Shown: positions 1-64,000 of the stretch, in pieces
How the letters are laid out: every line of letters starts with the position of its first letter
Numbering within the stretch: the first letter of the stretch is position 1
NCBI RefSeq assembly: GCF_016632335.1
Contig: NZ_JAEPBG010000011.1
Coordinates: 1 to 64,000, forward strand
Length of the DNA stretch: 64,000 nucleotides
Direction of reading: 5' to 3'
Source: Noviherbaspirillum pedocola
GTDB taxonomy: Bacteria; Pseudomonadota; Gammaproteobacteria; Burkholderiales; Burkholderiaceae_D
Position numbers and translations under genes: made by a program
The notes under the pieces: generated by a model
Database searches by the model: none
Seen by the model: only the letters and a program-made list of their open reading frames with translations
What the model was told of the DNA's origin: nothing

Positions 1-125
1 TTTGCGAGCGGAAGACATCAGGGCCGGTGCCGACGGGTGCCACAGTAGGCCGGATAGATACATGCAGTCGATTCTCACTTCGACGTCAAAACGGCAGGTC
101 TTGCAAGACGGAGGGAGTCCATAGA

Positions 126-1565
126 TACTTTGTTGAATTCAGAGATAAAGGTTGATTCCGTTTCCTTGCATTAGCATTTGAAGGAGGCTATCGAACTCGC
201 ATGGCGGGGGCTGGTTGCCGAACGCGTGCCAACACCGCGTGAGCCAATGCACTGGGACTAGCCACGCGCGTACCGAGCGCAGGGTCTTCGTCCAGCATGG
301 GAAAGGGATCGCGCGGCGATTTTTTTCCGTCCGGTTGACGGCACTGACGGGAAAGCCGGTTGCTGGGATCGATCGATGAGTCGTACCCGGTTGGTCTCAT
401 GCCTCCAGCAAAAGCTGAAGGCGCAATACACCAGGATCCAATGCCGGCGAATCGCGCGGTCGCTGCGCACCATGAAATCGGCCCAGCCCAATTCATCTTT
501 GGTCTGCTTGTAGCTTTGTTCGACCCAATTCCTTAGCCCGTACAGTCGCACCACTTCTTCCAAGGGCGCCCGTTCAACAGACAGGTTGGTCGTCAGATAC
601 CACGTGGACAAATCAGGCAACTTGCGGCGATCCGTGGTGGCGCAAATGGCCCGTGCGCCTCGGTCCGGGCCATAACCCAGCAGCGTCAATTCCGTTGCCC
701 ACCAACGCTCGATATGCCCATCGCGAAATCGGCGCACGACGGGCGTCCAGGCAGACAGCCGCACGCGGCGTGTCGCCTCTTCGAACGAATGCGCTGCCTG
801 TATCGGGGCCCAGTAGCCCACACGACCGCGCTGCGCCAGCATGTAAGACCGATGGTGCTCGTCGAGCGCTTCTTCGAAGGCGATATTGTCGCCATAAGCA
901 CAGTCGGTCACGATGGCTTTGAACGCAATGCCTGCGGCTTCGGCCTGTTCAATGAGTTGCAGTGCAATTTGCGGCTTGGTGTGAAAAGCTGGGTCGCGCT
1001 TCCCCCCGGCCAGGCGGCATTCCGGTGTGTAGGGCGCCACCTGCAAGGGATAGTAGCAGCGCTCATCGGCCCACAAGCTGGTAACGGCGACAATGCCGTT
1101 GTCGATCTTGCCCACCGAGCCCAGATACTGGCGTGCGACGTGATCCGTGGCGTTTCCTTCTTTGCGATCACCCGTATCGTCAATGACCAGCACGCCCTGA
1201 TCGGTCGCGGCCGTGGCCGGGTCAGCCATCAGAAGTTGCAGTCGCCGCTGGTTGATCGCCTCAGCATCCCAGGTCGATTCAGACAAAAAGAATTGCAGGC
1301 GCTGCACTGGCGCGGCTTGCGCCTGCACGACCGGTTCTGCGCCCGCCAGCGCCGTGAGCGTCTTGGCGCGATCACGTGGCAGTAGCAATCCGCTGACGTA
1401 ATTGCGGAATTTGGCCCGCTGCGCATAGGAAGCAAAGAGCGGGTCGAATTGCACCGCAAAATCCTCGAGTGGCCCCGGTGCCGATGGGCAAGGACGACGT
1501 GCAGACATGGCCGTTTCCCTCCTCACCCCCAGTATAGGCGTCTTTAACCTAGGTTCAACAAAGTA
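126..1565 (-). mobile_element. IS701-family insertion sequence
   Basis: The element is bounded by a perfect 12-bp terminal inverted repeat, TACTTTGTTGAA at 126-137 and its complement at 1554-1565. It contains a single transposase gene on the minus strand. No matching target duplication is visible next to these ends, so the exact termini may lie a few bases further out. The right end falls inside an alpha/beta hydrolase gene, which the element truncates. Confidence 0.75.
139..1508 (-). pseudogene. IS701-family DDE transposase with a frame change near its C-terminus
   Basis: DDE transposase of the IS701 family. The family signatures DDTGDRKEG (first catalytic Asp) and LRNWVEQSYKQTKDELGW (Glu region) are present. 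The opening frame from ATG at 1508 stops early at 258. The expected family C-terminus (LRSVRAWLVPVHWL, then QGNGINLYL) is found in another frame and stops at 139-141. The two frames join across an A7 run (complement of the T7 at about 320-326). One extra A, or a ribosomal -1 slip on AAA AAA A, would restore GRKKNRRAIPFPCW. The copy is therefore either a one-base deletion mutant or relies on frameshifting. Upstream context is the IS left end and nothing else. Family assignment is confident; activity is unknown. Confidence 0.8.
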
Positions 1566-1927
1566 GCGCTAATCCGCGGCGTGACGGCGATCGCGGTCTC
1601 ATCAACCTTCTTCGGGCTTAGGACCAGTAGTGGATCAAAAAGCGGGGTCAGCAATACCAGTTGTGATATCAAATCAGGTCGTCGCAGGCATAGCGCATGA
1701 GCGATGACCGCGCCAAAGGAATGCGCGAGTACCGGCACCGGCGCGCCATTGGCCGCATGCCAATATTCCAGCCGCTCTTCAGCCATTTCGCATAGTGTTC
1801 GGAACGGGTGCTCCAACGTGGCAACACGCGGTTGGTCCCACCAATCTACCGGAATGCTGGCGTCAAACCATGCGCGTTCGGCCGCAGCATCGAGTCCCGG
1901 CCCGCCGTGCAGAAAAAGTATCGTCAT
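1566..1927 (-). pseudogene. alpha/beta hydrolase, N-terminal part only (cut by IS701)
   Basis: This is the N-terminal third of an alpha/beta hydrolase of the proline iminopeptidase/haloalkane type. The oxyanion-hole motif LHGGPG follows the start directly (MTILFLHGGPGLD) and the nucleophile elbow appears as AHSFGAVIAH (G-x-S-x-G variant with Ser in HSFGA). The reading frame runs into the IS701 right end at 1565, and its last codons (TLLNLG) come from the IS. The catalytic Asp and His parts are missing. The 125 bases left of the IS do not obviously continue the protein, so the remainder was deleted or lies outside. Non-functional. Confidence 0.7.
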
Positions 1928-2044
1928 CGTCGCACCATTTCAGCCTTATGAGGCCCCAAGTGTTGCTTGTGTCAATCTGGTCGTCTGTGGACTTTCTCGG
2001 ACACGCAGGTTAAGCAGTATTCCCGCTTATCCTGCAGCCCCAAC

Positions 2045-2341
2045 TTACGAAGCTACTGCTAATGTTCCAAGCTGGGAAACGATATCTCGATATCTCATCG
2101 TCGTGATTCGAGCCTGATCAAAGTCAGTACCTTTGAAGTGCGTTATCGCAAACCACCCACCAATCAGCAGGAACGCGGCACGATTTCTGCTGAGTGCGAA
2201 CTTTTCCGCCAGGTTGCAGGTTTTTATGGCTTGCGCATCGTCCTCCGTGAAAACATCGGAGAAGTCATACCCACAGTCATCTACCAACGATACGGTGTAC
2301 ATCTTGGACCTCAACAAGAAATAGCGATATGAAGAAACCAA
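2045..2341 (-). CDS. hypothetical protein
   Basis: Open frame of 98 codons that I do not recognise. The predicted product has an acidic segment (VDDCGYDFSDVFTEDDAQ) and one hydrophobic stretch (AAFLLIGGWFAITHF) and no known motif. A start at the second Met (MYTVSLVDD) is also possible. No convincing ribosome binding site is seen. It lies between a truncated hydrolase and another small unknown frame, so it could be a decayed or spurious gene. Confidence 0.25.
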   Translation of the reverse strand: MVSSYRYFLLRSKMYTVSLVDDCGYDFSDVFTEDDAQAIKTCNLAEKFALSRNRAAFLLIGGWFAITHFKGTDFDQARITTMRYRDIVSQLGTLAVAS

Positions 2342-2344
2342 GTC

Positions 2345-2644
2345 ATGGTAGCCACCCTACGTTTCGCTGATGTGACACCCCAGGAGGTGACTGTCAAAGG
2401 TACTCAAGCAGGACGGACGATTGCCAACATTGTCAAAGCCATACCTGTACTCGGCAGCCGTACTTTCAGAGCGGTGCCGTGGCTTGCTAATTCATTCCAA
2501 GCGAATATGCCCGAGTTGACGTGGTTCGACGTCTACGATGATTTAAGGCACCATCAGCGCATGCTGTCTGGACCCCAGGTACAGAAAAGCGAAGCGGCGG
2601 CACTCGGGCGCTATCGCAGCCAAGTTATGGCGTATCCGCCATGA
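2345..2644 (+). CDS. hypothetical protein
   Basis: Open frame of 99 codons with no recognised domain. The composition is that of a soluble protein (ELTWFDVYDDLRHHQRML in the middle). There is no clear ribosome binding site before the ATG. About 140 bases separate its stop from the signalling operon that follows, and nothing suggests co-transcription. It may be real or residual. Confidence 0.3.
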   Translation: MVATLRFADVTPQEVTVKGTQAGRTIANIVKAIPVLGSRTFRAVPWLANSFQANMPELTWFDVYDDLRHHQRMLSGPQVQKSEAAALGRYRSQVMAYPP

Positions 2645-2786
2645 TCGTGCTTCGAAATGGAATAACAACAAATACTGCCTCGTCACCTACAGGTAACATT
2701 TCCTGGGAATAATGTTGCATGTAATACATATTCTGAATGTCGGAACCATACCCGTTCTTACCCCAGTCGCTTAGTGGAGTGCCTGC

Positions 2787-5180
2787 ATGACTATTCGCCA
2801 ACGTATCACCCTTTTACTCATATTCATGTTCATCGCCATTACGGTGATCGGGGGTTGTGGAATCTATCAATCGCGTCGCGGCGCGATAGAAGTTAAGCGC
2901 GTCACCGAAGGCGTTGTACCAAGCGCGCTCGCGTCCGCCGACATGGTGAGTCACCTCAAGGATGTACAACTCGCGACCATGGCACTTGTCTTCACGCCCG
3001 ACAATGAGCTGGTCAACCAATTGAAGGAAAAGCTTGACGCCAAGCGATCCGAGCTGACAGCGGCCGTCAAGGACCAGGCCGCGCATGCTGAAGGAAAGAC
3101 ACAGCAGGGCTTAATCGAGCAAGCGCAGGAAAGCATGTCGAATTACTTCTCGGCGATCAACGACAGCATTTCGATGAAACTCGCCGGCAAGAACGAGCTA
3201 TCGCAAGCGAACCTGTTCGCCAATGTTGTGCAATATCAGGATGAACTAGGGCAGATCGTCGAGACGCTGCGCATCGAGAAGAACAGGGAGAAGGACCAGG
3301 CCATATCGGCGTTGAACGAAAACCTTGCGTCCACCACCACGACCATTACGACCATCACTGCCGCAGCGGGCATTTTGCTGACAATAATCGGCGTTTTCCT
3401 GTATCGCCAGATTGTCGGCCCGCTCGGACGCATGCAAGGAACGATGAGCGAGATCGCTTCCAGCCAGGACTTTGCACGCCGCGTCCCGGTAGACCGCATG
3501 GACGAGGTCGGACACTCAATCGTCGCATTCAACGGCATGCTGGAAAAAATCGAAGAGAGTTCCGCGCAAGTCAGGCAGAAGACCGCGGACATCGAAGCCA
3601 TGCTGCAGAACATACAGCAGGGCATCCTGACGGTAGTTGGCGATGCCGTTGTGCATCCGGAATATTCCGCCCACCTCGAAACGGTGCTTGAGACGAACAA
3701 CATTGCCGGCTGCGATGTCATGCGACTGGTCTTCAGCGACACCGATCTCGGCGCAGATGCATTGTCGCAGGTGGATGCCGCAATTCGCGCATGCTTGGGT
3801 GAAGATGAACTCAATTTCGAATTCAATCATCATCTGCTGCCGAGCGAGATCCAGAAAACCATGCCGGATGGCCGCATCAAGGCACTCGATTTGAGCTGGT
3901 CGCCAATTTCCGACAGCGGCGGCATCATTGTGCGCCTGATGTTGTGCTTGCGCGATGTCACCGAGCTGCGCAAGCTCGCGGCCGAAGCCGATGCACAAAA
4001 GCACAAGCTGGAAATCATTGGTGAGATCCTCGCCGTTACGCAGGAAAAGTTCCAGGAATTCATTGATAGTTCCATGGAATTTGTCCGGCGCAACGTGCAG
4101 CTGGCGGACGTCACTGAGTACGGGGACGATGCGGTCATCGATGAATTATTCCGCAACATGCATACCGTGAAGGGCAATGCCAGAACGTATGGTCTGCGCC
4201 ATTTGACCAACGTCGTCCACGAGGTTGAGCAGGCTTATGAAGCCTTGCGGCAGCCTGATACGGATGTCGCATGGGACCGGCAGCAGTTGTCCAATGATCT
4301 GACTCGCGTAACACAGGCGCTTGCTGAGTATGCGCAGATGAACGAAGAAACCCTTGGCCGCAAGGGACCTGGACGCCGCGGCAGCGTGGAGCGCTATCTC
4401 ATGGTCGAAAAGGCGCAAATCCACAACAGCCTGACGCTACTGGAGCAGGCGGATCCGGGCAGCGTCGAAAGCCTCTCGCATATGCGCCTTACGGTGCACC
4501 GAGAATTGCGCTTGTTGGGCAGTGAAACGATTGATGCAATGCTGTCCGGGGTGCTCGATTCGCTACCTTCTCTGGCCTTCGAGCTGGGTAAAGAGCCGCC
4601 AATGGTGCATATCAATGATTACGGGTATCGGGTCCACAGCCAAGCCGGTAATGTGTTGAAGAACGTCTTCATGCACCTGCTGCGCAATTCGCTAGACCAC
4701 GGCATCGAAAATACCGCGACGCGAAGCGCGATGAACAAGCCGGCGGCGGGAAACATCAACATCGAACTTGGGGTGGACGAAGACATGCTCGAGATCACGC
4801 TGACCGATGACGGCCGCGGTCTGGCGCTGTCGCGCATCCGTGCCATTGCTATTGAAAAGGGATTGATCGCCGCTGACGCAAGCTTGAGTGACGAAGACAT
4901 CGCGCATCTCATCTTCCGTCCGGGTTTCTCTACCGCACAGCAGCTCACCGAGGTCTCAGGAAGGGGCGTTGGTATGGACGCGGTGAAGGACTTCCTCGAA
5001 CGCGAGCAGGGCAAGATCCAATTGCGCTTCACTGATGAAGACGTCGGCGCAGACTTCCGCCAGTTCGAAACCATCGTGTTCCTGCCTGACCGCTACGCCG
5101 TCGATACGGTCTCGCCATTGCCCGGTGTCGCTTTGGAGGGCATGCCAATGGATTCAGTGGTCACGAAAAACTTTATTTGA
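2787..5180 (+). CDS. membrane-anchored CheA-like histidine kinase with HAMP and Hpt domains
   Basis: A 797-residue inner-membrane kinase. An N-terminal membrane helix (LLLIFMFIAITVIGG) is followed by a four-helix periplasmic sensor, a second helix (about 190-206), a HAMP linker (IVGPLGRMQGTMSEIA) and a PAS-like region (280-395). Next comes an Hpt domain with the phospho-acceptor in FRNMHTVKGNARTYGL (His about 459), then a CheA-type ATPase: N box HLLRNSLDHGIE, G1 LTDDGRGL, G2 SGRGVGMDAV. The His-acceptor/ATPase arrangement is that of CheA, but the CheW-like docking domain is missing and the sensor is in the same polypeptide. It is the first gene of a tight operon with MCP-like, CheX-like and CheY-like genes and probably phosphorylates the receiver at 7530. 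Confidence 0.85.
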   Translation: MTIRQRITLLLIFMFIAITVIGGCGIYQSRRGAIEVKRVTEGVVPSALASADMVSHLKDVQLATMALVFTPDNELVNQLKEKLDAKRSELTAAVKDQAAHAEGKTQQGLIEQAQESMSNYFSAINDSISMKLAGKNELSQANLFANVVQYQDELGQIVETLRIEKNREKDQAISALNENLASTTTTITTITAAAGILLTIIGVFLYRQIVGPLGRMQGTMSEIASSQDFARRVPVDRMDEVGHSIVAFNGMLEKIEESSAQVRQKTADIEAMLQNIQQGILTVVGDAVVHPEYSAHLETVLETNNIAGCDVMRLVFSDTDLGADALSQVDAAIRACLGEDELNFEFNHHLLPSEIQKTMPDGRIKALDLSWSPISDSGGIIVRLMLCLRDVTELRKLAAEADAQKHKLEIIGEILAVTQEKFQEFIDSSMEFVRRNVQLADVTEYGDDAVIDELFRNMHTVKGNARTYGLRHLTNVVHEVEQAYEALRQPDTDVAWDRQQLSNDLTRVTQALAEYAQMNEETLGRKGPGRRGSVERYLMVEKAQIHNSLTLLEQADPGSVESLSHMRLTVHRELRLLGSETIDAMLSGVLDSLPSLAFELGKEPPMVHINDYGYRVHSQAGNVLKNVFMHLLRNSLDHGIENTATRSAMNKPAAGNINIELGVDEDMLEITLTDDGRGLALSRIRAIAIEKGLIAADASLSDEDIAHLIFRPGFSTAQQLTEVSGRGVGMDAVKDFLEREQGKIQLRFTDEDVGADFRQFETIVFLPDRYAVDTVSPLPGVALEGMPMDSVVTKNFI

Positions 5181-5221
5181 GGCCTGCTCGTTTCGAGCAA
5201 GTCAGCTTGGAAGACATCGAG

Positions 5222-5959
5222 ATGTTGACAGGACAATTTGCAGTAGGGTTGCTGGGTGGAGGTAGTGTCGCCGGGCTTGTGCTGACGGGCTTGCGACGCT
5301 TCCTGCGCTCGGATGGGAATGCGCATCGGTTAGCCGAGTTGGAGCGGCGGATCGCGGCGCTGGAGCACGAAAACGCACGCCTGCACAATGAGGCAGCAGC
5401 GCTTGCGCTGGAGAAGGACGAGCTCTTGGAATTCTCCAACCGCCTTCATGAGAATGTCGAAGAGAAATCACGAATCGAGGAGGATCTGCGCAACACGCTG
5501 CAAGCGCATCTGGATGGACGCGCGCAACTCGAACAGCAGGCCAGGCAAATGGAAGACGAAGCCCAGCGGCTTAAGGACTTGAACATTACGTTCGAGCGTT
5601 GGCACGAGCAGATGATTTCGTTGATGCAGCAGAATCAGGACATGCATGCGATGAATGCTGAACTGTCCTCAATCGTCAGGCACGTCATCATCGTGTCGCT
5701 GAACGCGTCCATTGAAGCTGCCCGTGTCGGCACGGTAGGCAGAGGGTTCGCCGTGGTGGCAAGTGAAGTCAGGCAGCTTGCGACTCGCTCGGAGGAGCTG
5801 TCAAAGCAATACAGCGCAAACCTGCACCGCAATGACTTGACGACCACCGCAACGTTCCAGGACATACAAGCAGGGGGCAAGATGATTATGGCTTCGCTCT
5901 CTGGCCTAGGCGCCAAGGCTGGCCAAATCGTCGCTGAACTGCAGCAGGAGCAGGGGTGA
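5222..5959 (+). CDS. small methyl-accepting chemotaxis-like protein
   Basis: A short MCP-like protein of about 245 residues. A Gly-rich hydrophobic N-terminus (TGQFAVGLLGGGSVAGLVLTG) is followed by a long heptad-rich coiled coil and the conserved signalling hairpin core, seen as SLNASIEAARVGTVGRGFAVVASEVRQLA without the usual long flanking helices. There is no periplasmic sensor domain. The ATG at 5222 has GGAAGA seven bases upstream; a TTG at 5177 overlapping the kinase stop would add 15 residues. It probably works as the receptor hub for the preceding kinase. Its stop overlaps the next start (GTGA). Confidence 0.75.
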   Translation: MLTGQFAVGLLGGGSVAGLVLTGLRRFLRSDGNAHRLAELERRIAALEHENARLHNEAAALALEKDELLEFSNRLHENVEEKSRIEEDLRNTLQAHLDGRAQLEQQARQMEDEAQRLKDLNITFERWHEQMISLMQQNQDMHAMNAELSSIVRHVIIVSLNASIEAARVGTVGRGFAVVASEVRQLATRSEELSKQYSANLHRNDLTTTATFQDIQAGGKMIMASLSGLGAKAGQIVAELQQEQG

Positions 5960-6501
5960 TCACTGAACAAGCTAAAGCCGGATTCGAGCAGCTCCTCGTT
6001 TCCGCGCTCAAATCCAGGTTACCGCTTTCTTGCGAGGATACCTGTGAGATCACGCCGGTTACGGCAAACGACTCTATTGCGACATCGGCGAATACGGTCG
6101 TCGTTCTGACCATCTCGGGAATCCGCTTCAGGCTGTTGTTCTTCCTCGAAGTTGAAGAGAAAGAAGATATCCGCTTCTACTATGCGGCAAACGGGCAAAG
6201 TGAGGCTTTTAAGGAAGCGTTTCTGGAAGTATCGAACCTTTGCTGCGGCCTGCTGAGCCAGGGATTACAAGCACACTTCCCTGACCTTGGCATGTCCACG
6301 CCTTACATCCTTCGCAACGGCTGCCTGGCGCACCTGACGAGCCTGAAGCAGGGTTATCTCACGAAACATGCCGTAACGATCAATGGTTCGATGCAGATGC
6401 TGGCCACGATCTGCGTCTGCGAGTACGCCGATATCGACTTCATGCTCAGCTTGGCGACAGCCGAAGTCGAAGTGGACAGCGGCGAACTGGAACTGTTCTG
6501 A
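5956..6501 (+). CDS. CheX-like chemotaxis phosphatase-family protein
   Basis: 181 residues starting at GTG 5956, which overlaps the stop of the upstream gene, so the two are translationally coupled. The segment FLEVSNLCCGLLSQGL matches the E-x-x-N helix motif of the CheC/CheX/FliY phosphatases, which dephosphorylate CheY-type receivers using the Glu and Asn. Only one such motif is present, as in CheX. The C-terminus reads VDSGELELF, identical to the last nine residues of the next protein. The likely role is signal termination in the pathway encoded here. The assignment rests on the motif and operon context. Confidence 0.6.
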   Translation: MITEQAKAGFEQLLVSALKSRLPLSCEDTCEITPVTANDSIATSANTVVVLTISGIRFRLLFFLEVEEKEDIRFYYAANGQSEAFKEAFLEVSNLCCGLLSQGLQAHFPDLGMSTPYILRNGCLAHLTSLKQGYLTKHAVTINGSMQMLATICVCEYADIDFMLSLATAEVEVDSGELELF

Positions 6502-6507
6502 CGCAGT

Positions 6508-7503
6508 ATGTTTCGAAACCGATTTGCAAAAAAGGAAAGAATTTTGAATACGGAAAAAGTGGTCAGCAAGGTACTTGTGCTGGACAACTGTGACGATCAC
6601 ATAGAACGGCTAAAAAGCTTTTGCAGCGAAAACAGTCTCGTCGGCTTAAGGGTACGTGAAGACCGCCTGATGTCGGTCCTCCAGTCCAACATTGACCTGG
6701 GTGCGATACTCCTGTCCGAAGGGTATGCAGGCTCAATGGCGCGCAGCGCCGAGATCGCGCTCGACATCAACGGGGTGCGTCCCGAGTTGCCTATTATCCT
6801 GCGCCGCGAGCACATGCCATCGCTGGAAGATCTGCCGCCGGAGCAGCATCAACCCTTCTGCGCTGCGTATGTCGCTACGGATTTGGAGCCGCTGCACAAC
6901 ATTATCGATGAGTACATTTTCAGCCTCGACTATCCGAATGCGCTGGTACGCGGCATCCTTGAGATCACAGAAACCATGCTCAGCAGCTTGCTGCCTGGGT
7001 GCACAGTCGAGTGGAATACGCCGAGCATCGTACGTGACCGGATCATTTTTGGTGAAGTCTTCAGTTTGATTCCGCTGGAGAGCAATTGGTGTCGTGGCTA
7101 TATGATGATGCAGGCGAAAGAAAAACCAATTCTTGATTTACTCAATGCGCATCAAATGTGTGACGGCAAGGCAAACTTTCGCGATTTGAATAGTTTGTTG
7201 GGCGAAGCAACCAATTTGATTTGGGGAGCGTTCAAAAATCGTTATCTGGGCGATGCAGCGTCGTTATGCCGTAGTCAGGTGCAAGTGCCATTGATTGTTA
7301 ATCATCAGCAAAAATATATATCGTTCGGCACCGAAAACCCGCAATTGGTTTTTATGTATCGACTGATTGATAAAAATACGGGTGAGGGGATAAGTTTGCA
7401 CCAGCGCTTTGTCTTCAATTTAGCTTGGTCGCCTGAAGATTTCACGGAAATTCCGGCAAACATCGGCGAGATGGTGGACTCCGGCGAGCTAGAGTTATTT
7501 TAA
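6508..7503 (+). CDS. receiver-like plus CheX-like two-domain protein
   Basis: 331 residues. The N-terminal third (VLVLDNCDDHIERLKSF onward) resembles a response-regulator fold but lacks the typical acidic pair and phospho-Asp. The C-terminal two thirds look CheX-like, with an E-x-x-N motif in LGEATNLIWGAF. The protein ends in VDSGELELF, the same tail as the previous gene product. ATG 6508 has no ribosome binding site; TTG 6544, preceded by AAAGGAAAG, is an alternative start that places LNTEKVVSKVLVLD at the N-terminus. Function is inferred as a modulator of the same phosphorelay. Confidence 0.55.
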   Translation: MFRNRFAKKERILNTEKVVSKVLVLDNCDDHIERLKSFCSENSLVGLRVREDRLMSVLQSNIDLGAILLSEGYAGSMARSAEIALDINGVRPELPIILRREHMPSLEDLPPEQHQPFCAAYVATDLEPLHNIIDEYIFSLDYPNALVRGILEITETMLSSLLPGCTVEWNTPSIVRDRIIFGEVFSLIPLESNWCRGYMMMQAKEKPILDLLNAHQMCDGKANFRDLNSLLGEATNLIWGAFKNRYLGDAASLCRSQVQVPLIVNHQQKYISFGTENPQLVFMYRLIDKNTGEGISLHQRFVFNLAWSPEDFTEIPANIGEMVDSGELELF

Positions 7504-7529
7504 CGTTAGTATTAGGTAAGGAACCGATC

Positions 7530-7895
7530 ATGTCGAAAATTCTTGTAGTAGATGATTCAAGCACCGTACGTGACGAAGTCGCTGGATTTTTGAGGAAAAA
7601 TGGTTTGGACGTGGCAACAGCGGTGGATGGAAAGGACGGGTTGGCAAAAATCAGGGCAACTCCCGGAGTCAAGTTGGTGATATGCGATGTCAATATGCCG
7701 AACATGGATGGCTTGACTATGGTCGAAAAGGTGCGAAGCGAACTCGGTAACAAAGCGGTGAATATCATCATGCTGACTACGGAGAGTAGCCCTGCAATGA
7801 AGGAGCGTGGCAAAGCGGCAGGAGTGAAGGGTTGGATCGTTAAGCCGTTCAAAGGTGACGCTGTGCTAGAAACCTTCAAAAAGCTTGCTGCGTAA
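7530..7895 (+). CDS. CheY-like single-domain response regulator
   Basis: A stand-alone receiver of 121 residues. All canonical residues are visible: acidic pocket VVDDSST, phospho-acceptor Asp in LVICDVNMPNMDG, conserved Thr in IMLTTES, and Lys in WIVKPFKGD. There is no output domain. It sits 26 bases after the CheX-like genes and is the obvious phosphate acceptor from the Hpt-containing kinase at 2787. A ribosome binding site GTAAGGAA precedes the ATG. Confidence 0.9.
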   Translation: MSKILVVDDSSTVRDEVAGFLRKNGLDVATAVDGKDGLAKIRATPGVKLVICDVNMPNMDGLTMVEKVRSELGNKAVNIIMLTTESSPAMKERGKAAGVKGWIVKPFKGDAVLETFKKLAA

Positions 7896-8004
7896 CGCCA
7901 GTTCACTCCGCAAGCATGAAAAGTTGTCTATACGGATCAAGGGTCTTCGCCAAAGAAATCGTTTTTATGGCAAGGCATCGTCGAAGACGAGATATGTAAG
8001 CACT

Positions 8005-9846
8005 ATGAGAGCATTGGTTTTGACAAAATCTGGATTTGTGCCCAGGAGCGATGAGGAACAACGAATGTTGACAGAGTTACGTGACATCCTGCGCACGCAA
8101 GCATTGACGCCACTCTATCAGCCTATTGTCGATCTTGGGTCGGGCCAGATCTTCGGCTATGAAGGATTGATCCGGGGGCCGTCCAATTCGCCGCTACACT
8201 CTCCTCTGACGTTATTTAAATGTGCCAAGATGCATGGCATGACGGCTGAGGCTGAGCGCGTATGTCGCAATGTCTTGCTCAAGCAATTTGTAAAATTGCA
8301 GCTCCACGGTAAGCTTTTTCTTAATGTTAGCCCAGACGTTTTGACCAAGCCAAGGCGGGATGTTCGAGCCGATATGCATCAATTGGATATTGCCGAATTC
8401 ACTGCAACAAACGTTGTGCTTGAGTTGACGGAGTCTGATGCGACTGTCGACTATGCCGCACTCTGTGAGGCTGCTGCTCACTATCGTTCTTTTGGATTGA
8501 ATATTGCGATCGATGATCTAGGGGAGGGCTTTTCCAGTCTTCGTCTGTGGTCAGAGGTGCGCCCGGAGTATGTGAAGATAGATCTGCATTTTATTCAAGG
8601 AATCGATGCAGATCCGTTGAAGCTGCAGTTTGTGCGATCTATTCTTGAAATCGCGCAGAAATCCAATGCCATGGTCATTGCGGAAGGGATTGAAACAGAA
8701 AGCGAATTACATGCCGTGAGAGAGTTAGGAATATCGTTTGGCCAAGGATATTTCTTGGGTCGACCGACAGGGACGCCAGGTAGAGCGCTTGCACCAAGCG
8801 CGCTCGCGTTATTTGCAAAGTCGCCGGTGAAAACTGGTACGCGATCAACCACATATCAAAATCGGTCAAAAAAAGTGGGCGATCTTCTCCGTGAGGTGCC
8901 AACAGTTACAAGCGAAACGCCGGCTAACACGGTTTATGAAATGTTTATTGACCGACCTTCCCTTCAGGTTGTTCCGGTTGTCGACCATGGAATGCCGGTC
9001 GGGTTGATCAATCGCTACAAGATGACCGACAATTTCTCCCGCCCGTTTCAACGAGAATTGTATGGAAAAAAGGGCTGCAGTCGTTTCTGCGAACCCACGC
9101 CATTAATTGTCGATCATCAGACGAGCTTGCAGGATCTGAGTCATCTTATTGTGGAGTCTGACCCTCAGCATTTGTCGAATGGTTACATTATTACTGATGC
9201 TGGAACGTATATAGGAGTAGGCGGTGGCCATGATTTGATTCGTGAGTTGACGAAAATACAGATGCAGGCCGCGCGTTATGCCAACCCATTGACTGGGTTG
9301 CCTGGAAATGTTCCAATCAATGAACATATAGAATTGCTTCTTGGTGCGGAAAACAAATTTATTATCTGTTACTGTGATTTAGATAACTTTAAGGCGTTCA
9401 ACGATTTGTATGGATATCAGAAGGGCGATGAGATCATTGGGTTGACTGCTGAAGTATTAAAAAATGAGTTGAGCAACACATTGGATTTCGTTGGGCATAT
9501 TGGCGGAGATGACTTTATCCTGTTATTCCAGAGTTCGGACTGGGAGGAGCGCTGTCGACGGATGCTGCATTCGTTCGCAAAATCAAGTCAACGCTTTTAT
9601 CGTGATGAACACCTACGGGATGGCGGATATGCGACCGAAAATCGTCAGGGGATTAAGACCTTTGTTAGTTTGGTCAGCCTTTCGATAGGGGCAGTATGCA
9701 TTAAGCCGATGCAGGGCGTAACAAACTATCATGTCGCCGAAGCAGCATCAGCCGCTAAAACGCAAGCTAAGAAATTGGCAGGGAACGCTTTATTTGTTGA
9801 GCGGCGAGAAATCTCATCGAATGTTTCTCCTCATGCTGACAATTAA
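8005..9846 (+). CDS. EAL-CBS-GGDEF cyclic-di-GMP protein
   Basis: About 613 residues. An N-terminal EAL phosphodiesterase domain is followed by a CBS pair (VGDLLREVPTVTSETPA...) and a C-terminal GGDEF domain. In the EAL domain the signature is EGLIRG, and the metal and catalytic positions appear kept (LNVSPD, LELTES, AIDDLGEGFSSL, VKID, IAEGIE). The GGDEF signature is GGDDF, and the position of the RxxD inhibitory site holds NTLD, so cyclase activity is doubtful. It may act mainly as a phosphodiesterase tuned by ligand binding to the CBS pair. ATG 8005 is chosen; ATG 8065 is an alternative. It follows the CheY gene and likely belongs to the same signalling unit. Confidence 0.8.
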   Translation: MRALVLTKSGFVPRSDEEQRMLTELRDILRTQALTPLYQPIVDLGSGQIFGYEGLIRGPSNSPLHSPLTLFKCAKMHGMTAEAERVCRNVLLKQFVKLQLHGKLFLNVSPDVLTKPRRDVRADMHQLDIAEFTATNVVLELTESDATVDYAALCEAAAHYRSFGLNIAIDDLGEGFSSLRLWSEVRPEYVKIDLHFIQGIDADPLKLQFVRSILEIAQKSNAMVIAEGIETESELHAVRELGISFGQGYFLGRPTGTPGRALAPSALALFAKSPVKTGTRSTTYQNRSKKVGDLLREVPTVTSETPANTVYEMFIDRPSLQVVPVVDHGMPVGLINRYKMTDNFSRPFQRELYGKKGCSRFCEPTPLIVDHQTSLQDLSHLIVESDPQHLSNGYIITDAGTYIGVGGGHDLIRELTKIQMQAARYANPLTGLPGNVPINEHIELLLGAENKFIICYCDLDNFKAFNDLYGYQKGDEIIGLTAEVLKNELSNTLDFVGHIGGDDFILLFQSSDWEERCRRMLHSFAKSSQRFYRDEHLRDGGYATENRQGIKTFVSLVSLSIGAVCIKPMQGVTNYHVAEAASAAKTQAKKLAGNALFVERREISSNVSPHADN

Positions 9847-10142
9847 GCCACTCGCGCGAATGTCGAGATTAAGCAAGAACAGGTGCATTAAAGAAATGAG
9901 CGCGAGCTTTGTTTGGCGCCGAATTTCGGTGAGCTACTCGATGGCTCTTTGAAGACTCTAATCCGCCTGTGACTGCGGCAGCTTGAAGATTCATGCAGTG
10001 CCACAGTCACACCGACCATATGTGTTCGTCATCGCCATGTCGCCGTGGTGGCTTTAATGGAATGGACGCATCCTTCCTGAAATGGCACTGAAGTGCCAAA
10101 GTGGATGTGCAAGATGTCCACGACCAGAAAGGAGCGTTCGAA

Positions 10143-10631
10143 ATGAAGCTTAGTGCATGCGGCATTGATCTGGCAAAGGCGGTTTTCCAGGTGCACGGCG
10201 TCGATCTTCATGGCACGTCCTGCTTGCGCAAGCAACTACGACGCGCTGAAATGCTGTCGTTCTTTGTGAAACTGGAGCCATGTCTGATTGGCATGGAAGC
10301 GTGTGGCAGGGCGCATTATGTGAAGACGAGCAAGAATAACGCCGCGGATGCCGAAGCGATCCGACACGCCGAACGCAAGGTAGAGACTGCTGCACGCGGG
10401 CTCGGTTGCTTGCTTGGTCGACGAAACAAGAATGTCGCTGCAGTGGCGTTGGGCAACAAGAATGCGCGCTGGGTATGGGCGCTCCTGATGCATGACGAGA
10501 GGCGGTTCCGTGCTGATTGCGCGCCAGCAAATGCTGCCACGTTATCAGCACGGTTGCTTCCTTCTACGATCAACAGCAAGGAGGCACTGGCAAGGATCCT
10601 TCCACAGATTGCACAGGCGATCAGGATGTGA
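10143..10631 (+). pseudogene. IS110-family transposase with large internal deletion
   Basis: The N-terminal DEDD-type segment of an IS110 transposase (GIDLAKAVFQVHGVD, GMEACGRAHY, NAADAEAI) is joined directly to the extreme C-terminal segment (RRNKNVAAVALGNKNARW). The middle, including the Ser-containing Tnp_20 region, is missing, and 5-6 residues after GRAHY are also lost. The intact relative at 54448-55485 is about 345 residues long, against about 160 here. It cannot be functional. Downstream bases (GATGGCAAGACAGG onward) resemble the 3' non-coding tail of the intact IS110 copy. Confidence 0.8.
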
Positions 10632-10680
10632 TGGCAAGACAGGTTCGACCGTGACCAGCAAACCCTGCGTGCAACAGGGA

Positions 10681-10708
10681 GCGTTAAGCTCGTGGCGTTA
10701 AGCTCGTG
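10681..10708. repeat. 14-bp tandem duplication
   Basis: GCGTTAAGCTCGTG occurs twice in direct succession (10681-10694 and 10695-10708). It lies in the non-coding tail of the degraded IS110 copy and looks like a slippage duplication. Confidence 0.8.
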
Positions 10709-10846
10709 GCTTTGATCATGAGCCGGTCAGCAAATTGCATCAGGGACAGAGGCGCCAGCCCCAACCAAAGTCCGGAGGTATGGCTGCAATCGACCTCACT
10801 GAATATCGCAAATAGAAAGGCTGGCAAACCAGGGTGCGTTCATGTA

Positions 10847-10949
10847 TGTTGCATAAATCCGTAAGCCTATGATTTTGCCAAGCAAAAATTTTGATGCCGT
10901 AGGTTCAATTCCTCATGCATTCAAAGGCTTATCGATAATTTGTGCAACA
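10847..10949. repeat. MITE-like palindromic element of about 103 bp
   Basis: The outer arms TGTTGCATAAAT (10847-10858) and ATTTGTGCAACA (10938-10949) are inverted complements with one mismatch. Inner arms AAGCCT (10863-10868) and AGGCTT (10925-10930) extend the pairing. No coding capacity is seen between them. The arms resemble IS terminal repeats of the TTGTTGCAC type, so this may be a non-autonomous IS derivative. The remainder of 10632-11122 holds no gene that I can support. Confidence 0.5.
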
Positions 10950-11122
10950 AGGCCCCTCTCGCCAGAAACTACTATTACAACTCCCTTTAGTCGATTGAAG
11001 GTTCAGTCTCGGGCGGCATAGGGCGGTAACGATCTGAGGTAAATTTTTGATTGGTTTTTCCAGACAGGCCGGAGGTTGGCCGACAAAGCACCATGCCGGA
11101 CTGCTCCAAAAGATCACCAGGT

Positions 11123-11450
11123 TTAATCACCGTTTTTCAAGTAGCGCCGGGCATAGCGTTCTTCCATGCGTGACAGAGACAACAGCAGGAGAAGGTCGGC
11201 ACAATGGAAGTCTGGATCCCATGCTGGCTCGCCGCAGATCCATGCACCGCTTTTTAGGTAACCTTTCAGTAGCGGAGGCACCTCCACCTTGAATGCACTG
11301 TCCTGCTCATGCAGCGGAAAGGGCAGGTGTGGCACTGCCCTGTATTCCGTTGGCGCCAAGTGCAACGGCGCCATTTGCTGGTAGACCGCGGTCGCATTAT
11401 GTCCGCCGTCAGCCAGGCTGATACTGGCGCAGCCGATGAGGTAGTCGGCC
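11123..11450 (-). pseudogene. 3' fragment of an olsB-like acyltransferase gene
   Basis: The last 109 or so codons of a second copy of the acyltransferase at 16987-17778. The segments CASISLADGGHNATAVY, TEYRAVPHLPFPLHE, GAWICGEPAWDPDFHCADLLLLLS and RYARRYLKNGD align with it throughout. The 5' half is missing and the homology ends at the boundary of the IS5-type element that starts near 11451. I do not find the 5' half on the far side of the two IS copies, so it has been lost. Confidence 0.8.
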
Positions 11451-11467
11451 CTGAAGAATTCTGAAGT

Positions 11468-12763
11468 TCAATATATGGGGTTGCGCTGGCATTCGCCCTT
11501 GAGCTTGTTGATGATCAGACGCAGGTTATGCCCGGCGCCGCACAAGACCGCATGGATGGCATCGCCGAGTGCACCTTTAAGCCAATTGCGATCCAGCTTG
11601 CCATCGCTCTTCATATGCCCAATGGTCGGCTCGATCGCACTGCGACGTCGAATCATCGCTTTGAGTCCGCGCGTCACGCCCCGCTTTTGGCCTGAGCGCC
11701 AGATCTGTACCTGTTCGACTTCCACGCCGCGGTAACCGCGATCGACGAAGACCATTTCCGGCTCCACGTCCGACAGGATGGCAGCCTGCTCCAACGCCTC
11801 ATGCAGCGTGTGCCCGTCATATGGATTGCCCGGCATGGACCGTGCCCCGAGCACCAGGCCCTCCTTCAACGTCGTCACGATCGCCACTTTGACGCCGAAC
11901 TCATAACGCACTCTAGCTTTGCCCTTGCTGATGCATTCCACTTCCGGCGCATGCAGCGCATACAGCTTGTTCTTGTCGTTCGGTCGCTGCTGCAGGATGC
12001 GCCGGGTACGGCATAGCAGTTCATCGAGCCGTTCGCGCGCAGCCGATTGCACGCGCTGCAGTTGCCGCTCAATATCGCGCTGCACCCGTCCGACGCGGGA
12101 CCGTAACGCTCGCAAGACACGCCGCATGCGCTTGAATTGGCGGGCATGGGCGTAATGCGCGATCTGACGTACCAGACGCGGTGCCAGGCGATTGTAGTTC
12201 TGCCGCAGCGTCAGACCATATTGCCGGGCGGCCTTGACCAGCAGAACACGACTCTTCTCCAGCAGCGCCGAGTCGGTCGGGTATGCAATTGCCTTGGCCA
12301 TGACGGTGGTATCAGCGATGACGCGCTTGATGCTGGCTGGCTTGATTACACTGGCACGCTTGGCCGCTTCGATGCTTTGCGCCAGCAATTCCTCTACGCC
12401 GGCTTCGCCCATGCGCTTGCGCCAGCGCGATAGGCTGGATGGATCAATGGGCGGCTCGGTTTGCAGATACGTCTCGCCGGTAAAGACCTGCCAGTAAGGA
12501 TTCTCGACCCAGCCCCACACCATTTCTTCATCAGAGAGATCGAAGGTGTGCTGCAAATAAAGCAGGCCGGCCACCAGGCGTGGTCGCAACGGCGGCCGGC
12601 GATGTCTGGGGCCCATGGCCTCATAGGCGACGCGCTCGATGGCGTTCCAATCAATCAGCTTGGCCAGCACGATCAGCGGATGGCGCGCATTCAGGTGTTC
12701 CAGCAGGGGAAAATCTTGCCGCGGTGATGCGCCTGGCTTTCCGGAATGATGACGCGGGTCCAT
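11468..12763 (-). CDS. IS5-family transposase
   Basis: DDE transposase of about 431 residues starting at ATG 12763, with GAGG upstream. Family features in order: N-terminal ISL-type helix region (LVAGLLYLQHTFDLSDEEMVW), VIADTTV with the first Asp, a basic coiled segment, VFVDRGYRG with the second Asp, and RRRSAIEPTIGHMKSDG with the Glu. The frame is intact, so the element could be mobile. The inserted element disrupts the olsB-like fragment on its left. The degenerate copy that follows at 13019 belongs to the same subgroup. Confidence 0.85.
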   Translation of the reverse strand: MDPRHHSGKPGASPRQDFPLLEHLNARHPLIVLAKLIDWNAIERVAYEAMGPRHRRPPLRPRLVAGLLYLQHTFDLSDEEMVWGWVENPYWQVFTGETYLQTEPPIDPSSLSRWRKRMGEAGVEELLAQSIEAAKRASVIKPASIKRVIADTTVMAKAIAYPTDSALLEKSRVLLVKAARQYGLTLRQNYNRLAPRLVRQIAHYAHARQFKRMRRVLRALRSRVGRVQRDIERQLQRVQSAARERLDELLCRTRRILQQRPNDKNKLYALHAPEVECISKGKARVRYEFGVKVAIVTTLKEGLVLGARSMPGNPYDGHTLHEALEQAAILSDVEPEMVFVDRGYRGVEVEQVQIWRSGQKRGVTRGLKAMIRRRSAIEPTIGHMKSDGKLDRNWLKGALGDAIHAVLCGAGHNLRLIINKLKGECQRNPIY

Positions 12764-12777
12764 GATGACCTCATCAG

Positions 12778-12822
12778 AATTTGCAGGAAACCGCGTATGA
12801 CAAGCGCCGTTCCCTGCAAATT
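12778..12822. repeat. inverted repeat upstream of the IS5 transposase
   Basis: AATTTGCAGG (12778-12787) and CCTGCAAATT (12813-12822) form perfect 10-bp arms around a 25-base loop, directly upstream of the transposase start. It may be a subterminal repeat or an operator of the element. Confidence 0.5.
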
Positions 12823-13018
12823 CCACAGACCGATTTCAGCTCTTAGCCCGCATGGCTACTGGGCCCAAACAATTTTTCAGCGTCGACTATTTAGTCGTCC
12901 ATGCAAATTCCATAACGAGCAGGAGCCACAAGGGATTTGCGCAAGAACGACCTTTCGAATTCCCGGGAAAATTAGGATACAAGGCAGCGAAAACTGATGG
13001 AAACGCGAGGGAGCTCGA

Positions 13019-14489
13019 ATGCCGACCGACGATTTTTTCCGCGCCCGATTGGACCAGATGATCGACCTGCGGCATCCCTTGGCGGTGCTGGCTCAGCGCC
13101 TGCCCTGGGCGCAGATCGAAGCCGCGCTGGCACCAGCCTTTGCCCATCGGCCGCGCCCCGGCAAAGTGCTGGCTGATTGCGACTTGTTCGGCACGTCGCT
13201 GGAGCTGGGCGGCGCTGCTCCCAGCGCGGCTGGGCGACCGCGCCTGCCGATTCGCTTGATGGTCGCGCTGCTCTATCTCAAGCACGCCTTTAATCTGAGT
13301 GATGAAGAACTCGTTGAACGCTGGTCCGAGAACGTGATCTGGCAATACTTCAGCGGCCAGGATTAATACACTCCGAAACTGCCCTGTGATCCAACACAGC
13401 TCGGGCGCTTCCGCAAGGCTATCGGCGAAGGCGGGGTCGAGGAAGTGCTCAAGGCCACCATCGATACGGCCGTGGCCAGCAAAGCGGTCCAGCCCACGGA
13501 ATTCGAACGCATCATCGTCGATACCACGGTGCAGGAGAAAGCCATCGCGCATCCCGTAGACAGCCGCTTGCTCGACGTGGCGCGCGTGCAGCTGGTGCGC
13601 CTGGTCAAGCGTGCTGGCATCGCGCTCAAGCAGACCTATGCCAGAGAAGGCAAGATGCTGCGCCGTAAAGCCGGCGGGTATGCGCATGCCCGGCAATTCA
13701 AGCGGCTGCGTCGCACGCTCAAGCGCCAGCGTACGATCCTGGGCATCGTCATGCGCGACATCCGGCGTAAGCTTGATGATGCTGCCGCGGTACCCGCAAC
13801 GCTGATGGCGCAATTGCAAACCATGCTGGCCCGTGCTGAGAGGATTCGTACCCAGCAGCGCAAGGACAAAGACAAGCTGTACGCGCTGCATGCGCCGGAA
13901 GTAGAGTGCATTGGCAAGGGCAAGGCGCGCAAGCCGTATGAATTCGGTGTCAAAGCCAGCGTGGCGACCACGCACAAGAGCGGCCTGGTGGTCAGTGCAC
14001 GTACCTTCCCGGGCAATCCCTACGATGGGCATATCTTGCGCGAGCAGATCGAGCAAACCACCATCCTGCTGGAGGACATCGGCGTGGCGCCGAAACAGGC
14101 GGTGGTCGACTTGGGATTCCGTGGCGTCGACGAGGACAATCCGGGCATCGAGATCATCCATCGCGGCAAATACCAGTCGCTCACGGCACCGCAGCGGCGC
14201 TGGCTGAGGCGGCGTCAGGCCATTGAACCGACGTCAGGCCATTGAACCGACGATAGGTCATCTGAAGGCCGATCATCGGATGGACCGCTGCTGGTTGCGG
14301 GGCGAGGTGGGCGACGCGCTGCATGCGGTGCTGTGCGGCGCCGGCTACAACCTGCGCTGGTTGATGCGGGCGGTGCAGCGCCTCGGGCTGAAGGCCTTTT
14401 TATTGCGCCTGCAGTTGCACGCCATGGTGCGTGCCGTCTTGCAGCTTACGCCAGCCAGGGCGGGCAACTGGGACGTCATCGCCGAGTAA
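13019..14489 (+). pseudogene. IS5-family transposase with a nonsense mutation and a 19-bp duplication frameshift
   Basis: A relative of the transposase at 11468 in the opposite orientation. The N-terminal part (LMVALLYLKHAFNLSDEELVERW) ends at TAA 13364-13366. The protein continues in the same frame (YTPKLPCDPTQLGRF), so this is a point nonsense change. A second lesion is a 19-bp tandem duplication at 14213-14250, which shifts the frame after RRRQAIEPT. The C-terminus (IEPTIGHLKADHRMDRCW) continues in the new frame to 14489. The catalytic segments IIVDTTV, VVDLGFRG and RRQAIEPT are otherwise recognisable. Two independent lesions make this a dead copy. Confidence 0.9.
14213..14250. repeat. 19-bp tandem duplication inside the IS5 pseudogene
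   Basis: CGTCAGGCCATTGAACCGA at 14213-14231 is repeated exactly at 14232-14250. Its length is not a multiple of three, so it shifts the transposase frame. A single copy would restore RRRQAIEPTIGHLKAD. Confidence 0.95.
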
Positions 14490-14980
14490 CGCGGAGATTA
14501 AAGAGTGCAATGAAGCGTGCCGTCTACGGTACCGAGGTTCGTCAAATGAATTCTGCAGGTTCGACTATTTACATTCGACTGTCCATATGCCACCGATGAT
14601 AGAGTCTAGTTTCATTTCGAGGAAGTTTATCGAAGCTGTCGGCACGCCTGTTGGTTCAGCGCGGTCCCAATGGCTCAATAGATGAATGGCAGCTTCAATT
14701 TCATGTTTGCAGGGCTGTTTTGAAGGAGCGTATCCTCTTGCACGGCATCCATAGGTCGGGAGAATTGCGGGACGATACAGTGAATGTCTCCTTCCGTGGA
14801 CCATGATTGGGCTGGGCATTTACATTCTATTTGGCCCCATGAGGCTTCTATTGTGGCACTAGGCAAGCACCGGATTCGCATTACTTACCTTGCAAAATTC
14901 CGGGGCGACAAAGTCCGCTGCATTGGCCGGGCCTCTACTGATGTCGGCGCAGCAGCACAAATGCCAAGTGCCACTGCGAA
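14490..14980. other. non-coding stretch, no gene supported
   Basis: Between the IS5 pseudogene and the pstS promoter region I find no convincing gene on either strand. Short open frames lack ribosome binding sites and known motifs. The bases TTCGACTATTTA at about 14556 echo GTCGACTATTTA at about 12882, possibly marking the outer ends of the IS5 pseudogene copy. Confidence 0.4.
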
Positions 14981-15024
14981 ATTTGGTGTTGGTATTGTTG
15001 CCGACCGCCAACCCCGGTGGACAT
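14981..15024 (-). ncRNA. conserved 44-nt domain, second copy of the candidate RNA at 49811
   Basis: An ungapped 44-base segment shared with 49811-49854, with 37 of 44 positions identical and the same strand. On the minus strand GTTGG and CCAAC can pair, whereas in the other copy the arms are GCTGG and CCAGC, so one base pair changes on both sides while pairing is kept. It lies about 43 bases downstream of a likely start directed by the PhoB-like promoter at 15090-15107. No terminator with a U run follows this copy. It could be a degraded or fused RNA gene. Confidence 0.4.
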
Positions 15025-15089
15025 GGTGCAGGCTGTCGAAGCTTCGATTGCACCCACAACCATATGGGATGGCATAGTAGTCCAAGTCC

Positions 15090-15107
15090 ATGACGTCAGG
15101 ATGACGT
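15090..15107 (-). promoter_or_regulatory. PhoB-box-like direct repeat, minus strand
   Basis: Read on the minus strand, ACGTCAT-CCTG-ACGTCAT forms two identical 7-mers with an 11-base period. Exactly 10 nt further on lies TACTAT, a possible -10 (15074-15079). The architecture equals that of the boxes before pstS, acpA-like and cpdB-like genes. The only element downstream is the 44-nt conserved domain at 14981-15024. Confidence 0.45.
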
Positions 15108-15311
15108 AGATGAGAAAAGCGTCATGCGCACGCAGCTTGACATTGAGCACCCTATACGCTGTGCTCAGCGTGTTCCTCGTGCGTTTCACCGTCATTTGGT
15201 CTTGTATTGCTTCTAGGCTTAAAGAGATTTCGCTCAACGGGCCTCGCATGCCTGGCAAGCCTTTATATCTGGCGCGTGGATTGCAAGGCAAGTCAGGGAG
15301 CAGCGAATGAC

Positions 15312-15329
15312 ATGTCATGATCATGTCAC
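15312..15329 (+). promoter_or_regulatory. Pho box upstream of pstS
   Basis: ATGTCAT (15312-15318) and ATGTCAC (15323-15329) are separated by GATC, giving the 11-base period of PhoB half-sites. TATTGT at 15340-15345 is 10 nt downstream and fits a -10. The pstS start is 53 bases beyond the box. Confidence 0.75.
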
Positions 15330-15382
15330 GACGCATAGCTATTGTCTCAACGCAAATGATTTGTCCACAAAGGAGTGCTTTT

Positions 15383-16426
15383 ATGCGTTTGACTAAGCTT
15401 GTCGCTTCCATCCATGTTGCTGCCGCGTCCCTTGCTTTCTGCGCTGCCGCTCAGGCTGCCGAGATCACCGGCGCCGGTTCCACGTTCGCCTATCCCATCC
15501 TTGCAAAATGGGCCGAAGTCTACAAGGGGAGCACTGGCACCAGCTTGAACTACCAATCCATCGGCTCGGGCGGCGGCATCAAGCAGATTAAGGCCAAGAC
15601 CGTCGACTTTGGCGCATCCGACATGCCATTGGACGCGCAAGACCTGGAAAAGAGCGGGTTGATGCAATTCCCGATCACCATGGGTGGCGTGGTTCCTGTG
15701 GTGAACGTCGAAGGGGTGAAGCCGGGCGCGTTGAAGATGGATGGCGATGTGCTCGCCAAGATCTACATGGGCAAGATCACCAAGTGGGATTCGCCTGAGA
15801 TCGCCGCGCTCAATCCCGGCGTGAAGCTTCCCCCGGATGAAATCACCGTCGTGCATCGCGCCGACGGCTCTGGTACCACCTTCATCTGGACCAATTACCT
15901 GTCCAAAACCAGCGCCGAGTTCAAGAATAGCGTTGGCGCCGGTACCGCGGTCAAATGGCCGGCTGGCGTGGGCGGTAAGGGCAATGAAGGCGTGGCCGCG
16001 AACGTACAGCGAATCAAGGGTGCGATCGGCTACGTCGAATATGCATACGCGAAAAAGAACAATATGGCTTATACCATGATGAAAAATCATGACGGCCAGT
16101 TCGTTAAGCCAGACGACACCAGCTTCAAGGCGGCAGCGGCTGGTGCAGATTGGGAGAAGGCGCCGGGCTTCGGCGTGATCATCACCGACCAGCCGGGCAA
16201 AGAAAGCTGGCCTATCACCGGCGCCACGTTCGTGCTGCTGCACAAGGTGCAGGAAGACCCGGCCAAGGCGAAGGAAGCGCTAAAGTTCTTCGACTGGTCC
16301 TATAACAAGGGCGCGAGCATGACTACCGATCTTGACTATGTTGCGATCCCGCCGTCGGTCGTCAAGCTCGTCGAGGGCTCGTGGAAATCCCAGTTGAAGG
16401 ATGCTTCCGGCAAGTCGGTCTGGTAA
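15383..16426 (+). CDS. pstS: phosphate ABC transporter periplasmic binding protein PstS
   Basis: A 347-residue periplasmic binding protein for inorganic phosphate. A signal peptide ends near AAAQAAE. Phosphate-binding loops are visible as GAGSTFAYPI, GSGGGIKQI, DFGASDMPL and HRADGSGTTFIWTNYL. The C-terminus (YNKGASMTTDLDYVAIP) is typical of the family. The ATG at 15383 has AAAGGAG eight bases upstream. It normally delivers phosphate to PstCAB, but no pstC, pstA, pstB or phoU gene is present in the window, so this is a detached or additional copy. A Pho box lies directly upstream and a terminator follows. Confidence 0.95.
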   Translation: MRLTKLVASIHVAAASLAFCAAAQAAEITGAGSTFAYPILAKWAEVYKGSTGTSLNYQSIGSGGGIKQIKAKTVDFGASDMPLDAQDLEKSGLMQFPITMGGVVPVVNVEGVKPGALKMDGDVLAKIYMGKITKWDSPEIAALNPGVKLPPDEITVVHRADGSGTTFIWTNYLSKTSAEFKNSVGAGTAVKWPAGVGGKGNEGVAANVQRIKGAIGYVEYAYAKKNNMAYTMMKNHDGQFVKPDDTSFKAAAAGADWEKAPGFGVIITDQPGKESWPITGATFVLLHKVQEDPAKAKEALKFFDWSYNKGASMTTDLDYVAIPPSVVKLVEGSWKSQLKDASGKSVW

Positions 16427-16446
16427 GAGCGTTCCGCTTACTATCA

Positions 16447-16481
16447 AGCCGCGTCCGCTCGCAACGTGGACGCGGCTTTTT
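16447..16481 (+). terminator. rho-independent terminator after pstS
   Basis: Arms AGCCGCGTCC (16447-16456) and GGACGCGGCT (16468-16477) enclose an 11-base loop and are followed by a T run. It lies 21 bases after the pstS stop. Confidence 0.85.
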
Positions 16482-16986
16482 GCACAGCGACGGGTAGGGC
16501 AGGCACGTAATGCACATTCCCACCACTCCCGATTATCCCAGTCCACGTGTGTTGTGATTCTTTTCCGCGGTCGTCACAGATTTGGCTTCAACGCCGTGCC
16601 GGGTAGCTACCAAACGCCCATGAATCGCGGTTGCCTGATGCCTGTGTTTTTCGTGGAGAATTGAGGTTTCGACTGACACCTACGTAGGTGTTCTTCGCAC
16701 GCTTTTTTATACAGGCCCCCACAAAGAAAAGTAAAGCGTGCGCTTTCTATCGCATACACGCCAGGGTTTCGAATGCCAAAGATCCGGATGGCGCGACGTC
16801 ATCAGCGTCGCATGGGCCGCTTCGTCTCATCAGCCGGCGCCGTGGCAAGCAGCTCGCGACGACCTGTGGCTTGATACCTGGACAGCATCAGCAAATAACG
16901 GCCCGGCGCTATCGTATTCATGCTGCCACCGGCAACGCAAGCGGCGGACGCATCCTCACGCCAGACCCTTCCAGGAATCTCCCGTT
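16482..16986. other. intergenic region with a 16-bp perfect palindrome
   Basis: No gene is supported between the pstS terminator and the 3' end of the acyltransferase. The only structured feature is ACACCTACGTAGGTGT at 16676-16691, a perfect 16-bp palindrome. It could be a regulator binding site, but there is no gene start next to it. Confidence 0.4.
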
Positions 16987-17778
16987 TCAGGCACCTTTCT
17001 TCAGGTAGCGCCGCGCATAGCGGCTTTCCAGGCGCGCGAGGGACAGAAGCAGGAGCAGGTCGGCGCAATGAAAGTTTGGGTCCCATGCCGGCTCGCCACA
17101 GATCCAAGCCCCGCCTCGAAGATAACCTTTCAACAGCGGCGGTACGACGGTCTGCGCGTTGCAGTCGCCCTCATGGAGTGGAAACGGCAGGTGCGGCGTA
17201 ACTCGGTATTCTGCCGGGGACAGGTGCGATTGCGCCAATTCGCGATATACAGCAGTCGCATTGTGCCCGCCGTCGGCCAAGCTGATGCTGGCGCAGCCGA
17301 CAAGGTAGTCGCAGCGCTCGCGACGCATGAAGGCGGCCAACGCGCCCCACAGCAGGGTCAACACGCTGCCGCCGCGGTAATCCGGATGGATGCAGGCGCG
17401 CCCAGCTTCCAACATGCGGTCGCGCAGGTGTTCCAGGCGGCTCAGATCGAATTCCTGCTCGGAATAGAGGCTGCCATGCCGTCTCGCATTGCGCGGGGTG
17501 AGCAGTCGATAAGTTCCTACCACCTTCAGCGTGCGGGTGTCCCGCACGATGAGATGGTCACAGTAATCGTCAAATTCATCCCTATCCAGTCCTTCCGCAT
17601 TGGCCATCCCGGAAAGTCCCATCGCATCAATAAAGGCTTTGTAGCGCAGGCGCTGAACCTCCCGTATTTCTTCCGCGTTGGAAGCGAGACTGACGGCAAG
17701 GCGCGAGACACGGACATCGGCATCGGAGGTGCTGGTGAGTTGACGCATGAGATCGATTTGTTGTTGGAATCCCATCAT
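16987..17778 (-). CDS. olsB: GNAT-type N-acyltransferase, OlsB-like (ornithine lipid synthesis)
   Basis: 263 residues of the Acetyltransf_5/OlsB type. EVQRLRYKAFIDAMG near residue 40 is the family N-terminal signature; RACIHPDYRGGSVLTLLW is the acyl-donor binding region; the C-terminus PPLLKGYLRGGAWICGEPAWDP is strongly conserved in this family. OlsB transfers a 3-hydroxyacyl chain from acyl carrier protein to ornithine, the first step of ornithine lipids, which replace phospholipids during phosphate starvation. A three-unit Pho box 26 bases upstream and the pstS neighbourhood agree with that role. No olsA partner is in the window. A second, truncated copy lies at 11123. Start codon uncertain: two adjacent ATGs, no clear ribosome binding site. 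Confidence 0.7.
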   Translation of the reverse strand: MMGFQQQIDLMRQLTSTSDADVRVSRLAVSLASNAEEIREVQRLRYKAFIDAMGLSGMANAEGLDRDEFDDYCDHLIVRDTRTLKVVGTYRLLTPRNARRHGSLYSEQEFDLSRLEHLRDRMLEAGRACIHPDYRGGSVLTLLWGALAAFMRRERCDYLVGCASISLADGGHNATAVYRELAQSHLSPAEYRVTPHLPFPLHEGDCNAQTVVPPLLKGYLRGGAWICGEPAWDPNFHCADLLLLLSLARLESRYARRYLKKGA

Positions 17779-17803
17779 GGTAGATAGCGAGTGCTTAATC
17801 CAT

Positions 17804-17832
17804 GTGACGGCGGCATGACGGCTTCATGACAC
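17804..17832 (-). promoter_or_regulatory. three-unit Pho box upstream of the olsB-like gene
   Basis: On the minus strand three 7-mers, GTGTCAT, CCGTCAT and CCGTCAC, are spaced by 4 bases each (GAAG, GCCG), keeping an 11-base period over 29 bases. This is the strongest such array in the window. It ends only 25 bases before the annotated start, so the start codon or leader may differ from what is given. Confidence 0.75.
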
Positions 17833-17983
17833 GGCGTCGCATTGCCGGAATCGAAGAGTCGCTTGATACAGCGATTTCGACAAAGAGGCGAAAAGCGACG
17901 CCCTCAGGACGATCGCGCCGCTGCGCCGATGATGGTGCGGCTACAGGAAGGGGATACGGGACTGGCCGGTCCAGGCGCTCGGG

Positions 17984-18724
17984 TTACGGCTCTGGCGGCC
18001 GGTGACGCAGCGCATGCGCGGCCTCCGCCATCTGCAAGTCAGCCTTTTTCCCGTTTTTTTCGTAACCCATGGTGCCATCGCGCAGGCCCATGGCGATCAT
18101 CTGGCTGGCTTCCGGATAGTCCAATTCCGCAGCACGCTCCAGCAAGGCGCGGGCACGGGCCTGGTCCACGGCGATGCCATCGCCTTCCATCAGCATGTTC
18201 GCCAGCATGAACATGGCCGCCGGAATGCCAGCGTCGGCCGCGACGCCCAGCCAGCGCGCCGCCGCGGCGGGATCGGCGCGCATGCCCACCCCGCGGCGTT
18301 GCATCACACCGAGGTAATAGGCGCCACCCGCTTCGCCCGTCGACGCGGCAGCCTCGAAATGGCGCCTGGCGCGCGCGTAATCGGCGGGCATGCCGGGTCC
18401 GCCGCGCAGGCTGGCCTTGCCCGCAGCCAGCTGCGCTCTCGCGTTGCCGCTGGCTGCCGCCTTCTCGAGCCAGGCCGAGGCGGCGACGCCATCGCTCGGA
18501 GCGCCGCGTGCCATCAACGCTTCTCCCAGCGCGAGGCTCGCCACAGCCGAGCCCGACCAGGCTGCGCGCTCCAGCGCGGAAAGCGCATGCTGGTCTTGTG
18601 CGGTCCGCGCCAGCACGGCGAGCCTGCCGATATCGGCATCGGCTGGCAGGCTGGCGCGCCAAGCCACGGCGCTTGCCATAGCGATGGCGAACGCCGCCAG
18701 TGCGATTCGTGAGGCCGTCCTCAT
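17984..18724 (-). CDS. Sel1-like repeat protein
   Basis: 246 residues with an N-terminal hydrophobic export or anchor segment (IALAAFAIAMASAVAW) and a series of Sel1/TPR-like helical repeats (AWLEKAAASGNARAQLAAGKA, HFEAAASTGEAGGAYYLGVM, RWLGVAADAGIPAAMFMLANM, ALLERAAELDYPEASQMIAMG). Such repeats mediate protein contacts in the periplasm. Its ATG overlaps the stop of the upstream nucleotidase gene by four bases (18721-18724), so the two are co-translated and both probably depend on the Pho box at 20807. Confidence 0.75.
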   Translation of the reverse strand: MRTASRIALAAFAIAMASAVAWRASLPADADIGRLAVLARTAQDQHALSALERAAWSGSAVASLALGEALMARGAPSDGVAASAWLEKAAASGNARAQLAAGKASLRGGPGMPADYARARRHFEAAASTGEAGGAYYLGVMQRRGVGMRADPAAAARWLGVAADAGIPAAMFMLANMLMEGDGIAVDQARARALLERAAELDYPEASQMIAMGLRDGTMGYEKNGKKADLQMAEAAHALRHRPPEP

Positions 18725-20763
18725 TGCGACAGGTCGACCTGATACAGCGCTAAGCCCTTGCCGCCGCCGTCATCTGCCTGCAGCTGCGTAACGTTGGTTA
18801 GCCCCGCTTTTTGCGCCAACGGCAGCGCATTCTGTGCCGAGTGGAATACCACCGGTCCGGAAGTGACGACCCGGGCGAAGCGCCAGCTCCGGTCCGAGCC
18901 ATTGGCAGCCTGGGTCAGTGCCTTGGCGGTCTTGATGTAATTGATCAGCACATCCCGGTTCGCGTCCGGTGAGGCGTAGATCGTCTTGCTGCCGTCCAGG
19001 CCCGGAAAATTGCCGCCGCCGCTGGCGCGGTAGTTGTTCGTGGCAACGATGAATTCCTGGGTCGACGGGATCGGGGCTCCCTGATACAGCAAATTCTTGA
19101 TTCGGCTGCCGACCGGCTGGGTGACATCGATCTCGTAGCTGATGTCCTTTGATGTGAACATGTCGAAGTTGTAGCCGGGGAAGCTGCCGACCAATTCCTG
19201 CGCAGTAGTCTTGGTCGGGTCGATCTGGTTGAAGCGCTTGGCTGCCGTTTCCAGCCACGCCTTGATGTCGGCGCCGGTGACTTTTACCGCGTAGACCGTG
19301 TTCGGGTACAGATAAAGGTCTGCGGCATTGTTGATCGCGACGTTGCCTGCGGCGACATCAGTGTAGTCGCTGCCGCCGCCGAAGCCGCTCTTGAACGGTG
19401 CCGACACCGACAGCACCGGCAGACTCGCATATTGCGGCAGATTGGTCTGGACATATTTGGCCACATAATCAGCCTGGGCCTGGTTGACGATTTCGATCGC
19501 CGCAACGTCGCCGACGTCGGCGAAATAGCTGCTCATACGGAAATCAGTCGTGCCGATCGGCGTTTTCACATACTGGATGGTGGCGTCGTGCTCTGCCTGG
19601 ACCGCCGGGGCGATGCTGGCATCCGCAGCGACATAAGTCTTGTCCGCGTTCTGGATGGAGCGCACCTGCACCAAGGTCTTGTTCTTGTCGATGCTCCACG
19701 ACTTGCCATCCCAAGCGAGGTTCAACGCAATCACGCCCAGATGCTTGCCCCAGTAATTCGCCATCACCGTCGGCACGCCGTTGACCGTTCCCTTGGCCTT
19801 GTCCACGCCAGGCAGATTGAACTGGCCGACCGTGCTGGCGGCATCGGGGAACACCTGATGCGAGTGCCCGATCAACATCGCATCGATGCCCGGCACCTGA
19901 GACAGGTAGTAGTTGCCATTTTCCATGGTGGGGCTGTAAGGACTGTTGTCGAGGCCCCCATGTGAAATGGCGACGACCAGATCGGCACCTTTGGCTCGCA
20001 TTTCCGGCACATATTTTTGCGCGGTTTCGCGCAGGCCGTCGGTATAGACCTTGCCCTCCAGCCAGCGCTTGTCCCAGGACATGATGGTGGGTGGAGTGAA
20101 GCCGATGATGCCAACCTTTACGATCGCGCTGACCCGCTTGCCATCCGGACCGGTGGCGCTCAGCTGCTTGGAGATGATGGTGTAGGGAGTGAACAGCGGC
20201 GCTTTGCTGCGAACGCTGTAGACATTGGCCAGCACTTGGGGGAACGCGGGTCCGGCGCAGGCGGCCTGTTGTGCAGGCGCGGGCAAACCTTCCACATCGA
20301 ACTTGCTGCCAGTCACCTGGTTCAAAAAGGGTAAGCCGTAGTTGAATTCGTGGTTGCCTATGCCGCCGCCATCGAAGCCGACCAGATCCATCGCCTTGTA
20401 GATCGCCAGTTTTTGAGAACAGGCGGCCGGATTGACCAGCGCCTGGTAATCAGCCAGCGCAGTGCCCTGGATGGTGTCGCCATTATCGACGAGCATGGTG
20501 TTCGGAAATTCCGAACGTGCCGCTTTGATCAAGGTCGCGGTCCTCTCAAAACCCAGAGAGTTGTCAGCGGCAAGCTTAAAATAGTCGTAGCTCAGGACAT
20601 TGGTATGCAGGTCGGTGGTTTCCAGCAAAGCCAATGTGGTGCTCGTTCCGGCCGGCGCAACGCTCGCGTTGGCGGCAGCTCCGGCCGTATTGCTATCGTT
20701 ATCCGAGCTGCCGCAGCCATATAGCAGGCTTAGCAGCGCAGAGATCAGTAGGGTGGTTCGCAT
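18721..20763 (-). CDS. cpdB: CpdB-like 2',3'-cyclic-nucleotide phosphodiesterase/3'-nucleotidase lipoprotein
   Basis: 680 residues. A lipoprotein signal with lipobox LLYGC is followed by a calcineurin-type metallophosphatase domain: LLETTDLHTNVLSYDY (metal ligands Asp and His), VDNGDTIQGT, GIGNHEFNYG, ISHGGLDNS and IGHSHQVFP. The 5'-nucleotidase C-terminal domain carries RASGGGNFPGLDG and the CpdB-type DANRDVLINYI. The enzyme releases phosphate from 2',3'-cyclic nucleotides and 3'-nucleotides in the periplasm or at the cell surface. E. coli CpdB is soluble, so lipid anchoring is a variation. A Pho box lies 44 bases upstream, and the Sel1-repeat gene follows in the same transcript. Confidence 0.85.
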   Translation of the reverse strand: MRTTLLISALLSLLYGCGSSDNDSNTAGAAANASVAPAGTSTTLALLETTDLHTNVLSYDYFKLAADNSLGFERTATLIKAARSEFPNTMLVDNGDTIQGTALADYQALVNPAACSQKLAIYKAMDLVGFDGGGIGNHEFNYGLPFLNQVTGSKFDVEGLPAPAQQAACAGPAFPQVLANVYSVRSKAPLFTPYTIISKQLSATGPDGKRVSAIVKVGIIGFTPPTIMSWDKRWLEGKVYTDGLRETAQKYVPEMRAKGADLVVAISHGGLDNSPYSPTMENGNYYLSQVPGIDAMLIGHSHQVFPDAASTVGQFNLPGVDKAKGTVNGVPTVMANYWGKHLGVIALNLAWDGKSWSIDKNKTLVQVRSIQNADKTYVAADASIAPAVQAEHDATIQYVKTPIGTTDFRMSSYFADVGDVAAIEIVNQAQADYVAKYVQTNLPQYASLPVLSVSAPFKSGFGGGSDYTDVAAGNVAINNAADLYLYPNTVYAVKVTGADIKAWLETAAKRFNQIDPTKTTAQELVGSFPGYNFDMFTSKDISYEIDVTQPVGSRIKNLLYQGAPIPSTQEFIVATNNYRASGGGNFPGLDGSKTIYASPDANRDVLINYIKTAKALTQAANGSDRSWRFARVVTSGPVVFHSAQNALPLAQKAGLTNVTQLQADDGGGKGLALYQVDLSQ

Positions 20764-20806
20764 GCTCTCTCCTTATTAAAAGCGGGCCGCAGTATGGCTG
20801 CGCAAC

Positions 20807-20824
20807 ATGACTTGGCTGTGACAG
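20807..20824 (-). promoter_or_regulatory. Pho box upstream of the cpdB-like gene
   Basis: On the minus strand CTGTCAC-AGCC-AAGTCAT keeps the 11-base period of PhoB half-sites. CATACT begins 10 nt downstream (20791-20796) and fits a -10. The start codon is 43 bases beyond the box. Confidence 0.75.
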
Positions 20825-20949
20825 GAGGAGAGCTTCTTTCCGGATGGGACGGGCCGCGCCGCGTTTCCTTATCTGCACGCAAGTGGCGCGCACCTTGCCG
20901 CAATTAGCATGGAAACGTGAGACAGGACAAGCCATGCCAAGATGCCGAC

Positions 20950-22014
20950 ATGCCGGGCTCCCCGTGGCCTGCCATGGCACGTCCTCGCGCGCAATCCGAC
21001 GCATCGGACTTCCCCGAGTCGGGCACGCTGGCGCGTCTGATCGATCGGTATCATGCCCGGCTTGCCGTGCGCACGGCATGCGAAGTCAATGCGCACGGCA
21101 GGCGTTTCGTGGTGCATGTGCTTGCGCTTGGCAATGCCAGCCCAGATGTGCCCGCGGTAGGTTTCTTCGGCGGCGTGCATGGTGTGGAGCGCATCGGGTC
21201 GCAAGTGCTGCTGGCCTTCCTCGAAAGCTTGCTCGCCCGTCTCACTTGGGATCAGGTTCTCAACCGACAGCTCGAGTCGCTGCGGCTGGTGTTCATGCCC
21301 ATCGTGAACCCGGTCGGGATGGCGCAAGGCAGCCGCTGCAATGGCAATGGCGTGGACTTGATGCGAAACGGGCCGGTGGAATCTCCTGAGCAGGTTCCTT
21401 TTCTCGTCGGCGGACAGCGCTACAGTGCCCGGCTGCCATGGTTTCGTGGCTCCGGGGCTGCCATGGAAGTCGAAAGCGCAGCACTATGTCGGGTGGTACG
21501 CGAGGAGCTGCAGGGACACAGATTCAGCATGGCGCTTGGTTGCCATTCCGGCTTCGGCTTGCGCGACCGCATCTGGTTTCCGCATGCGCATACGCGCGAA
21601 CCAATTCCGCATTTGCCGGAACTGTTCGCACTGCAGGAGTTGTTTTGCGCTGCCTATCCCCATCACGACTACATCTTTGAACCGCAGAGCCGGCAATATC
21701 TGACCCATGGCGATTTGTGGGATTACTTGTATCTGCAGGCCGCATCCGAGGGCAAGGCATTTTTGCCACTGACGCTCGAGATGGGTTCATGGCGCTGGGT
21801 GAAAAAGAGTCCGCTCCAGCTGTTCGCGGCTGGCGGGCTATTCAATCCACTTGCGCCGCACCGGCTGCAGCGAGTACTGCGGCGTCACCTGGTTTGGCTA
21901 GAATTCCTGATGCTGGCGGCCTGTGGCCATCGCGATTGGCTGCCGCAGGACAGCCGGCGCATGCATTGCCTGGCGCAAGCGCTGGCGCGCTGGTATCCGG
22001 AGCGCTCGCGATGA
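20950..22014 (+). CDS. zinc carboxypeptidase (M14-like) family protein
   Basis: About 354 residues of the M14/DUF2817-like metallopeptidase group. The first zinc motif H-x-x-E is in GFFGGVHGVERIG, a later His ligand in LGCHSGFGLRDRIWFP, and the general-base Glu in LTLEMGSWRW. Substrate unknown; relatives act on small peptides or amides. No signal peptide is seen, so it is probably cytoplasmic. Start uncertain: GTG 20917 and ATG 20974 are in frame and none has a good ribosome binding site. The stop overlaps the next start (ATGA at 22011-22014). Confidence 0.65.
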   Translation: MPGSPWPAMARPRAQSDASDFPESGTLARLIDRYHARLAVRTACEVNAHGRRFVVHVLALGNASPDVPAVGFFGGVHGVERIGSQVLLAFLESLLARLTWDQVLNRQLESLRLVFMPIVNPVGMAQGSRCNGNGVDLMRNGPVESPEQVPFLVGGQRYSARLPWFRGSGAAMEVESAALCRVVREELQGHRFSMALGCHSGFGLRDRIWFPHAHTREPIPHLPELFALQELFCAAYPHHDYIFEPQSRQYLTHGDLWDYLYLQAASEGKAFLPLTLEMGSWRWVKKSPLQLFAAGGLFNPLAPHRLQRVLRRHLVWLEFLMLAACGHRDWLPQDSRRMHCLAQALARWYPERSR

Positions 22015-22799
22015 GCGCATGGGTCCTGCTGCGCGGCCTGATGCGTGAATCCCGGCATTGGGGCGCGTTTCCGCTGGTGTTTCGTGGGACGGTCGGCGCG
22101 TCCGACATCCGGCGGCCGGACCTGCCCGGAAATGGCCGCCTGCACGAGGCCGTCAGCCCTTCGTCGGTGGCGGCGATGGTCGAGCATTATCGAGCCACGC
22201 TGCGCGCGGAAGGCTGCCGCCCGCCGTATCGCTTACTGGCGCTATCCCTAGGTGGTATGGTGGCGGCGGAATGGGCGAGTCGCAATCCGGGGGAAGTCGA
22301 AGCGTGCGTACTGATTAATACCAGCATGCGCCCGTTCAGCCGATATTACCGCCGGCTGCGCTGGCAAAACTATCCGGCGCTGCTGCGCATCGCGCTGGCT
22401 GGCGCTGACGTGGAGCGGCGCGAGGCGGCGATCCTGGGTCTCACAAGCATCCGGCCGTGTTTGCATGCGCACCTGCTGCCGACTTGGGCGACCTACCAGC
22501 GGGAATGCCGGGTCACTGCAGTCAATGCATTCCGTCAGTTGCTTGCCGCAGCGCGCTATCGGGCGCCCCGAATCAGGCCATCGCCGCCTGTGCTGGTGTT
22601 AGCCAGTGCGGGCGACCGCTTGGTGGATTGCGACTGCTCACGCCGGCTCGCAGCGGCATGGCACGTCGATTTCGCGCTGCATCCTGATGGTGGCCACGAC
22701 TTGCCGCTTGATGACGGCGCCTGGATTGCACAGCAGGTGCGTGCCTGGCTCGCCAGCACGGTAAGCAAGGGGTCGGTTTGCGAGAACGGGGCGCGATAA
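22011..22799 (+). CDS. alpha/beta hydrolase
   Basis: 262 residues with the alpha/beta hydrolase nucleophile elbow ALSLGGMVAAEWA (G/L-S-L-G-G), a candidate acidic residue in VLVLASAGDRLVD and a C-terminal His in DGGHDLPLDD. The N-terminus LLRGLMRESRHWG takes the place of the HG oxyanion motif. The start overlaps the stop of the M14-like gene by four bases, so the two are coupled and may act on the same unknown substrate. Relatives include esterases and lipases. The following gene is convergent. Confidence 0.7.
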   Translation: MSAWVLLRGLMRESRHWGAFPLVFRGTVGASDIRRPDLPGNGRLHEAVSPSSVAAMVEHYRATLRAEGCRPPYRLLALSLGGMVAAEWASRNPGEVEACVLINTSMRPFSRYYRRLRWQNYPALLRIALAGADVERREAAILGLTSIRPCLHAHLLPTWATYQRECRVTAVNAFRQLLAAARYRAPRIRPSPPVLVLASAGDRLVDCDCSRRLAAAWHVDFALHPDGGHDLPLDDGAWIAQQVRAWLASTVSKGSVCENGAR

Positions 22800-22831
22800 G
22801 CCCCTGGCGATCAACACCGGTCGCCTCCGCT

Positions 22832-24136
22832 TTATCGTTTTTCATTCGTCGGCGCAGCCGATGCCACATCGGCGTCAGTAAGCGTCTTGAGGAAGGCGAT
22901 GATGTCCCTCCTTTCGGCGCTCGATAAGGCGTCCTTGCCCTTGCGTTGCCGGTCGAAAGGGGCATCCCGATAGACATTTTCCCGATATGCATCCGGAAGG
23001 TCATCGAACGGATGGATGTCGCTGTTCGCCATGCGGTCGGCTATGGCATACCATTTGCGCGGATGACTATCGCGCTGGGCGTAAAAGGCCAGCACCTCTT
23101 CCAGCGAATGGAATACGCCGCTATGGAAAAACGCACCCTTAACCGCGACGTTCCTGAGAGTGGGGGTGCGGAACAGGCCGCAATATTCCTTGCGGGCCGA
23201 CAGATCGCTACGCTGCGGCCCGCACAAACCCATGTCGAAGTATGCCGGGTCGGCATTGGCTGGGAGCTTCCGGTTGCGCGGGGCGCCCAGCGCAACATGG
23301 CCGAAATCAGTGAAGCTCGGAAAGCCGGAAGAAGTGATTGCACTCTGATGGCATGAAGCGCAGTTTCCCTTGGCAGGATCATTGAAAAGATCAAGGCCGT
23401 GCAGCTCCTGACGCGTCAACTTTGCTTCTCCACGCAAGTAAGCATCGTACTTGCTGGTGTACGGATAGAACTCCACGGGGCTTTGCTGAAACACCTCGAG
23501 GGCCATCGTGGCGGCCGCGTACGCCTCTTCGGGATGGTCGAAAATGTCGGCGCCGAAGGTCTGGCGGAATGTCGATGCGTAGCTTGTCGTGCGCAGCTTC
23601 GCGACAAGCGCGTCCCGGGTGACATTACCCATCTCATTTTCCGACAACAGCGGGCCGGCAGCCTGGGCGTGCGCTGAATCGGCGCGCCCGTCCCAATCAT
23701 GACCGCCGGTCGGCCCCTGGTCTTTGCTGTCATCGCCATCGTTCTCATGAAAGTGCTCTGTGAACGGTGGCAGTTGCTGCAGATAGCGCAGCGATGGCGC
23801 GGCACGCTGGCCGGCGCCGCGCAAATCTTTTCCGCCGAGCTGCACCGAAAGCTGGTTCGGCGGGCCATACGCATGCCGTGGGTCGTGGCAACTGGAGCAG
23901 GCAAGCTTACCGGACGCGGATAACGAGGCATCGAAGAACATCAATTTGCCAATCGCCGCAAGCTGCGCAGGCGGTGGCCTCACCGCCGCCGATCCATAGA
24001 CGCCCGCGGTCGTGGGGGCCGGCTGCATCGCGGGAGAGGCGGATGTTGAGGAAAGGTTGTCGGGATTTTGAACATCGTCGCAGCCAGCGAGCGTCGCGAC
24101 GGCGAGAAGAGCGGAAAGGAGCGATCGCACAGACAT
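22832..24136 (-). CDS. di-haem cytochrome c peroxidase/MauG-family lipoprotein
   Basis: About 434 residues with lipobox TLAGC and two c-type haem motifs, CSSCH (about residue 85) and CASCH (about residue 265), as in bacterial cytochrome c peroxidases and MauG-like proteins. FRTPTLRNVAVKGAFFHSG is the family signature of the second haem domain. The protein probably resides on the periplasmic side of a membrane and reduces peroxide or oxidises a partner. ATG 24136 is preferred because it places a normal lipoprotein signal; ATG 24154 adds six residues. It is divergent from the acid phosphatase gene, whose Pho box lies between them, but no box is oriented toward this gene. Confidence 0.85.
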   Translation of the reverse strand: MSVRSLLSALLAVATLAGCDDVQNPDNLSSTSASPAMQPAPTTAGVYGSAAVRPPPAQLAAIGKLMFFDASLSASGKLACSSCHDPRHAYGPPNQLSVQLGGKDLRGAGQRAAPSLRYLQQLPPFTEHFHENDGDDSKDQGPTGGHDWDGRADSAHAQAAGPLLSENEMGNVTRDALVAKLRTTSYASTFRQTFGADIFDHPEEAYAAATMALEVFQQSPVEFYPYTSKYDAYLRGEAKLTRQELHGLDLFNDPAKGNCASCHQSAITSSGFPSFTDFGHVALGAPRNRKLPANADPAYFDMGLCGPQRSDLSARKEYCGLFRTPTLRNVAVKGAFFHSGVFHSLEEVLAFYAQRDSHPRKWYAIADRMANSDIHPFDDLPDAYRENVYRDAPFDRQRKGKDALSSAERRDIIAFLKTLTDADVASAAPTNEKR

Positions 24137-24251
24137 GGCGGCGAGGGGAGACAAAACGCTGGGGCTTTGGAGAGGGGCGCAGCATACCCGGCAATTGTGA
24201 CCGGGCCGCTACATCCCTCACCTCCGATTATTTCTTTTTCGACATTGCCTG

Positions 24252-24269
24252 CGGTCATCCCGTTGTCAC
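24252..24269 (+). promoter_or_regulatory. Pho box upstream of the acid phosphatase gene
   Basis: CGGTCAT (24252-24258), CCCG and TTGTCAC (24263-24269) form the 11-base direct repeat. TACCAT at 24280-24285 begins 10 nt downstream and fits a -10. The start codon is 46 bases beyond the box. Confidence 0.75.
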
Positions 24270-24315
24270 AAACGCGCCCTACCATGCGCGGGCTTTTAAA
24301 CCAATGGGATAGGGA

Positions 24316-26439
24316 ATGAAACTCCATTTCAAATTGTTGCCCCTTGTGGCTCTCGTTTCAGCTGGTCTGACCGCCTGTGGCGGCAGCGACTCCAACGACA
24401 CGACCGCAGCGAGCAGTCCTCAGACCGCCGGTGTCGTCACCGGAAGCTATTTCCGCCATGCGAAGGTTTGCATCGACGCGAATACCAACGGCCGCTGCGA
24501 CGCCAATGAAACCAGCGTGTACACCGACAATAACGGCGCGTTCACCCTGGCCGGCAAGGGGGCTGTCGTCGCCGAGATCGGCACCGACGCCACGCGCTAC
24601 GATCCGGACACCAAATCGGAAACCGCGGTGAGCCAGCCGCTGGTGTTCCGCGCGCCGATGGATGCGCCGACGGTCGTTAGCGCGATCACGACCGAACTGC
24701 AGGCAATGATGGATGCGAATGGCGGCGACTTCAAAAGCGCCCGCACGGCGCTTGCCCAACGTCTGGGCGTGGCGGAGGACAAGCTGCTCGAAGACCATAA
24801 CAAGGAAGCGGACGCAGCGACCAAGGCTGCGCTCAAGAGCGAGAGCGACCAGGCGCTGGAGCGCATTGCCGAAGCATTCGCCGAAGCCGGCACGGGCGGC
24901 GACATCGGCAAGGCGCTGCGAAACCGTCTGGACCTCGGACAAATCAAGAATATTGTCGTGATCTACGCCGAGAATCGCGGCTTTGACAATCTGTTCGGCC
25001 TGTACCCCGGCGCGAACGGCATCCCTGGCGTGAACGCAAGTTCCGTTGGCGGCTATGTGGCACAGAAGGACATTGATGGTTCGACCTTGTCGGTGCTACC
25101 GCCGACTTGGAGCGGCATGACCGCCGCCGGGCAGACCAAAGTCGTCGCCCAAGCCGATACGGTCAATTTGCCAAACAAGCCTTTCCAGATCGATGACCCG
25201 GCCGGCTTCAACCTTCCGGTCAGCATCACCACGCGCGACCTTGTGCATCGCTTCTACAATAATCAGATGCAGATCAACGGTGGCAAGAATGACAAATTCG
25301 CCGCCTATTCGGACGCCGGTGGCCTGTCGATGGGCTACTACGACGGCAGCAAGATGGCGATGTGGAACGTCGCCAAGGATTACACCCTTGCCGACAACTT
25401 CTTCATGGGCGCCTTTGGCGGTTCATTCCTGAACCACCAATATTTGATCTGCGCCTGCGCGCCCGAATATCCGAATGCGGATGATGCCGCTTCGCCGGCG
25501 AAAGGCTCGATCAGCGCGATTGACGTGGACGCCAATGGAAACTTTGTGAAGCTGACTGCGGCGGCCACCTCGCCGACGTCGACGCTCAGTGGCCCGCCGA
25601 AGTACGTCAACGATAGCACCTTGACGCCGAAGGATGCGCGAGGCAAATTCTACGCGGTCAACACCATGCAACCGGCGTACCAGCCGAGCGGCAATGCACC
25701 GGCGACAAGCGACACGACCGGCCTTTACGCCGACACCACGAAGGCCACGACGCTGCCGCCCCAGACCGGCAAAACTATCGGTGACCTGCTGAGCGCCAAA
25801 GGCGTGCAGTGGGCCTGGTACGCGGGCGCATGGAATGACGTCAGTGCGAACCGCACCGGCATCTACAACAACACGACGCCGAACTTCCAGCCCCACCATC
25901 AGCCGTTCAACTACTATGCCGCGTTCGATCCGGTGAAGAATGCAAGTGCCCGCAGCGCGCACTTGAAGGATTACACCAATGACTTCCTGAAGGATGTCAC
26001 GGCCGGTACGCTGCCGCCGGTCACCTTCTACAAGCCCCAAGGCAATCTGAACCAGCATCCGGGCTATGCTTCCGTACTCGACGGCGACGCGCACATCGCT
26101 GATGTGATCAGCAAGCTCAAGCAAAGCCCGCAGTGGAAGAACATGGTCGTGGTCATCACCTATGACGAGAACGGCGGTTTCTGGGACCATGTAGCGCCGC
26201 CGAAAGCGGATCGTTGGGGGCCGGGCACCCGGATTCCAGCGATCATCGTCTCGCCATTCGCCAAGAAAGGCTATGTTGACCATACTCAGTACGACACGGC
26301 GTCCATCCTGCGTCTGATCACGCATCGGTACTCACTGGAGCCGCTGCCTGGCCTGGTGGATCGTGATGCAAAGCTCATGGCAAATGGTTTCAAGCCGATG
26401 GGCGACTTGACTGCCGCGCTCGACTTCACCCAAAAGTAA
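24316..26439 (+). CDS. AcpA-like acid phosphatase/phosphoesterase lipoprotein
   Basis: 707 residues of the phosphoesterase family that includes AcpA and phospholipase C (PF04185 type). Lipobox GLTACGG, then about 180 residues with a Ca-binding-like segment (DANTNGRCDANE). The catalytic domain starts with IVVIYAENRGFDNLFG (metal and nucleophile region) and ends with TYDENGGFWDHVAPPKADRWG, the conserved metal-binding block. GSFLNHQYLICACAP is also typical. The protein likely hydrolyses phosphomonoesters at the cell surface during phosphate limitation. It has its own Pho box and a strong terminator, so it forms a single-gene unit. Confidence 0.85.
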   Translation: MKLHFKLLPLVALVSAGLTACGGSDSNDTTAASSPQTAGVVTGSYFRHAKVCIDANTNGRCDANETSVYTDNNGAFTLAGKGAVVAEIGTDATRYDPDTKSETAVSQPLVFRAPMDAPTVVSAITTELQAMMDANGGDFKSARTALAQRLGVAEDKLLEDHNKEADAATKAALKSESDQALERIAEAFAEAGTGGDIGKALRNRLDLGQIKNIVVIYAENRGFDNLFGLYPGANGIPGVNASSVGGYVAQKDIDGSTLSVLPPTWSGMTAAGQTKVVAQADTVNLPNKPFQIDDPAGFNLPVSITTRDLVHRFYNNQMQINGGKNDKFAAYSDAGGLSMGYYDGSKMAMWNVAKDYTLADNFFMGAFGGSFLNHQYLICACAPEYPNADDAASPAKGSISAIDVDANGNFVKLTAAATSPTSTLSGPPKYVNDSTLTPKDARGKFYAVNTMQPAYQPSGNAPATSDTTGLYADTTKATTLPPQTGKTIGDLLSAKGVQWAWYAGAWNDVSANRTGIYNNTTPNFQPHHQPFNYYAAFDPVKNASARSAHLKDYTNDFLKDVTAGTLPPVTFYKPQGNLNQHPGYASVLDGDAHIADVISKLKQSPQWKNMVVVITYDENGGFWDHVAPPKADRWGPGTRIPAIIVSPFAKKGYVDHTQYDTASILRLITHRYSLEPLPGLVDRDAKLMANGFKPMGDLTAALDFTQK

Positions 26440-26561
26440 ATAAGGCCGAGGGCAAGCCATGCCATACGGACTGCAAAGTCCGATATGTCTGCAGGATGGA
26501 AATGCGCCGCGCCCTGCGGGCATGAGCCATGGCCTGCCTTACCAATGATGGCGCAATACCA

Positions 26562-26608
26562 GGCGGACTTAAGAAAGGTCATCGTTACCTTTTCAAGTCC
26601 GCCTTTTT
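26562..26608 (+). terminator. long rho-independent terminator
   Basis: Outer arms GGCGGACTT (26562-26570) and AAGTCCGCC (26595-26603) and inner arms AAAGGT/ACCTTT form an extended hairpin followed by TTTTT. It lies 122 bases after the acid phosphatase stop. Confidence 0.85.
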
Positions 26609-26963
26609 GGTGTGTCATGCAGCCATGCACGGCAAGTGGCATGATCGATAAGATTCATCTGAACCCATCAGTGGCATCGATCAGCGTGCTTGAGCAAATC
26701 CGAACTCGCACCGCGGTGCGGTGGCGTTCCATGCAAAAAATATGTGTCTTCGGACCTCTGGCCTATAGCGGTCCGGGTAGTATGTAACTATCTTGCAATA
26801 TTCTTGTGGCAATATCTCGGTTTGCCTTACGTAGGACCCTCTCTCAATTCCACCGCTTATTCATCGTTCCTGCCGACTTTCTTCGGCTCGAGGCGCGCCT
26901 CGCATTTGGCGCAGCGGTTATGTAGTAACCGCACCAGAGGAATCCCCTCCAGATTTTCCAAAG
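26609..26963. other. intergenic region without a recognisable gene
   Basis: This is the leader region of the GGDEF/EAL gene. No coding frame with known motifs and no Pho-box pattern is seen. Confidence 0.4.
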
Positions 26964-29666
26964 ATGCTCATACCGCCTTCGTCTTCTTTCCCACTCGTTG
27001 GGACGCGATACCGTCGCCTACTTCACTTTTTGCGATTGCACCTGGCAACGGTGATCGCATGGCCGCTTTTGTCGCTCGTCTTGAGTGCGCTGGTGTGCGG
27101 CGCCTTTTACTTCAAATTGAGTTCGGACAGGAAGGCGCTGGAGGAAAGCGGTCTGAAGGACGCGGCTTTGCTCTCGCGTGCCTATGCGCAGCAACTGATA
27201 CATACCCTCGAGGCAATCGACCAGACTTCGATGGAATTACGGGATTTCTGGGAGCAGTCAGGCGGCCATGTCAGGCTCGAGCAAATGAGGGGCACCGGCT
27301 CATTCGTCGCACAGCAATTCCGTTACATAACCATTTTCGACCGGCACGGCCGGTTAGTTACCAGCAGCTTTCCTATCGCCGATAAGGTATCGATTGAGGC
27401 CCAAGACTTCTTCAAATTTCACAGAGACAATAACTCGGATGCGCTTCGCATCGGCGCTCCACGGTGGGGAAGATTCGTCAAAAAGCGGGTGATTCAGTTC
27501 ACCCGCCGCTTGTCGGACGCTGACGATCGATTTGCCGGCGTCCTCGTAATCGCGGTCGCACCCGAATACTTTGTCCAGTTCTCCGAGGCTACCGGTCTTG
27601 GGAATAACGGGCTGCTTGGCTTAGTTGACTACGATAGCGTCATCGAATCCACGCTAGTCGTGAATGGCCGGGAAGGCGCCGGACACGGTGCACTGGTCCG
27701 AGTTCCGGCGGAAGCCATCGGCGGACCCGCCGTCACGCTCAACGGAGACCAGTGGTTCACGGACGGCCGGGCGCGCTTCTTCTCGGTTCAACCGTTGAAC
27801 AGTTATCCTCTCGCTGTCGCCGTCGGAATCGCAAAGCACGAGAAATTGGCGCCTTATCGGCAAGCTCGGGCCGTGTACGGGAAGATCGCGGCCGCTGCGG
27901 TTGTCATCCTCATGGCGTTCGGCTTCGCTTTGACCTACCTGTCAATGCGGCTCGCGTGGCGACAGTACAAGGCAGACGGCATTCGCGAGGCCTACCGTTC
28001 CACGACCGAGAGGGCAAGCGAGGGGTTTTTCATGTGGCAGGTGATCGCCGGTTCGAGAGGTGAAGTCGTGGATCTTGAACTCGTCGATTGCAATGAGCGC
28101 GGGGCCGCGTTGTATCAGCGCCAGAAGGGCGAGCTGATAGGAGCCAGGCTGTCCGCCCTTTACCAGCCTTTCTTCTTCGACGAACTGTTGAACATCTGCC
28201 GTGTCGTGATCGCTGACGGCTTCTACGAGGACGAGTTTGAGACCCGCCATGGGAGCCTGGTGTCGGCGCGATGGATCTATCGTAAATTTGTGCATTCCGG
28301 CTCGCGTATTGCACTGACCCTGCGCGACATAACCGAGAAAAAGCAGAACGAACATGACTTGGCAAGGCTCGCTACGCAAGATGCGTTAACCGGTCTGCCG
28401 AATCGCCATTGGCTCACGTCCTATCTGCCGGAAGCGTTCGCCCGCGCGACGGCTGGGAAGAGCATCATGGCGGTCCTGTTCATCGATCTGGATAACTTTA
28501 AAAACGTGAATGATTCAGCCGGCCATTCCGCCGGCGACCAATTGCTGCGTGAAGTCGCGATACGCCTGCGTGCCGTGCTGCGGCAGCCTACGGATCATGT
28601 GGCCCGTCTGGGTGGGGATGAATTCACGGTCGTGATCGAGACTGCCAAGAGCGAGGAGGAAGTCTCCCATGTGGCAGGCCGTATTGCGCAGATCCTGCAA
28701 GAGCCTTTTCTGATCAGTGGAAGGGACGTGGTCGTTGGTGGCTCCATCGGCATCGCGTTGTACCCGCGCGATGCCTCCGACCCGGAAACGCTGTTGAAGA
28801 GCGCTGATATCGCGATGTATGCGGCCAAAGAGGAAAAGAAGGGCACGTACCGTTTCTATAGCAGCCAATACTATGAAAAGATACGCAGCCGCCTGCGCCT
28901 GGAGCAGGCGCTGGCACTCGCGATCCGCAACGATGAATTCGTCATGCACTATCAGCCGCGCATCGCAACACGCACCAACAAGCTGGCTGGCATGGAAGCG
29001 CTTGTGCGCTGGGCTCATCCGGAACAGGGATTCATCCCTCCCAACGAATTCATTCCGTTAGCGGAACGCACCGGTTTGATCCTGCCACTTGGCGATCTCG
29101 TGATCAGCAAGGTGTGCGCCCAGCTGGCACTGTGGCAGAGAGAAGGGGGGACGGTCTTCCCTGTGTCCATCAACGTGTCGGCGCGCCAGTTCAGCGAAGG
29201 CAGAGTAAGCAGCCATCTGGCGTCATGCCTCGCACGCTACCAGGTATCCAGCCATTTGATCGAAGTGGAATTGACCGAGTCGGCCATGATGGGCGACTTG
29301 AAAACAGTGCAGCGAGAGATCGATGCCTTGAATCAGCTCGGCGTGAAGATTCATGTCGACGATTTCGGCACCGGTTATTCGTCGCTGTCGCTGTTGAATC
29401 AACTGAAGCTCGACGTGCTGAAGATTGACCGAGCGTTCACCGCGCAGCTTGGCTCGGGGAGGGAAGGGGAGATCTTCTTCAGGGCGATTGTTTCGATGGC
29501 AAAAGCGTTGGGCATGCAGGTAGTTGCCGAAGGCGTGGAAACGAAAGAGCAACTGGCCCTTCTGCAAACGCTTGATTGCGATGAGATTCAGGGATATTTA
29601 ATTTCGGCCCCACTGCAGGCGGAGCGCATGTCCGCTCTGTTCCGGCAAGATATATTTGTAATGTAG
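26964..29666 (+). CDS. membrane diguanylate cyclase/phosphodiesterase (sensor-PAS-GGDEF-EAL)
   Basis: 900 residues. Two membrane helices (about 30-50 and 310-330) flank a periplasmic dCACHE-like sensor. A PAS-like domain (AYRSTTERASEGFFMWQ...) follows, then GGDEF with intact ARLGGDEF and EAL with intact GMEALVRWAHPE, LTESAMMG, HVDDFGTGYSSL, LKID and VVAEGVET. The residues before GGDEF read RQPTDHVARL, so the RxxD inhibitory site is not in register. Both activities look possible; which dominates is unknown. It follows a terminator and precedes a convergent binding-protein gene, so it is probably monocistronic. No Pho box was found upstream. Confidence 0.9.
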   Translation: MLIPPSSSFPLVGTRYRRLLHFLRLHLATVIAWPLLSLVLSALVCGAFYFKLSSDRKALEESGLKDAALLSRAYAQQLIHTLEAIDQTSMELRDFWEQSGGHVRLEQMRGTGSFVAQQFRYITIFDRHGRLVTSSFPIADKVSIEAQDFFKFHRDNNSDALRIGAPRWGRFVKKRVIQFTRRLSDADDRFAGVLVIAVAPEYFVQFSEATGLGNNGLLGLVDYDSVIESTLVVNGREGAGHGALVRVPAEAIGGPAVTLNGDQWFTDGRARFFSVQPLNSYPLAVAVGIAKHEKLAPYRQARAVYGKIAAAAVVILMAFGFALTYLSMRLAWRQYKADGIREAYRSTTERASEGFFMWQVIAGSRGEVVDLELVDCNERGAALYQRQKGELIGARLSALYQPFFFDELLNICRVVIADGFYEDEFETRHGSLVSARWIYRKFVHSGSRIALTLRDITEKKQNEHDLARLATQDALTGLPNRHWLTSYLPEAFARATAGKSIMAVLFIDLDNFKNVNDSAGHSAGDQLLREVAIRLRAVLRQPTDHVARLGGDEFTVVIETAKSEEEVSHVAGRIAQILQEPFLISGRDVVVGGSIGIALYPRDASDPETLLKSADIAMYAAKEEKKGTYRFYSSQYYEKIRSRLRLEQALALAIRNDEFVMHYQPRIATRTNKLAGMEALVRWAHPEQGFIPPNEFIPLAERTGLILPLGDLVISKVCAQLALWQREGGTVFPVSINVSARQFSEGRVSSHLASCLARYQVSSHLIEVELTESAMMGDLKTVQREIDALNQLGVKIHVDDFGTGYSSLSLLNQLKLDVLKIDRAFTAQLGSGREGEIFFRAIVSMAKALGMQVVAEGVETKEQLALLQTLDCDEIQGYLISAPLQAERMSALFRQDIFVM

Positions 29667-30044
29667 CCCACCACGTCCGAGACGCGTCGATGGTCAAGCG
29701 CTGTTGCCGGACAAGCATTCCCACGGTAACGAACTCCGCCGACTCCAGCACTGTAAGTTCACCGGCCACATTTGACAGCGTCTTGGCGGACAGCTGGACA
29801 ATCTCGTCACAGCCATTTTCTTTCGGGATGTTGGATGTGAAGAGAACGTGTTCAAGAATGTTCTGTTCCCTATCGCTTCGTCTCCGCCGGAAATCTTGAA
29901 ATCCTTTCAGTGGTCTGATAAAAATTTTGTTTTGAAGAATGCAACTATGGACGCTGCATCCTGCACCCTCCGCACAGCACACAGCGTGGGTTTGCATTCC
30001 ATCGCTAAACGGTGCTGGCAATGTCTTGTGGCCGCATGCCGGGC
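29667..30044. other. convergent intergenic region
   Basis: It lies between the convergent GGDEF/EAL and binding-protein genes. A minus-strand frame passes through it and into the 3' end of the EAL gene. A short part (GCDEIVQLSAKTLSNVAGELT) looks protein-like, but I see no start, motif or partner, so no gene is called. Confidence 0.35.
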
Positions 30045-31166
30045 TTAATACATTAGGTTGCCACCCTTGCGGAACAGAGCGATGTCGACATAGCTGGACA
30101 TGTGATGGTTCGGTGCTGAGGGATTCACTACGAAGCCGCCAAGGTCTAGCACTCCTGTTCGAGAGGTAAACTGCTGAAGCGCCTGGCTTGCGACACCCGA
30201 AGCCTGGATCGCGCGGCACAGCGTCTTGGCGGCCAGATAACCTTCAAGGGTCGCTGCGGATAGCGCTTCATCCCTAAAACGCTTCATCATCGCGATGTGA
30301 TCCAACTGTACCTTCGATTGCTTGCCGGCCGGGTTCGGCACCACTTGCGAAAACACGGTCCATTCCAGTGACTTCGGCCCGGCCATCTCGGCCAACGTCT
30401 CGAGGTTCACCAGCGACGTACCGGCAACGAAGGTTCTTTCGGCGTGCCTGCGAAATGCTTTCAAAAAAACTCCCGCGCTCACTCCATCGCCGATGACGAT
30501 CACGATGTTCGGGTTCGAGGCAGCCAGCGTTGCTGCCTCCTTTTCCACCTGCACCGGGCTGCTTGATATGTGCGCTGTGCCAGCGAGCGTCATGCTGCGT
30601 CTTTTGGCTTCTGCAGCGACGTACTGATACATTTCCTGACTGCGTTGAAGGTCCTCGACGGCAATACCGATGCTGCGGATGCCGAGCTTGTCAAAATACG
30701 AGAAGATGTAGTGCATTTCCTGTTCCGGCCCGGGACGCCAAAAGACGACGCGCTCACCGTAGTTTCTCGGAGATTCCGTCATTGGCGCAAACAATTGAAA
30801 GCCGCTGCGCACGAATGCCGGAGTAGCCACCACGGCATCCGTAGTCGCTGCACCGATCCCACCGATCAGGTAGTCGATCCGATCGGAATTAATCAGTTCA
30901 GTCACCGCCTTGGAAGACCGCCGGGGGTCGCCCAGGTCGTCGCGCACGAGGTATTTGATCTTGTGGCCATTGATTCCTCCGCTGGCGTTCAGACTGTCGA
31001 AATAAGTAGTGATGCCAGCGACATAATCCCGCCCAATGACTCCGGCGGGGCCTGACAAGTCGATTGCTTGTCCGATCACGATGGACTTGGACTCGGCATG
31101 GGCTAGTTGGATGATTGTGTAAAGCAGCAGGAAGCCGTGCAGCAGGGACTGAGAAAAACGTCGCAT
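30045..31166 (-). CDS. periplasmic substrate-binding protein, LivJ-like
   Basis: 373 residues of the type I periplasmic binding family (Leu/Ile/Val-binding type). A signal peptide ends near IIQLAHAES. The first lobe begins IVIGQAIDLSGPAGVIGRDY, followed by NASGGINGHKIKYLVRDD and the hinge segment IGGIGAATTDAVV. No permease or ATPase genes are nearby, so it may serve a transporter elsewhere or a sensory role. A PhoB-like box with a 10-nt spaced -10 lies 45 bases upstream, suggesting it binds a ligand relevant under phosphate limitation; the ligand is unknown. No strong ribosome binding site precedes the ATG. Confidence 0.75.
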   Translation of the reverse strand: MRRFSQSLLHGFLLLYTIIQLAHAESKSIVIGQAIDLSGPAGVIGRDYVAGITTYFDSLNASGGINGHKIKYLVRDDLGDPRRSSKAVTELINSDRIDYLIGGIGAATTDAVVATPAFVRSGFQLFAPMTESPRNYGERVVFWRPGPEQEMHYIFSYFDKLGIRSIGIAVEDLQRSQEMYQYVAAEAKRRSMTLAGTAHISSSPVQVEKEAATLAASNPNIVIVIGDGVSAGVFLKAFRRHAERTFVAGTSLVNLETLAEMAGPKSLEWTVFSQVVPNPAGKQSKVQLDHIAMMKRFRDEALSAATLEGYLAAKTLCRAIQASGVASQALQQFTSRTGVLDLGGFVVNPSAPNHHMSSYVDIALFRKGGNLMY

Positions 31167-31211
31167 CTGATTATGGGAAAGATTGCAAGCAGGCAATGAT
31201 GGCCTGGCTTG

Positions 31212-31229
31212 ATGACTTCCTGATGACGT
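31212..31229 (-). promoter_or_regulatory. Pho-box-like repeat upstream of the LivJ-like gene
   Basis: On the minus strand ACGTCAT-CAGG-AAGTCAT keeps the 11-base period. CATCAT starts 10 nt downstream and could be the -10. The start codon is 45 bases beyond the box. Confidence 0.6.
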
Positions 31230-31354
31230 CGCGGGGTCGGGGCCGCCGCCCGGCAATTTTGCCGTTCTAATCCAAGGCAAAGTCCGAGGTGTTTTCGTAA
31301 TGCAGTGCCAAAGATGTTTGCATGCATGACCGTGCGCAAACCCGTTCGCCCCTT

Positions 31355-31372
31355 TCTTCATCTGCTTGTCAT
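31355..31372 (+). promoter_or_regulatory. Pho-box-like repeat upstream of the phosphoesterase pair
   Basis: TCTTCAT (31355-31361), CTGC and TTGTCAT (31366-31372) form an 11-base direct repeat with one weaker half. TACGCT at 31383-31388 begins 10 nt downstream. The first gene starts 105 bases beyond the box. Confidence 0.55.
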
Positions 31373-31477
31373 CTGCCGCATTTACGCTCGGCGGCTGGAA
31401 AAACCTGACTTGCATGCCATGCCAAGACGTGGCGACAGGCTTTAGGTTGGATACGCTGTTATGAAGGGTCTGCATCA

Positions 31478-32851
31478 ATGAAGAAAACAAACGAACCCAG
31501 GAGTCGCGAGATACGCCGGCAACTTTTGCGGGCAGGTGTCGCGCTTGCCGCAACAAGCGCTGCCGGCCATGCGGTCATTGCCGGAGCACAAAGCCTAAGC
31601 CTGGAACCGACAATCGATGATGTGACCATGATTCCGCTCCTGCCGGAGCCGTCGCAGAGCGGCATCGATCATGTGGTCGTTGTGACGATGGAAAACCGCT
31701 CGTTCGACCATTATCTGGGCTGGGTCCCGGGAGCCAATGGACGCCAGGCGGGCCTGAGTTACCCCGACGCGTTCGGTAACCTGCGCCAAACTTTTCCTCT
31801 GGCGTCTGATCCTGCTTATGGTTACCAGGGATGCGGACATGCGGACCCGGACCATAGCTTTGTTGGCGGACGAACCCAGTTCAATGGCGGTCGTTGCGAT
31901 GGCTGGCTACTGACGCCGGATACGAACAAGACGAATGGGGACTTACTGCCGGTCGGCTATTACACTCCAAACGATCTGCCGTTTTTCGCAGCCTGCGCAC
32001 AGAACTGGACCATCTGCGACAACTACATGCCCGGTATTCTTTCGGAGACGTATCCGAACCGCTTCTACCTGCTTTCCGGTGAAACGGATCGCTTGGTGAA
32101 TGACAGTACGATTTCGCAATTGCCATCAATTTTTGATCGTTTCAATGCAAAGGGTATCCCGGCCCGTTACTACTACAGCGACATCCCGTTCACCGCCCTC
32201 TATGGCACCCGAATGCTGGCCAACTCTTTCCCGTTCACGAATTTTCTTGCTGACGCTGCCGCCGGCAACTTGCCGGCGCTGTCCTTCATCGATCCGCGCT
32301 TTGCCGGAGAAGGGCAGGGGACATCGGGGGACGATCACCCGGTATCGGACATTCGCAACGGCCAGGCGTTTCTGAACCGCGTCTACGATGCGGTGCGCAC
32401 CGGTCCGGCATGGGAAACCACTCTGCTCATCATCCTCTACGATGAATGGGGCGGGTTCTTCGATCATGTGCCGCCCATCGTGCGCCCGGTTTCCTACAAC
32501 GAGCAGGCGCTCGGCAATGATGGACGTCTCGGATTTCGCGTGCCGCTTGTGCTGCTCGGGCCGCGCGTGAAGCGCCGGAACGTCAGCAGCCGCCAGTTCG
32601 ATCCAAGTTCCCTACACAGTTTTTTGATGTGGCGCTTCGGAATCGAGCCGCTCGGCGTGCGCTCCACGGACAAGAAAACCAATAACATCGCCTATGCGCT
32701 CGACTTCAAGAATCCTCCGAATCTGGCAGCGCCAGCTTTCAACGTGCCGCCCGGGCCTTTCGGCGGCCCTTGCTCGGCTTCCGGCACGGGCAATCCTAGC
32801 CTCGAGGCGCTTGCCCCGCTGGCGCAGTCACTTGGATTCAAGCTTCTCTAA
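31478..32851 (+). CDS. phospholipase C-like phosphoesterase, Tat-type signal
   Basis: 457 residues. The N-terminus has a twin-arginine-like segment (SREIRRQLLRAGVALAATS) and a signal peptide ending near AGHA or AGAQ. The catalytic domain shows HVVVVTMENRSFDHYLGWVPG at its start, SETYPNRFYLLSGE in the middle and IILYDEWGGFFDHVPP near the end, the hallmark blocks of phosphatidylcholine-hydrolysing phospholipase C and AcpA relatives. Probably exported and active on phosphodiesters or phosphomonoesters to release phosphate. The next phosphoesterase gene starts 19 bases after its stop, so both share the upstream Pho-box-like promoter. Confidence 0.85.
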   Translation: MKKTNEPRSREIRRQLLRAGVALAATSAAGHAVIAGAQSLSLEPTIDDVTMIPLLPEPSQSGIDHVVVVTMENRSFDHYLGWVPGANGRQAGLSYPDAFGNLRQTFPLASDPAYGYQGCGHADPDHSFVGGRTQFNGGRCDGWLLTPDTNKTNGDLLPVGYYTPNDLPFFAACAQNWTICDNYMPGILSETYPNRFYLLSGETDRLVNDSTISQLPSIFDRFNAKGIPARYYYSDIPFTALYGTRMLANSFPFTNFLADAAAGNLPALSFIDPRFAGEGQGTSGDDHPVSDIRNGQAFLNRVYDAVRTGPAWETTLLIILYDEWGGFFDHVPPIVRPVSYNEQALGNDGRLGFRVPLVLLGPRVKRRNVSSRQFDPSSLHSFLMWRFGIEPLGVRSTDKKTNNIAYALDFKNPPNLAAPAFNVPPGPFGGPCSASGTGNPSLEALAPLAQSLGFKLL

Positions 32852-32870
32852 CGCACATTACCGCCTGCTC

Positions 32871-33989
32871 ATGCCAGCCTTCTGCAAAGCCCGCCGCGCC
32901 ATTCTTGCGGCGATCATTACCGCCATTTTCTGCTGGCTATATCTGCCAATGTCAGCCGTCGCCGCAGGTACACCGCGCCACGTCTTTGTGGTGATGCTCG
33001 AGAACGAAAACTATGCAGCCACATTCGGGCCAAATTCCGCAACGCCGTACCTGGCGCAGACGTTGCCAAGCCAGGGTGCATTGCTGACGCAGTATTACGG
33101 GATCGGCCATAACAGCCTAACCAACTATATCGCTCTTACCAGCGGTCAGGCACCAAATCCACAGACGCAGGGCGACTGCCAGATCTATTCCGACTGGCAG
33201 GGCGGTACGCAACTGGACGCGAACGGACAGTTGTTTCTGGGATCGGGCTGTGTTTTACCGACGACGGCATTGAGTATTGCGAACCAGATGCAGGCGGCGG
33301 GAATCAGCTGGAAAGCCTACACGGAAGACATGGGGAATGACCTCAACCGTGACGGCTCAAGCACCTGTGCCCATCCTGTATTGAATACGCAAGATAGCAC
33401 GCAAAAGGCAAGTGCGACGGACAGCTATGCGGCGCGGCATAATCCTTTCATGTATTACCATGCAGTGATCGACGATGTCATCGACTGTAATGCCAAGGTC
33501 GTGAACCTCAAACAACTTGATGCCGATTTGGCATCCGCGGCGACTACTCCTGCCTTTTCGCTGATCATTCCCAACCTTTGCAATGACGGTCATGACCAGC
33601 CATGCGCCGATGGCCGCCCTGGCGGACTCCCGCAAGTCGATTCATTCCTACGGGATATCGTTCCCAAAATCACGGGTTCGGCCGCCTTCAAGAAGGATGG
33701 ACTGCTGCTGATTCTATTCGACGAAGCGTCCACCCAGGATGCCAGCGCCTGTTGCAATGAAATCCCGGGCCCGCTTTCGCCGCTGCCAGGCATCGTTGGC
33801 ATGGGAGGCGGAAGGATAGGGGCAGTTCTGCTTTCACCCTTCATCAAGCCAGGGACAATCAGTGATGTACCATATAACCACTACTCGACATTGCGCAGTG
33901 TGGAGGATTTTTTCCATCTTCCCTATCTTGGCTTCGCCGGCGCAGCCGGAATGCAAAGTTTTGGCAGCGATGTGTTCAGCCAGCGCTGA
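32871..33989 (+). CDS. phosphoesterase/acid phosphatase family protein
   Basis: 372 residues with a signal peptide (AILAAIITAIFCWLYLPMSAVAA). Family motifs: HVFVVMLENENYAATFG at the N-terminus, GHNSLTNYIALTSGQ, SLIIPNLCNDGHDQPC and LLLILFDEAS. This pattern matches the shorter acid-phosphatase branch of the phosphoesterase family. It follows the phospholipase C-like gene by 19 bases, giving a two-gene phosphate-release operon. ATG 32871 places the signal peptide at the start; upstream in-frame codons overlap the previous gene and are less likely. Confidence 0.8.
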   Translation: MPAFCKARRAILAAIITAIFCWLYLPMSAVAAGTPRHVFVVMLENENYAATFGPNSATPYLAQTLPSQGALLTQYYGIGHNSLTNYIALTSGQAPNPQTQGDCQIYSDWQGGTQLDANGQLFLGSGCVLPTTALSIANQMQAAGISWKAYTEDMGNDLNRDGSSTCAHPVLNTQDSTQKASATDSYAARHNPFMYYHAVIDDVIDCNAKVVNLKQLDADLASAATTPAFSLIIPNLCNDGHDQPCADGRPGGLPQVDSFLRDIVPKITGSAAFKKDGLLLILFDEASTQDASACCNEIPGPLSPLPGIVGMGGGRIGAVLLSPFIKPGTISDVPYNHYSTLRSVEDFFHLPYLGFAGAAGMQSFGSDVFSQR

Positions 33990-34189
33990 GGTATCGCTGG
34001 CAAGGGTCTGCTGCATAACTAGCCGAATCGGTACTCCCCAGATGTGCATAAATCCCGCTTCCCAGAAGGACCGAATGGCGAGCTGAAAGTCCTTTAACGT
34101 GCCGTTGAAAGCACGTAGCTCGCTGCAACATCAGCCACTTCAATAGCAAGGTGAAACCGTTCACGTTGGACGGCACAATTCGGGCTTTC

Positions 34190-34614
34190 TCAAGCTTGGC
34201 ACGGCACAAAGGGTTCGACCGCCTGATGGACCTCCTTGATGAACTCCTTCAACGTCAGCGGCTTGATGATGTACTGGCTAATCCCGAGGATTCTGGAGCG
34301 GTGAATTTCGGCCTCGATGGAAAAGTGCGACAGGACAATCACCGGTATGTCGGCAAGGTGAGGAGTTGACCGGATTATCTTGAGGACCTCGATGCCGTCG
34401 ACTTTAGGCATCTTCAGGTCGAGCAAGAGCAGGGCAGGGCAGGGCTCCCGGGAAGACGGTCGCTATAGCAGTTGCGCATGAGGAGATAGTCCAGCGCCTC
34501 TGCGCCGTCGTGAGTAACCACGACTTCATTTAAAAGATTGCATATCTCAAGCGCAAGCAGGGAAAACTCGACATCATGCGGACGGTCGTCGGCAACGAGA
34601 ATAGGGCGCTTCAT
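34190..34614 (-). pseudogene. response-regulator receiver (Rcp1-like), frameshifted by a 5-bp repeat
   Basis: A single-domain receiver of the cyanobacterial-phytochrome partner type. The N-terminal half (MKRPILVADDRPHDVEFS) holds the acidic pocket; the C-terminal half (LLLLDLKMPKVDGIEVL, IPVIVLSHF, YIIKPLTL) holds the phospho-Asp and Lys in another frame. The frames meet at three tandem copies of CCCTG (CAGGG at 34430-34444 on the plus strand). Two copies would give GSPALLLLDLKMPKVDG, a perfect receiver. The gene is therefore off in this sequence, by a change that slippage could reverse. Confidence 0.8.
34430..34444. repeat. CAGGG x3 tandem repeat in the receiver gene
   Basis: Three tandem copies of a 5-base unit within the coding region. 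One unit more or fewer changes the reading frame. Confidence 0.9.
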
Positions 34615-34679
34615 TGGATGCATCAGCCACAGCTCGCTGCATATGACCGTGCGAAAGGTACAGCATTGTCAGTAAGCCG

Positions 34680-35654
34680 TCACCTTGAAGGTGCGATCTT
34701 CGATTCACGTACTATGCCGAGCCTTGACGCCCGGACGGCAAGAAAGATGGCAGTTAGCAGTACCGTGCCGACCGCGACGGCCACAATGAAGTGCCAGTCC
34801 GGCTGGTCAATGACTTGCGGTAGCAAACTGACGGCAATCGCAGGCGGCACATGCACGCGCAGCGCGCGTACCGAGGCGATTGCTGCTGCCATTGCGATGG
34901 CAACCGATACCGGACCAGGATCAAGCAGTCCAACAACGCAGACGCCAGCCGCTGCTGCGATAGTGCAGGCCAGCGGCAACGCAAGAGGCCGCTGCGCCCA
35001 AGGGCATACGTCAGCATGTGCCAGCATCACATAGGCGACCACAACCAAGGGTGGAAAAAGGATGAATCGCATTCCCGTTGCCTGACCGGTCGTATAGGCG
35101 ATTGCGATGAATGCGACAAAGACCGCGGCCCATCCATACCTGTGCCGTGGCTGCCTTGTTTCATCGCCCTTTTCGTCAATGGAGAGCGATGGCGCCTTCT
35201 CCGGTTTGGTCACCCTGAAGTGCCTGGTGAGCATCGACAGACAAGCCAGCCCAACAGTGCCTATGCCAATCGACGGAGGGTACGACCAGCTTGTCACTCC
35301 CAGCGACAGTGGGAGCACAGCTGCAGAAATAGCCGGGGCAACGGGAGACTGCAGTACGCGTATCACCAGCAACGCGCTCGCAATGCACAGTGCAATTGAC
35401 CAGGGCCCGTAAGGCAGCAGGCGGGCAATGCCAATTCCACACAATGCGGTAAGCACCGGGGTGATGGCTACCATCGCCGGCGACTTGGCCCAAGCGCCGT
35501 CTGGCTTGGCAAACATATCGAAGGCAAGCGCTGCCAATTCCGGGAACATCAGAAAAGTTGCTCCTGTAACGGCAGACCCCTTGGAGAGCGCACTCAAATA
35601 GGCGATCGGCAGCAATAGCCAGAGGATAGAATCCTCCCGAAGCGTACGGGTCAT
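34680..35654 (-). CDS. HPP-family integral membrane protein
   Basis: 324 residues with about eight hydrophobic helices in two similar halves. The first half carries KSPAMVAITPVLTAL and APAISAAVLPLSLG, the second QRPLALPLACTIAAA and VPPAIAVSLLPQV. This duplicated pattern resembles the HPP family of inner-membrane proteins, some of which take part in nitrite uptake. The two halves are separated by a charged loop (KPEKAPSLSIDEKGDET). No operon partner is obvious; the next gene upstream is the AhpD-like gene about 95 bases away on the same strand. Assignment moderate. Confidence 0.55.
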   Translation of the reverse strand: MTRTLREDSILWLLLPIAYLSALSKGSAVTGATFLMFPELAALAFDMFAKPDGAWAKSPAMVAITPVLTALCGIGIARLLPYGPWSIALCIASALLVIRVLQSPVAPAISAAVLPLSLGVTSWSYPPSIGIGTVGLACLSMLTRHFRVTKPEKAPSLSIDEKGDETRQPRHRYGWAAVFVAFIAIAYTTGQATGMRFILFPPLVVVAYVMLAHADVCPWAQRPLALPLACTIAAAAGVCVVGLLDPGPVSVAIAMAAAIASVRALRVHVPPAIAVSLLPQVIDQPDWHFIVAVAVGTVLLTAIFLAVRASRLGIVRESKIAPSR

Positions 35655-35749
35655 GGGAATGAATAGGTGAGAGCAGTAGGCCGCTCGACTGCCGGGGGAC
35701 AGGGTCAGGCAGGCATGCGGCCGGATTACGGTTGTCGTGACGAAGGCTC

Positions 35750-36325
35750 TTACGCCGGCGTCCAGCGGTAATCGGCAAACGGCTTGTCGACTTCCGTGCC
35801 GAACAGGTGATTGGAATAATTGCTTAGTGTTTTGACGGCGATCGCAAGCACGATCTCTAGCACATGGCGATCGGTGTATCCCGCGCTTTTGAAGTGTTCC
35901 ACGTCCGCATCACTTGGCATGCCACGGGATCGGACCATCGTCCGGGCAAACGCCGAAAGCGCCCGCAACTTCGCATCCGGGATGATTTCCTTGTTGCCGC
36001 GAATGGCAGCGATGACATCGGCGGGTACTTTCGACGCTTTATCCGCAATCATGCTGTGCGCTGCCATGCAATAGGTGCATCCGTTCTCGAGACTAATCGA
36101 CAGGAAGATCACTTCCTGCTCCGGCGCGCTGAACGCACCGCTTTCACGGAACAAGCGATATCCGGTGAGATAGGTTTCCAGCACACCCGGGGAGTTGACC
36201 ATGTTGGCATACATGTTCGGAATGAAGCCAACCTGCTTCTTCGCGGTTTCAAGGATGGCCCGCCCTTTCTCGGAAGCGGTTTCCATGGTTTGCGGCGGTA
36301 GATTGAGCCGAGCGACGTTTTCCAT
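35750..36325 (-). CDS. carboxymuconolactone decarboxylase/AhpD-like protein
   Basis: 191 residues of the AhpD-like alkylhydroperoxidase fold. The active-site motif is ENGCTYCMAAHSMIA with the C-x-x-C-x(3)-H arrangement, used in thiol peroxidase reactions. VGFIPNMYANMVNSPGVLETY is the usual N-terminal helix segment. ATG 36325 has AAAGGAG seven bases upstream. An inverted repeat TTTTGGA-N8-TCCAAAA lies 33-56 bases upstream, and a related one precedes the divergent tetR gene, so it is probably repressed by that TetR protein. Confidence 0.85.
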   Translation of the reverse strand: MENVARLNLPPQTMETASEKGRAILETAKKQVGFIPNMYANMVNSPGVLETYLTGYRLFRESGAFSAPEQEVIFLSISLENGCTYCMAAHSMIADKASKVPADVIAAIRGNKEIIPDAKLRALSAFARTMVRSRGMPSDADVEHFKSAGYTDRHVLEIVLAIAVKTLSNYSNHLFGTEVDKPFADYRWTPA

Positions 36326-36357
36326 TACGACTCCTTTCGATGAAGATGAGTAAAAAC

Positions 36358-36381
36358 ATTTTGGATGATATTGTCCAAAAT
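36358..36381. promoter_or_regulatory. TetR-type operator before the AhpD-like gene
   Basis: ATTTTGGA and TCCAAAAT form perfect 8-bp arms around 8 bases. The core TTGGA-N8-TCCA recurs at 37141-37158 beside the tetR gene. Confidence 0.65.
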
Positions 36382-36513
36382 GGACGAATTTTCCCAGAAA
36401 AGCATCAAACAAAACCAGTTTCTATAAAGCGTGAAGGCGTGGACACATAGCCCAAGCGGAAAGCAATCTCATGAAATACGGCCGTACTTTTCCTCGCCGC
36501 TGGGAGAGAATGT

Positions 36514-37098
36514 TCATTTCAAGAACATCCCTGCAAGAGCCAGCTGGGCTGCCTTTTTCAGTTTTGCCTTTGGCATGCCGGTCTTATGGAAAATGCGCAG
36601 TCCCGATAGCGTCGAGCAAATCATCGCCACGATATCTTCTGGTGCTTGTTCGGCCAAGTGCTCGCTCAGTTCCTGATTCTTCTGCGCTACGCGCACATAT
36701 TGCGCAAGCATGGAGAAAATCTTTTCGAAAGCGGTTCGCAAGAATTCCTGATCCGTTGGCTCGCCTGGCATCAAACCGCTTGCGCTATTAACAAGTAGGC
36801 AGCCCTTATCCCCGTAGTTATCTTCAACCGCCATGTCGAAAAGGCGCTGTAATCCGTCCTTCAACGAGCGGCCTTGGAACATCCTGTGCAGTTGACCAAC
36901 TTGCTGCTCAACGTACCGCGCGATTGCCTGCTCGAACAGCGCCTGCTTGCCGCCGAAGCTGTTATAGAGAGAAGAGCGTGCCAAGCCCGTTGCCGCCAGC
37001 AGGTCGTCAACATTGGTGCGATGTACGCCCCGGTCCCAGAAAACCGACATGGCGGCCTCGATGGCGGCGTTGCTGTCAAATGCTTGCGGACGGCCCAT
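36514..37098 (-). CDS. TetR-family transcriptional regulator
   Basis: 194 residues. The N-terminal helix-turn-helix is typical: IEAAMSVFWDRGVHRTNVDDLLAATGLARSSLYNSFGGKQALFEQAI in outline. The C-terminal ligand domain includes NYGDKGCLLVNSASGL, seen in regulators of reductases and peroxidases. It is divergent from the dehalogenase gene at 37219 and lies between two copies of the TTGGA-N8-TCCA operator, so it likely controls itself, the dehalogenase and the AhpD-like gene. Confidence 0.9.
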   Translation of the reverse strand: MGRPQAFDSNAAIEAAMSVFWDRGVHRTNVDDLLAATGLARSSLYNSFGGKQALFEQAIARYVEQQVGQLHRMFQGRSLKDGLQRLFDMAVEDNYGDKGCLLVNSASGLMPGEPTDQEFLRTAFEKIFSMLAQYVRVAQKNQELSEHLAEQAPEDIVAMICSTLSGLRIFHKTGMPKAKLKKAAQLALAGMFLK

Positions 37099-37140
37099 GA
37101 TCTAGAAAGAAACGATAAGTGAAGATGAATGTACATCATA

Positions 37141-37158
37141 TTGGAACAAATCGTCCAG
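37141..37158. promoter_or_regulatory. TetR-type operator between tetR and the dehalogenase gene
   Basis: TTGGA-N8-TCCAG in the divergent intergenic region. Spacing and core match the operator at 36358-36381. Confidence 0.6.
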
Positions 37159-37218
37159 AATAATATCTACCGATGCGAAGCAAGACCTACTTTGCCTCGT
37201 TTTTTATAGGAGAAGAGC

Positions 37219-37902
37219 ATGATGTCTGAGCAACAGGTACGTCCGAAGGTGTTGCTGTTCGATGTGAACGAGACGTTGCTGGACATCGGCCCCCTGGCCA
37301 CGGATATCAATGCGGTATTGGGAGACAAGCTTGCCGCAAAACTGTGGTTTGCGTCGATGCTTCAGCACTCAATGGTCATGACAGTGAGCCAACAACATGC
37401 AGCGTTGCCCGACATTGGCGCAGCCGTATTGCAGATGCTGGCCAAGAACGCGAACACTGAACTAAGCAGTGCAGACGCCAAGAAGATGCTGGAGCCGATG
37501 CGCAGATTGCCGCCGCATCCAGATGTCAGGGAAGGTTTGGAGCGGTTGAAAAAAGCAGGGTACCGGCTTGCGACGCTTACGAATTCGTCGCAGTCCGGCG
37601 TGAAAGAGCAGATCGGTAACTCGGGGCTGACTGCGTATTTCGAGCAGCTTCTCAGTGTGGAAAGCGTCGAGAAATACAAGCCGAGTATGGCGGTGTACGA
37701 GTGGGCCGCATCGCAAATGCAAGTGGAGATGGGGCAGTGCATGCTCGTCGCAGCGCACGGTTGGGATGTGGCCGGCGCAAAGTGGGCAGGTATGCGGACC
37801 GCGTTCATTGCGCGTGCCGGGCAACAGCTTTTTCCACTAGCGCCATTGCCTGATTACCAGGCTGCCGATATGAAGGCCTTGGCAGAACAGCTAGGCGGGT
37901 GA
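37219..37902 (+). CDS. haloacid dehalogenase type II
   Basis: 227 residues of the HAD superfamily. The nucleophile motif is LLFDVNETLLD, motif II is ATLTNSSQS, motif III Lys lies in VEKYKPSMAVYEWA, and the acidic motif IV is replaced by VAAHGWDVAGAKWAG, which is typical of 2-haloacid dehalogenases. The enzyme would hydrolyse 2-haloalkanoates to hydroxyacids, though relatives act on other substrates. The ribosome binding site AGGAGAAG precedes ATG 37219. A 3' remnant of a second copy follows immediately. Confidence 0.85.
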   Translation: MMSEQQVRPKVLLFDVNETLLDIGPLATDINAVLGDKLAAKLWFASMLQHSMVMTVSQQHAALPDIGAAVLQMLAKNANTELSSADAKKMLEPMRRLPPHPDVREGLERLKKAGYRLATLTNSSQSGVKEQIGNSGLTAYFEQLLSVESVEKYKPSMAVYEWAASQMQVEMGQCMLVAAHGWDVAGAKWAGMRTAFIARAGQQLFPLAPLPDYQAADMKALAEQLGG

Positions 37903-38023
37903 GTGGGCGGGAATGAAAACGGCATTCATCGGTCGCCTTGGTGAGCAGCTTTTTCCATTAGCGCCACCACCTGATTTACAGGTCGCGGATTTACTCGCGT
38001 TGGCTGCAGAACTGGGCGCCTAA
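37901..38023 (+). pseudogene. 3' remnant of a second haloacid dehalogenase gene
   Basis: About 40 codons (EWAGMKTAFIGRLGEQLF... then VADLLALAAELGA and stop) align without gaps to the end of the preceding dehalogenase (KWAGMRTAFIARAGQQLF...). It starts at the stop of that gene. The arrangement suggests a former tandem pair reduced by deletion between the copies. Confidence 0.75.
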
Positions 38024-38605
38024 GTTCTTTGAAGGTATGTAGCTTCCCCTGCCACAAAGGCTTGCGGAGGAAGGCGGCGTCAGATTTCTCCGCAATCGAA
38101 CGCCCTCTCCTCGACTGTATCGGCGGCGGATAGAGTCCACGGGAATCCCCCAAATGCCGATTGCTTTCGCTTGGGCTACTCTTTCCAGGGCATGATACTC
38201 AGGAGGCGCCTCCCGTAGGGCGACTGCCCAGCCACTTTGAAGCATCTACGCACTTAGGTCTTCGCCATTCAAGCTGCAACTGGCAACGAGGCTGCCGTCT
38301 GAATTTGTGCCCCACGGTGTGCAATGAACAAAATCCTCTGAAATTTTGAATTCCAGGACGATTGATGCCCGCGGTCCGCAAAGAACTGGACGGACAAAGG
38401 TATAGCAGCTCTCGGAAGTCGGAGGAACGTAGATGCTGTAGAGGTGGATTATGTTGCCGGCGACCTTCAGCGAACTATCCTGCTGAACAAAAGCAAAGCT
38501 CGAAATGTCGGATTGCGAGATCGCTGGTTGCGATATGCCTATCGCAACCAAGCTTCCGGCCATCACAGTGAGCGCCTGCTTCCGTAGGAATATTTCGTAC
38601 CACAT
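37991..38605 (-). pseudogene. SNase-like (thermonuclease-fold) protein interrupted by an amber codon
   Basis: An exported protein of about 200 codons resembling thermonuclease homologues. N-terminal signal (GSLVAIGISQPAISQ), then VAGNIIHLYSIYVPP, CSLNGEDLSA, an in-frame TAG at 38246-38248 and MLQSGWAVALREAPPEYHALERVAQAKAIGIWG. In the family this position reads SAWMLxxGWA, so TGG has become TAG. The catalytic Arg/Glu residues of true nucleases are not evident. Its 3' end overlaps the dehalogenase remnant, so the C-terminus is also suspect. Confidence 0.6.
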
Positions 38606-38657
38606 GTCAGCATAAAAAGCCGAGCTGGGACTTTAAGCCATTGATGGGTCTTGCGAA

Positions 38658-39191
38658 TCAATCTTCATCGTCATCATCGTGATGGTGACGTCTATGCCAA
38701 TGATGTCCCCAGCGGTCGCCATAGTAAACGGGTTGTGCAGGTGCCACATAGTAGCCCGGCTGTTGGACAACCGTGGGCGGTTGCACATATACCGGGGCGG
38801 GTTGTACGTAGACGGGAGCAGGTTGTACATAGAACGCGGCGGGCGCTTGAGCCACCGGCACTCGCACTTGGTCGACGACAGTGCGGCAGCGCTGGACTGA
38901 GCGATATCCGGGGCCACCGCTGTTCGCGATTTGGTCGCCGACCAACGCACCGGTCACAGCACCAACCGCCGTCGCGACCGCGCGTCCATTTCCACCACCA
39001 ACTTGGTTGCCCAGGATGCCACCAGCTAGTCCACCGAGAACTACGCCGCCATAGCCCTGACCGGCGCTCTGAACAGGAACCTGCTCGTTCCAGCATTCCT
39101 GGCGCGGACGCTCGACGATACGATATTCGGTCGCGGAGGCTGCGACAGGCAGGGCGAGAACTGCTAGCACACTCAACGTCCGGATTAACAT
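38658..39191 (-). CDS. glycine-zipper 2TM-domain surface protein
   Basis: 177 residues with a signal peptide ending near AASATEY. A glycine-zipper segment (GVVLGGLAGGILGNQVGGGNG, then AVGAVTGALVGDQIA) is followed by Pro/Val/Gln/Tyr-rich repeats (YVQPAPVYVQPAP) and a His/Asp-rich C-terminus (HHWHRRHHHDDDDED) that could bind metals. The zipper resembles the 17-kDa/SlyB-type outer membrane proteins. ATG 39191 has AAAGGAA upstream. The related gene upstream at 39208 is on the same strand 17 bases away, so they form an operon. Confidence 0.75.
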   Translation of the reverse strand: MLIRTLSVLAVLALPVAASATEYRIVERPRQECWNEQVPVQSAGQGYGGVVLGGLAGGILGNQVGGGNGRAVATAVGAVTGALVGDQIANSGGPGYRSVQRCRTVVDQVRVPVAQAPAAFYVQPAPVYVQPAPVYVQPPTVVQQPGYYVAPAQPVYYGDRWGHHWHRRHHHDDDDED

Positions 39192-39207
39192 GGCAGTTCC
39201 TTTGGGA

Positions 39208-39756
39208 TTAGAAGTTCCGCTTGACGACTTCATTACCGACATATCCGCCGCCGACTGCACCCGCAATGGTGGCCAGAGTCTTGCCGTTGCCTCCGCCTAC
39301 TTGACTGCCGAGCAGACCGCCGACAACAGCGCCAACACCAATCCCAACCGGGCTATTGCTTGCAGCAGGAGCAGAGCGCTGATAGACCGGGGCAGGGACA
39401 TACCGGGGCGTGGAATCATATTGGGCATACTGTGCAGCGTGGGTGTGCCGCGGTGCCGTCGCATGCTGCACATACTGGTCATGGACAACGGTCTTGTGCT
39501 CGACGACTTCCCGGACTACGACCGGTACGCTTTGCTGCTGTTGTGTTTGTGCTGGCATCACTCCGTATTGTTGCGTCGGAACATTCACTACTCCAGCCTG
39601 CTGTGTCGCTATAGGCGCGTTTCCAGGAACGGTGCCATGCGAGCTTGGAACCAAGCCCGTAATTGCAGCGACGCCAACGAGGCTTACCAGCATGACGGAA
39701 GCCGCAGCGCCGGCTACGAGCGGATGAATACGGTGCGCTGGCTGGTTAATTTCCAT
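39208..39756 (-). CDS. glycine-zipper 2TM-domain protein
   Basis: 182 residues. An N-terminal membrane segment (AGAAASVMLVSLVGVAAITG) is followed by a low-complexity Gln/Val-rich linker and a C-terminal glycine zipper (VGIGVGAVVGGLLGSQVGGGNGK then IAGAVGGGYVGNEVV). The zipper matches that of the downstream neighbour, but the domain order differs, with the zipper at the C-terminus. It is likely an envelope protein of unknown role and first gene of a two-gene operon. Confidence 0.75.
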   Translation of the reverse strand: MEINQPAHRIHPLVAGAAASVMLVSLVGVAAITGLVPSSHGTVPGNAPIATQQAGVVNVPTQQYGVMPAQTQQQQSVPVVVREVVEHKTVVHDQYVQHATAPRHTHAAQYAQYDSTPRYVPAPVYQRSAPAASNSPVGIGVGAVVGGLLGSQVGGGNGKTLATIAGAVGGGYVGNEVVKRNF

Positions 39757-39836
39757 GTTTTGCTCCAAAGGCAGGTTCGGTTGGGTTAGTTCAAGAATAG
39801 ACACTGCTCTGCCACATTGGTACTCGGAAACCTGTT

Positions 39837-40472
39837 TCACCGGTAACGGGTTGTAAATGGTGCCACAGCGGAATAGGAAAGACATCCCGCTGCCAGTGAG
39901 GGAGCCGTTCGTGAATCCGGGAGCAGGTTTGATGGGGTTACCATAAATTCGCGACGCCGATGCCTGTAAAACCTCACCTCGAGGCACCCTCCTAGTTCCT
40001 TTAAGCTCTCACCATCTACAGGCCAGTAGTTCGGGGCTAGGTCGGTCCGCCAGGGGCAGCCAGAGTATGCGTGGAGGAACCCACCCTTTGCGTTTTGAGG
40101 ATAGGCGTCTAAACGAAGTTGAGCCATAATTTGCTGCGGTGCGCTGTAGGCATTTGCGTCATTGGCAAATAGCGCGAGTTCCCGAAAAGCTCGTTCTTCG
40201 TGCACCCCTTTGTTGCGACGCAACAAATTGGTAAAGTACTGCTTCGGCGGTTTAATTAAGATGGCAAGCTGCGCTGACATCGCAAAATGACAGCAAGGGC
40301 ATGCAATGAATCGCTTGGAAATCGCAAAGTTGGGTGTGTCGTCAGATGCAGAAGCAGTTGAGGCATTGGGCACGACTTCACCACCTTCCGACGATTCACG
40401 GGAGTTGCTCAGCATTTTGGAGCCTATCATTGCATGCCAGTTGCTTCTTTTAGCGTTGGTCGCCATCATCAT
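39837..40472 (-). CDS. hypothetical protein
   Basis: 211 codons, not recognised. The product has one Cys/His cluster (FIACPCCHFAM) that could be a partial zinc site and no signal peptide or membrane segment. No ribosome binding site is obvious. It precedes the glycine-zipper operon on the same strand. Possibly a decayed gene. Confidence 0.3.
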   Translation of the reverse strand: MMMATNAKRSNWHAMIGSKMLSNSRESSEGGEVVPNASTASASDDTPNFAISKRFIACPCCHFAMSAQLAILIKPPKQYFTNLLRRNKGVHEERAFRELALFANDANAYSAPQQIMAQLRLDAYPQNAKGGFLHAYSGCPWRTDLAPNYWPVDGESLKELGGCLEVRFYRHRRREFMVTPSNLLPDSRTAPSLAAGCLSYSAVAPFTTRYR

Positions 40473-40759
40473 TCAGCAATACAGTTAATAAAAAAACTTG
40501 CTTGCAGCTCGGCAGCCCAGCGCAATGCGTGGTCTGTAATGCGCGGTCGCTACCTGCAAATAGCGGCTAAGCTTTTCTAACCACGCAATCACTCACACCG
40601 CCACCGGTGCCTCGTCGACGGCAAGTTGCGCCGTCAACGCATAGCTTGTTTCCGTTACGGACGCAGTACCCGCTTGCTGCGTAGCGGCGGCATCGACCGC
40701 CGAAGTCAGCCTCTGGAGGTGGTCAGCATCACGTGTGACCTCCGCATGTCGATGAGCGG

Positions 40760-41494
40760 GTGGCGGTGCTGTTCCACCAGCTACGCTACCGGCAGTTCAA
40801 GAGCTTTTATCTTTCCTATGCGGTACGCTTTCTGCGCGCCGAGTTTCCCGGGCTGCCCAGTTATCACCGCTGCGTGGAGCTCATGCCGCGTTGCGTGGTG
40901 CCGCTAAGCGCTCTATTTGCGCAGCTCAAAGGCCGTTGCACCGGCATCACCATTGTTGATTCCAGTCCCCTTGCCGTGTGCGACAACTTACGCATTGCCC
41001 GGCATCGCGTCTTTATCAAGGTTGCAGCGCGAGGCAAGAGTTCAACAGGATGGTTTTATGGATTCAAGCTCCATGTAGCCATCAATCACCATGGCGAGCT
41101 GTTGAGCATCAAGCTCACCCCAGGCAACGTCGATGACCGCAAGCCGGTAGCGTTTCTGTGTCGAGGGCTATTTGGCAAAGTCTATGCGGATAAGGGCTAT
41201 GTCGCTCGATGGTTGGTTGACCTACTGCGTGCCCGTCAGTTGGAGCTGATCACTAAAGTCCGCAAAAACATGAAACCGGTCCAGCACGCGCCTTTCGATC
41301 AAGCGTTACTCAAACGACGGTCCTTAATTGAAACTGTCTTCGATGAGTTGAAAAACCTCTGCCAGGTCGAGCACACGCGGCATCGTTCGCATGCCAACTT
41401 CATCGTCAATTTGATGAGTGGTATCGTCGCTTACTGCTTCATGCCGAATAAACCGCGGCTCCCTGTCATTTCCTCTGCTCCAGTTTGCCCGTAA
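40760..41494 (+). pseudogene. IS982-family transposase, 5'-truncated
   Basis: The catalytic part of an IS982 transposase is intact: VAVLFHQLRYRQFKSFY, GITIVDSSPLAVCDN with the first Asp, GWFYGFKLHVAINHHGE, KVYADKGYVA with the second Asp, and RRSLIETVFDELKN with the Glu. About 70 N-terminal residues are missing or out of frame: an in-frame stop lies a few codons upstream (about 40735). A right end resembling the family repeat (TTATCCCGAACTCAGGT near 41500) is present, but I find no matching left end. The element is therefore truncated on the left. Confidence 0.8.
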
Positions 41495-41597
41495 TCCGTT
41501 ATCCCGAACTCAGGTTAATTTAGGGTGACGCTTATCCTATCTTTGAACGCGTTTCGCATCAGCAACTCGTCATGCTTGGCAAATGGGCAAATACAGG

Positions 41598-42338
41598 TCA
41601 GGAAGTCGCGGATTCGGGCGAGGTGAGCGCGGACATGACGGACGTATTTTCTACTGGTGCTGTCTGGATCAGCTGATAGCCGTAGCCGTAGATCATCGCC
41701 AGCCGATAACCATGCGCGGGCACGAGTTGCAGCTTGGTGCGCACTCGAGACATATGGGTATCCAGCGTCCGCGACTGCTGCCCCGGTTCGCTTCGCCACA
41801 CCTCCTCCATGAGAAACGCCCGGGATAACGGCCGGCCGAGATGGCGAAACAGAAGCAGCGCCAGATCAAATTCGTTGTTTGTCACAGTGATCGGCTCGCC
41901 TGCGCGCGTGATGCGTTTGCGGCGCGTCTCGAACATGAAATCGCCAAAATGCAGCCGTTCTACTTCTATCGACGACGGATAGGCCTGACGCAAGAGCACG
42001 CGAAGCCTCAGGACCAGATCCGTTCGGCGTATCGGTTTGAGCGCGTAGCTACCGGCGCCGGCGGCAAGCGTGGCGACGAGCGCTTCTTCATCACCCCCAC
42101 GGAAAAGACAAAAGATCGGCACGGTGGCGGGAAGGCTGTCCCGCAGCATCCGCACTAGGCCCGGCATGTCTCGTTCGTTCTGCCACTGCACGATGACCAG
42201 ATGAAAAGGCTCACGCCGATGCTTATCCAGCACCTCACTGATCGCCGTAACCGGCACACAGTCAAACGCCACCTCGGCCAGGATCTGACAGACCTCGGCG
42301 GCCCGGCTGGCGTTATCGTGAAGCAATGCGGTTTTCAT
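41598..42338 (-). CDS. OmpR-type response regulator with degenerate receiver
   Basis: 246 residues. The C-terminal winged-helix domain is clear (ITVTNNEFDLALLLFRHLGRPLSR, SRTLDTHMSRVRTKL, IYGYGYQL). The receiver domain lacks the phospho-acceptor: the position usually held by Asp reads VIVQWQNERDMPG, and the acidic pocket is reduced to LLHDNAS. It is probably phosphorylation-independent or sensed in another way. No kinase gene is adjacent. A related regulator lies at 63464 at the other end of the window. ATG 42338 is preferred over ATG 42350. Confidence 0.8.
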   Translation of the reverse strand: MKTALLHDNASRAAEVCQILAEVAFDCVPVTAISEVLDKHRREPFHLVIVQWQNERDMPGLVRMLRDSLPATVPIFCLFRGGDEEALVATLAAGAGSYALKPIRRTDLVLRLRVLLRQAYPSSIEVERLHFGDFMFETRRKRITRAGEPITVTNNEFDLALLLFRHLGRPLSRAFLMEEVWRSEPGQQSRTLDTHMSRVRTKLQLVPAHGYRLAMIYGYGYQLIQTAPVENTSVMSALTSPESATS

Positions 42339-42457
42339 AATAGAAGGCATGGCACCGACTGAGCCGAATGGCTGTGGCAGCCAGTTGCCATTGTTTCCCC
42401 AAGTTATTTATATTGATTTTCGTCAATAGTCCCACAGTTGCGCCGCGGATACACGAA

Positions 42458-42875
42458 TTATTTCCGGCCTGTTGCGTGTTTGCGAAACCATTGCGGCGCG
42501 GGCGAAAAAAAACCGGCCCACTGGCCGGTATGCTCGACCGTCGAGCGCCTGATGCGCATTGCATCCGGTGTGCTGTCTAGCCGTCGTTGTATTTCTTCAA
42601 GCACTGGTTCGTGCTCCCATCGAGTCACGCGGCGTTGTTTGCTGGGCGTGCACTTTTTCTTCAGTACGCAACTCTCGCAATTCGAACTCCAATAGCGGTG
42701 GAAGGTCATGCCATGTTCGATCGTGGCCATGCGATGGATGAGGTGATCTCCGGTTGGGCAGCGGTATTCGTCCTTATGCGCATCATAGATAAAATCATTT
42801 CGGCCATACCGGCCTTCCGCCTTGGCGCTCGACGTCGCTGCCTTCGGCACAATGGCTGCGATTGAGGCCGGCTGA
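42458..42875 (-). pseudogene. IS1182-family transposase, C-terminal fragment
   Basis: The segments VPKAATSSAKAEGRYG, YRCPTGDHLIHRM, YWSSNCESCVLKKKCTPSKQRRV and DAMRIRRSTVEHTGQWAG belong to the C-terminal third of IS1182 transposases. The final part after VEH departs from the family. Its N-terminal partner lies at 44106-44943 beyond the inserted IS3 element. The middle part with the second catalytic Asp is missing on both sides. Confidence 0.8.
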
Positions 42876-42922
42876 AAAACGTGGATGCCAACGTTTCGTA
42901 AAATTGAGGAACGGAGGCAAAG

Positions 42923-43218
42923 ATGAATCGGATACCGAGAGCACGGTACACAAAAGAAGTACGGGAAGAGGCAGTGAATCTCGCGAGAGCGGTCGGGGTA
43001 TCGGAAGCATCCCGGCGGCTGTCAATTCCACTCAAGACACTAGCGAACTGGATGCGAATTGCGAATGCGGGCAAGCTGCAGGAGTTCGGCAAGCACGAAC
43101 CTGCGGCCAGTGAAGTGGAATTGGAGCTGATGCGCCTGAAGCGCGAGCTGGCCGAAGTGAAAATGGAGCGCGATTTATTAAAAAATTTGCGGCCTACTTC
43201 GCGAAGGAGTCGCGGTGA
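42923..43218 (+). pseudogene. IS3 OrfA with a frame change at an A6 run
   Basis: Helix-turn-helix protein of IS3 elements (ARYTKEVREEAVNLARAVGVSEASRRLSIPLKTLANWM, leucine zipper VELELMRLKRELAEVKMERDLLK). The usual end KKFAAYFAKESR followed by TGA, overlapping the orfB GTG, is in another frame. The switch falls at A6 (43180-43185); A7 would restore it. Either one base has been lost or ribosomes slip here. Confidence 0.7.
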
Positions 43219-44087
43219 AGTACCAGGCCATGGAGGGACTGCGACATCAGTATCCGCTGCCACCAATGTGCCGGTTACTGGGCGTGTCGACCAGTGGCTA
43301 TTACGCTTGGCACGGTCGGAAACCATCGCGTCGCGCGCAACAGGAACCACGCCTGGAAGTGGAAATCCGCGCTGCCCACCGACGCACGAGAGAGACGTGC
43401 GGGCCAGAGCGCTTGCAGAAGGACCTGGCAGAACATGGCGTGGAAGTCGGTTTGCATCGCATTCGTCGCTTGCGCAAGAAGCTGGGGCTGCGCTGCAAGC
43501 AAAAGCGCAAGTTCAAGGCTACAACCGATTCGAAACACGATCTGCCGATTGCGCCGAACCTGCTCGATCAACGGTTCACCGCCGATGCGCCAGACCGGGT
43601 ATGGACAGGCGATCTGACCTACATTGCCACCGATGAGGGCTGGTTGTACTTGGCCGGGTTAAAGGACTTGTATTCTGGCGAAATCGTCGGCTATGCGATG
43701 GGCGACCGAATGACGCGGCACCTGGTCATGCAGGCACTGTTCGGGGCGGTCTCGCTTCGCCGGCCTGCGCCAGGCCTGATCCAACATACCGACCGCGGCA
43801 GCCAGTATTGCTCACATGAGTATCGGGCACTGGTAGCGCAGTTCGGCATGCGCGCATCGATGAGCCGGCGTGGGAATTGTTACGATAACGCGCCGATTGA
43901 GAGCTTCTGGGGCACGCTGAAGAACGAGTTGATCCACCACCGGCGTTACGCGACACGGGAACAGGCCCGGCGCGAGATCGCTGAGTACATCGACCTGTTC
44001 TACAATCGACAGCGGCGCCAGGCACGGCTTGGTTACCTATCACCAGCCGCATTCATGCAGCGATACCTTCAACGGGGCGCTGTTTAA
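43215..44087 (+). CDS. IS3 OrfB transposase
   Basis: 290 residues. HTH_21 region (MCRLLGVSTSGYYAW) and an rve-type catalytic core with all three acids: VWTGDLTYIA, LIQHTDRGSQYCS and NAPIESFWGTLKNE. The start is GTG 43215, overlapping the orfA stop. The frame is complete. It would act as an OrfAB fusion, which depends on frameshifting from orfA. Confidence 0.9.
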   Translation: MKYQAMEGLRHQYPLPPMCRLLGVSTSGYYAWHGRKPSRRAQQEPRLEVEIRAAHRRTRETCGPERLQKDLAEHGVEVGLHRIRRLRKKLGLRCKQKRKFKATTDSKHDLPIAPNLLDQRFTADAPDRVWTGDLTYIATDEGWLYLAGLKDLYSGEIVGYAMGDRMTRHLVMQALFGAVSLRRPAPGLIQHTDRGSQYCSHEYRALVAQFGMRASMSRRGNCYDNAPIESFWGTLKNELIHHRRYATREQARREIAEYIDLFYNRQRRQARLGYLSPAAFMQRYLQRGAV

Positions 44088-44105
44088 TACCGCGTTGGCA
44101 TACAC

Positions 44106-44943
44106 GAATTCCGACTGACCTCAGTGACCGGTCCGATGGGTTGTTCGTGACTTCGTGATCGATGATCAGGTGATGCTTGGTTTCGACGCTAGCCTGCACG
44201 TTGTAGCCAACAGTGCCTGTGCCACGGGTCTTCATCGACCGGGCATCTGAGTCCGTCTGCGATAGCTGTCCATTCGGTGTCTTGTCGAGTTCCTGTCTGA
44301 CTGTCTGCATTACCTGCAATTGCGCCTTCAGGGAAGCAATCTTTTCCTTCAGCCGTTCGGTGCGAAGCTGCGCAATCTCCGGCTCCTGCCGGTCGGCTGT
44401 ATCCATCTCTGTCAGGTAGCGGGCAATGCTCTCTTCCAGGTCCTTCATCCGTCGCTGCAGTTTGGCTTGAGTGAAGTGCTTATCGCGATTGTTCACTGCT
44501 TTGAACTTGCTGCCATCAATGGCTATCGTCGAATCCGTCAGCAAGTCGAGCTTACGGCATAGGAGGATGAATTCCCGGCAGGTGTTGCGGATGGCCGGTC
44601 CGTTGTCCTTGCGGAAGTTGGCAATGGTCTTGAAGTCGGGCGTAAGGCGGCCGATCAGCCACATCAGTTTAACGTTGCGCTGCGCCTCACGCTCAAGTCG
44701 CCGGCTGGATTGGATGCGATTGAGATAGCCATAAATGTAGAGTTTGAGCAGAACGGCAGGATGATACGCAGGTCGGCCAGTCTTTGCCGGAGTAATGCCT
44801 TCGAAACCAAGGGTGGCAAGATGAAGGCCTTCAACAAACGCGTCCACCACACGCACTGGATTGTCATCGGTAAGGTAATCGTCGAGGCATTCGGGAAAAA
44901 AGGTGATCTGGCTTCGCTCTTCCTGTTCCACGAACCGTTTCAT
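44106..44943 (-). pseudogene. IS1182-family transposase, N-terminal fragment
   Basis: About 280 codons from MKRFVEQEERSQITFFPE, including the N-terminal DUF772-type region (GRPAYHPAVLLKLYIYGYLN), LTPDFKTIANFRKDN, the first catalytic region STIAIDGSKFKAV, a coiled segment and TVGYNVQASVETKHHLI. The frame ends where the IS3 right end begins (about 44105). Interrupted and non-functional. Confidence 0.85.
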
Positions 44944-45394
44944 AGCCTATCCCGAGACGCGTTTCCAATACCTCTATTAAACGGCAACACACCTTGCAGC
45001 GCGATTAAAAAGATCAAACCCTTGTAAACAAGCTCGAAAGAGGTGTTTTGACACGGTCTGGGCCGAATTAGGTCTAACACTGAATCTTACTCAAGCGTTA
45101 TTCCTGAAGGTCAGTCGGATGCAAACGCCGAGCTGTGCTTCCCTGGAATCAGCGAAGAACCAAAAAATGCCGTATCGATCTTAGATTACGGCAAGCCAGG
45201 CCGGCCTAGCGGCCCCTCAAGAAAGCCAATAATTCAGCGCAACCCTGGCATATGCGAATTGGACGCGGGCAGTGTCGATACTCTTTTTCACGGAACGCTG
45301 GACACGGCAAAGTAGCTCAGCGCCTTAAAGCTTATTTCGATCGGGCGCCACGCCAAGGCAAACCGGGGACGGCGCGATGCCGTCCCACCGTGCC
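44944..45394. other. intergenic region without a recognisable gene
   Basis: It lies between the IS1182 start and the end of the IorB-like gene. No coding frame with known motifs is seen. A cytochrome c partner of the IorAB-like enzyme might have been expected here and is absent. Confidence 0.4.
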
Positions 45395-47638
45395 TCAAGA
45401 ATTTAGCGCTGCCAGGACATCCGCCGCCTTGAACGGCACCGTGCGAAGCCGCACGCCGATTGCGTCGTAGACCGCGCCGGCCACCGCGGACGGCACCACC
45501 GAGCAAGCTGGCTCTCCTGCGCCCCATGCCGGCTTGTCGGGCTGGTTGAGCAAGACCACGTCGATCTTCGGGACTTCCGGAAAGCGCAACAGCTTGTAGG
45601 ATGCCCAGTCCAGGCTGGTGATCGCAGAGCGGCTGAAACCCAGTTCCTCATGCAGTGTGCGCGACAGCGTCTGCACAACTTGTCCTTCGATCTGGTTGAC
45701 TACGCCATCCGGATTCACCACCAGGCCGCAGTCGTGTGCAATCGTGAACTTCGCGAGCCGGATAGCGCCAGTCTTGCGGTTGACCTCAACATCCGCGATC
45801 GCTGCCACATAGGTGCGGTCGCCATCGTAGCGAACATAAGCGACGCCCCTGCCGGTCGCAATGTCGCCGACCGCCTTGTGCTGCGAACCCGGCGCACGCG
45901 ACTGCCATCCGGCCTTGGCCGCGGCGGCTTTGAGCACCGCGATGCCACGTGCATCGTCGAGGTGCCTCAAGCGCAGTTCGATTGGATCGATGCCCGCCAG
46001 CGCCGCCATTTCATCGATGAAGGACTCATTGGCGAAGGTGTTCTGCAAGCGTCCCGGTCCACGCAGCCAAGACGCGCGGAAGAACGTGGTCTTGGTCTTG
46101 TTGACGACCGCACTCACGTTCGGCACGACATAGGTCGGCGCCGCATTCTTTTCAACGCTACCGGGATTGCTCAATTCCTCGATTATCGTCGAGCCGCGCA
46201 GCAGTTCATCCGCCAGCAGCGGCACGTCCGCGGACGGATTGATGCGGTAAGGTTCCCAGGTCTCATGGCGCCATGCGACGATCCTGCCCTGGCTGTCGAT
46301 GGCACCCGTGAGTTCGTTCACCACCGGCGGGCCCTTTGGATCCCAGCCATGCTCGTCATGGCGCATCCATTGAACGCGGATGGGAACGCCGAGCTCCATT
46401 GCTAGCAGCGCCGCATCGGCAGTGGCGTCTTCATGACCATTGCGGCCGTAGCAACCCGCGCCTTCCGCATAGATCAGACGCACCCGGTCCACGGGTAGCT
46501 TCAGCATCGCCGCAATCTGCTTGCGGGTCAGGTGCGGTCCCTGGGTAGCGGACCACAACGTCATGCGTCCTTCCTTGTACTCTGCGATGGCGCAGGACGG
46601 GCCGATGGAGCCATGAGTCTGCGCCGGCCAAGCGTAACGCGCCTTCAGAGTTTGGGCGCCCGGCGCTGCGAGGCCCTGCTCGATATTGCCAGTGGCGGCC
46701 ATGACCGACTTGTCTACCACTTCCAGCGCGCGCAGCGCATCGTAGACCTTGGCCTGCTCCGGCAGGCCGCTCCAGTCGGACCATTGGACTTTCAGTTGGC
46801 GCGCCGCCTTCACCGCGGTCCATTCCTTCCTGGCCACGACAGCAAGGAAATTCCCCTTGCGCAGGACGCGCACGTCCTTCAGGTCCCCGATCGACGCTTC
46901 ATCGACCGATATCAGCCTTGCGCCGAGCGCCGCCGGGCGAATCACCCGGGCATGCAGCATGCCGGGCACGCGTATGTCGTGCATATAGGTGGATTCGCCG
47001 GTCACCTTGCCCGGGATGTCTTCGCGGCGGATGGACTCGCCCACCACGGTGTACTGACGCGGATTCTTCAGCGCGACTTTCGTGTCGAGAGGAAGCTCCA
47101 GGATTCGGTCATGCAGCAGCGTGGCATACGGAAGAGACTTTGCCGGAGCACCGGTGGCGAATGCCCGTCCATCCTTCACGCCGATCTGTTCCACCGGCAC
47201 GCCGAATTCCGAGGCTGCCCTCCTTTTCAACGCCTCGCGTGCAGTGGCGCCAGCCTGGCGGAGCGTGACGCCAGCGACCTGGATGGAAAGCGAACCGAAG
47301 GTCACGCCTTGATCCACGGTCAGCGCAGTGTCTCCCTGAACCATGGTGATCTGGTCAAAGGGAACTTCCATTTCCTCTGCGACGATCTGGGCCAGCGCTG
47401 TCATGTTGCCGGTGCCGAGGTCGACCTTGCCGGTATAGACCGTGACCCGGCCGTCTGCATGCAGCGCGAGGTAGGCATCGAGTCCCTTGGGATCAAGCGA
47501 TTTGGCCTGCCCCGCGGCACCGGGCGCCGCGACGGTCATTGCCAACGCGGGGCTCGTCAGCGTGAAACTGACTACCAGTGCGGACCCCGCCTGCAGGAAG
47601 CGGCGGCGAGACAGCTGAACGTCCTTGTCGAACTTCAT
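45395..47638 (-). CDS. molybdopterin-binding subunit of an isoquinoline 1-oxidoreductase/aldehyde dehydrogenase-like enzyme
   Basis: 747 residues. A twin-arginine signal (QLSRRRFLQAGSALVVSF) directs export with bound cofactor. The xanthine-oxidase fold follows: GRVTVYTGKVDLGTGNMTALAQIVAEEMEV, DIPGKVTGESTYMHDIRVPGMLHARV, SWLRGPGRLQNTFANESFIDEMA, and GQVVQTLSRTLHEELGF near the C-terminus. IorB-like proteins oxidise N-heterocycles or aldehydes in the periplasm and pass electrons through the 2Fe-2S subunit. Its start overlaps the iorA-like stop by four bases. No FAD subunit, as expected for the IorAB type. Substrate unknown. Confidence 0.85.
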   Translation of the reverse strand: MKFDKDVQLSRRRFLQAGSALVVSFTLTSPALAMTVAAPGAAGQAKSLDPKGLDAYLALHADGRVTVYTGKVDLGTGNMTALAQIVAEEMEVPFDQITMVQGDTALTVDQGVTFGSLSIQVAGVTLRQAGATAREALKRRAASEFGVPVEQIGVKDGRAFATGAPAKSLPYATLLHDRILELPLDTKVALKNPRQYTVVGESIRREDIPGKVTGESTYMHDIRVPGMLHARVIRPAALGARLISVDEASIGDLKDVRVLRKGNFLAVVARKEWTAVKAARQLKVQWSDWSGLPEQAKVYDALRALEVVDKSVMAATGNIEQGLAAPGAQTLKARYAWPAQTHGSIGPSCAIAEYKEGRMTLWSATQGPHLTRKQIAAMLKLPVDRVRLIYAEGAGCYGRNGHEDATADAALLAMELGVPIRVQWMRHDEHGWDPKGPPVVNELTGAIDSQGRIVAWRHETWEPYRINPSADVPLLADELLRGSTIIEELSNPGSVEKNAAPTYVVPNVSAVVNKTKTTFFRASWLRGPGRLQNTFANESFIDEMAALAGIDPIELRLRHLDDARGIAVLKAAAAKAGWQSRAPGSQHKAVGDIATGRGVAYVRYDGDRTYVAAIADVEVNRKTGAIRLAKFTIAHDCGLVVNPDGVVNQIEGQVVQTLSRTLHEELGFSRSAITSLDWASYKLLRFPEVPKIDVVLLNQPDKPAWGAGEPACSVVPSAVAGAVYDAIGVRLRTVPFKAADVLAALNS

Positions 47639-48096
47639 GCCATCTCCTTCGCAGCGCGCAACACGGCCTTGACGATGCGCACATGCGTTCCGCAGCGGCA
47701 CAGGTTGTTTGACAGTTCCTGTTTGACTTGCTCTTCGCTCGGGTTCGGATTCTTGCGCAGGAGAGATTCGGCTTGCATGAGCATGCCGTTGATGCAATAG
47801 CCGCATTGCGCGGCCTGTTCATCGATGAATGCTTGCTGGAGAGGATGCGGCTTTGCGCTCGAACCCAAGCCTTCGAGCGTGGTGATCTTGTGGCCTGCGG
47901 CGGCGAAAGCGGGATAGACGCATGAACGCACCGCCTCGCCATCGATGTGCACGGTGCAGGCGCCGCATTGGCCGAGGCCGCAGCCGAAGCGCGGTCCTTT
48001 TAGTTCAAGCTCGTCGCGCAGCACATACAGGAGCGGCGTATCCGAATCTGCTTCCAGTTCCCTCTCATTCCCATTCACCATCAACTTCAGTTTCAT
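47635..48096 (-). CDS. 2Fe-2S subunit of an IorAB-like molybdenum hydroxylase
   Basis: 153 residues with two [2Fe-2S] sites. The plant-type ferredoxin site is GCGLGQCGACTVHIDG plus SCVYP; the second site is QCGYCINGM plus NNLCRCGTH. It lacks its own signal peptide, as in IorA proteins that are exported together with the large subunit. It is the first gene of the pair and overlaps the large-subunit start by ATGA. The ribosome binding site lies in GGGGCGAC before ATG 48096 and is weak. Confidence 0.9.
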   Translation of the reverse strand: MKLKLMVNGNERELEADSDTPLLYVLRDELELKGPRFGCGLGQCGACTVHIDGEAVRSCVYPAFAAAGHKITTLEGLGSSAKPHPLQQAFIDEQAAQCGYCINGMLMQAESLLRKNPNPSEEQVKQELSNNLCRCGTHVRIVKAVLRAAKEMA

Positions 48097-48483
48097 TGTG
48101 TCGCCCCTCCGAACCGGGATAAAAATTGAATTGAAATTTTTTGCGGCGATTCTAACTCACTGCTGCGTCGCTGTCCCGTAAGGTGGAACGCCGTCGCATA
48201 GTGCAGAACGCCATGATCAACAGGGTGAGGCGCATGCACGCCGGTCCTTATTGGGAACATTTCATCAGCATGCAGTTTTGCCGCTCTGATCTTGTTGCAG
48301 TTAACTCTGCCGGAATAAGGCGGTTCGCATGAGTGGAAGCGGGAAGCACGATCGCTCAGGCAGTGAATGAGTGCTGGCTTTGGGGTGAACGCGAAGGTTC
48401 GACCCAAAGCCGTCCATCAAATTTGCATTGCATGCGTCCGCTATGCAATCGAAAGCTGCACTCCGGACGGAATCGCACAAAAA
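48097..48483. other. intergenic region without a recognisable gene
   Basis: It covers the leader of the iorAB-like pair and the distal side of the pepA terminator. Nothing else could be supported. Confidence 0.4.
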
Positions 48484-48513
48484 ACGCCGCGGCGCATATA
48501 GTCGCCGCGGCGT
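48484..48513 (-). terminator. rho-independent terminator of pepA
   Basis: ACGCCGCGGCG (48484-48494) and CGCCGCGGCGT (48503-48513) are perfect 11-bp arms. On the minus strand the hairpin is followed by a T run (A run at 48480-48484 on the plus strand). Confidence 0.85.
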
Positions 48514-48549
48514 TTCCGGGACCGGCTCTTGTGGAGCCGAATAGATTAA

Positions 48550-49383
48550 TTACGCCTGCTTCTTGCGGCGGGACATACCTAGACCCAGCAGGCCTAGGCC
48601 GATCAGCGCAACGCTTGCCGGTTCCGGTACAGCGGTGCCGCCGAAGATCACGTCCATCGAACCATTGACGGTTTGCGTGCCGGTCAGCGGGATGTTGTTG
48701 AACTGGCCGGACTGAAACGACACGTTGTAGAACGGGTTCGGCGAGGTGAAGAACTGGCTGCCTTGCGAGGTCAGGCTGAAGCTGGTGGAAGAGCCGAAGC
48801 TGCCGCAGTTGATGCCGTTGCTGCTGCCGCAGGTCGACAGCGACGGATCCAGTGTGCCCTGGCCAGAGGTCGGCATGCCGGTGCCGATCAGATAGTCGTC
48901 GCCACTGTTGGCGCGCGTCCATGCGGACGAGCCGTTGGACGGCTGGCCGAAGGTCGTGTTCGTGTTCGGATCGATGTACACCGACAGCGCACCGCCCGGA
49001 GTGAAGTTGAAAGTCGTCTTGCCGCCGGTAGTGGTGAAGGTGCCGCTGCCGGTGTACAGCGCATACAGGCCATACTGCTGCGATACTACCGAGCCGGACT
49101 GGCCCAGCTGCGACGCGACCGGGGACGAGCCGTTGTTGGCTACGAACTGGCCGGCATTCCACAACAGCGAGACGTTGAAGGTGTTGTTCGCGCCGAAGGA
49201 AATGACCTCGGTGTAGTTGCCGGTGACTTTGTCGGCGGTGAAGGTGTTCGCGGCCGCGCCGGCGACCGAACCCTCGTTGACGGTGAAGTCGGGGAACGTC
49301 TGCGCCATGGCGCCCGAGCTTGCCAGCGCCAGTGCGCCGGTTACAGCCGCGGTCATCAGGGTCTTTTGGATCAGCTTCTTCAT
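48550..49383 (-). CDS. pepA: flocculation-associated PEP-CTERM protein PepA
   Basis: 277 residues. A signal peptide (TAAVTGALALASSGAMAQ) and a C-terminal sorting signal: VPEPASVALIGLGLLGLG followed by SRRKKQA, the PEP motif, transmembrane helix and basic tail recognised by exosortase. The body is Ser/Gly/Asn/Thr-rich and has two Cys (TCGSSNGINCG). The N-terminus MKKLIQKTLM and overall length match the PepA group linked to floc formation with exopolysaccharide. No exosortase or polysaccharide genes lie in the window. ATG 49383 has GGAGGTAG upstream. A sigma-54 promoter lies about 105 bases upstream and a terminator follows. Confidence 0.85.
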   Translation of the reverse strand: MKKLIQKTLMTAAVTGALALASSGAMAQTFPDFTVNEGSVAGAAANTFTADKVTGNYTEVISFGANNTFNVSLLWNAGQFVANNGSSPVASQLGQSGSVVSQQYGLYALYTGSGTFTTTGGKTTFNFTPGGALSVYIDPNTNTTFGQPSNGSSAWTRANSGDDYLIGTGMPTSGQGTLDPSLSTCGSSNGINCGSFGSSTSFSLTSQGSQFFTSPNPFYNVSFQSGQFNNIPLTGTQTVNGSMDVIFGGTAVPEPASVALIGLGLLGLGMSRRKKQA

Positions 49384-49488
49384 ACTACCTCCAGAATTTT
49401 GGTTGCTTTGCATGCACAGTTGCCGGGGTTAGCCGGCGTATCAGCAGCACGTTGCGAGAATGCAAAATGTTACGCGATGCAAACGTTA

Positions 49489-49504
49489 TGCAAACGCTAT
49501 GCCA
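49489..49504 (-). promoter_or_regulatory. sigma-54 (-24/-12) promoter of pepA
   Basis: On the minus strand TGGCATAGCGTTTGCA carries GG and GC at exactly the distance of the TGGCACG-N4-TTGCW consensus. It would give a leader of about 95 nt before pepA. In floc-forming relatives pepA is controlled by RpoN with the PrsK/PrsR system. Confidence 0.65.
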
Positions 49505-49559
49505 TGCGGACAAACCTGATTTAAACCAAGCAACTAGCATCGATGAAACAATGCACAAA

Positions 49560-49607
49560 GTAAATTGTGTAAATTGCTCCGACACATCTTCAGCGCAAGG
49601 AATTTAC
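49560..49607. repeat. GTAAATTG repeats upstream of the pepA promoter
   Basis: GTAAATTG occurs at 49560-49567 and 49569-49576, and the inverted AATTTAC at 49601-49607. They lie 56-118 bases upstream of the -24/-12 element, the usual range of an enhancer for a sigma-54 activator such as PrsR. Confidence 0.45.
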
Positions 49608-49773
49608 ATTTGCTTACGAAAGCTCGCTGGAATGCGGTCGCCGGTTGACTGGATTAGCATTATCCCGAGCGAAAAGGGCGAGAAGGAGGAATGAAGGACG
49701 GCGCAACGAAGGGGCGCCGGTAGTAGCGCGCCAGCCGTAAGTTGCTGAGCCGCGGCCGGCCAATATCGGGGCC

Positions 49774-49859
49774 AAAAAAAAGCCCCCTCAAATTGAGGAG
49801 GCTTTGCGGTATTTGGTGCTGGTATTCCTGCCTACCGCCAGCTCCGGGGGACATCGAGA
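49774..49859 (-). ncRNA. candidate small RNA with its own promoter and terminator
   Basis: On the minus strand, TTGGAG (49889-49894), 17 bases and TACTAA (49866-49871) predict a start near 49859. The transcript contains the 44-base domain shared with 14981-15024 (49811-49854), in which GCTGG and CCAGC can pair, then a terminator hairpin (AAAGCC and GGCTTT with CCCTCA/TGAGG inside) and an uninterrupted U8 (A8 at 49774-49781). Length about 85 nt. I know no matching family. No ribosome binding site or credible peptide was seen within it. Confidence 0.5.
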
Positions 49860-49983
49860 AACGGTTTAGTAATTATGTTTTTGTCTCACTCCAACCACTC
49901 CATGTGCGCGACATCATACACAACAGGAGTGGTTCGCAGAGCTTTTTTGCGTTGACGTGAATCAGGCAAACCAAAGATGCCTC

Positions 49984-50721
49984 CTATCGATCAGGCATGC
50001 AAGAACCTGGATCGCGGGACTTCCTAAGTGCGACGACCGGGATTCCGGCAACCGGTTTGCGGGGGTAGCTGATCTTCGCAGCACCGATCTCCGCGCCTTG
50101 TGCCAGCGGCGCCATCAGCTTGTCAGTCGCCACGACTTCGGTCTTTATCTTGTTGCGGGTCCCCTTTCTAACCAGCGGGCCGCCCTTTGTTCCAAGGACG
50201 ACTTGGAAAGTCGAGACAGAGCCCAGCCAGTGGGAAAGTGCGGCCTTCACGAGATCTGGCTGTTCCAGAGGTGCCATATGCCCGCATTGCTCCAAGATGA
50301 CCAGTTCCGACTCGGCAATTCCGGATGCCTTCTCCTGGCTGTAATCCGGCGGCGTGACCTTGTCTTCCCTACCGCATAAAACTAGGGTCTTGCAACGAAT
50401 GTCCTTCAATAACGGGCGGCTGTCAGGGCGGCCTATCGCGGTGCGTCGTCGCCGCCTGAACGCTTCCGCGCCGACGTTTCGGGTCATCGAAATCAGCAGC
50501 TTGTTGAGCGCCATACCCTGCTCGGGAAGACATATTCGCCGAAAGTGAGATACGCGTTCTGATCCAAGTGGCAACCCTACTTCTTGAAAAACGCATATCG
50601 GCACGACCATCACCGTTTTTGCCTTTTTATAAAGTTTTGGAGTGAAATTGCGGTAGCATAAGTAACCTTGATCCACGGCAATAACAAAGTCATGAACCAG
50701 CCTTCCTCGTCCACATATCAC
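49984..50721 (-). pseudogene. chimeric ORF: alpha/beta hydrolase C-terminus joined to a PBP5-like domain remnant
   Basis: The central part (LLKDIRCKTLVLCGREDKVTPP, VILEQCGHMAPLEQPDLV) is the C-terminal third of an alpha/beta hydrolase with the Asp and His of the triad. The nucleophile elbow is missing. From about residue 165 the protein changes to VRKGTRNKIKTEVVATDKL and APLAQGAEIGAAKISYP...GIPVVAL, which resembles the C-terminal beta domain of D-Ala-D-Ala carboxypeptidases (PBP5_C), itself shortened. The frame is continuous across both pieces. The first 60 residues are unrecognised and overlap the divergent HTH gene. Likely a deletion fusion rather than a working enzyme. Confidence 0.5.
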
Positions 50722-51003
50722 AATGAATTCAATCCTGATCGTCTGCTTGATGCGCTGATCGAACGGATGAACCTGAAGAACGACGCGGCCCTATCCCGCG
50801 CGCTGGAAGTCACTCCACCCGTGATCAGCAAGATTCGGCATCGGCGCTTACCGGTTGGCGCATCCATTCTGATTCGCATGCATGAAGTATCGGGCCTGTC
50901 CGTTCGTGAATTGCGCGATCTAATGGGCGACCGGCGCCAGAAATTCCGTATCAGCGATATGCAAGGCAAACCTAAAAGTAGTGGCGAGGATAGTGGCGCG
51001 TAG
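50692..51003 (+). CDS. small helix-turn-helix (XRE-like) protein
   Basis: 103 residues with a Cro/C1-like fold: LLDALIERMNLKNDAALSRALEVTPPVISKIRHRRLPVGASILIRMHEVSGLSVRELRDLMG. The short C-terminal tail is basic and hydrophilic. It lies 100 bases before the Xre-RES toxin-antitoxin pair on the same strand and could influence its expression. It also resembles phage or plasmid regulators of this size. ATG 50692 is preferred. Confidence 0.7.
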   Translation: MNQPSSSTYHNEFNPDRLLDALIERMNLKNDAALSRALEVTPPVISKIRHRRLPVGASILIRMHEVSGLSVRELRDLMGDRRQKFRISDMQGKPKSSGEDSGA

Positions 51004-51102
51004 TTTCGAGGAAACTACCGAATTAACCAATAGTCATAGGATCGCGCGTCAATTGCTAGGGGCGCTCATATAAGCTATCCTGAAGTCTCAAAGGAGACTT
51101 GC

Positions 51103-51666
51103 ATGACCACCCGATCCCAAACAGCCAATCCAGCAGTCAAACGCTCAACGACATCGACGGCAGCTAAACGCGCAGCAACTCCTGCAGCCGGTAAGACGGT
51201 ACGCAACCTGGCCCGGCTGAATCATATGAAGAATGTCGAAACCGGGCAGTTCATCAGCTGGTACAAGATGGGTTTCGTAGACAGAATCCGCACCATCCGA
51301 TCAGGCGTTCCCGCGCAGCGCGTAGGAGAACTGTCGTCGGTCATGGACATGCCGAAGGAGGCATTGATGGACTCGCTGGGTCTGTCGCGCGCCACGGTCA
51401 ACCGCAAGGTGCAGCGCAAGGAAATGCTGTCTCCCGAAGAATCCGAACGCGTCATGGGTATGCAGGCGCTGATCGGCCAAGTGCAAGCAATGATCGACGC
51501 GGATAGTGCGCCGGACTTCGATGCCGCAAAGTGGCTGGCGAGCTGGATAGCAGCTCCACTGCCGGCGTTAGGTGGCGCTACGCCCGCGAGCTTCATGGAC
51601 ACTGTTGAGGGCCAAAAGCACATTGGCAATTTGCTAGATATGGCCCAGAGCGGTGCTTACGCATGA
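51103..51666 (+). CDS. Xre-type antitoxin of a RES-Xre module
   Basis: 187 residues. A basic, low-complexity N-terminus (TRSQTANPAVKRSTTSTAAKR) is followed by an HTH (VGELSSVMDMPKEALMDSLGLSRATVNRKV) and the C-terminal DUF2384/MbcA-ParS toxin-binding domain (SPEESERVMGMQALIGQVQAMI...FDAAKWLASWIAAPLPALGGATPASFM). The antitoxin neutralises the RES toxin and represses its own promoter. Start ATG 51103 follows AAAGGAGAC. The stop overlaps the toxin start by ATGA. Confidence 0.9.
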   Translation: MTTRSQTANPAVKRSTTSTAAKRAATPAAGKTVRNLARLNHMKNVETGQFISWYKMGFVDRIRTIRSGVPAQRVGELSSVMDMPKEALMDSLGLSRATVNRKVQRKEMLSPEESERVMGMQALIGQVQAMIDADSAPDFDAAKWLASWIAAPLPALGGATPASFMDTVEGQKHIGNLLDMAQSGAYA

Positions 51667-52130
51667 CTGTGGCGCTGTGGAGAATCGGGGTCACCACACC
51701 GAAGTATGTCGCCGACGATATGTCTGGTACGGGAGCGAAAAACACGGGTGGGCGCTGGAACCCGGTCGGCATAGCCGTTACGTACAGTTCCGAGAATATT
51801 GCGCTCACCGTGCTCGAAACGGTTGTGCACCTACGTAGCGGCGGTTTGCCGCTGAACCGCTACCTGGTGCGCATCGATGTGCCGGACGACGTGTGGAACG
51901 CGCGCCAGACGCTCAAGCCGCCGGTCGGTTGGGATGCGCTGCCGGCGGGAATGATTAGCGTGCAAGCCGGCGAAGCCTGGTTATTGAGTAAGTCATCCGC
52001 GCTGCTGGTGGTGCCGTCGGTCATCGTGCCAGAGGAAGCAAACGTGCTGATAAACCCGCTGCACCCGGACGCCTCGCGCATCGCAGCAAGCGCTTTGCGC
52101 AAGTGGCACTACGATCCTCGCCACTTCTGA
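51663..52130 (+). CDS. RES-domain NAD+-degrading toxin
   Basis: 155 residues of the RES family. The domain is named for its conserved Arg, Glu and Ser; candidates here are the Arg in ALWRIGVTTPKY or GGRWNPVG, the Glu in TVLETVVHLRSGG and the Ser in TYSSENIALTV. Characterised relatives such as MbcT and Res deplete cellular NAD+. The end NPLHPDASRIAASALRKWHYDPRHF is family-typical. The gene is complete and coupled to its antitoxin, so the module appears functional. Confidence 0.9.
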   Translation: MTVALWRIGVTTPKYVADDMSGTGAKNTGGRWNPVGIAVTYSSENIALTVLETVVHLRSGGLPLNRYLVRIDVPDDVWNARQTLKPPVGWDALPAGMISVQAGEAWLLSKSSALLVVPSVIVPEEANVLINPLHPDASRIAASALRKWHYDPRHF

Positions 52131-52410
52131 GTGGCCTCCCGACGATGGACGGTCGCCCGTCAACCTGGGGGAAAGGTCAGTGCAAACTAGGAAGGGTGAG
52201 TGGAAGGTAGGATGGCGCCCAACAACAAACACCAGGCTACCGCCACAACTTGAATATTGGCAAGTACGTATATACCATAAGTAAGATTCTTGGCAAACCA
52301 ATAATTACCATTGTTGGCGGTTCCATGAGGCTCAACAACGATGCGACCGTTTTATCCACCTCACCTTCAAAGAAGTCGGCTAACCCCGCAAATTGGACGG
52401 AGCAGACAAT

Positions 52411-52680
52411 TCAGTGCAAGCGTTTCGGGGAATAGCCGGCCCGGTAGGGATCAATAGCATCGCTCGAGAGAACTGCATGGACGCGCTTGGAAAATTCCCG
52501 CAAGCGGGCATCGAATTCGCCCAGCGCCATCGACGGCTGCTTTTCCATCAGATCGCAAAGCTCTTCGCGCAGTGCATCCGTTGGGAGACGCTCCATAAAG
52601 TCGAGGATGAGCTTGATCTTACTTATCTGTTCCTCGGACTTGCCTTCAAAATTTAGCAATTCGAATCCGTCACGCTTCAT
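52411..52680 (-). CDS. hypothetical protein
   Basis: 89 residues, helical and charged (GKSEEQISKIKLILDFMERLPTDALREELCDLMEKQ), with no motif I recognise. ATG 52680 has TGGAAA upstream. It lies between the toxin-antitoxin module and the IS110/IS5 complex. Composition suggests a real small cytoplasmic protein. Confidence 0.45.
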   Translation of the reverse strand: MKRDGFELLNFEGKSEEQISKIKLILDFMERLPTDALREELCDLMEKQPSMALGEFDARLREFSKRVHAVLSSDAIDPYRAGYSPKRLH

Positions 52681-52990
52681 CTCAATTTCCAAAAAGAAAC
52701 AAATCTGAGGATAGCAGTTCCGGTTACGTAAAACTGTATTTCTCAACGAAATTGCAACAAGCATTGTGGTTATTTAATCGTGTACTGCGTCTGAGTCCGC
52801 GAAGCCTAAGATATGGCCGATATGGTTCTCTTTGGCATCAAGACAACGTCCGTATATGGACTCCTCCTCTTTTGCAAACAATCCGTTTATTAGCTTTGGG
52901 TACGACTGCTCACGTATATCCGGTCTCTGACTTCCACCCCTGTCGCAGGAGCTCGACCATAATGGGCTATTCGCGCGCCGGTTCCCTATC

Positions 52991-54318
52991 AGGCTGCTGA
53001 AATACTTCCCGCAGATGTCGGCCGAATAGAGATCCGAGCCGTTGATCTGGCACCACCCACACCTGTTGAGTTTTATGCGCGGCGCCGATACCTTCACCGA
53101 GAGCTTGTTCACGATGCGCCGGCTGGAAGACTTCATTCCCACCCATCATCCATTACGTCCGATTCGCCAGATGGCCAATACGGCACTTGTGAAGATGGAG
53201 GGCTTGCTCACTCGTATGTACGAGGCTGACGCCAAGGGTGGTCGACCCAGTATCGCACCCGAGAAACTGCTGCGCGCGATGCTATTGCAGGTGTTGTACA
53301 GCGTGCGCTCGGAGCGCCAGTTGATGGAGCAGGTGCACTACAACATGCTGTTTCGCTGGTTCGTTGGCTTATCCATGGACGATGCGGTATGGGTGCCGAC
53401 CGTGTTCACGAAGAACCGCGAACGCTTGATCAAGCACGATGCCATCATTGCGTTCTTCAACGAGGTGGTGACCATGGCCGAGGAAAAAGGCTGGTTGTCG
53501 GGCGAACACTTCAGCGTGGACGGCACGCTGATTGGTGCCTGGGCTGGCCACAAGAGCTTCGTGCGCAAGGCGGACGATGACCACGGCAACGGCGACGGCG
53601 GCAACTTCAAGGGGGACACCCGCAGCAACCAGACCCACGAATCGAAGACGGATCCGGATGCGCGGCTGTATCGTAAGGGGAAAACTGCCAGCGAACTGCG
53701 TTTCATGGGCCATACGTTAAGCGACAACCGGCATGGCCTGATTGCCAGCGCCATGGTCACCCTGGCCGATGGCCATGCCGAACGCGAAGCGGCCAAGGTG
53801 ATGATTCACGATGCGCGTCAGGTCGTCGGCGAGGACCGCGAGATCACGTTGGGCGCGGACAAGGGCTATGACGCCAGAGAATTTATCGACACGCTGCAAG
53901 CGATGAACGTGGTGCCCCATGTGGCGCAGAACACGTCAGGCCGACGCTCGGCGGTACCTGATGCGATTGCCGATAGTGATGGCTACGCCATCTCCCAGCA
54001 AAAGCGCAAGCTGATCGAACAGGGATTTGGCTGGGCCAAGACGGTCGGGCCGATTCGGCAGGTGATGGTGCGCGGCTTGAAGAAAGTCGATCAGTTGTTT
54101 GTGCTGACTATGGCCGCCTACAACCTGACCCGCATGCGCACCCTGGGACAACTCCGTGTGCAGGTGGCGTAAGGGGCCAATAGAACATAACAAGCGGCCT
54201 CAGATGCGCCAAAACAGCGGCAAAAGTACGGCGATTTCAGGGTGCGGGAACGACAAACCAGCAATTCGCCATTTCAAGCAAATGGCCATACTTGCGCCGC
54301 CAGTATTTCAGCAGCCTG
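52991..54318 (+). mobile_element. IS5-family insertion sequence with target duplication
   Basis: CAGGCTGCTGAAATACT (52991-53007) and its exact complement (54302-54318) are 17-bp terminal repeats. CTAT flanks both ends (52987-52990 and 54319-54322) as a 4-bp target duplication. The element is complete and appears recent. Confidence 0.9.
53075..54172 (+). CDS. IS5-family transposase
   Basis: About 365 residues from MRGADTFTESLFTMRRLEDFIP. DUF772-type region (GGRPSIAPEKLLRAMLLQVLYSVRSERQLMEQV), catalytic FSVDGTLIGAWAGHKSF (first Asp), ITLGADKGYDAREFI (second Asp) and SQQKRKLIEQGFGWAKTVG (Glu). The frame is intact and the element has perfect ends and a target duplication, so it is probably active or recently so. 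A longer start at 53042 is less likely. Confidence 0.9.
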   Translation: MRGADTFTESLFTMRRLEDFIPTHHPLRPIRQMANTALVKMEGLLTRMYEADAKGGRPSIAPEKLLRAMLLQVLYSVRSERQLMEQVHYNMLFRWFVGLSMDDAVWVPTVFTKNRERLIKHDAIIAFFNEVVTMAEEKGWLSGEHFSVDGTLIGAWAGHKSFVRKADDDHGNGDGGNFKGDTRSNQTHESKTDPDARLYRKGKTASELRFMGHTLSDNRHGLIASAMVTLADGHAEREAAKVMIHDARQVVGEDREITLGADKGYDAREFIDTLQAMNVVPHVAQNTSGRRSAVPDAIADSDGYAISQQKRKLIEQGFGWAKTVGPIRQVMVRGLKKVDQLFVLTMAAYNLTRMRTLGQLRVQVA

Positions 54319-54447
54319 CTATCGCTATCTCGGGCTTATAAGCCACAGACATTTTCGGGTTCTCCCAGCGCCGGTTCGACCTGTTAGCCATCAACGACTT
54401 GTCTTGCAATCGTGGCTGGACGTTACTCCTTGGTAAACATTTCTTGC

Positions 54448-55485
54448 CTATAGTTGAGGTGTTACTTGGCTAGGGCTGTAATCCGAGCCGTTCGTAATCA
54501 TTGCCCAGGCGATGCGTGCGGTCTTGTTTGCCAATGCCACTGCAGCAATATTCTGGTGCCGTGTATTGGCAATGCGCATGACCCATTGGCTGAGCGGATC
54601 AGTCTTCGACCCGGCAGTTCGAATCATTGATCGCGCCCCGTGAACCAACAACATCCGTAGGTAAGCATCGCCGCGTTTGCTAATGCCAAGCAGGCGATCC
54701 TTACCACCCGAACTGCTCTGTCGCGGTGTCAGGCCGAGTGCGGCTGCCATCTGCCTGCCATTGGCAAATTGTTTTGCGTTGCCCACGGTGGCCACGATCG
54801 CCGTGGCAATGGTGGGGCCAACTCCACGCAGTTGCTGCAGTCGCTTGGCCACCGGATCCGTTTCGGCAATCAGCGCGATTTCGGCATCCAGTTCCTTGAG
54901 CCGGTCATCGAGTCCAAGCAGATCCTGCCAGAGACCCGTCAGCAACCGGCGAAACCGGCTGCTCAGTCCATTTGTCTGGTCTTCTAACCAATATGGGATA
55001 GCCGCCCGCAACTGGTTTAATTGTCGCGGCGCAGTTAAACCATATTCCAAACATAGGCCGCGAATTTGATTGCCTTTGGCAGTTCGCTGGCTTATCAATT
55101 CAGCCCGAATGCGGTGCACGGCCTGGATGTCTTGTTGCTCGACTGTTTTGACCGCTACAAACCGCATGCTCGGCCGGCTCATCGCTTCACAGATGGCTTC
55201 GGCGTCGTTGGCATCGTTCTTGTTGCTCTTGACGTAAGGTTTGACGAACTGCGGCGCAACCAGCTTGACGGTATAGCCACGAGCCTGCAACTGGCGAGCC
55301 CAGTAGTGGGCACCACCACAGGCTTCCATGCCAACTTCACAGCCTGGTTCAATTCGCTCTAACAGTGCCTTTAGCCAGTCGCCCCGGCTAAGCTTTTTGC
55401 GCCAGACAGGCTTCTCGGTGCGATCAACACCGTGGACTTGAAAGACATTTTTTGCCAAATCGACTCCAACGCGAATAAGCTTCAT
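54448..55485 (-). CDS. IS110-family transposase (recombinase)
   Basis: 345 residues. The DEDD-type N-terminal domain (VGVDLAKNVFQVHGVD, GMEACGGAHYWAR, KSNKNDANDAEAI) and the C-terminal Tnp_20 domain with the conserved serine region (LRGVGPTIATAIVATVG, LTPRQSSSGGKDRLLGISKRGDAYLRMLLVHGA) are both intact. IS110 recombinases insert without terminal inverted repeats and are guided by an RNA encoded in the element. Start ATG 55485 has AGGAG nearby. The downstream tail is interrupted by IS5, so the element is likely defective in spite of an intact enzyme. Confidence 0.9.
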   Translation of the reverse strand: MKLIRVGVDLAKNVFQVHGVDRTEKPVWRKKLSRGDWLKALLERIEPGCEVGMEACGGAHYWARQLQARGYTVKLVAPQFVKPYVKSNKNDANDAEAICEAMSRPSMRFVAVKTVEQQDIQAVHRIRAELISQRTAKGNQIRGLCLEYGLTAPRQLNQLRAAIPYWLEDQTNGLSSRFRRLLTGLWQDLLGLDDRLKELDAEIALIAETDPVAKRLQQLRGVGPTIATAIVATVGNAKQFANGRQMAAALGLTPRQSSSGGKDRLLGISKRGDAYLRMLLVHGARSMIRTAGSKTDPLSQWVMRIANTRHQNIAAVALANKTARIAWAMITNGSDYSPSQVTPQL

Positions 55486-55527
55486 GGTGGACTCCTTCTT
55501 TTACGACTGGTGTGTGGAAACTCCAGG

Positions 55528-56760
55528 GCACCTCGAATAACACATGATTTCGGCGTCATCAGCGAGCCAGGCGTTTAAATGTGCCCAGCAACGCGCGAGC
55601 GTGGTCGTTTCCCGACCTCCTTATCAGGTGGTGATCCCGTTTTCGGCGATCCAGACGGACCTCGGGCGTCAGAATGCCTCGACCCCGGCCTCCTTGAGAT
55701 AGACGAGACGCTGCAAGTTGTAAGCAGCGACCTTCCAGTTCAGGTGCAACCTTGCCCGTGCCAGCCCAATGGAGCGCAGCGTCTTGCCGCCCATCTGTGC
55801 CAAGCCCGCAAACACGTGCTCGATGCGCGCACGGGTCTTGGCAATGCGATGATTGCGCCGCTGCTGGGCCTCAGAGATCGGCTTGTCCTTGCTGCCTTTG
55901 CGCTGGATGTGCAGGCGCCAGCCCTGCTGGCTCAGTCGCGCTTCGCGCTCGCCATCGACATAGCCCTTGTCGGCCAGAATGTCCCGGCTCGTGTTGGCGG
56001 GGTCGAGCACGTCTTCGAAATGCATGGTGTCGTGTTCGCTTGCCGTGCTCACCTTGAGCTTGCGCACCAGCTTGTAGCGCTTGTCGGCATTGGCCGACAC
56101 CTTGTAGCCGAAGTAGGACTTCCCGTGTTTCTTGGTCCAGCGCGCCTCCATATCCTTCTGGCGCCGTTTGGCCGGCTTCCAGTCAGCCGGCATCGCCCCT
56201 TCGCTGACGATGGCTTTCTCTTCCTTGCTCAGCGATTGCTTGGGCGCCTGCACGATGCTCGCGTCGATCATCTGGCCGCCGCGCGCAATGTAGCCGTGCC
56301 GGGCCAGCTGGCGATTAACAGCATCGAACACGCTCTCGCTGGCGCCGGCCTGGATCAAGCGCTCCTTGAAGCTCCAGATCGTCGTGCGGTCCGGGATCTG
56401 GCTGCTGGCGCGTAATCCGACGAAGCGCTGGAAAATCAAACGGTCGAGCAGCTGGAATTCCATCTGCTCATCGCTCAAGTTGAAGAGCTGCTGGATCAAC
56501 AGTACGCGCACCATCAGTTCGGTTGGGAATGGCGGACGGCCGCCGCGCTCGCGGCTGGGGCGCGGTGCCGCACGGTCAACCTCCGCAGCAAGGGCGGCAA
56601 AGTCGACATGCTGCTCCATCACCTGCAGCGCATCTCCAAGCTGGTTGAGCTTGGCTTCGCGCTCCTGGTCGGCAAACAGACTGGTCTTGATCATGAAAAT
56701 TTATGTCAGGCTCGAGGCGTCCATATCATGCCAGACCCACCGGGGTTTTTCGAGGTGCCC
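55528..56760 (-). mobile_element. IS5-family insertion sequence (IS5 group)
   Basis: GGGCACCTCGAA (55528-55539) and its complement TTCGAGGTGCCC (56749-56760) delimit the element around one transposase gene. No clear target duplication is visible. Confidence 0.75.
55669..56694 (-). CDS. IS5-group transposase
   Basis: 341 residues, the standard IS5-group length. GGRPPFPTELMVRVLLIQQLFNLSDEQMEFQLLDR at the N-terminus, QMIDASIVQAPKQ (first Asp), DILADKGYVDGEREA (second Asp), and RIAKTRARIEHVFAGLAQMGG with the Glu. The frame is intact. It is unrelated at subgroup level to the copies at 11468 and 53075, so three IS5 lineages are present in the window. Confidence 0.9.
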   Translation of the reverse strand: MIKTSLFADQEREAKLNQLGDALQVMEQHVDFAALAAEVDRAAPRPSRERGGRPPFPTELMVRVLLIQQLFNLSDEQMEFQLLDRLIFQRFVGLRASSQIPDRTTIWSFKERLIQAGASESVFDAVNRQLARHGYIARGGQMIDASIVQAPKQSLSKEEKAIVSEGAMPADWKPAKRRQKDMEARWTKKHGKSYFGYKVSANADKRYKLVRKLKVSTASEHDTMHFEDVLDPANTSRDILADKGYVDGEREARLSQQGWRLHIQRKGSKDKPISEAQQRRNHRIAKTRARIEHVFAGLAQMGGKTLRSIGLARARLHLNWKVAAYNLQRLVYLKEAGVEAF

Positions 56761-57414
56761 ACAAGTGTTACGCTTGGGACTTATTTGTCTACAATTTATA
56801 CAAGATTTTATTTTAAAAACATCATCCGCTTGCTTTAGGTCGCTCAGTCGGGCGATCGCCCCATGATATATGGAGCGCAAGAGGGCAACACGATAGGTGG
56901 ACAATATCCGCTCGCACCCGCAGAGCGCGTTCCAACGATCATTGGCATCTGTATACGGCCGCATTTTTAAAGGAAAGATACTTGGTGTCACAACCGAGGC
57001 GGGGCGCATACGGACCTAATGACAAGATGCCTCGCAATCATGAGTAACGCTCGTTACCAAAAACCCTCACTATTGTTCGAATATTGTTCGAAGTTGGCGG
57101 GCGGTGGGGAAGAGGGACATTGTCGGTGCCAAAATTTTTTGCCATATCCCATGACCTCATGATATTGCGCCATAGTGTTCCGCAAAGCACATCGGTGAGT
57201 AAGACGGCTCTTTGTTATTGCCAAAACTGGCAGCACAATAGATGCGCGAGCATTCTAGGCCTCTGGAGGGCGGCTGTTTCGGGATCGAGTGTCCGCTACT
57301 TCGTTGCACGTCCCTCCGGTTCTGATAGCGCCCTGTATATCTCAGTTGATGACGAAAGCTCACTAAGTCATTAAATCAAATCGGTTGTGTATGTTAACGT
57401 CTGGTCAAATAATC
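56761..57414. other. intergenic region without a supported gene
   Basis: Lower-GC sequence between the IS5 element and the catabolic cluster. A minus-strand frame around 56701-57009 includes short protein-like stretches but has no motif and overlaps the IS end, so no gene is called. Confidence 0.4.
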
Positions 57415-57459
57415 CATTTCGAAGGTTCAAGGAAGTTCATTGATCAAGCTTTCGAAATG
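57415..57459. promoter_or_regulatory. inverted repeat in the promoter of the catabolic cluster
   Basis: CATTTCGAA (57415-57423) and TTCGAAATG (57451-57459) are perfect 9-bp arms 27 bases apart, ending 29 bases before the aldehyde dehydrogenase ATG. It is a plausible operator, possibly for the LysR protein at 61892. Confidence 0.5.
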
Positions 57460-57488
57460 CCCGATTACTTTGATATTGGAGACGTGTG

Positions 57489-58970
57489 ATGACCAAGCGC
57501 TATCAACTATTTATTAATAACGAGTGGGTAGATCCACAGTCCGGAGAGTGGTTTTCGTCTCTCGACCCATTTTCTGGTGAGGCTTGGGCGGAGGTACCTC
57601 TCGCCAACGAAAACGATGTAGATCAGGCAGTTCAGGCAGCCTCAGCCGCGATGGACGGCGCCTGGGGGAAAATGTCGGCCACTGATCGCAGCATGCTTCT
57701 CCACAAATTAGGCGCATTAATTGAAGCTCACGCGGACGAGTTGGCAGACGTCGAAAGCCGTGACAACGGTAAGCTCAAGAGCGAAGTCACTGGCCAGGTT
57801 CGCTACACTGCAAAATATTTTTATTACTACGCTGGCCTTGCAGATAAGATCCAAGGCTCTGTGATTCCGATCGACAAGCCTAAAGTGTTTAACTACACGC
57901 GGTACGAGCCCGTAGGTGTAGTCGGGACGATCACGCCTTGGAACTCTTCGCTATTACTTACGGCATGGAAAGTCGCCCCGGCACTGGCCGCAGGGAACAC
58001 CATTGTTGCTAAACCATCTGAGCACACCCCTGTATCGCTGCTAGTGTTGGCAGATCTCTTCGTCAAGGCAGGTTTCCCTCCTGGCGTGTTCAACGTCGTC
58101 ACCGGATTTGGCAAAGGCTGCGGTGAGGCGATTGTTACCCATCCCTTGGTAAAGGTCGTCGCATTCACCGGAGGCGACGAGGGGGGACGTAAAGTCAACG
58201 AATTGGCCGCCAAACATCTCAAGCGAGTGACGCTTGAACTCGGCGGTAAGTCCCCGAACATCGTATTCGATGATGCCGACTTAACGCGTGCTGCAAACGG
58301 CGTCATAACTGGCATCTTTTCCGCCGGCGGCCAGACTTGTATGGCAGGTTCGCGCCTCTTGGTCCAAGAGAGCGTCCATGATGAGTTCGTAGAGCGCTTA
58401 ATCAGTATTACCAGCAAAGCAAAGCTCGGCGACCCGAAACTTCCCGACGTGCAAGTTGGCCCTGTGGCCACCAAGCCGCAGTTTGATAAGGTCGTCAGCT
58501 ATGTCAACGTCGCAAAGGCGGAAGGTGCGACCTGTGCGTTTGGCGGTAATGTGCGTACGGGGCTTGGATTTGGAGCCGGTCAATTCGTAGAGCCGACGAT
58601 CTTTACTGATGTACGCAACGATATGCGCATCGCCCAGGAGGAAGTATTCGGTCCGGTTCTTTCAGTCTTAAGGTTCAAAGACGAAGACGACGCACTACGC
58701 ATTGCCAACGACATCCGGTTCGGGCTTGCTGCTGGCGTCTGGACCAAGAGCCTTCACCGGGCAATGTACATGTCTGAGCGCCTGAAGGCTGGCACTGTGT
58801 GGATCAACAACTACCGTTCGACCAGCTTTACCACTCCATTCGGCGGATACAAGGATAGTGGGCTAGGCCGCGAAGGTGGTGTTGAAGCCGTCAAGGAGTT
58901 CCTTGAGGTGAAGAGCGTCTGGGTATCGACCGATCTCGACATGCCCGATCCGTTTATCCGTAAATACTAA
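57489..58970 (+). CDS. NAD(P)-dependent aldehyde dehydrogenase
   Basis: About 493 residues, full length for the ALDH superfamily. Signatures: PWNSSLLLTAWKVAPALAAGNTIVAKPSEHTP (cofactor site), FTGGDEGG, LELGGKSPNIVFDD with the general-base Glu (about 260) and GQTCMAGSR with the catalytic Cys (about 295). EEVFGPVLSVL is also conserved. The enzyme oxidises an aldehyde to the acid in the cytoplasm; the substrate is unknown. It is the first gene of a cluster with an FAD-dependent dehydrogenase and an ABC binding protein. GTG 57486 directly precedes ATG 57489. Confidence 0.9.
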   Translation: MTKRYQLFINNEWVDPQSGEWFSSLDPFSGEAWAEVPLANENDVDQAVQAASAAMDGAWGKMSATDRSMLLHKLGALIEAHADELADVESRDNGKLKSEVTGQVRYTAKYFYYYAGLADKIQGSVIPIDKPKVFNYTRYEPVGVVGTITPWNSSLLLTAWKVAPALAAGNTIVAKPSEHTPVSLLVLADLFVKAGFPPGVFNVVTGFGKGCGEAIVTHPLVKVVAFTGGDEGGRKVNELAAKHLKRVTLELGGKSPNIVFDDADLTRAANGVITGIFSAGGQTCMAGSRLLVQESVHDEFVERLISITSKAKLGDPKLPDVQVGPVATKPQFDKVVSYVNVAKAEGATCAFGGNVRTGLGFGAGQFVEPTIFTDVRNDMRIAQEEVFGPVLSVLRFKDEDDALRIANDIRFGLAAGVWTKSLHRAMYMSERLKAGTVWINNYRSTSFTTPFGGYKDSGLGREGGVEAVKEFLEVKSVWVSTDLDMPDPFIRKY

Positions 58971-58991
58971 TTCCATAGCGGAGTGCCGGCA

Positions 58992-59013
58992 GGCGCATGC
59001 CAACGCATGCGCC
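58992..59013 (+). other. intergenic hairpin between the ALDH and FAD-dehydrogenase genes
   Basis: GGCGCATGC and GCATGCGCC form a perfect 9-bp stem with loop CAAC. No T run follows, so it is more likely a processing or stability element than a terminator. Confidence 0.6.
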
Positions 59014-59046
59014 ACTTCCTTCAGCAGACAAAGAAAGGCATTCAGT

Positions 59047-60510
59047 ATGAGCAGCCTCACCGGGCAGTATTTCGATGTGATCGTGATCGGCAGTGGCATC
59101 TCAGGGCTATCCTCGGCAGTCTCGGCCAACAGCGCTGGTGCCAGAGTTCTTGTACTTGAACGTGCGCAAGAAGCGGAATTCGGCGGGAATACCCGCTGGA
59201 CCGAGTCATATTTTCGTATGAAAAACGAGAACGAAGTCAGTGATGATTTCGAAGAACTACTCGTTTCGAATGCTGGACACCATATTGATCCCAATGTCGT
59301 GCGGCACATGTCGGCCTCGTATGAGACTTGGCCCTCGTATGTCAAGTCTCATGGGATGCCTGATCCGGAGCTGGTGTCTACACTGTCCTCACAAGCAGGT
59401 CCAACAGTGAATTGGCTAAAAAGCTTCGGAATTTGCTTTGACGCATTGCCCACTTACTTCGTAACTGCCGCAGCACCACGGATCATGCCCGTTGGTGGCG
59501 GACTCGCGATGATTGAGGCACTGCGCGATCACGCGGTGAAGCAAGGTGTTATTTTCATGTATGAGACTACCGCGCTTCAGTTCACCCGTGACGATGGCAG
59601 CGGGCGTCTCGGTGTGCTCGTATCCGATTGCACAGGCAAGACATTGAATCTTCACGCGAAGGCCGTCATCATCGCGTCCGGCGGCTTTGAAGGGAATCCC
59701 GAGATGATGACCCAGTATCTCGGCAGCACTGCCAAGTTCGTGCGTCCCGTTGCGCGTGGTGGCTACTACAACAAAGGTGAAGGCATCCGCATGGCGTTGG
59801 CCGCAGGCGCCGCTCCGGCCGGGGATTTCAATTCCTATCATGCGGAACCACTTGACCCACGCTCACCGCAGCCTGAAGCGCTGGTGATGAATTTTTCGTA
59901 CGGCATTCTCGTGAATCGTCATGGAAAACGCTTCTGCGATGAAGCGCCCGGTCCGGTCGACGTCCACTACGATCATATCTCGCGTGATATTAGCGGGCAG
60001 CCCGATGGCATCGCTTACGTGATCTACGACCAGAAGATAGATGACGTTCCCAACTGGAAGCGAAGCATCCGCACCGATCAGCCACCGATGAAAGCCGACA
60101 GCATCGAACAATTGGCGCGTGAATGTGGTATTCCTCCTGCAGCATTGGCTCGCACTGTCACTGAGTTCAACAAGGCATGTCCGGTAGGAGCGTTCAATCC
60201 CCTAAAGGTGGACAATCTTGCCACAGAAGGCATAGAGCCTCAGAAGTCAAACTGGTCACGTCCGATAGAAAACGGGCCATTTTTTGCCTATCCAATCATG
60301 TCAGGCGTTTGCTTCACCTATGGCGGTGTCAAAACGAACTGCAATGCGCAGGTGATGGATAGCGATGGGAAGCCTATCCCCGGCCTTTATGCCGTAGGTG
60401 AGGCGGCTGGACTCTATTACCAAGTATATACGGGGGCCACTTCGGTCCTGCGTGGGGCTGTGTTTGGCAAGATTGCCGGTGCCCACGCTGCGGGACTAGG
60501 CAGCCTGTAA
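59047..60510 (+). CDS. FAD-dependent dehydrogenase, TcuA/fumarate-reductase-like
   Basis: 487 residues. The N-terminal dinucleotide fold is FDVIVIGSGISGLSSAVSANSAGARVLVLERA, followed by GGNTRWTESYFRM. Mid-protein AKAVIIASGGFEGNPEMM and the C-terminal MSGVCFTYGGVKTNCNAQVMD...PIPGLYAVGEAAGLYY complete the FAD_binding_2 family. Fumarate reductases, 3-ketosteroid dehydrogenases and the tricarballylate dehydrogenase TcuA belong here; the overall shape is closest to TcuA. It follows the ALDH gene after a 76-base gap containing a hairpin. The likely role is dehydrogenation of an organic acid in the same pathway. Confidence 0.8.
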   Translation: MSSLTGQYFDVIVIGSGISGLSSAVSANSAGARVLVLERAQEAEFGGNTRWTESYFRMKNENEVSDDFEELLVSNAGHHIDPNVVRHMSASYETWPSYVKSHGMPDPELVSTLSSQAGPTVNWLKSFGICFDALPTYFVTAAAPRIMPVGGGLAMIEALRDHAVKQGVIFMYETTALQFTRDDGSGRLGVLVSDCTGKTLNLHAKAVIIASGGFEGNPEMMTQYLGSTAKFVRPVARGGYYNKGEGIRMALAAGAAPAGDFNSYHAEPLDPRSPQPEALVMNFSYGILVNRHGKRFCDEAPGPVDVHYDHISRDISGQPDGIAYVIYDQKIDDVPNWKRSIRTDQPPMKADSIEQLARECGIPPAALARTVTEFNKACPVGAFNPLKVDNLATEGIEPQKSNWSRPIENGPFFAYPIMSGVCFTYGGVKTNCNAQVMDSDGKPIPGLYAVGEAAGLYYQVYTGATSVLRGAVFGKIAGAHAAGLGSL

Positions 60511-60607
60511 GGGCCAAAAACCAGCGAATAGAAGACGTATTTTTTCCCGATTAAAAACATATGGGGCGCGGTAGAGGTTCGTCGGTCCCAACATTAAGGA
60601 GACTGAA

Positions 60608-61846
60608 GTGAAATTCTCAAAAAAAGGCTGTATCGCGGTAGCCGTAGGCAGCATCGCATTTGCGCACACGTTCGCTTTCGCACAGTCTCAGGCTCAGACG
60701 AAAATTTCAGACGACGTCGTGCGTATCGGTGTCCTGACCGACATGAGCGGTTTGTATTCCGACTTTGCGGGCAAAGGCGCGGTCGAAGCAGTCAAAATGG
60801 CAGTGGAAGATTTTGGTGGCAAAGTTCTCGGAAAGCCAATCGAGGTAATCTTCGCCGACCACCAGATGAAGGCAGACAATGCAGCCAGCATCGCCCGCTC
60901 GTGGATCGATGAAAAGCATGTCGACATGCTCACGGACAATACGGGTTCCGCTACCGCTTTGGCCACCTTGCGCATCGCTAAGGAAAAAAAGCGTATTGCG
61001 ATCGTTACCGGTGCGGGCACGTCACGCGTAACCAATGAAGACTGCACTCCATATAGCGTTCACTACAATCACAACACCGAGGCGATGTCGAATGTCGCGG
61101 GCAAGTATATTGTCAAGCAAGGTGGTGACACTTGGTATTTCCTGACCGCAGATTACGCTTTCGGGCATTCGTTGCAGCAGGATGCGACCAAAGTGATTCA
61201 AGCGAACGGTGGCAAAGTCCTTGGCGCAGTAAAGCATCCATTGAACGCGTCCGACTTCTCTTCGTTTCTTCTGCAGGCGCAATCCAGCGGAGCGAAGATC
61301 ATCGGACTAGCGAACGCCGGCGGAGATACGATCAACTCAATCAAGGCGGCTCGAGAGTTCGGCCTGCTGAACTCGGGCAAGCAGAAACTTGCTGGTCTAC
61401 TGATGTTCATCACCGATGTTCATTCCCTGGGCCTTGAAACAGCTCAAGGCCTGTACCTGACCGAGGCGTTTTACTGGAATACCAATGACGAAACCAGAAA
61501 ATGGTCAGAACGCTATCTCAAGAAAACGGGAAAGATGCCAGCGTCTATCCAGGCGGCGGACTATTCTTCGACGATTCACTACTTGAAGGCTGTCGAAGCT
61601 GCCGGGACGGATGATTCCGATGCTGTCATCAAGAAAATGAAGGAGATGCCAATCAACGACTTCTATGCCAAGAACGGAAAAATCCGTGAAGATGGCCTTA
61701 TGGTTCACGACTTCTACCTCATGGAAGTAAAAAAGCCGTCTGAGTCTAATCGTCCTTGGGATTATTACAACATCAAGGCGGTGGTTCCTGGAACGGAAGT
61801 CTATCCTCCGCTATCGGCGAGCACTTGTCCCTTGGTAAAAAAATAA
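60608..61846 (+). CDS. ABC transporter substrate-binding protein (LivK/aromatic type)
   Basis: 412 residues starting at GTG 60608 with AAGGAG eight bases upstream. The signal peptide ends near AFAQSQA. The type I binding fold is visible: VVRIGVLTDMSGLYSDFAGKGAVEA, VEVIFADHQMKADNA-type segment, LTDNTGSATALATL and TWYFLTADYAFGHSL. Relatives bind branched-chain amino acids, aromatic acids or other carboxylates. No permease or ATPase genes follow, so it must use a transporter encoded elsewhere. Genomic context suggests that it captures the substrate of the two dehydrogenases. Confidence 0.85.
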   Translation: MKFSKKGCIAVAVGSIAFAHTFAFAQSQAQTKISDDVVRIGVLTDMSGLYSDFAGKGAVEAVKMAVEDFGGKVLGKPIEVIFADHQMKADNAASIARSWIDEKHVDMLTDNTGSATALATLRIAKEKKRIAIVTGAGTSRVTNEDCTPYSVHYNHNTEAMSNVAGKYIVKQGGDTWYFLTADYAFGHSLQQDATKVIQANGGKVLGAVKHPLNASDFSSFLLQAQSSGAKIIGLANAGGDTINSIKAAREFGLLNSGKQKLAGLLMFITDVHSLGLETAQGLYLTEAFYWNTNDETRKWSERYLKKTGKMPASIQAADYSSTIHYLKAVEAAGTDDSDAVIKKMKEMPINDFYAKNGKIREDGLMVHDFYLMEVKKPSESNRPWDYYNIKAVVPGTEVYPPLSASTCPLVKK

Positions 61847-61891
61847 GGTGGAGGGTCGGAATCTCGATCATAGCTGGATCGAGCGTCATCG

Positions 61892-62860
61892 CTATGGTGA
61901 ACGTGAGTATCCGCTGTCGAGAGAATCCGCCTGCAGTCTAGTTGACGTTTGGCTCATAAGTTGTGCGTCCCGTTCTTCCGCTGCGGCTTTGATTAGCCAA
62001 TCAAACAGCAGCCGAGCCGCTGGCGAGATCTTTTTGTGTTCCGGATAGACGACGCAGTACTGCTTCAACCCCCGAATGGAGAAATCGATTGGTATCACCA
62101 AAGTTCCGTCCCTCAGTTCGTCTTGCACATAGAGACGTGGCACCAAAGCGATACCGATCCCGCAGCAGGCTCCCTGGATAATCATGGAAAACAGGTCGTA
62201 GCGCGGTCCTGCCATTGGCGCAAGCTCCTCGTGACCAGCGGCTGCGAACCAGCGCGTCCACGCATCTTCGCGCGTGTTTTTATGCAACATGGGAAAGCTC
62301 GCCAGATCTACTGCCGAACGCAACTGACGCCCTGCCAATAACTTGGGACTAACAACCGGGACCAGTTCTTCGTCAAACAAGTCTTCCTGTATGCATCCTG
62401 CCCAGGCAGGATGTCGGTAATGGATTGCAGCAGCGAAGCTCGAATCGCCAAACAGGAAAGGCAGTGCCCTTTCGCTGAGGTTGACCGTAATATCCGGGTG
62501 CCGCTCACAAAAAGATGCAACTTTGGGAATTAGCCACTTAGAGGTAAATGTCGGGATTACAGCTAGCTCGAGAAACTGCTGACCGTTCTGATAGGCCATT
62601 GCGCCAAGGGTGTCTCGCTCGAGACGAGCAAGATCTTCCCTGACTCTGAGATAATACGCTCTGCCGATATCGGACAAGCTCACCCGCTTCTTTACTCGAT
62701 GAAATAGTTGCAAGCCTAAGTACTCTTCGAGAACACCAATCTGGCGACTGATAGCACCTTCGGTGAGCGAAAGTTCTTCAGCCGCACGGGAAAAGCTTTG
62801 ATAGCGTGCAGCCGCCTCGAAAGTGATGAGCGCCCCGGTGCTGGGTATTTTTCTGCGCAT
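61892..62860 (-). CDS. LysR-family transcriptional regulator (GcvA-like)
   Basis: 322 residues. The N-terminal HTH is typical (GALITFEAAARYQSFSRAAEELSLTEGAISRQIGVLEEYLGLQLFHRVKKRVSL) and the C-terminal effector domain belongs to the GcvA-like branch (LAVIPTFTSKWLIPKVASFCERHPDITVNL). ATG 62860 has a strong GGAGGAG. It converges with the binding-protein gene, with only 45 bases between the stops, and is the best candidate regulator of the 57489-61846 cluster. Confidence 0.9.
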   Translation of the reverse strand: MRRKIPSTGALITFEAAARYQSFSRAAEELSLTEGAISRQIGVLEEYLGLQLFHRVKKRVSLSDIGRAYYLRVREDLARLERDTLGAMAYQNGQQFLELAVIPTFTSKWLIPKVASFCERHPDITVNLSERALPFLFGDSSFAAAIHYRHPAWAGCIQEDLFDEELVPVVSPKLLAGRQLRSAVDLASFPMLHKNTREDAWTRWFAAAGHEELAPMAGPRYDLFSMIIQGACCGIGIALVPRLYVQDELRDGTLVIPIDFSIRGLKQYCVVYPEHKKISPAARLLFDWLIKAAAEERDAQLMSQTSTRLQADSLDSGYSRSP

Positions 62861-63327
62861 CGTCTTGTCTCCTCCTTCGGCTGGCATGCAGCCATGGTGT
62901 GTCTGTTTGTTGCTATGCGAACCAAGCGAATAAGCCGTGTTTCGCCCCGGTCGGCTATTATAGGGTGCCACACACTCGCCTCGTCGCTTGGCCGCCGACC
63001 GAAAGGACGGCAAGGTATTGCGGCAAAGCGCACTTAAAAGTTTGGTATTGATGCCAGTGTGCGAAAACTGTCAGTTCCGGTGCTCTTCGCGGTCTTTCAC
63101 CGATGTTCGCCGATTAGCGCCAGCTCGTACCTGCAAACTCACGTGCCCCTTGTAACTTCTGTCGCTGCCCTGATGAGCTCTGGTCCACCCACCGCACCGG
63201 CCTTGTCGGCCGCAGCAAATCGCTGCTTGGCCTGGTGTACCGCACCGAGCATGCCTGCTTACTGACCCTGCCCTGATTTCACATACAGCAGGAAGTTTGT
63301 TAACTTTTTGGTTGTATGGAGGAATGC
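62861..63327. other. intergenic region without a recognisable gene
   Basis: It holds the LysR promoter side and the leader of an IS3 fragment. No other coding or structured feature could be supported. Confidence 0.4.
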
Positions 63328-63462
63328 ATGGGTGAGAAATTGGTGCCGAAACGGCAGTACACGGAAGAATTCAAGGCGGAAGCGGTCAGGCTGGCGCAGT
63401 CGGTCGGGCAGCACGAAGCCGCCCGCCGGCTCGGCGTGCCGGTGGCGACACTGGGTAATTAG
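63328..63462 (+). pseudogene. IS3-family OrfA fragment
   Basis: 44 codons with the HTH start of an IS3 OrfA (VPKRQYTEEFKAEAVRLAQSVGQHEAARRLGVPVATLGN) then a stop. The normal sequence would continue with NW and a leucine zipper. The fragment ends one base before the stop of the convergent regulator gene at 63464, so it is a remnant left at a recombination point. It differs from the OrfA at 42923. Confidence 0.8.
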
Positions 63463-63463
63463 T

Positions 63464-64000
63464 TCAGGCAGTCGCCGCGTTTGCGAGCCTGTTTATTGGG
63501 GACCCAACCGTGGGGCTCTCCCTTCGATCCGTCGTAAGTTCCTCCAGCCGGTATCCGTAACCATAGACTGGTGCTAGCCGAAAGCCATGCTTAGGGTTCA
63601 AGCCGAGCTTGTTGCGTACACGGGATACATGGGTGTCCATGGTGCGCGACATTTCCGGATGATCCGCTCCCCAAACTGTCTCGACAATCAGTGCCCGGGA
63701 AAGCGGCCGGCCAAGGTTACGGAAAAACAGAAGTCCCAGATCGAATTCTTTCCTTGTCAAGTCCAAGAGCTTGCCATCTCTTTCGGCGCGCTCACGTGCC
63801 GGCTCGAAAACATAAGCGCCGAACTGGAGTCGTTCTCCGTAGACCCGCATTGGATATGCCCGACGCAGCAATACTGTGACCCGTACCGATAGTTCCTGAT
63901 GTCGTATCGGCGTGGCGATGTAATCGGTGGCGCCGGCATCCAAACTCTCGAGGATTACTTCTTGATCGGCCAATCTAGCAACGCAAAGAATAGGCACCGG
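63464..64000 (-). CDS. OmpR-type response regulator, runs off the window
   Basis: The visible part begins inside the receiver (PILCVARLADQEVILESLDAGATDYIATPIRHQEL, with Pro in place of the usual Lys-Pro pair preceded by Thr) and contains a full winged-helix domain (LLDLTRKEFDLGLLFFRNLGRPLSRALIVETVWG, SRTMDTHVSRVRNKLGL, VYGYGYRLEEL). It is clearly related to the regulator at 41598 (same LFFRNLGRPLSRA, TMDTHVSRVR and YGYGY blocks). The N-terminus with the phosphorylation site lies beyond the edge. The extreme C-terminus abuts an IS3 remnant and may have been altered. Confidence 0.85.
   Translation of the reverse strand, partial: PVPILCVARLADQEVILESLDAGATDYIATPIRHQELSVRVTVLLRRAYPMRVYGERLQFGAYVFEPARERAERDGKLLDLTRKEFDLGLLFFRNLGRPLSRALIVETVWGADHPEMSRTMDTHVSRVRNKLGLNPKHGFRLAPVYGYGYRLEELTTDRRESPTVGSPINRLANAATA

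Follow-up and report, generated by a model that had tools for sequence, protein, structure and literature searches.

Genes and predicted promoters of the locus

The window, which is the whole 64 kb stretch of DNA that was analysed, carries a second copy of pstS, genes for OlsB-like and CpdB-like proteins, a gene for a BthA-like di-haem enzyme that is divergent from the acid phosphatase gene phosA, an orphan LivJ-like gene and two further PF04185 phosphoesterase genes, together with the predicted PhoB-type promoters that are listed in Table 1.

Table 1. Genes and predicted PhoB-type promoters of the locus, with positions in the window.
Feature	Position	Strand	Details
PhoB-type promoter, box 15090	15074..15107	-	ACGTCAT-CCTG-ACGTCAT-N10-TACTAT
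PhoB-type promoter, pstS	15312..15345	+	ATGTCAT-GATC-ATGTCAC-N10-TATTGT
pstS, second copy	15383..16426	+	NF008171 449.6 bits, cut-off 339
OlsB-like N-acyltransferase gene	16987..17778	-	PF13444; NF052554 160.1 bits
Double PhoB-type promoter, olsB-like	17777..17832	-	GTGTCAT GAAG CCGTCAT GCCG CCGTCAC ATGG ATTAAGC N10 TACCAT
Sel1-repeat protein	17984..18724	-	overlaps cpdB end
cpdB-like 2',3'-cyclic-nucleotide phosphodiesterase/3'-nucleotidase	18721..20763	-	NF006938 642.9 bits, cut-off 486
PhoB-type promoter, cpdB	20791..20824	-	CTGTCAC-AGCC-AAGTCAT-N10-CATACT
BthA-like di-haem enzyme gene	22832..24154	-	two CxxCH motifs, Tyr ligand, Lys and a Cys pair; Trp (not Ser) between the haems
PhoB-type promoter, bthA-like	24181..24214	-	ATGTAGC-GGCC-CGGTCAC-N10-TATGCT, first half-site weak
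PhoB-type promoter, phosA	24252..24285	+	CGGTCAT-CCCG-TTGTCAC-N10-TACCAT
phosA, PF04185 acid phosphatase, divergent from bthA	24316..26439	+	TIGR03397 786.6 bits, cut-off 362.75
Orphan LivJ-like periplasmic binding protein	30045..31166	-	PF13458 profile match
PhoB-type promoter, LivJ-like	31196..31229	-	ACGTCAT-CAGG-AAGTCAT-N10-CATCAT
PhoB-type promoter	31355..31388	+	TCTTCAT-CTGC-TTGTCAT-N10-TACGCT, first half-site weak
PF04185 phosphoesterase	31478..32851	+	TIGR03396 156.4 bits
Second PF04185 phosphoesterase	32694..33989	+	probably co-transcribed with the gene at 31478

No pstCAB genes were recognised beside the window pstS. Six of the seven boxes of the first-pass annotation precede genes, while box 15090 faces a stretch between 14489 and 15074 in which no protein-coding gene was recognised and beyond which lies an IS remnant; this box is possibly the relic of a gene that was formerly divergent from pstS. 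The product of 16987..17778 is named OlsB-like only because it scores below the NF052554 equivalog cut-off of 350, and translation probably begins at the ATG at 17748, since 15 of the 18 best matches from other genomes begin at its codon 9-11. The Sel1-repeat gene probably shares an operon with cpdB, and the 32694..33989 gene is probably co-transcribed with the one at 31478. The LivJ-like protein does not qualify as LivJ/LivK (PRK15404 38.9 bits vs a cut-off of 477), and no permease or ATPase gene was recognised beside it. Of the genes at 24316 and 31478, which had been read as acid phosphatases/phospholipase C, the first codes for a PF04185 acid phosphatase and the second for a PF04185 phosphoesterase; the reading of 31478 as a phosphocholine-specific phospholipase C is not established, as it is far below the TIGR03396 cut-off of 580.25.

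Scores and spacing of the boxes

When both strands of the window were ranked by PhoB half-site weights, the top nine positions included all seven of the 7+4+7 TGTCAT-type repeats that had been reported; the remaining two were 17815, which forms an array with 17804, and, above 31355 in rank, 34666 at a gene's 3' end. The direct half-sites recur with an 11-bp period, and their quality varies, those of 31355 and 24181 being weak. A -10 hexamer exactly 10 nt past the last half-site, as in PhoB promoters, was verified for boxes 15090, 15312, 20807, 24252, 31212 and 31355. The linkers are often G+C-rich and not A/T-rich (e.g., CCTG, GCCG, CCCG, CAGG), whereas those of the relatives' pstS promoters are mostly AAAC/AAAG. 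An A/T-rich linker belongs to the E. coli consensus; its lack lowers the match and leaves the evidence from conservation intact. The 17804 site is genuine, although it is not the simple box that was first described: it is one half of a double box, whose two parts keep the register. It fits the PhoB geometry because its array of four half-sites puts the -10 TACCAT at 21 (10+11) nt after the third half-site.

A matrix built solely from 29 pstS promoters of other genomes found seven window sites of at least 10 bits, whereas 60 Markov-simulated windows had 0.8 such sites on average and never more than 3. Six of these seven are earlier-noted sites, the 17804 array passing through its 17815 half (the 17804 half has 7.1 bits), and the seventh is 14473(+) with a poor -10; box 31212 scores 8.3 (rank 10). 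A strict 34-column model made from foreign pstS and LivJ-like sites was dropped as a tool for ranking the genome because, under the speed filter, it returned just three sites at E<=10, none of them in the window. Unfiltered, it gave 13 window matches at E<=10 (best E 0.074), which included all seven boxes, 17804 being represented by its 17815 half.

The pattern GTCAYN6GTCAY-N{4,16}-YANNNT, in which the spacer was free from 4 to 16, had 18 matches in the 7.24 Mb genome and three in the backward-read control. The spacer was exactly 10 in 13 of the 18, even though 13 spacers were allowed. Five of these 13 lie within 15074-31227 of the window, where by our own arithmetic about 0.03 would be expected, four mark genes that are classical Pho members (ppk, pstS, ugpB and one for a Na/Pi transporter) and four have no clear gene assignment. 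Neighbourhoods were examined for 15 of the 18 matches, five of them in the window; the other three, C2:146927 and those on contigs C8 and C19, have other spacers. The ppk and pstS matches belong to the pst-pho core locus on contig C12. Its phoU, phoB and phoR include a phoR above the cut-off (TIGR02966 398.8 bits, cut-off 334.2) and a phoB just under it (TIGR02154 288.5 bits, cut-off 296.2), for which this is nonetheless the best-scoring family and which has its usual phoU-phoB-phoR place.

Conservation differed among the promoters. When any spacer of 4 to 16 was allowed, the best -10 was at spacer 10 in all 31 pstS promoters (the window and the genome's other copy included) and in 8/9 LivJ-like promoters including the window. 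The genome's second olsB copy, on contig C78, has the same double-box architecture, and with an offset free from 2 to 32, 22 of 30 olsB promoters including the window had their -10 at 21 nt past half-site three. The cpdB box is kept in only part of the orthologues: three of ten reach the control's 99th percentile (12.6 bits with the pstS matrix; the 95th is 0.3 bits) and three are far below zero. Neither of the two 31478 orthologues found, both in a single genome, has the 31355 box. The M14 carboxypeptidase gene at 20917 was considered as a further box-driven gene and rejected, as no box reaching the 99th percentile was found there or at seven relatives.

The bthA-phosA pair

The first-pass annotation lacks the BthA-like gene as well as the weaker box that belongs to it (24181-24214, minus strand). 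In the loci of the best 80 of 581 relatives, with flanks of at most 10 kb to the left and right of the phosphatase, 17 window genes served as queries, the second phosphoesterase not being among them. Beside the phosphatase, bthA was the only window gene to recur, apart from a single GGDEF/EAL match 4.5 kb downstream at one locus (L003), and it was divergent beside phosA in 76 of these 80. The phosphate-starvation island that had been proposed is supported in the sense that Pho-regulon promoters are locally concentrated; it is not a unit conserved across the 80 loci.

The adjacency of bthA and phosA is linked to PhoB-type boxes. Among the 77 loci including the window (from the best 80 of 581), spacer 10 was best in 59 on the bthA side and in 47 on the phosA side, the null being 9.4% (745/7,891 stretches drawn at random from these loci). 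The 76 relatives have 65 distinct bthA-side sites, 50 of which have spacer 10. Spacer 10 prevailed in the majority of loci in 17/21 (bthA) and 12/21 (phosA) lineages; loci of one genus are not independent. Of 294 genomes, 55 had a match, and their 29 best-matching bthA loci make up a second set; counted on the bthA side, spacer 10 was found in 27; 13 of the 29 sites were identical to first-set sites, and 14 of the 16 new ones had spacer 10. Where the bthA paralogue has no such phosphatase adjoining it, spacer 10 occurred in 2/18 and none reached the control's 99th percentile; for unlinked phosphatase paralogues it occurred in 2/11, one with a good score. The bthA box is weak in the window (15.0 by the half-site weights, 5.1 bits by the pstS matrix) and strong in most relatives. 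In Ralstonia, the best box by the half-site weights has spacer 10 in just one of ten loci on either side, while by the pstS matrix nine of ten score at least 13 on each side, at another site.

The window enzyme has the two CxxCH motifs, the distal Glu/Gln/Pro and the Tyr ligand of the six-coordinate haem that characterise BthA; the Glu, Gln, Pro and Tyr are not specific to phosphatase-linked enzymes because the 18 unlinked paralogues have them too. It also has a Lys at the calcium site (K339), where 75/77 linked relatives and 18/18 unlinked paralogues have Arg, and the C-terminal Cys pair (C311, C325), which is found in 76/77 and 18/18, respectively. The inter-haem residue is Trp154 and not the Ser of BthA; Trp occurs in 77/77 phosA-linked relatives and in 8/18 unlinked paralogues. 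A further hallmark of BthA is its stable bis-Fe(IV) state.

PhosA has a lipoprotein-type signal, as judged by eye. Three marks of its catalytic domain, a PGVN insertion, Met347 and Asp554, are present in at least 98% of the set formed by the window protein and the best 80 of 581 relatives, as well as in all six bthA-adjacent phosphatases without the N-terminal domain; among 11 unlinked paralogues, the insertion and Met347 are found in none and Asp554 in one. The N-terminal domain, whose predicted fold is poor (mean pLDDT 64.2), had been entertained as the partner of BthA when the 11 unlinked paralogues aligned only from residue 159 or later. It was abandoned in view of the same six phosphatases and of locus L248, which has the domain in a genome without a bthA match at E<=1e-30. 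The Trp-rich catalytic motif (positions 499-506) was likewise discarded as a target, since it is not specific and the unlinked paralogues share it.

Interpretation

We consider it highly probable that sigma-70 promoters activated by PhoB are clustered in the region. Each would lack a -35 element and instead offer two direct half-sites, spaced by 11 bp, to a dimer of phosphorylated PhoB, leaving the -10 hexamer 10 nt downstream; in the double box of olsB, the distance from half-site three is 21 nt. Phosphate starvation would then switch on phosphate capture (pstS), the synthesis of phosphorus-free lipids (olsB-like), nucleotide scavenging (cpdB), the surface phosphoesterases PhosA and 31478, the divergent BthA-like enzyme and the LivJ-like protein, for which the conserved promoter suggests a candidate member of the Pho regulon. 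We infer PhoB binding and a phosphate response of the window boxes from sequence, and this reading is supported because the genome pattern independently recovers ppk, pstS, ugpB and the Na/Pi transporter and because the boxes are conserved in orthologues. The support is uneven among the seven boxes, those of 31478 and cpdB being partly or not conserved.

It is a serious possibility, albeit one that we lean against, that only the stronger sites (pstS, olsB, phosA, LivJ-like and cpdB) are functional and that 15090, 31355 and the window bthA box arose by chance or have decayed. The missing gene at 15090, the lack of conservation of 31355 at two orthologues and the low score of the bthA box would agree with this; however, 15090 and 31355 rank second and third in the window by the pstS-trained matrix, and the bthA box is right in place, strand and spacing and is well formed in most relatives. 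That the 10-nt spacing itself reflects a loose choice of -10 hexamers is scarcely credible. The consensus applied was indeed loose, and with a strict -10 matrix and spacers of 2-29, spacer 10 won outright just at 15312 and 31355, shared the first rank or came second at 15090, 20807 and 24252 and was outside the top four at 31212. Against this, 13 of the 18 genome matches fall on one of the 13 allowed spacers, and it recurs in orthologues far above the null.

Regulators of the OmpR/PhoB family are numerous, and a PhoB paralogue that responds to another signal, e.g., oxygen limitation, could bind the boxes. The Discussion of PMC6405878 reports that, by qPCR, anaerobic growth of B. thailandensis changed bthA by +5 and phosA by +14 relative to aerobic growth, which would suit such a regulator. 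This anaerobic effect is nevertheless compatible with PhoB control, and pattern and spacing are common to ppk, ugpB, the Na/Pi transporter and pstS (31 of 31 promoters), which makes a paralogue improbable.

BthA would work with or on PhosA. A tentative and somewhat doubtful extension is that PhoB co-induces the two as a maturation system: the di-haem enzyme would use peroxide to modify PhosA, or an electron-rich residue in the PhosA catalytic domain, and would thereby generate or adjust a surface phosphatase that is reserved for phosphate starvation.

Comparison with known systems

In E. coli PhoB promoters, direct half-sites recur with an 11-bp period and the -10 follows them at a distance of about 10 bp (PMC1906773); the PhoB box has an 18-bp consensus (PMC3465305). 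The constant 10-nt distance, by which the island had been defined, is real and equals this published geometry, so that it is no new feature. The window boxes resemble those of the E. coli regulon (pstS, ugpB, phoA type) in period and spacing and differ in the linker, which is A/T-rich there and often G+C-rich here. For Burkholderia sensu lato, predicted Pho boxes before olsB homologues have been tied to the phosphate-controlled synthesis of ornithine lipids (PMC7814305). The upstream box of the window olsB-like gene is similar, but that work models an 18-bp box, whereas the conserved unit here comprises four half-sites and has its -10 at a distance of 10+11 nt, a geometry that the main-text passages concerned do not describe. 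The double box could serve as a stricter search key for phosphate-controlled lipid remodelling.

To our knowledge, neither BthA-like nor LivJ-like genes are among the known PhoB targets. A search by title and abstract yielded nothing relevant on LivJ-like proteins under PhoB, which leaves a conserved candidate Pho member without a known ligand, and no literature link between BthA and phosphate was found. According to the passages of PMC6405878 that concern it, the function of BthA is undiscovered and it is always near a phosphatase; no mention of PhoB-type promoters was found in them. The Burkholderia pair described there shares with the window the Tyr ligand, the calcium-site Lys, the Cys pair and a predicted surface phosphatase as the neighbour, which is given as a putative purple-acid phosphatase and belongs to PF04185 here. 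The inter-haem Ser of that BthA is replaced by Trp in the window protein and in all of its linked relatives, as in MauG. With MauG, the window enzyme also shares the six-coordinate-haem Tyr ligand and the two CxxCH motifs, but it has the extra Cys pair and the phosphatase neighbour, and no adjacent mau genes were recognised in the window. Should the boxes be functional, both the di-haem enzyme and the phosphatase belong to the phosphate-starvation response, and BthA gains a growth condition, a mutant phenotype to seek and a candidate substrate, so that the PhoB-type box makes the role of an orphan haem enzyme testable. The promoter architecture is that of the textbook; what is new is its carriers, above all the BthA-like enzyme.

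Results

When the window was scored with PhoB half-site weights, all seven PhoB-type boxes proposed in the first-pass annotation ranked among its nine best positions. A second matrix, which was trained on 29 pstS promoters, all from other genomes, and used at a threshold of 10 bits, returned seven sites compared with 0.8 expected, and six of them were sites of that annotation, so that the repeats can be considered real and better than chance. The accompanying gene outline was also borne out, as the pstS, OlsB-like, CpdB-type, PF04185 acid phosphatase and LivJ-like genes were all recovered in our own gene calls, the OlsB-like acyltransferase scoring below the OlsB cut-offs. The di-haem enzyme gene that is divergent from the acid phosphatase gene phosA had been overlooked.

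Positions of the features in the window and of spacer-10 boxes at loci L155 and L217
Feature	Sequence	Position	Strand	Remarks
3' fragment of a further olsB-like gene	window	11129-11452	-	residues 155-262, 77% identical; adjoins transposase gene
Transposase gene	window	11468-12826		left side of the region
IS-type transposase, broken	window	13019-14489	+	spread across three reading frames; carries DUF772 and DDE domains
bthA-like di-haem enzyme gene	window	22832-24154	-	
phosA, acid phosphatase	window	24316-26439	+	PF04185; basis TIGR03397
Two further PF04185 proteins	window			
GGDEF-EAL protein, large	window	26964-29666	+	
LivJ-like binding protein	window			orphan
Spacer-10 box	L155	2808-2841	+	G000:C45:15309
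Spacer-10 box	L217	2681-2714	-	G037:C24:24000-43900; immediately before PlcP-like gene
Spacer-10 box	L217	4876-4909	-	G037:C24:24000-43900

When the spacer between the last half-site and the -10 hexamer was left free, the box and -10 pattern matched the 7.24-Mb genome 18 times, with a spacer of 10 in 13 matches, five of which lie in this region. Four of the eight outside it precede ppk, pstS, ugpB and a Na/Pi transporter gene; those of ppk and pstS belong to the pst-phoU-phoB-phoR locus, and that of the transporter is approximately 400 bp from its own gene. The remaining four (contigs C7, C10, C45 and C80) are intragenic or have no clear target. At L155, the box lies approximately 100 bp before an ORF that resembles a universal stress protein by eye and is possibly a further regulon member. 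Among the top window sites, no PhoB-type box was found before the gene of the GGDEF-EAL protein, which lies within the proposed island.

The proposed constant distance of 10 nt held for six boxes but not for box 17804, where there is no good -10 at that distance. This site is part of the array GTGTCAT-4-CCGTCAT-4-CCGTCAC-4-ATTAAGC, and TACCAT, which starts 10 nt past the fourth half-site, is the top-scoring -10 among spacers 2-29. The best -10 was at the equivalent place in 22 of 30 olsB promoters (that of the window and 29 from other genomes, with 31 offsets allowed), and the second olsB copy in the genome has an identical array layout. The spacing of the whole set therefore follows 10 + 11n.

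The 10-nt spacing recurs between phosA and its divergent neighbour. Among the phosphatase loci of the best 80 of at least 581 relatives, a bthA-like gene was the divergent neighbour within 900 bp in 76; the other four were L021, in which bthA-like genes lie 3-7 kb upstream, L035, in which the contig ends at the phosphatase locus, L077 and L078. With the window counted, a spacer of 10 was the best in 59/77 cases on the bthA side and 47/77 on the phosA side (null rate 9.4%), and after collapsing to 21 lineages it held the majority in 17 and 12, respectively; among distinct bthA-side sites, it was found in 50 of 65. Ralstonia was an apparent exception, as the best box had this spacer in one of ten loci on each side, but with the pstS matrix, in which the spacer is fixed at 10, nine of the ten scored at least 13 on each side at a different site. 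A second bthA set comprised the 29 best-matching loci from 55 genomes with a match among 294 of the family; a spacer of 10 was chosen in 27 and a phosphatase match was present in the flank in 27. Locus L275 has no phosphatase in its flank, yet has a spacer of 10, while L261 has the phosphatase, yet not the spacer. Thirteen of these 29 sites were identical to first-set sites, and 14 of the 16 new ones had a spacer of 10.

As a control, we used 18 bthA paralogues from other relatives that do not adjoin a PhosA of the window kind, although one of them (L229) adjoins a distant phosphatase homologue (28%). A spacer of 10 was found in two of the 18, and none reached the 99th percentile; for 11 unlinked phosphatase paralogues, these numbers were two and one. 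In the window's genome, the strict box pattern had no match at the second bthA-like gene (C67) or the second phosphatase (C1:513794).

Support for the other members differed. In all eight LivJ-like orthologues (46-60% identical), the box scored higher than the 95th percentile of the control stretches, and in three of them it also exceeded the 99th; a spacer of 10 was chosen in 8/9 promoters including that of the window. In three other genomes (L141, L142 and L143), the gene lies within approximately 8 kb of pstS; ppk, phoB and a ppx-like gene were recognised in the L142 neighbourhood and a ppx-like match in that of L143. The 99th percentile was exceeded by 3/10 cpdB orthologues and 0/7 M14 carboxypeptidase promoters, and the 31478 phosphoesterase had only two matches, both in one genome and neither with a box.

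Discussion

The region had been described as a phosphate-starvation island, and five spacer-10 genome matches do cluster here, but the gene set is not kept as a block in relatives. Box 15090 points to the transposase side and has no recognised gene; the broken IS transposase lies between it and the olsB fragment. At L217, a locus of a relative, genes for an M14 carboxypeptidase, an alpha/beta hydrolase, OlsB-like and distant LivJ-like (32%) proteins, pstS and a ppx-like gene occur together, along with PlsC-type acyltransferase and SixA-like genes and, by eye from the ORF starts, ppk, phoB and phoR. This joint presence indicates that the M14, hydrolase, OlsB-like, LivJ-like and pstS genes can share one Pho locus.

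In L143, L146 and L149, a calcineurin-like phosphoesterase gene follows olsB, and in the first two a family-4 glycosyltransferase gene comes next, an order that we take to resemble the PlcP-Agt lipid-remodelling operon. Neither of these two genes had a match in the window.

The sequences, their spacing and conservation, and the adjacency of the genes were observed directly. Based on established PhoB biology, phosphorylated PhoB would bind the repeats and recruit the sigma-70 polymerase in low phosphate. More tentatively, the di-haem enzyme might act on PhosA or protect it.

The PhosA clade of the window protein is marked by a PGVN insertion, Met347 and Asp554, which were also present in six bthA-adjacent phosphatases without the N-terminal domain; among the 11 unlinked paralogues, PGVN and Met347 were found in none and Asp554 in one. 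Linked and unlinked phosphatases also differ in overall identity, and these marks may therefore reflect descent rather than partnership.

The 10-nt distance corresponds to the rule published for E. coli (PMC1906773). The closest solved structure to the di-haem enzyme was 6nx0 (E 3.4e-77), which we take to be BthA because its chain numbering plus 66 matches eleven residues, counted by eye, that are named in the description of BthA (PMC6405878). Its authors proposed oxidation chemistry on the phosphatase partner, with no link to phosphate in the abstract, structure section or discussion (PMC6405878); a search of openly accessible papers by title and abstract found none that ties BthA to phosphate control. 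The window enzyme shares with BthA the Tyr ligand, the Glu, Gln, Pro and Lys residues and the Cys pair. The Tyr, Glu, Gln, Pro and Cys pair are no mark of the phosphatase link since all 18 unlinked paralogues have them too. In contrast to BthA, the window enzyme has Trp in place of Ser, as do 77/77 linked relatives and 8/18 unlinked paralogues, and by the Ser criterion it is thus BthA-like rather than BthA.
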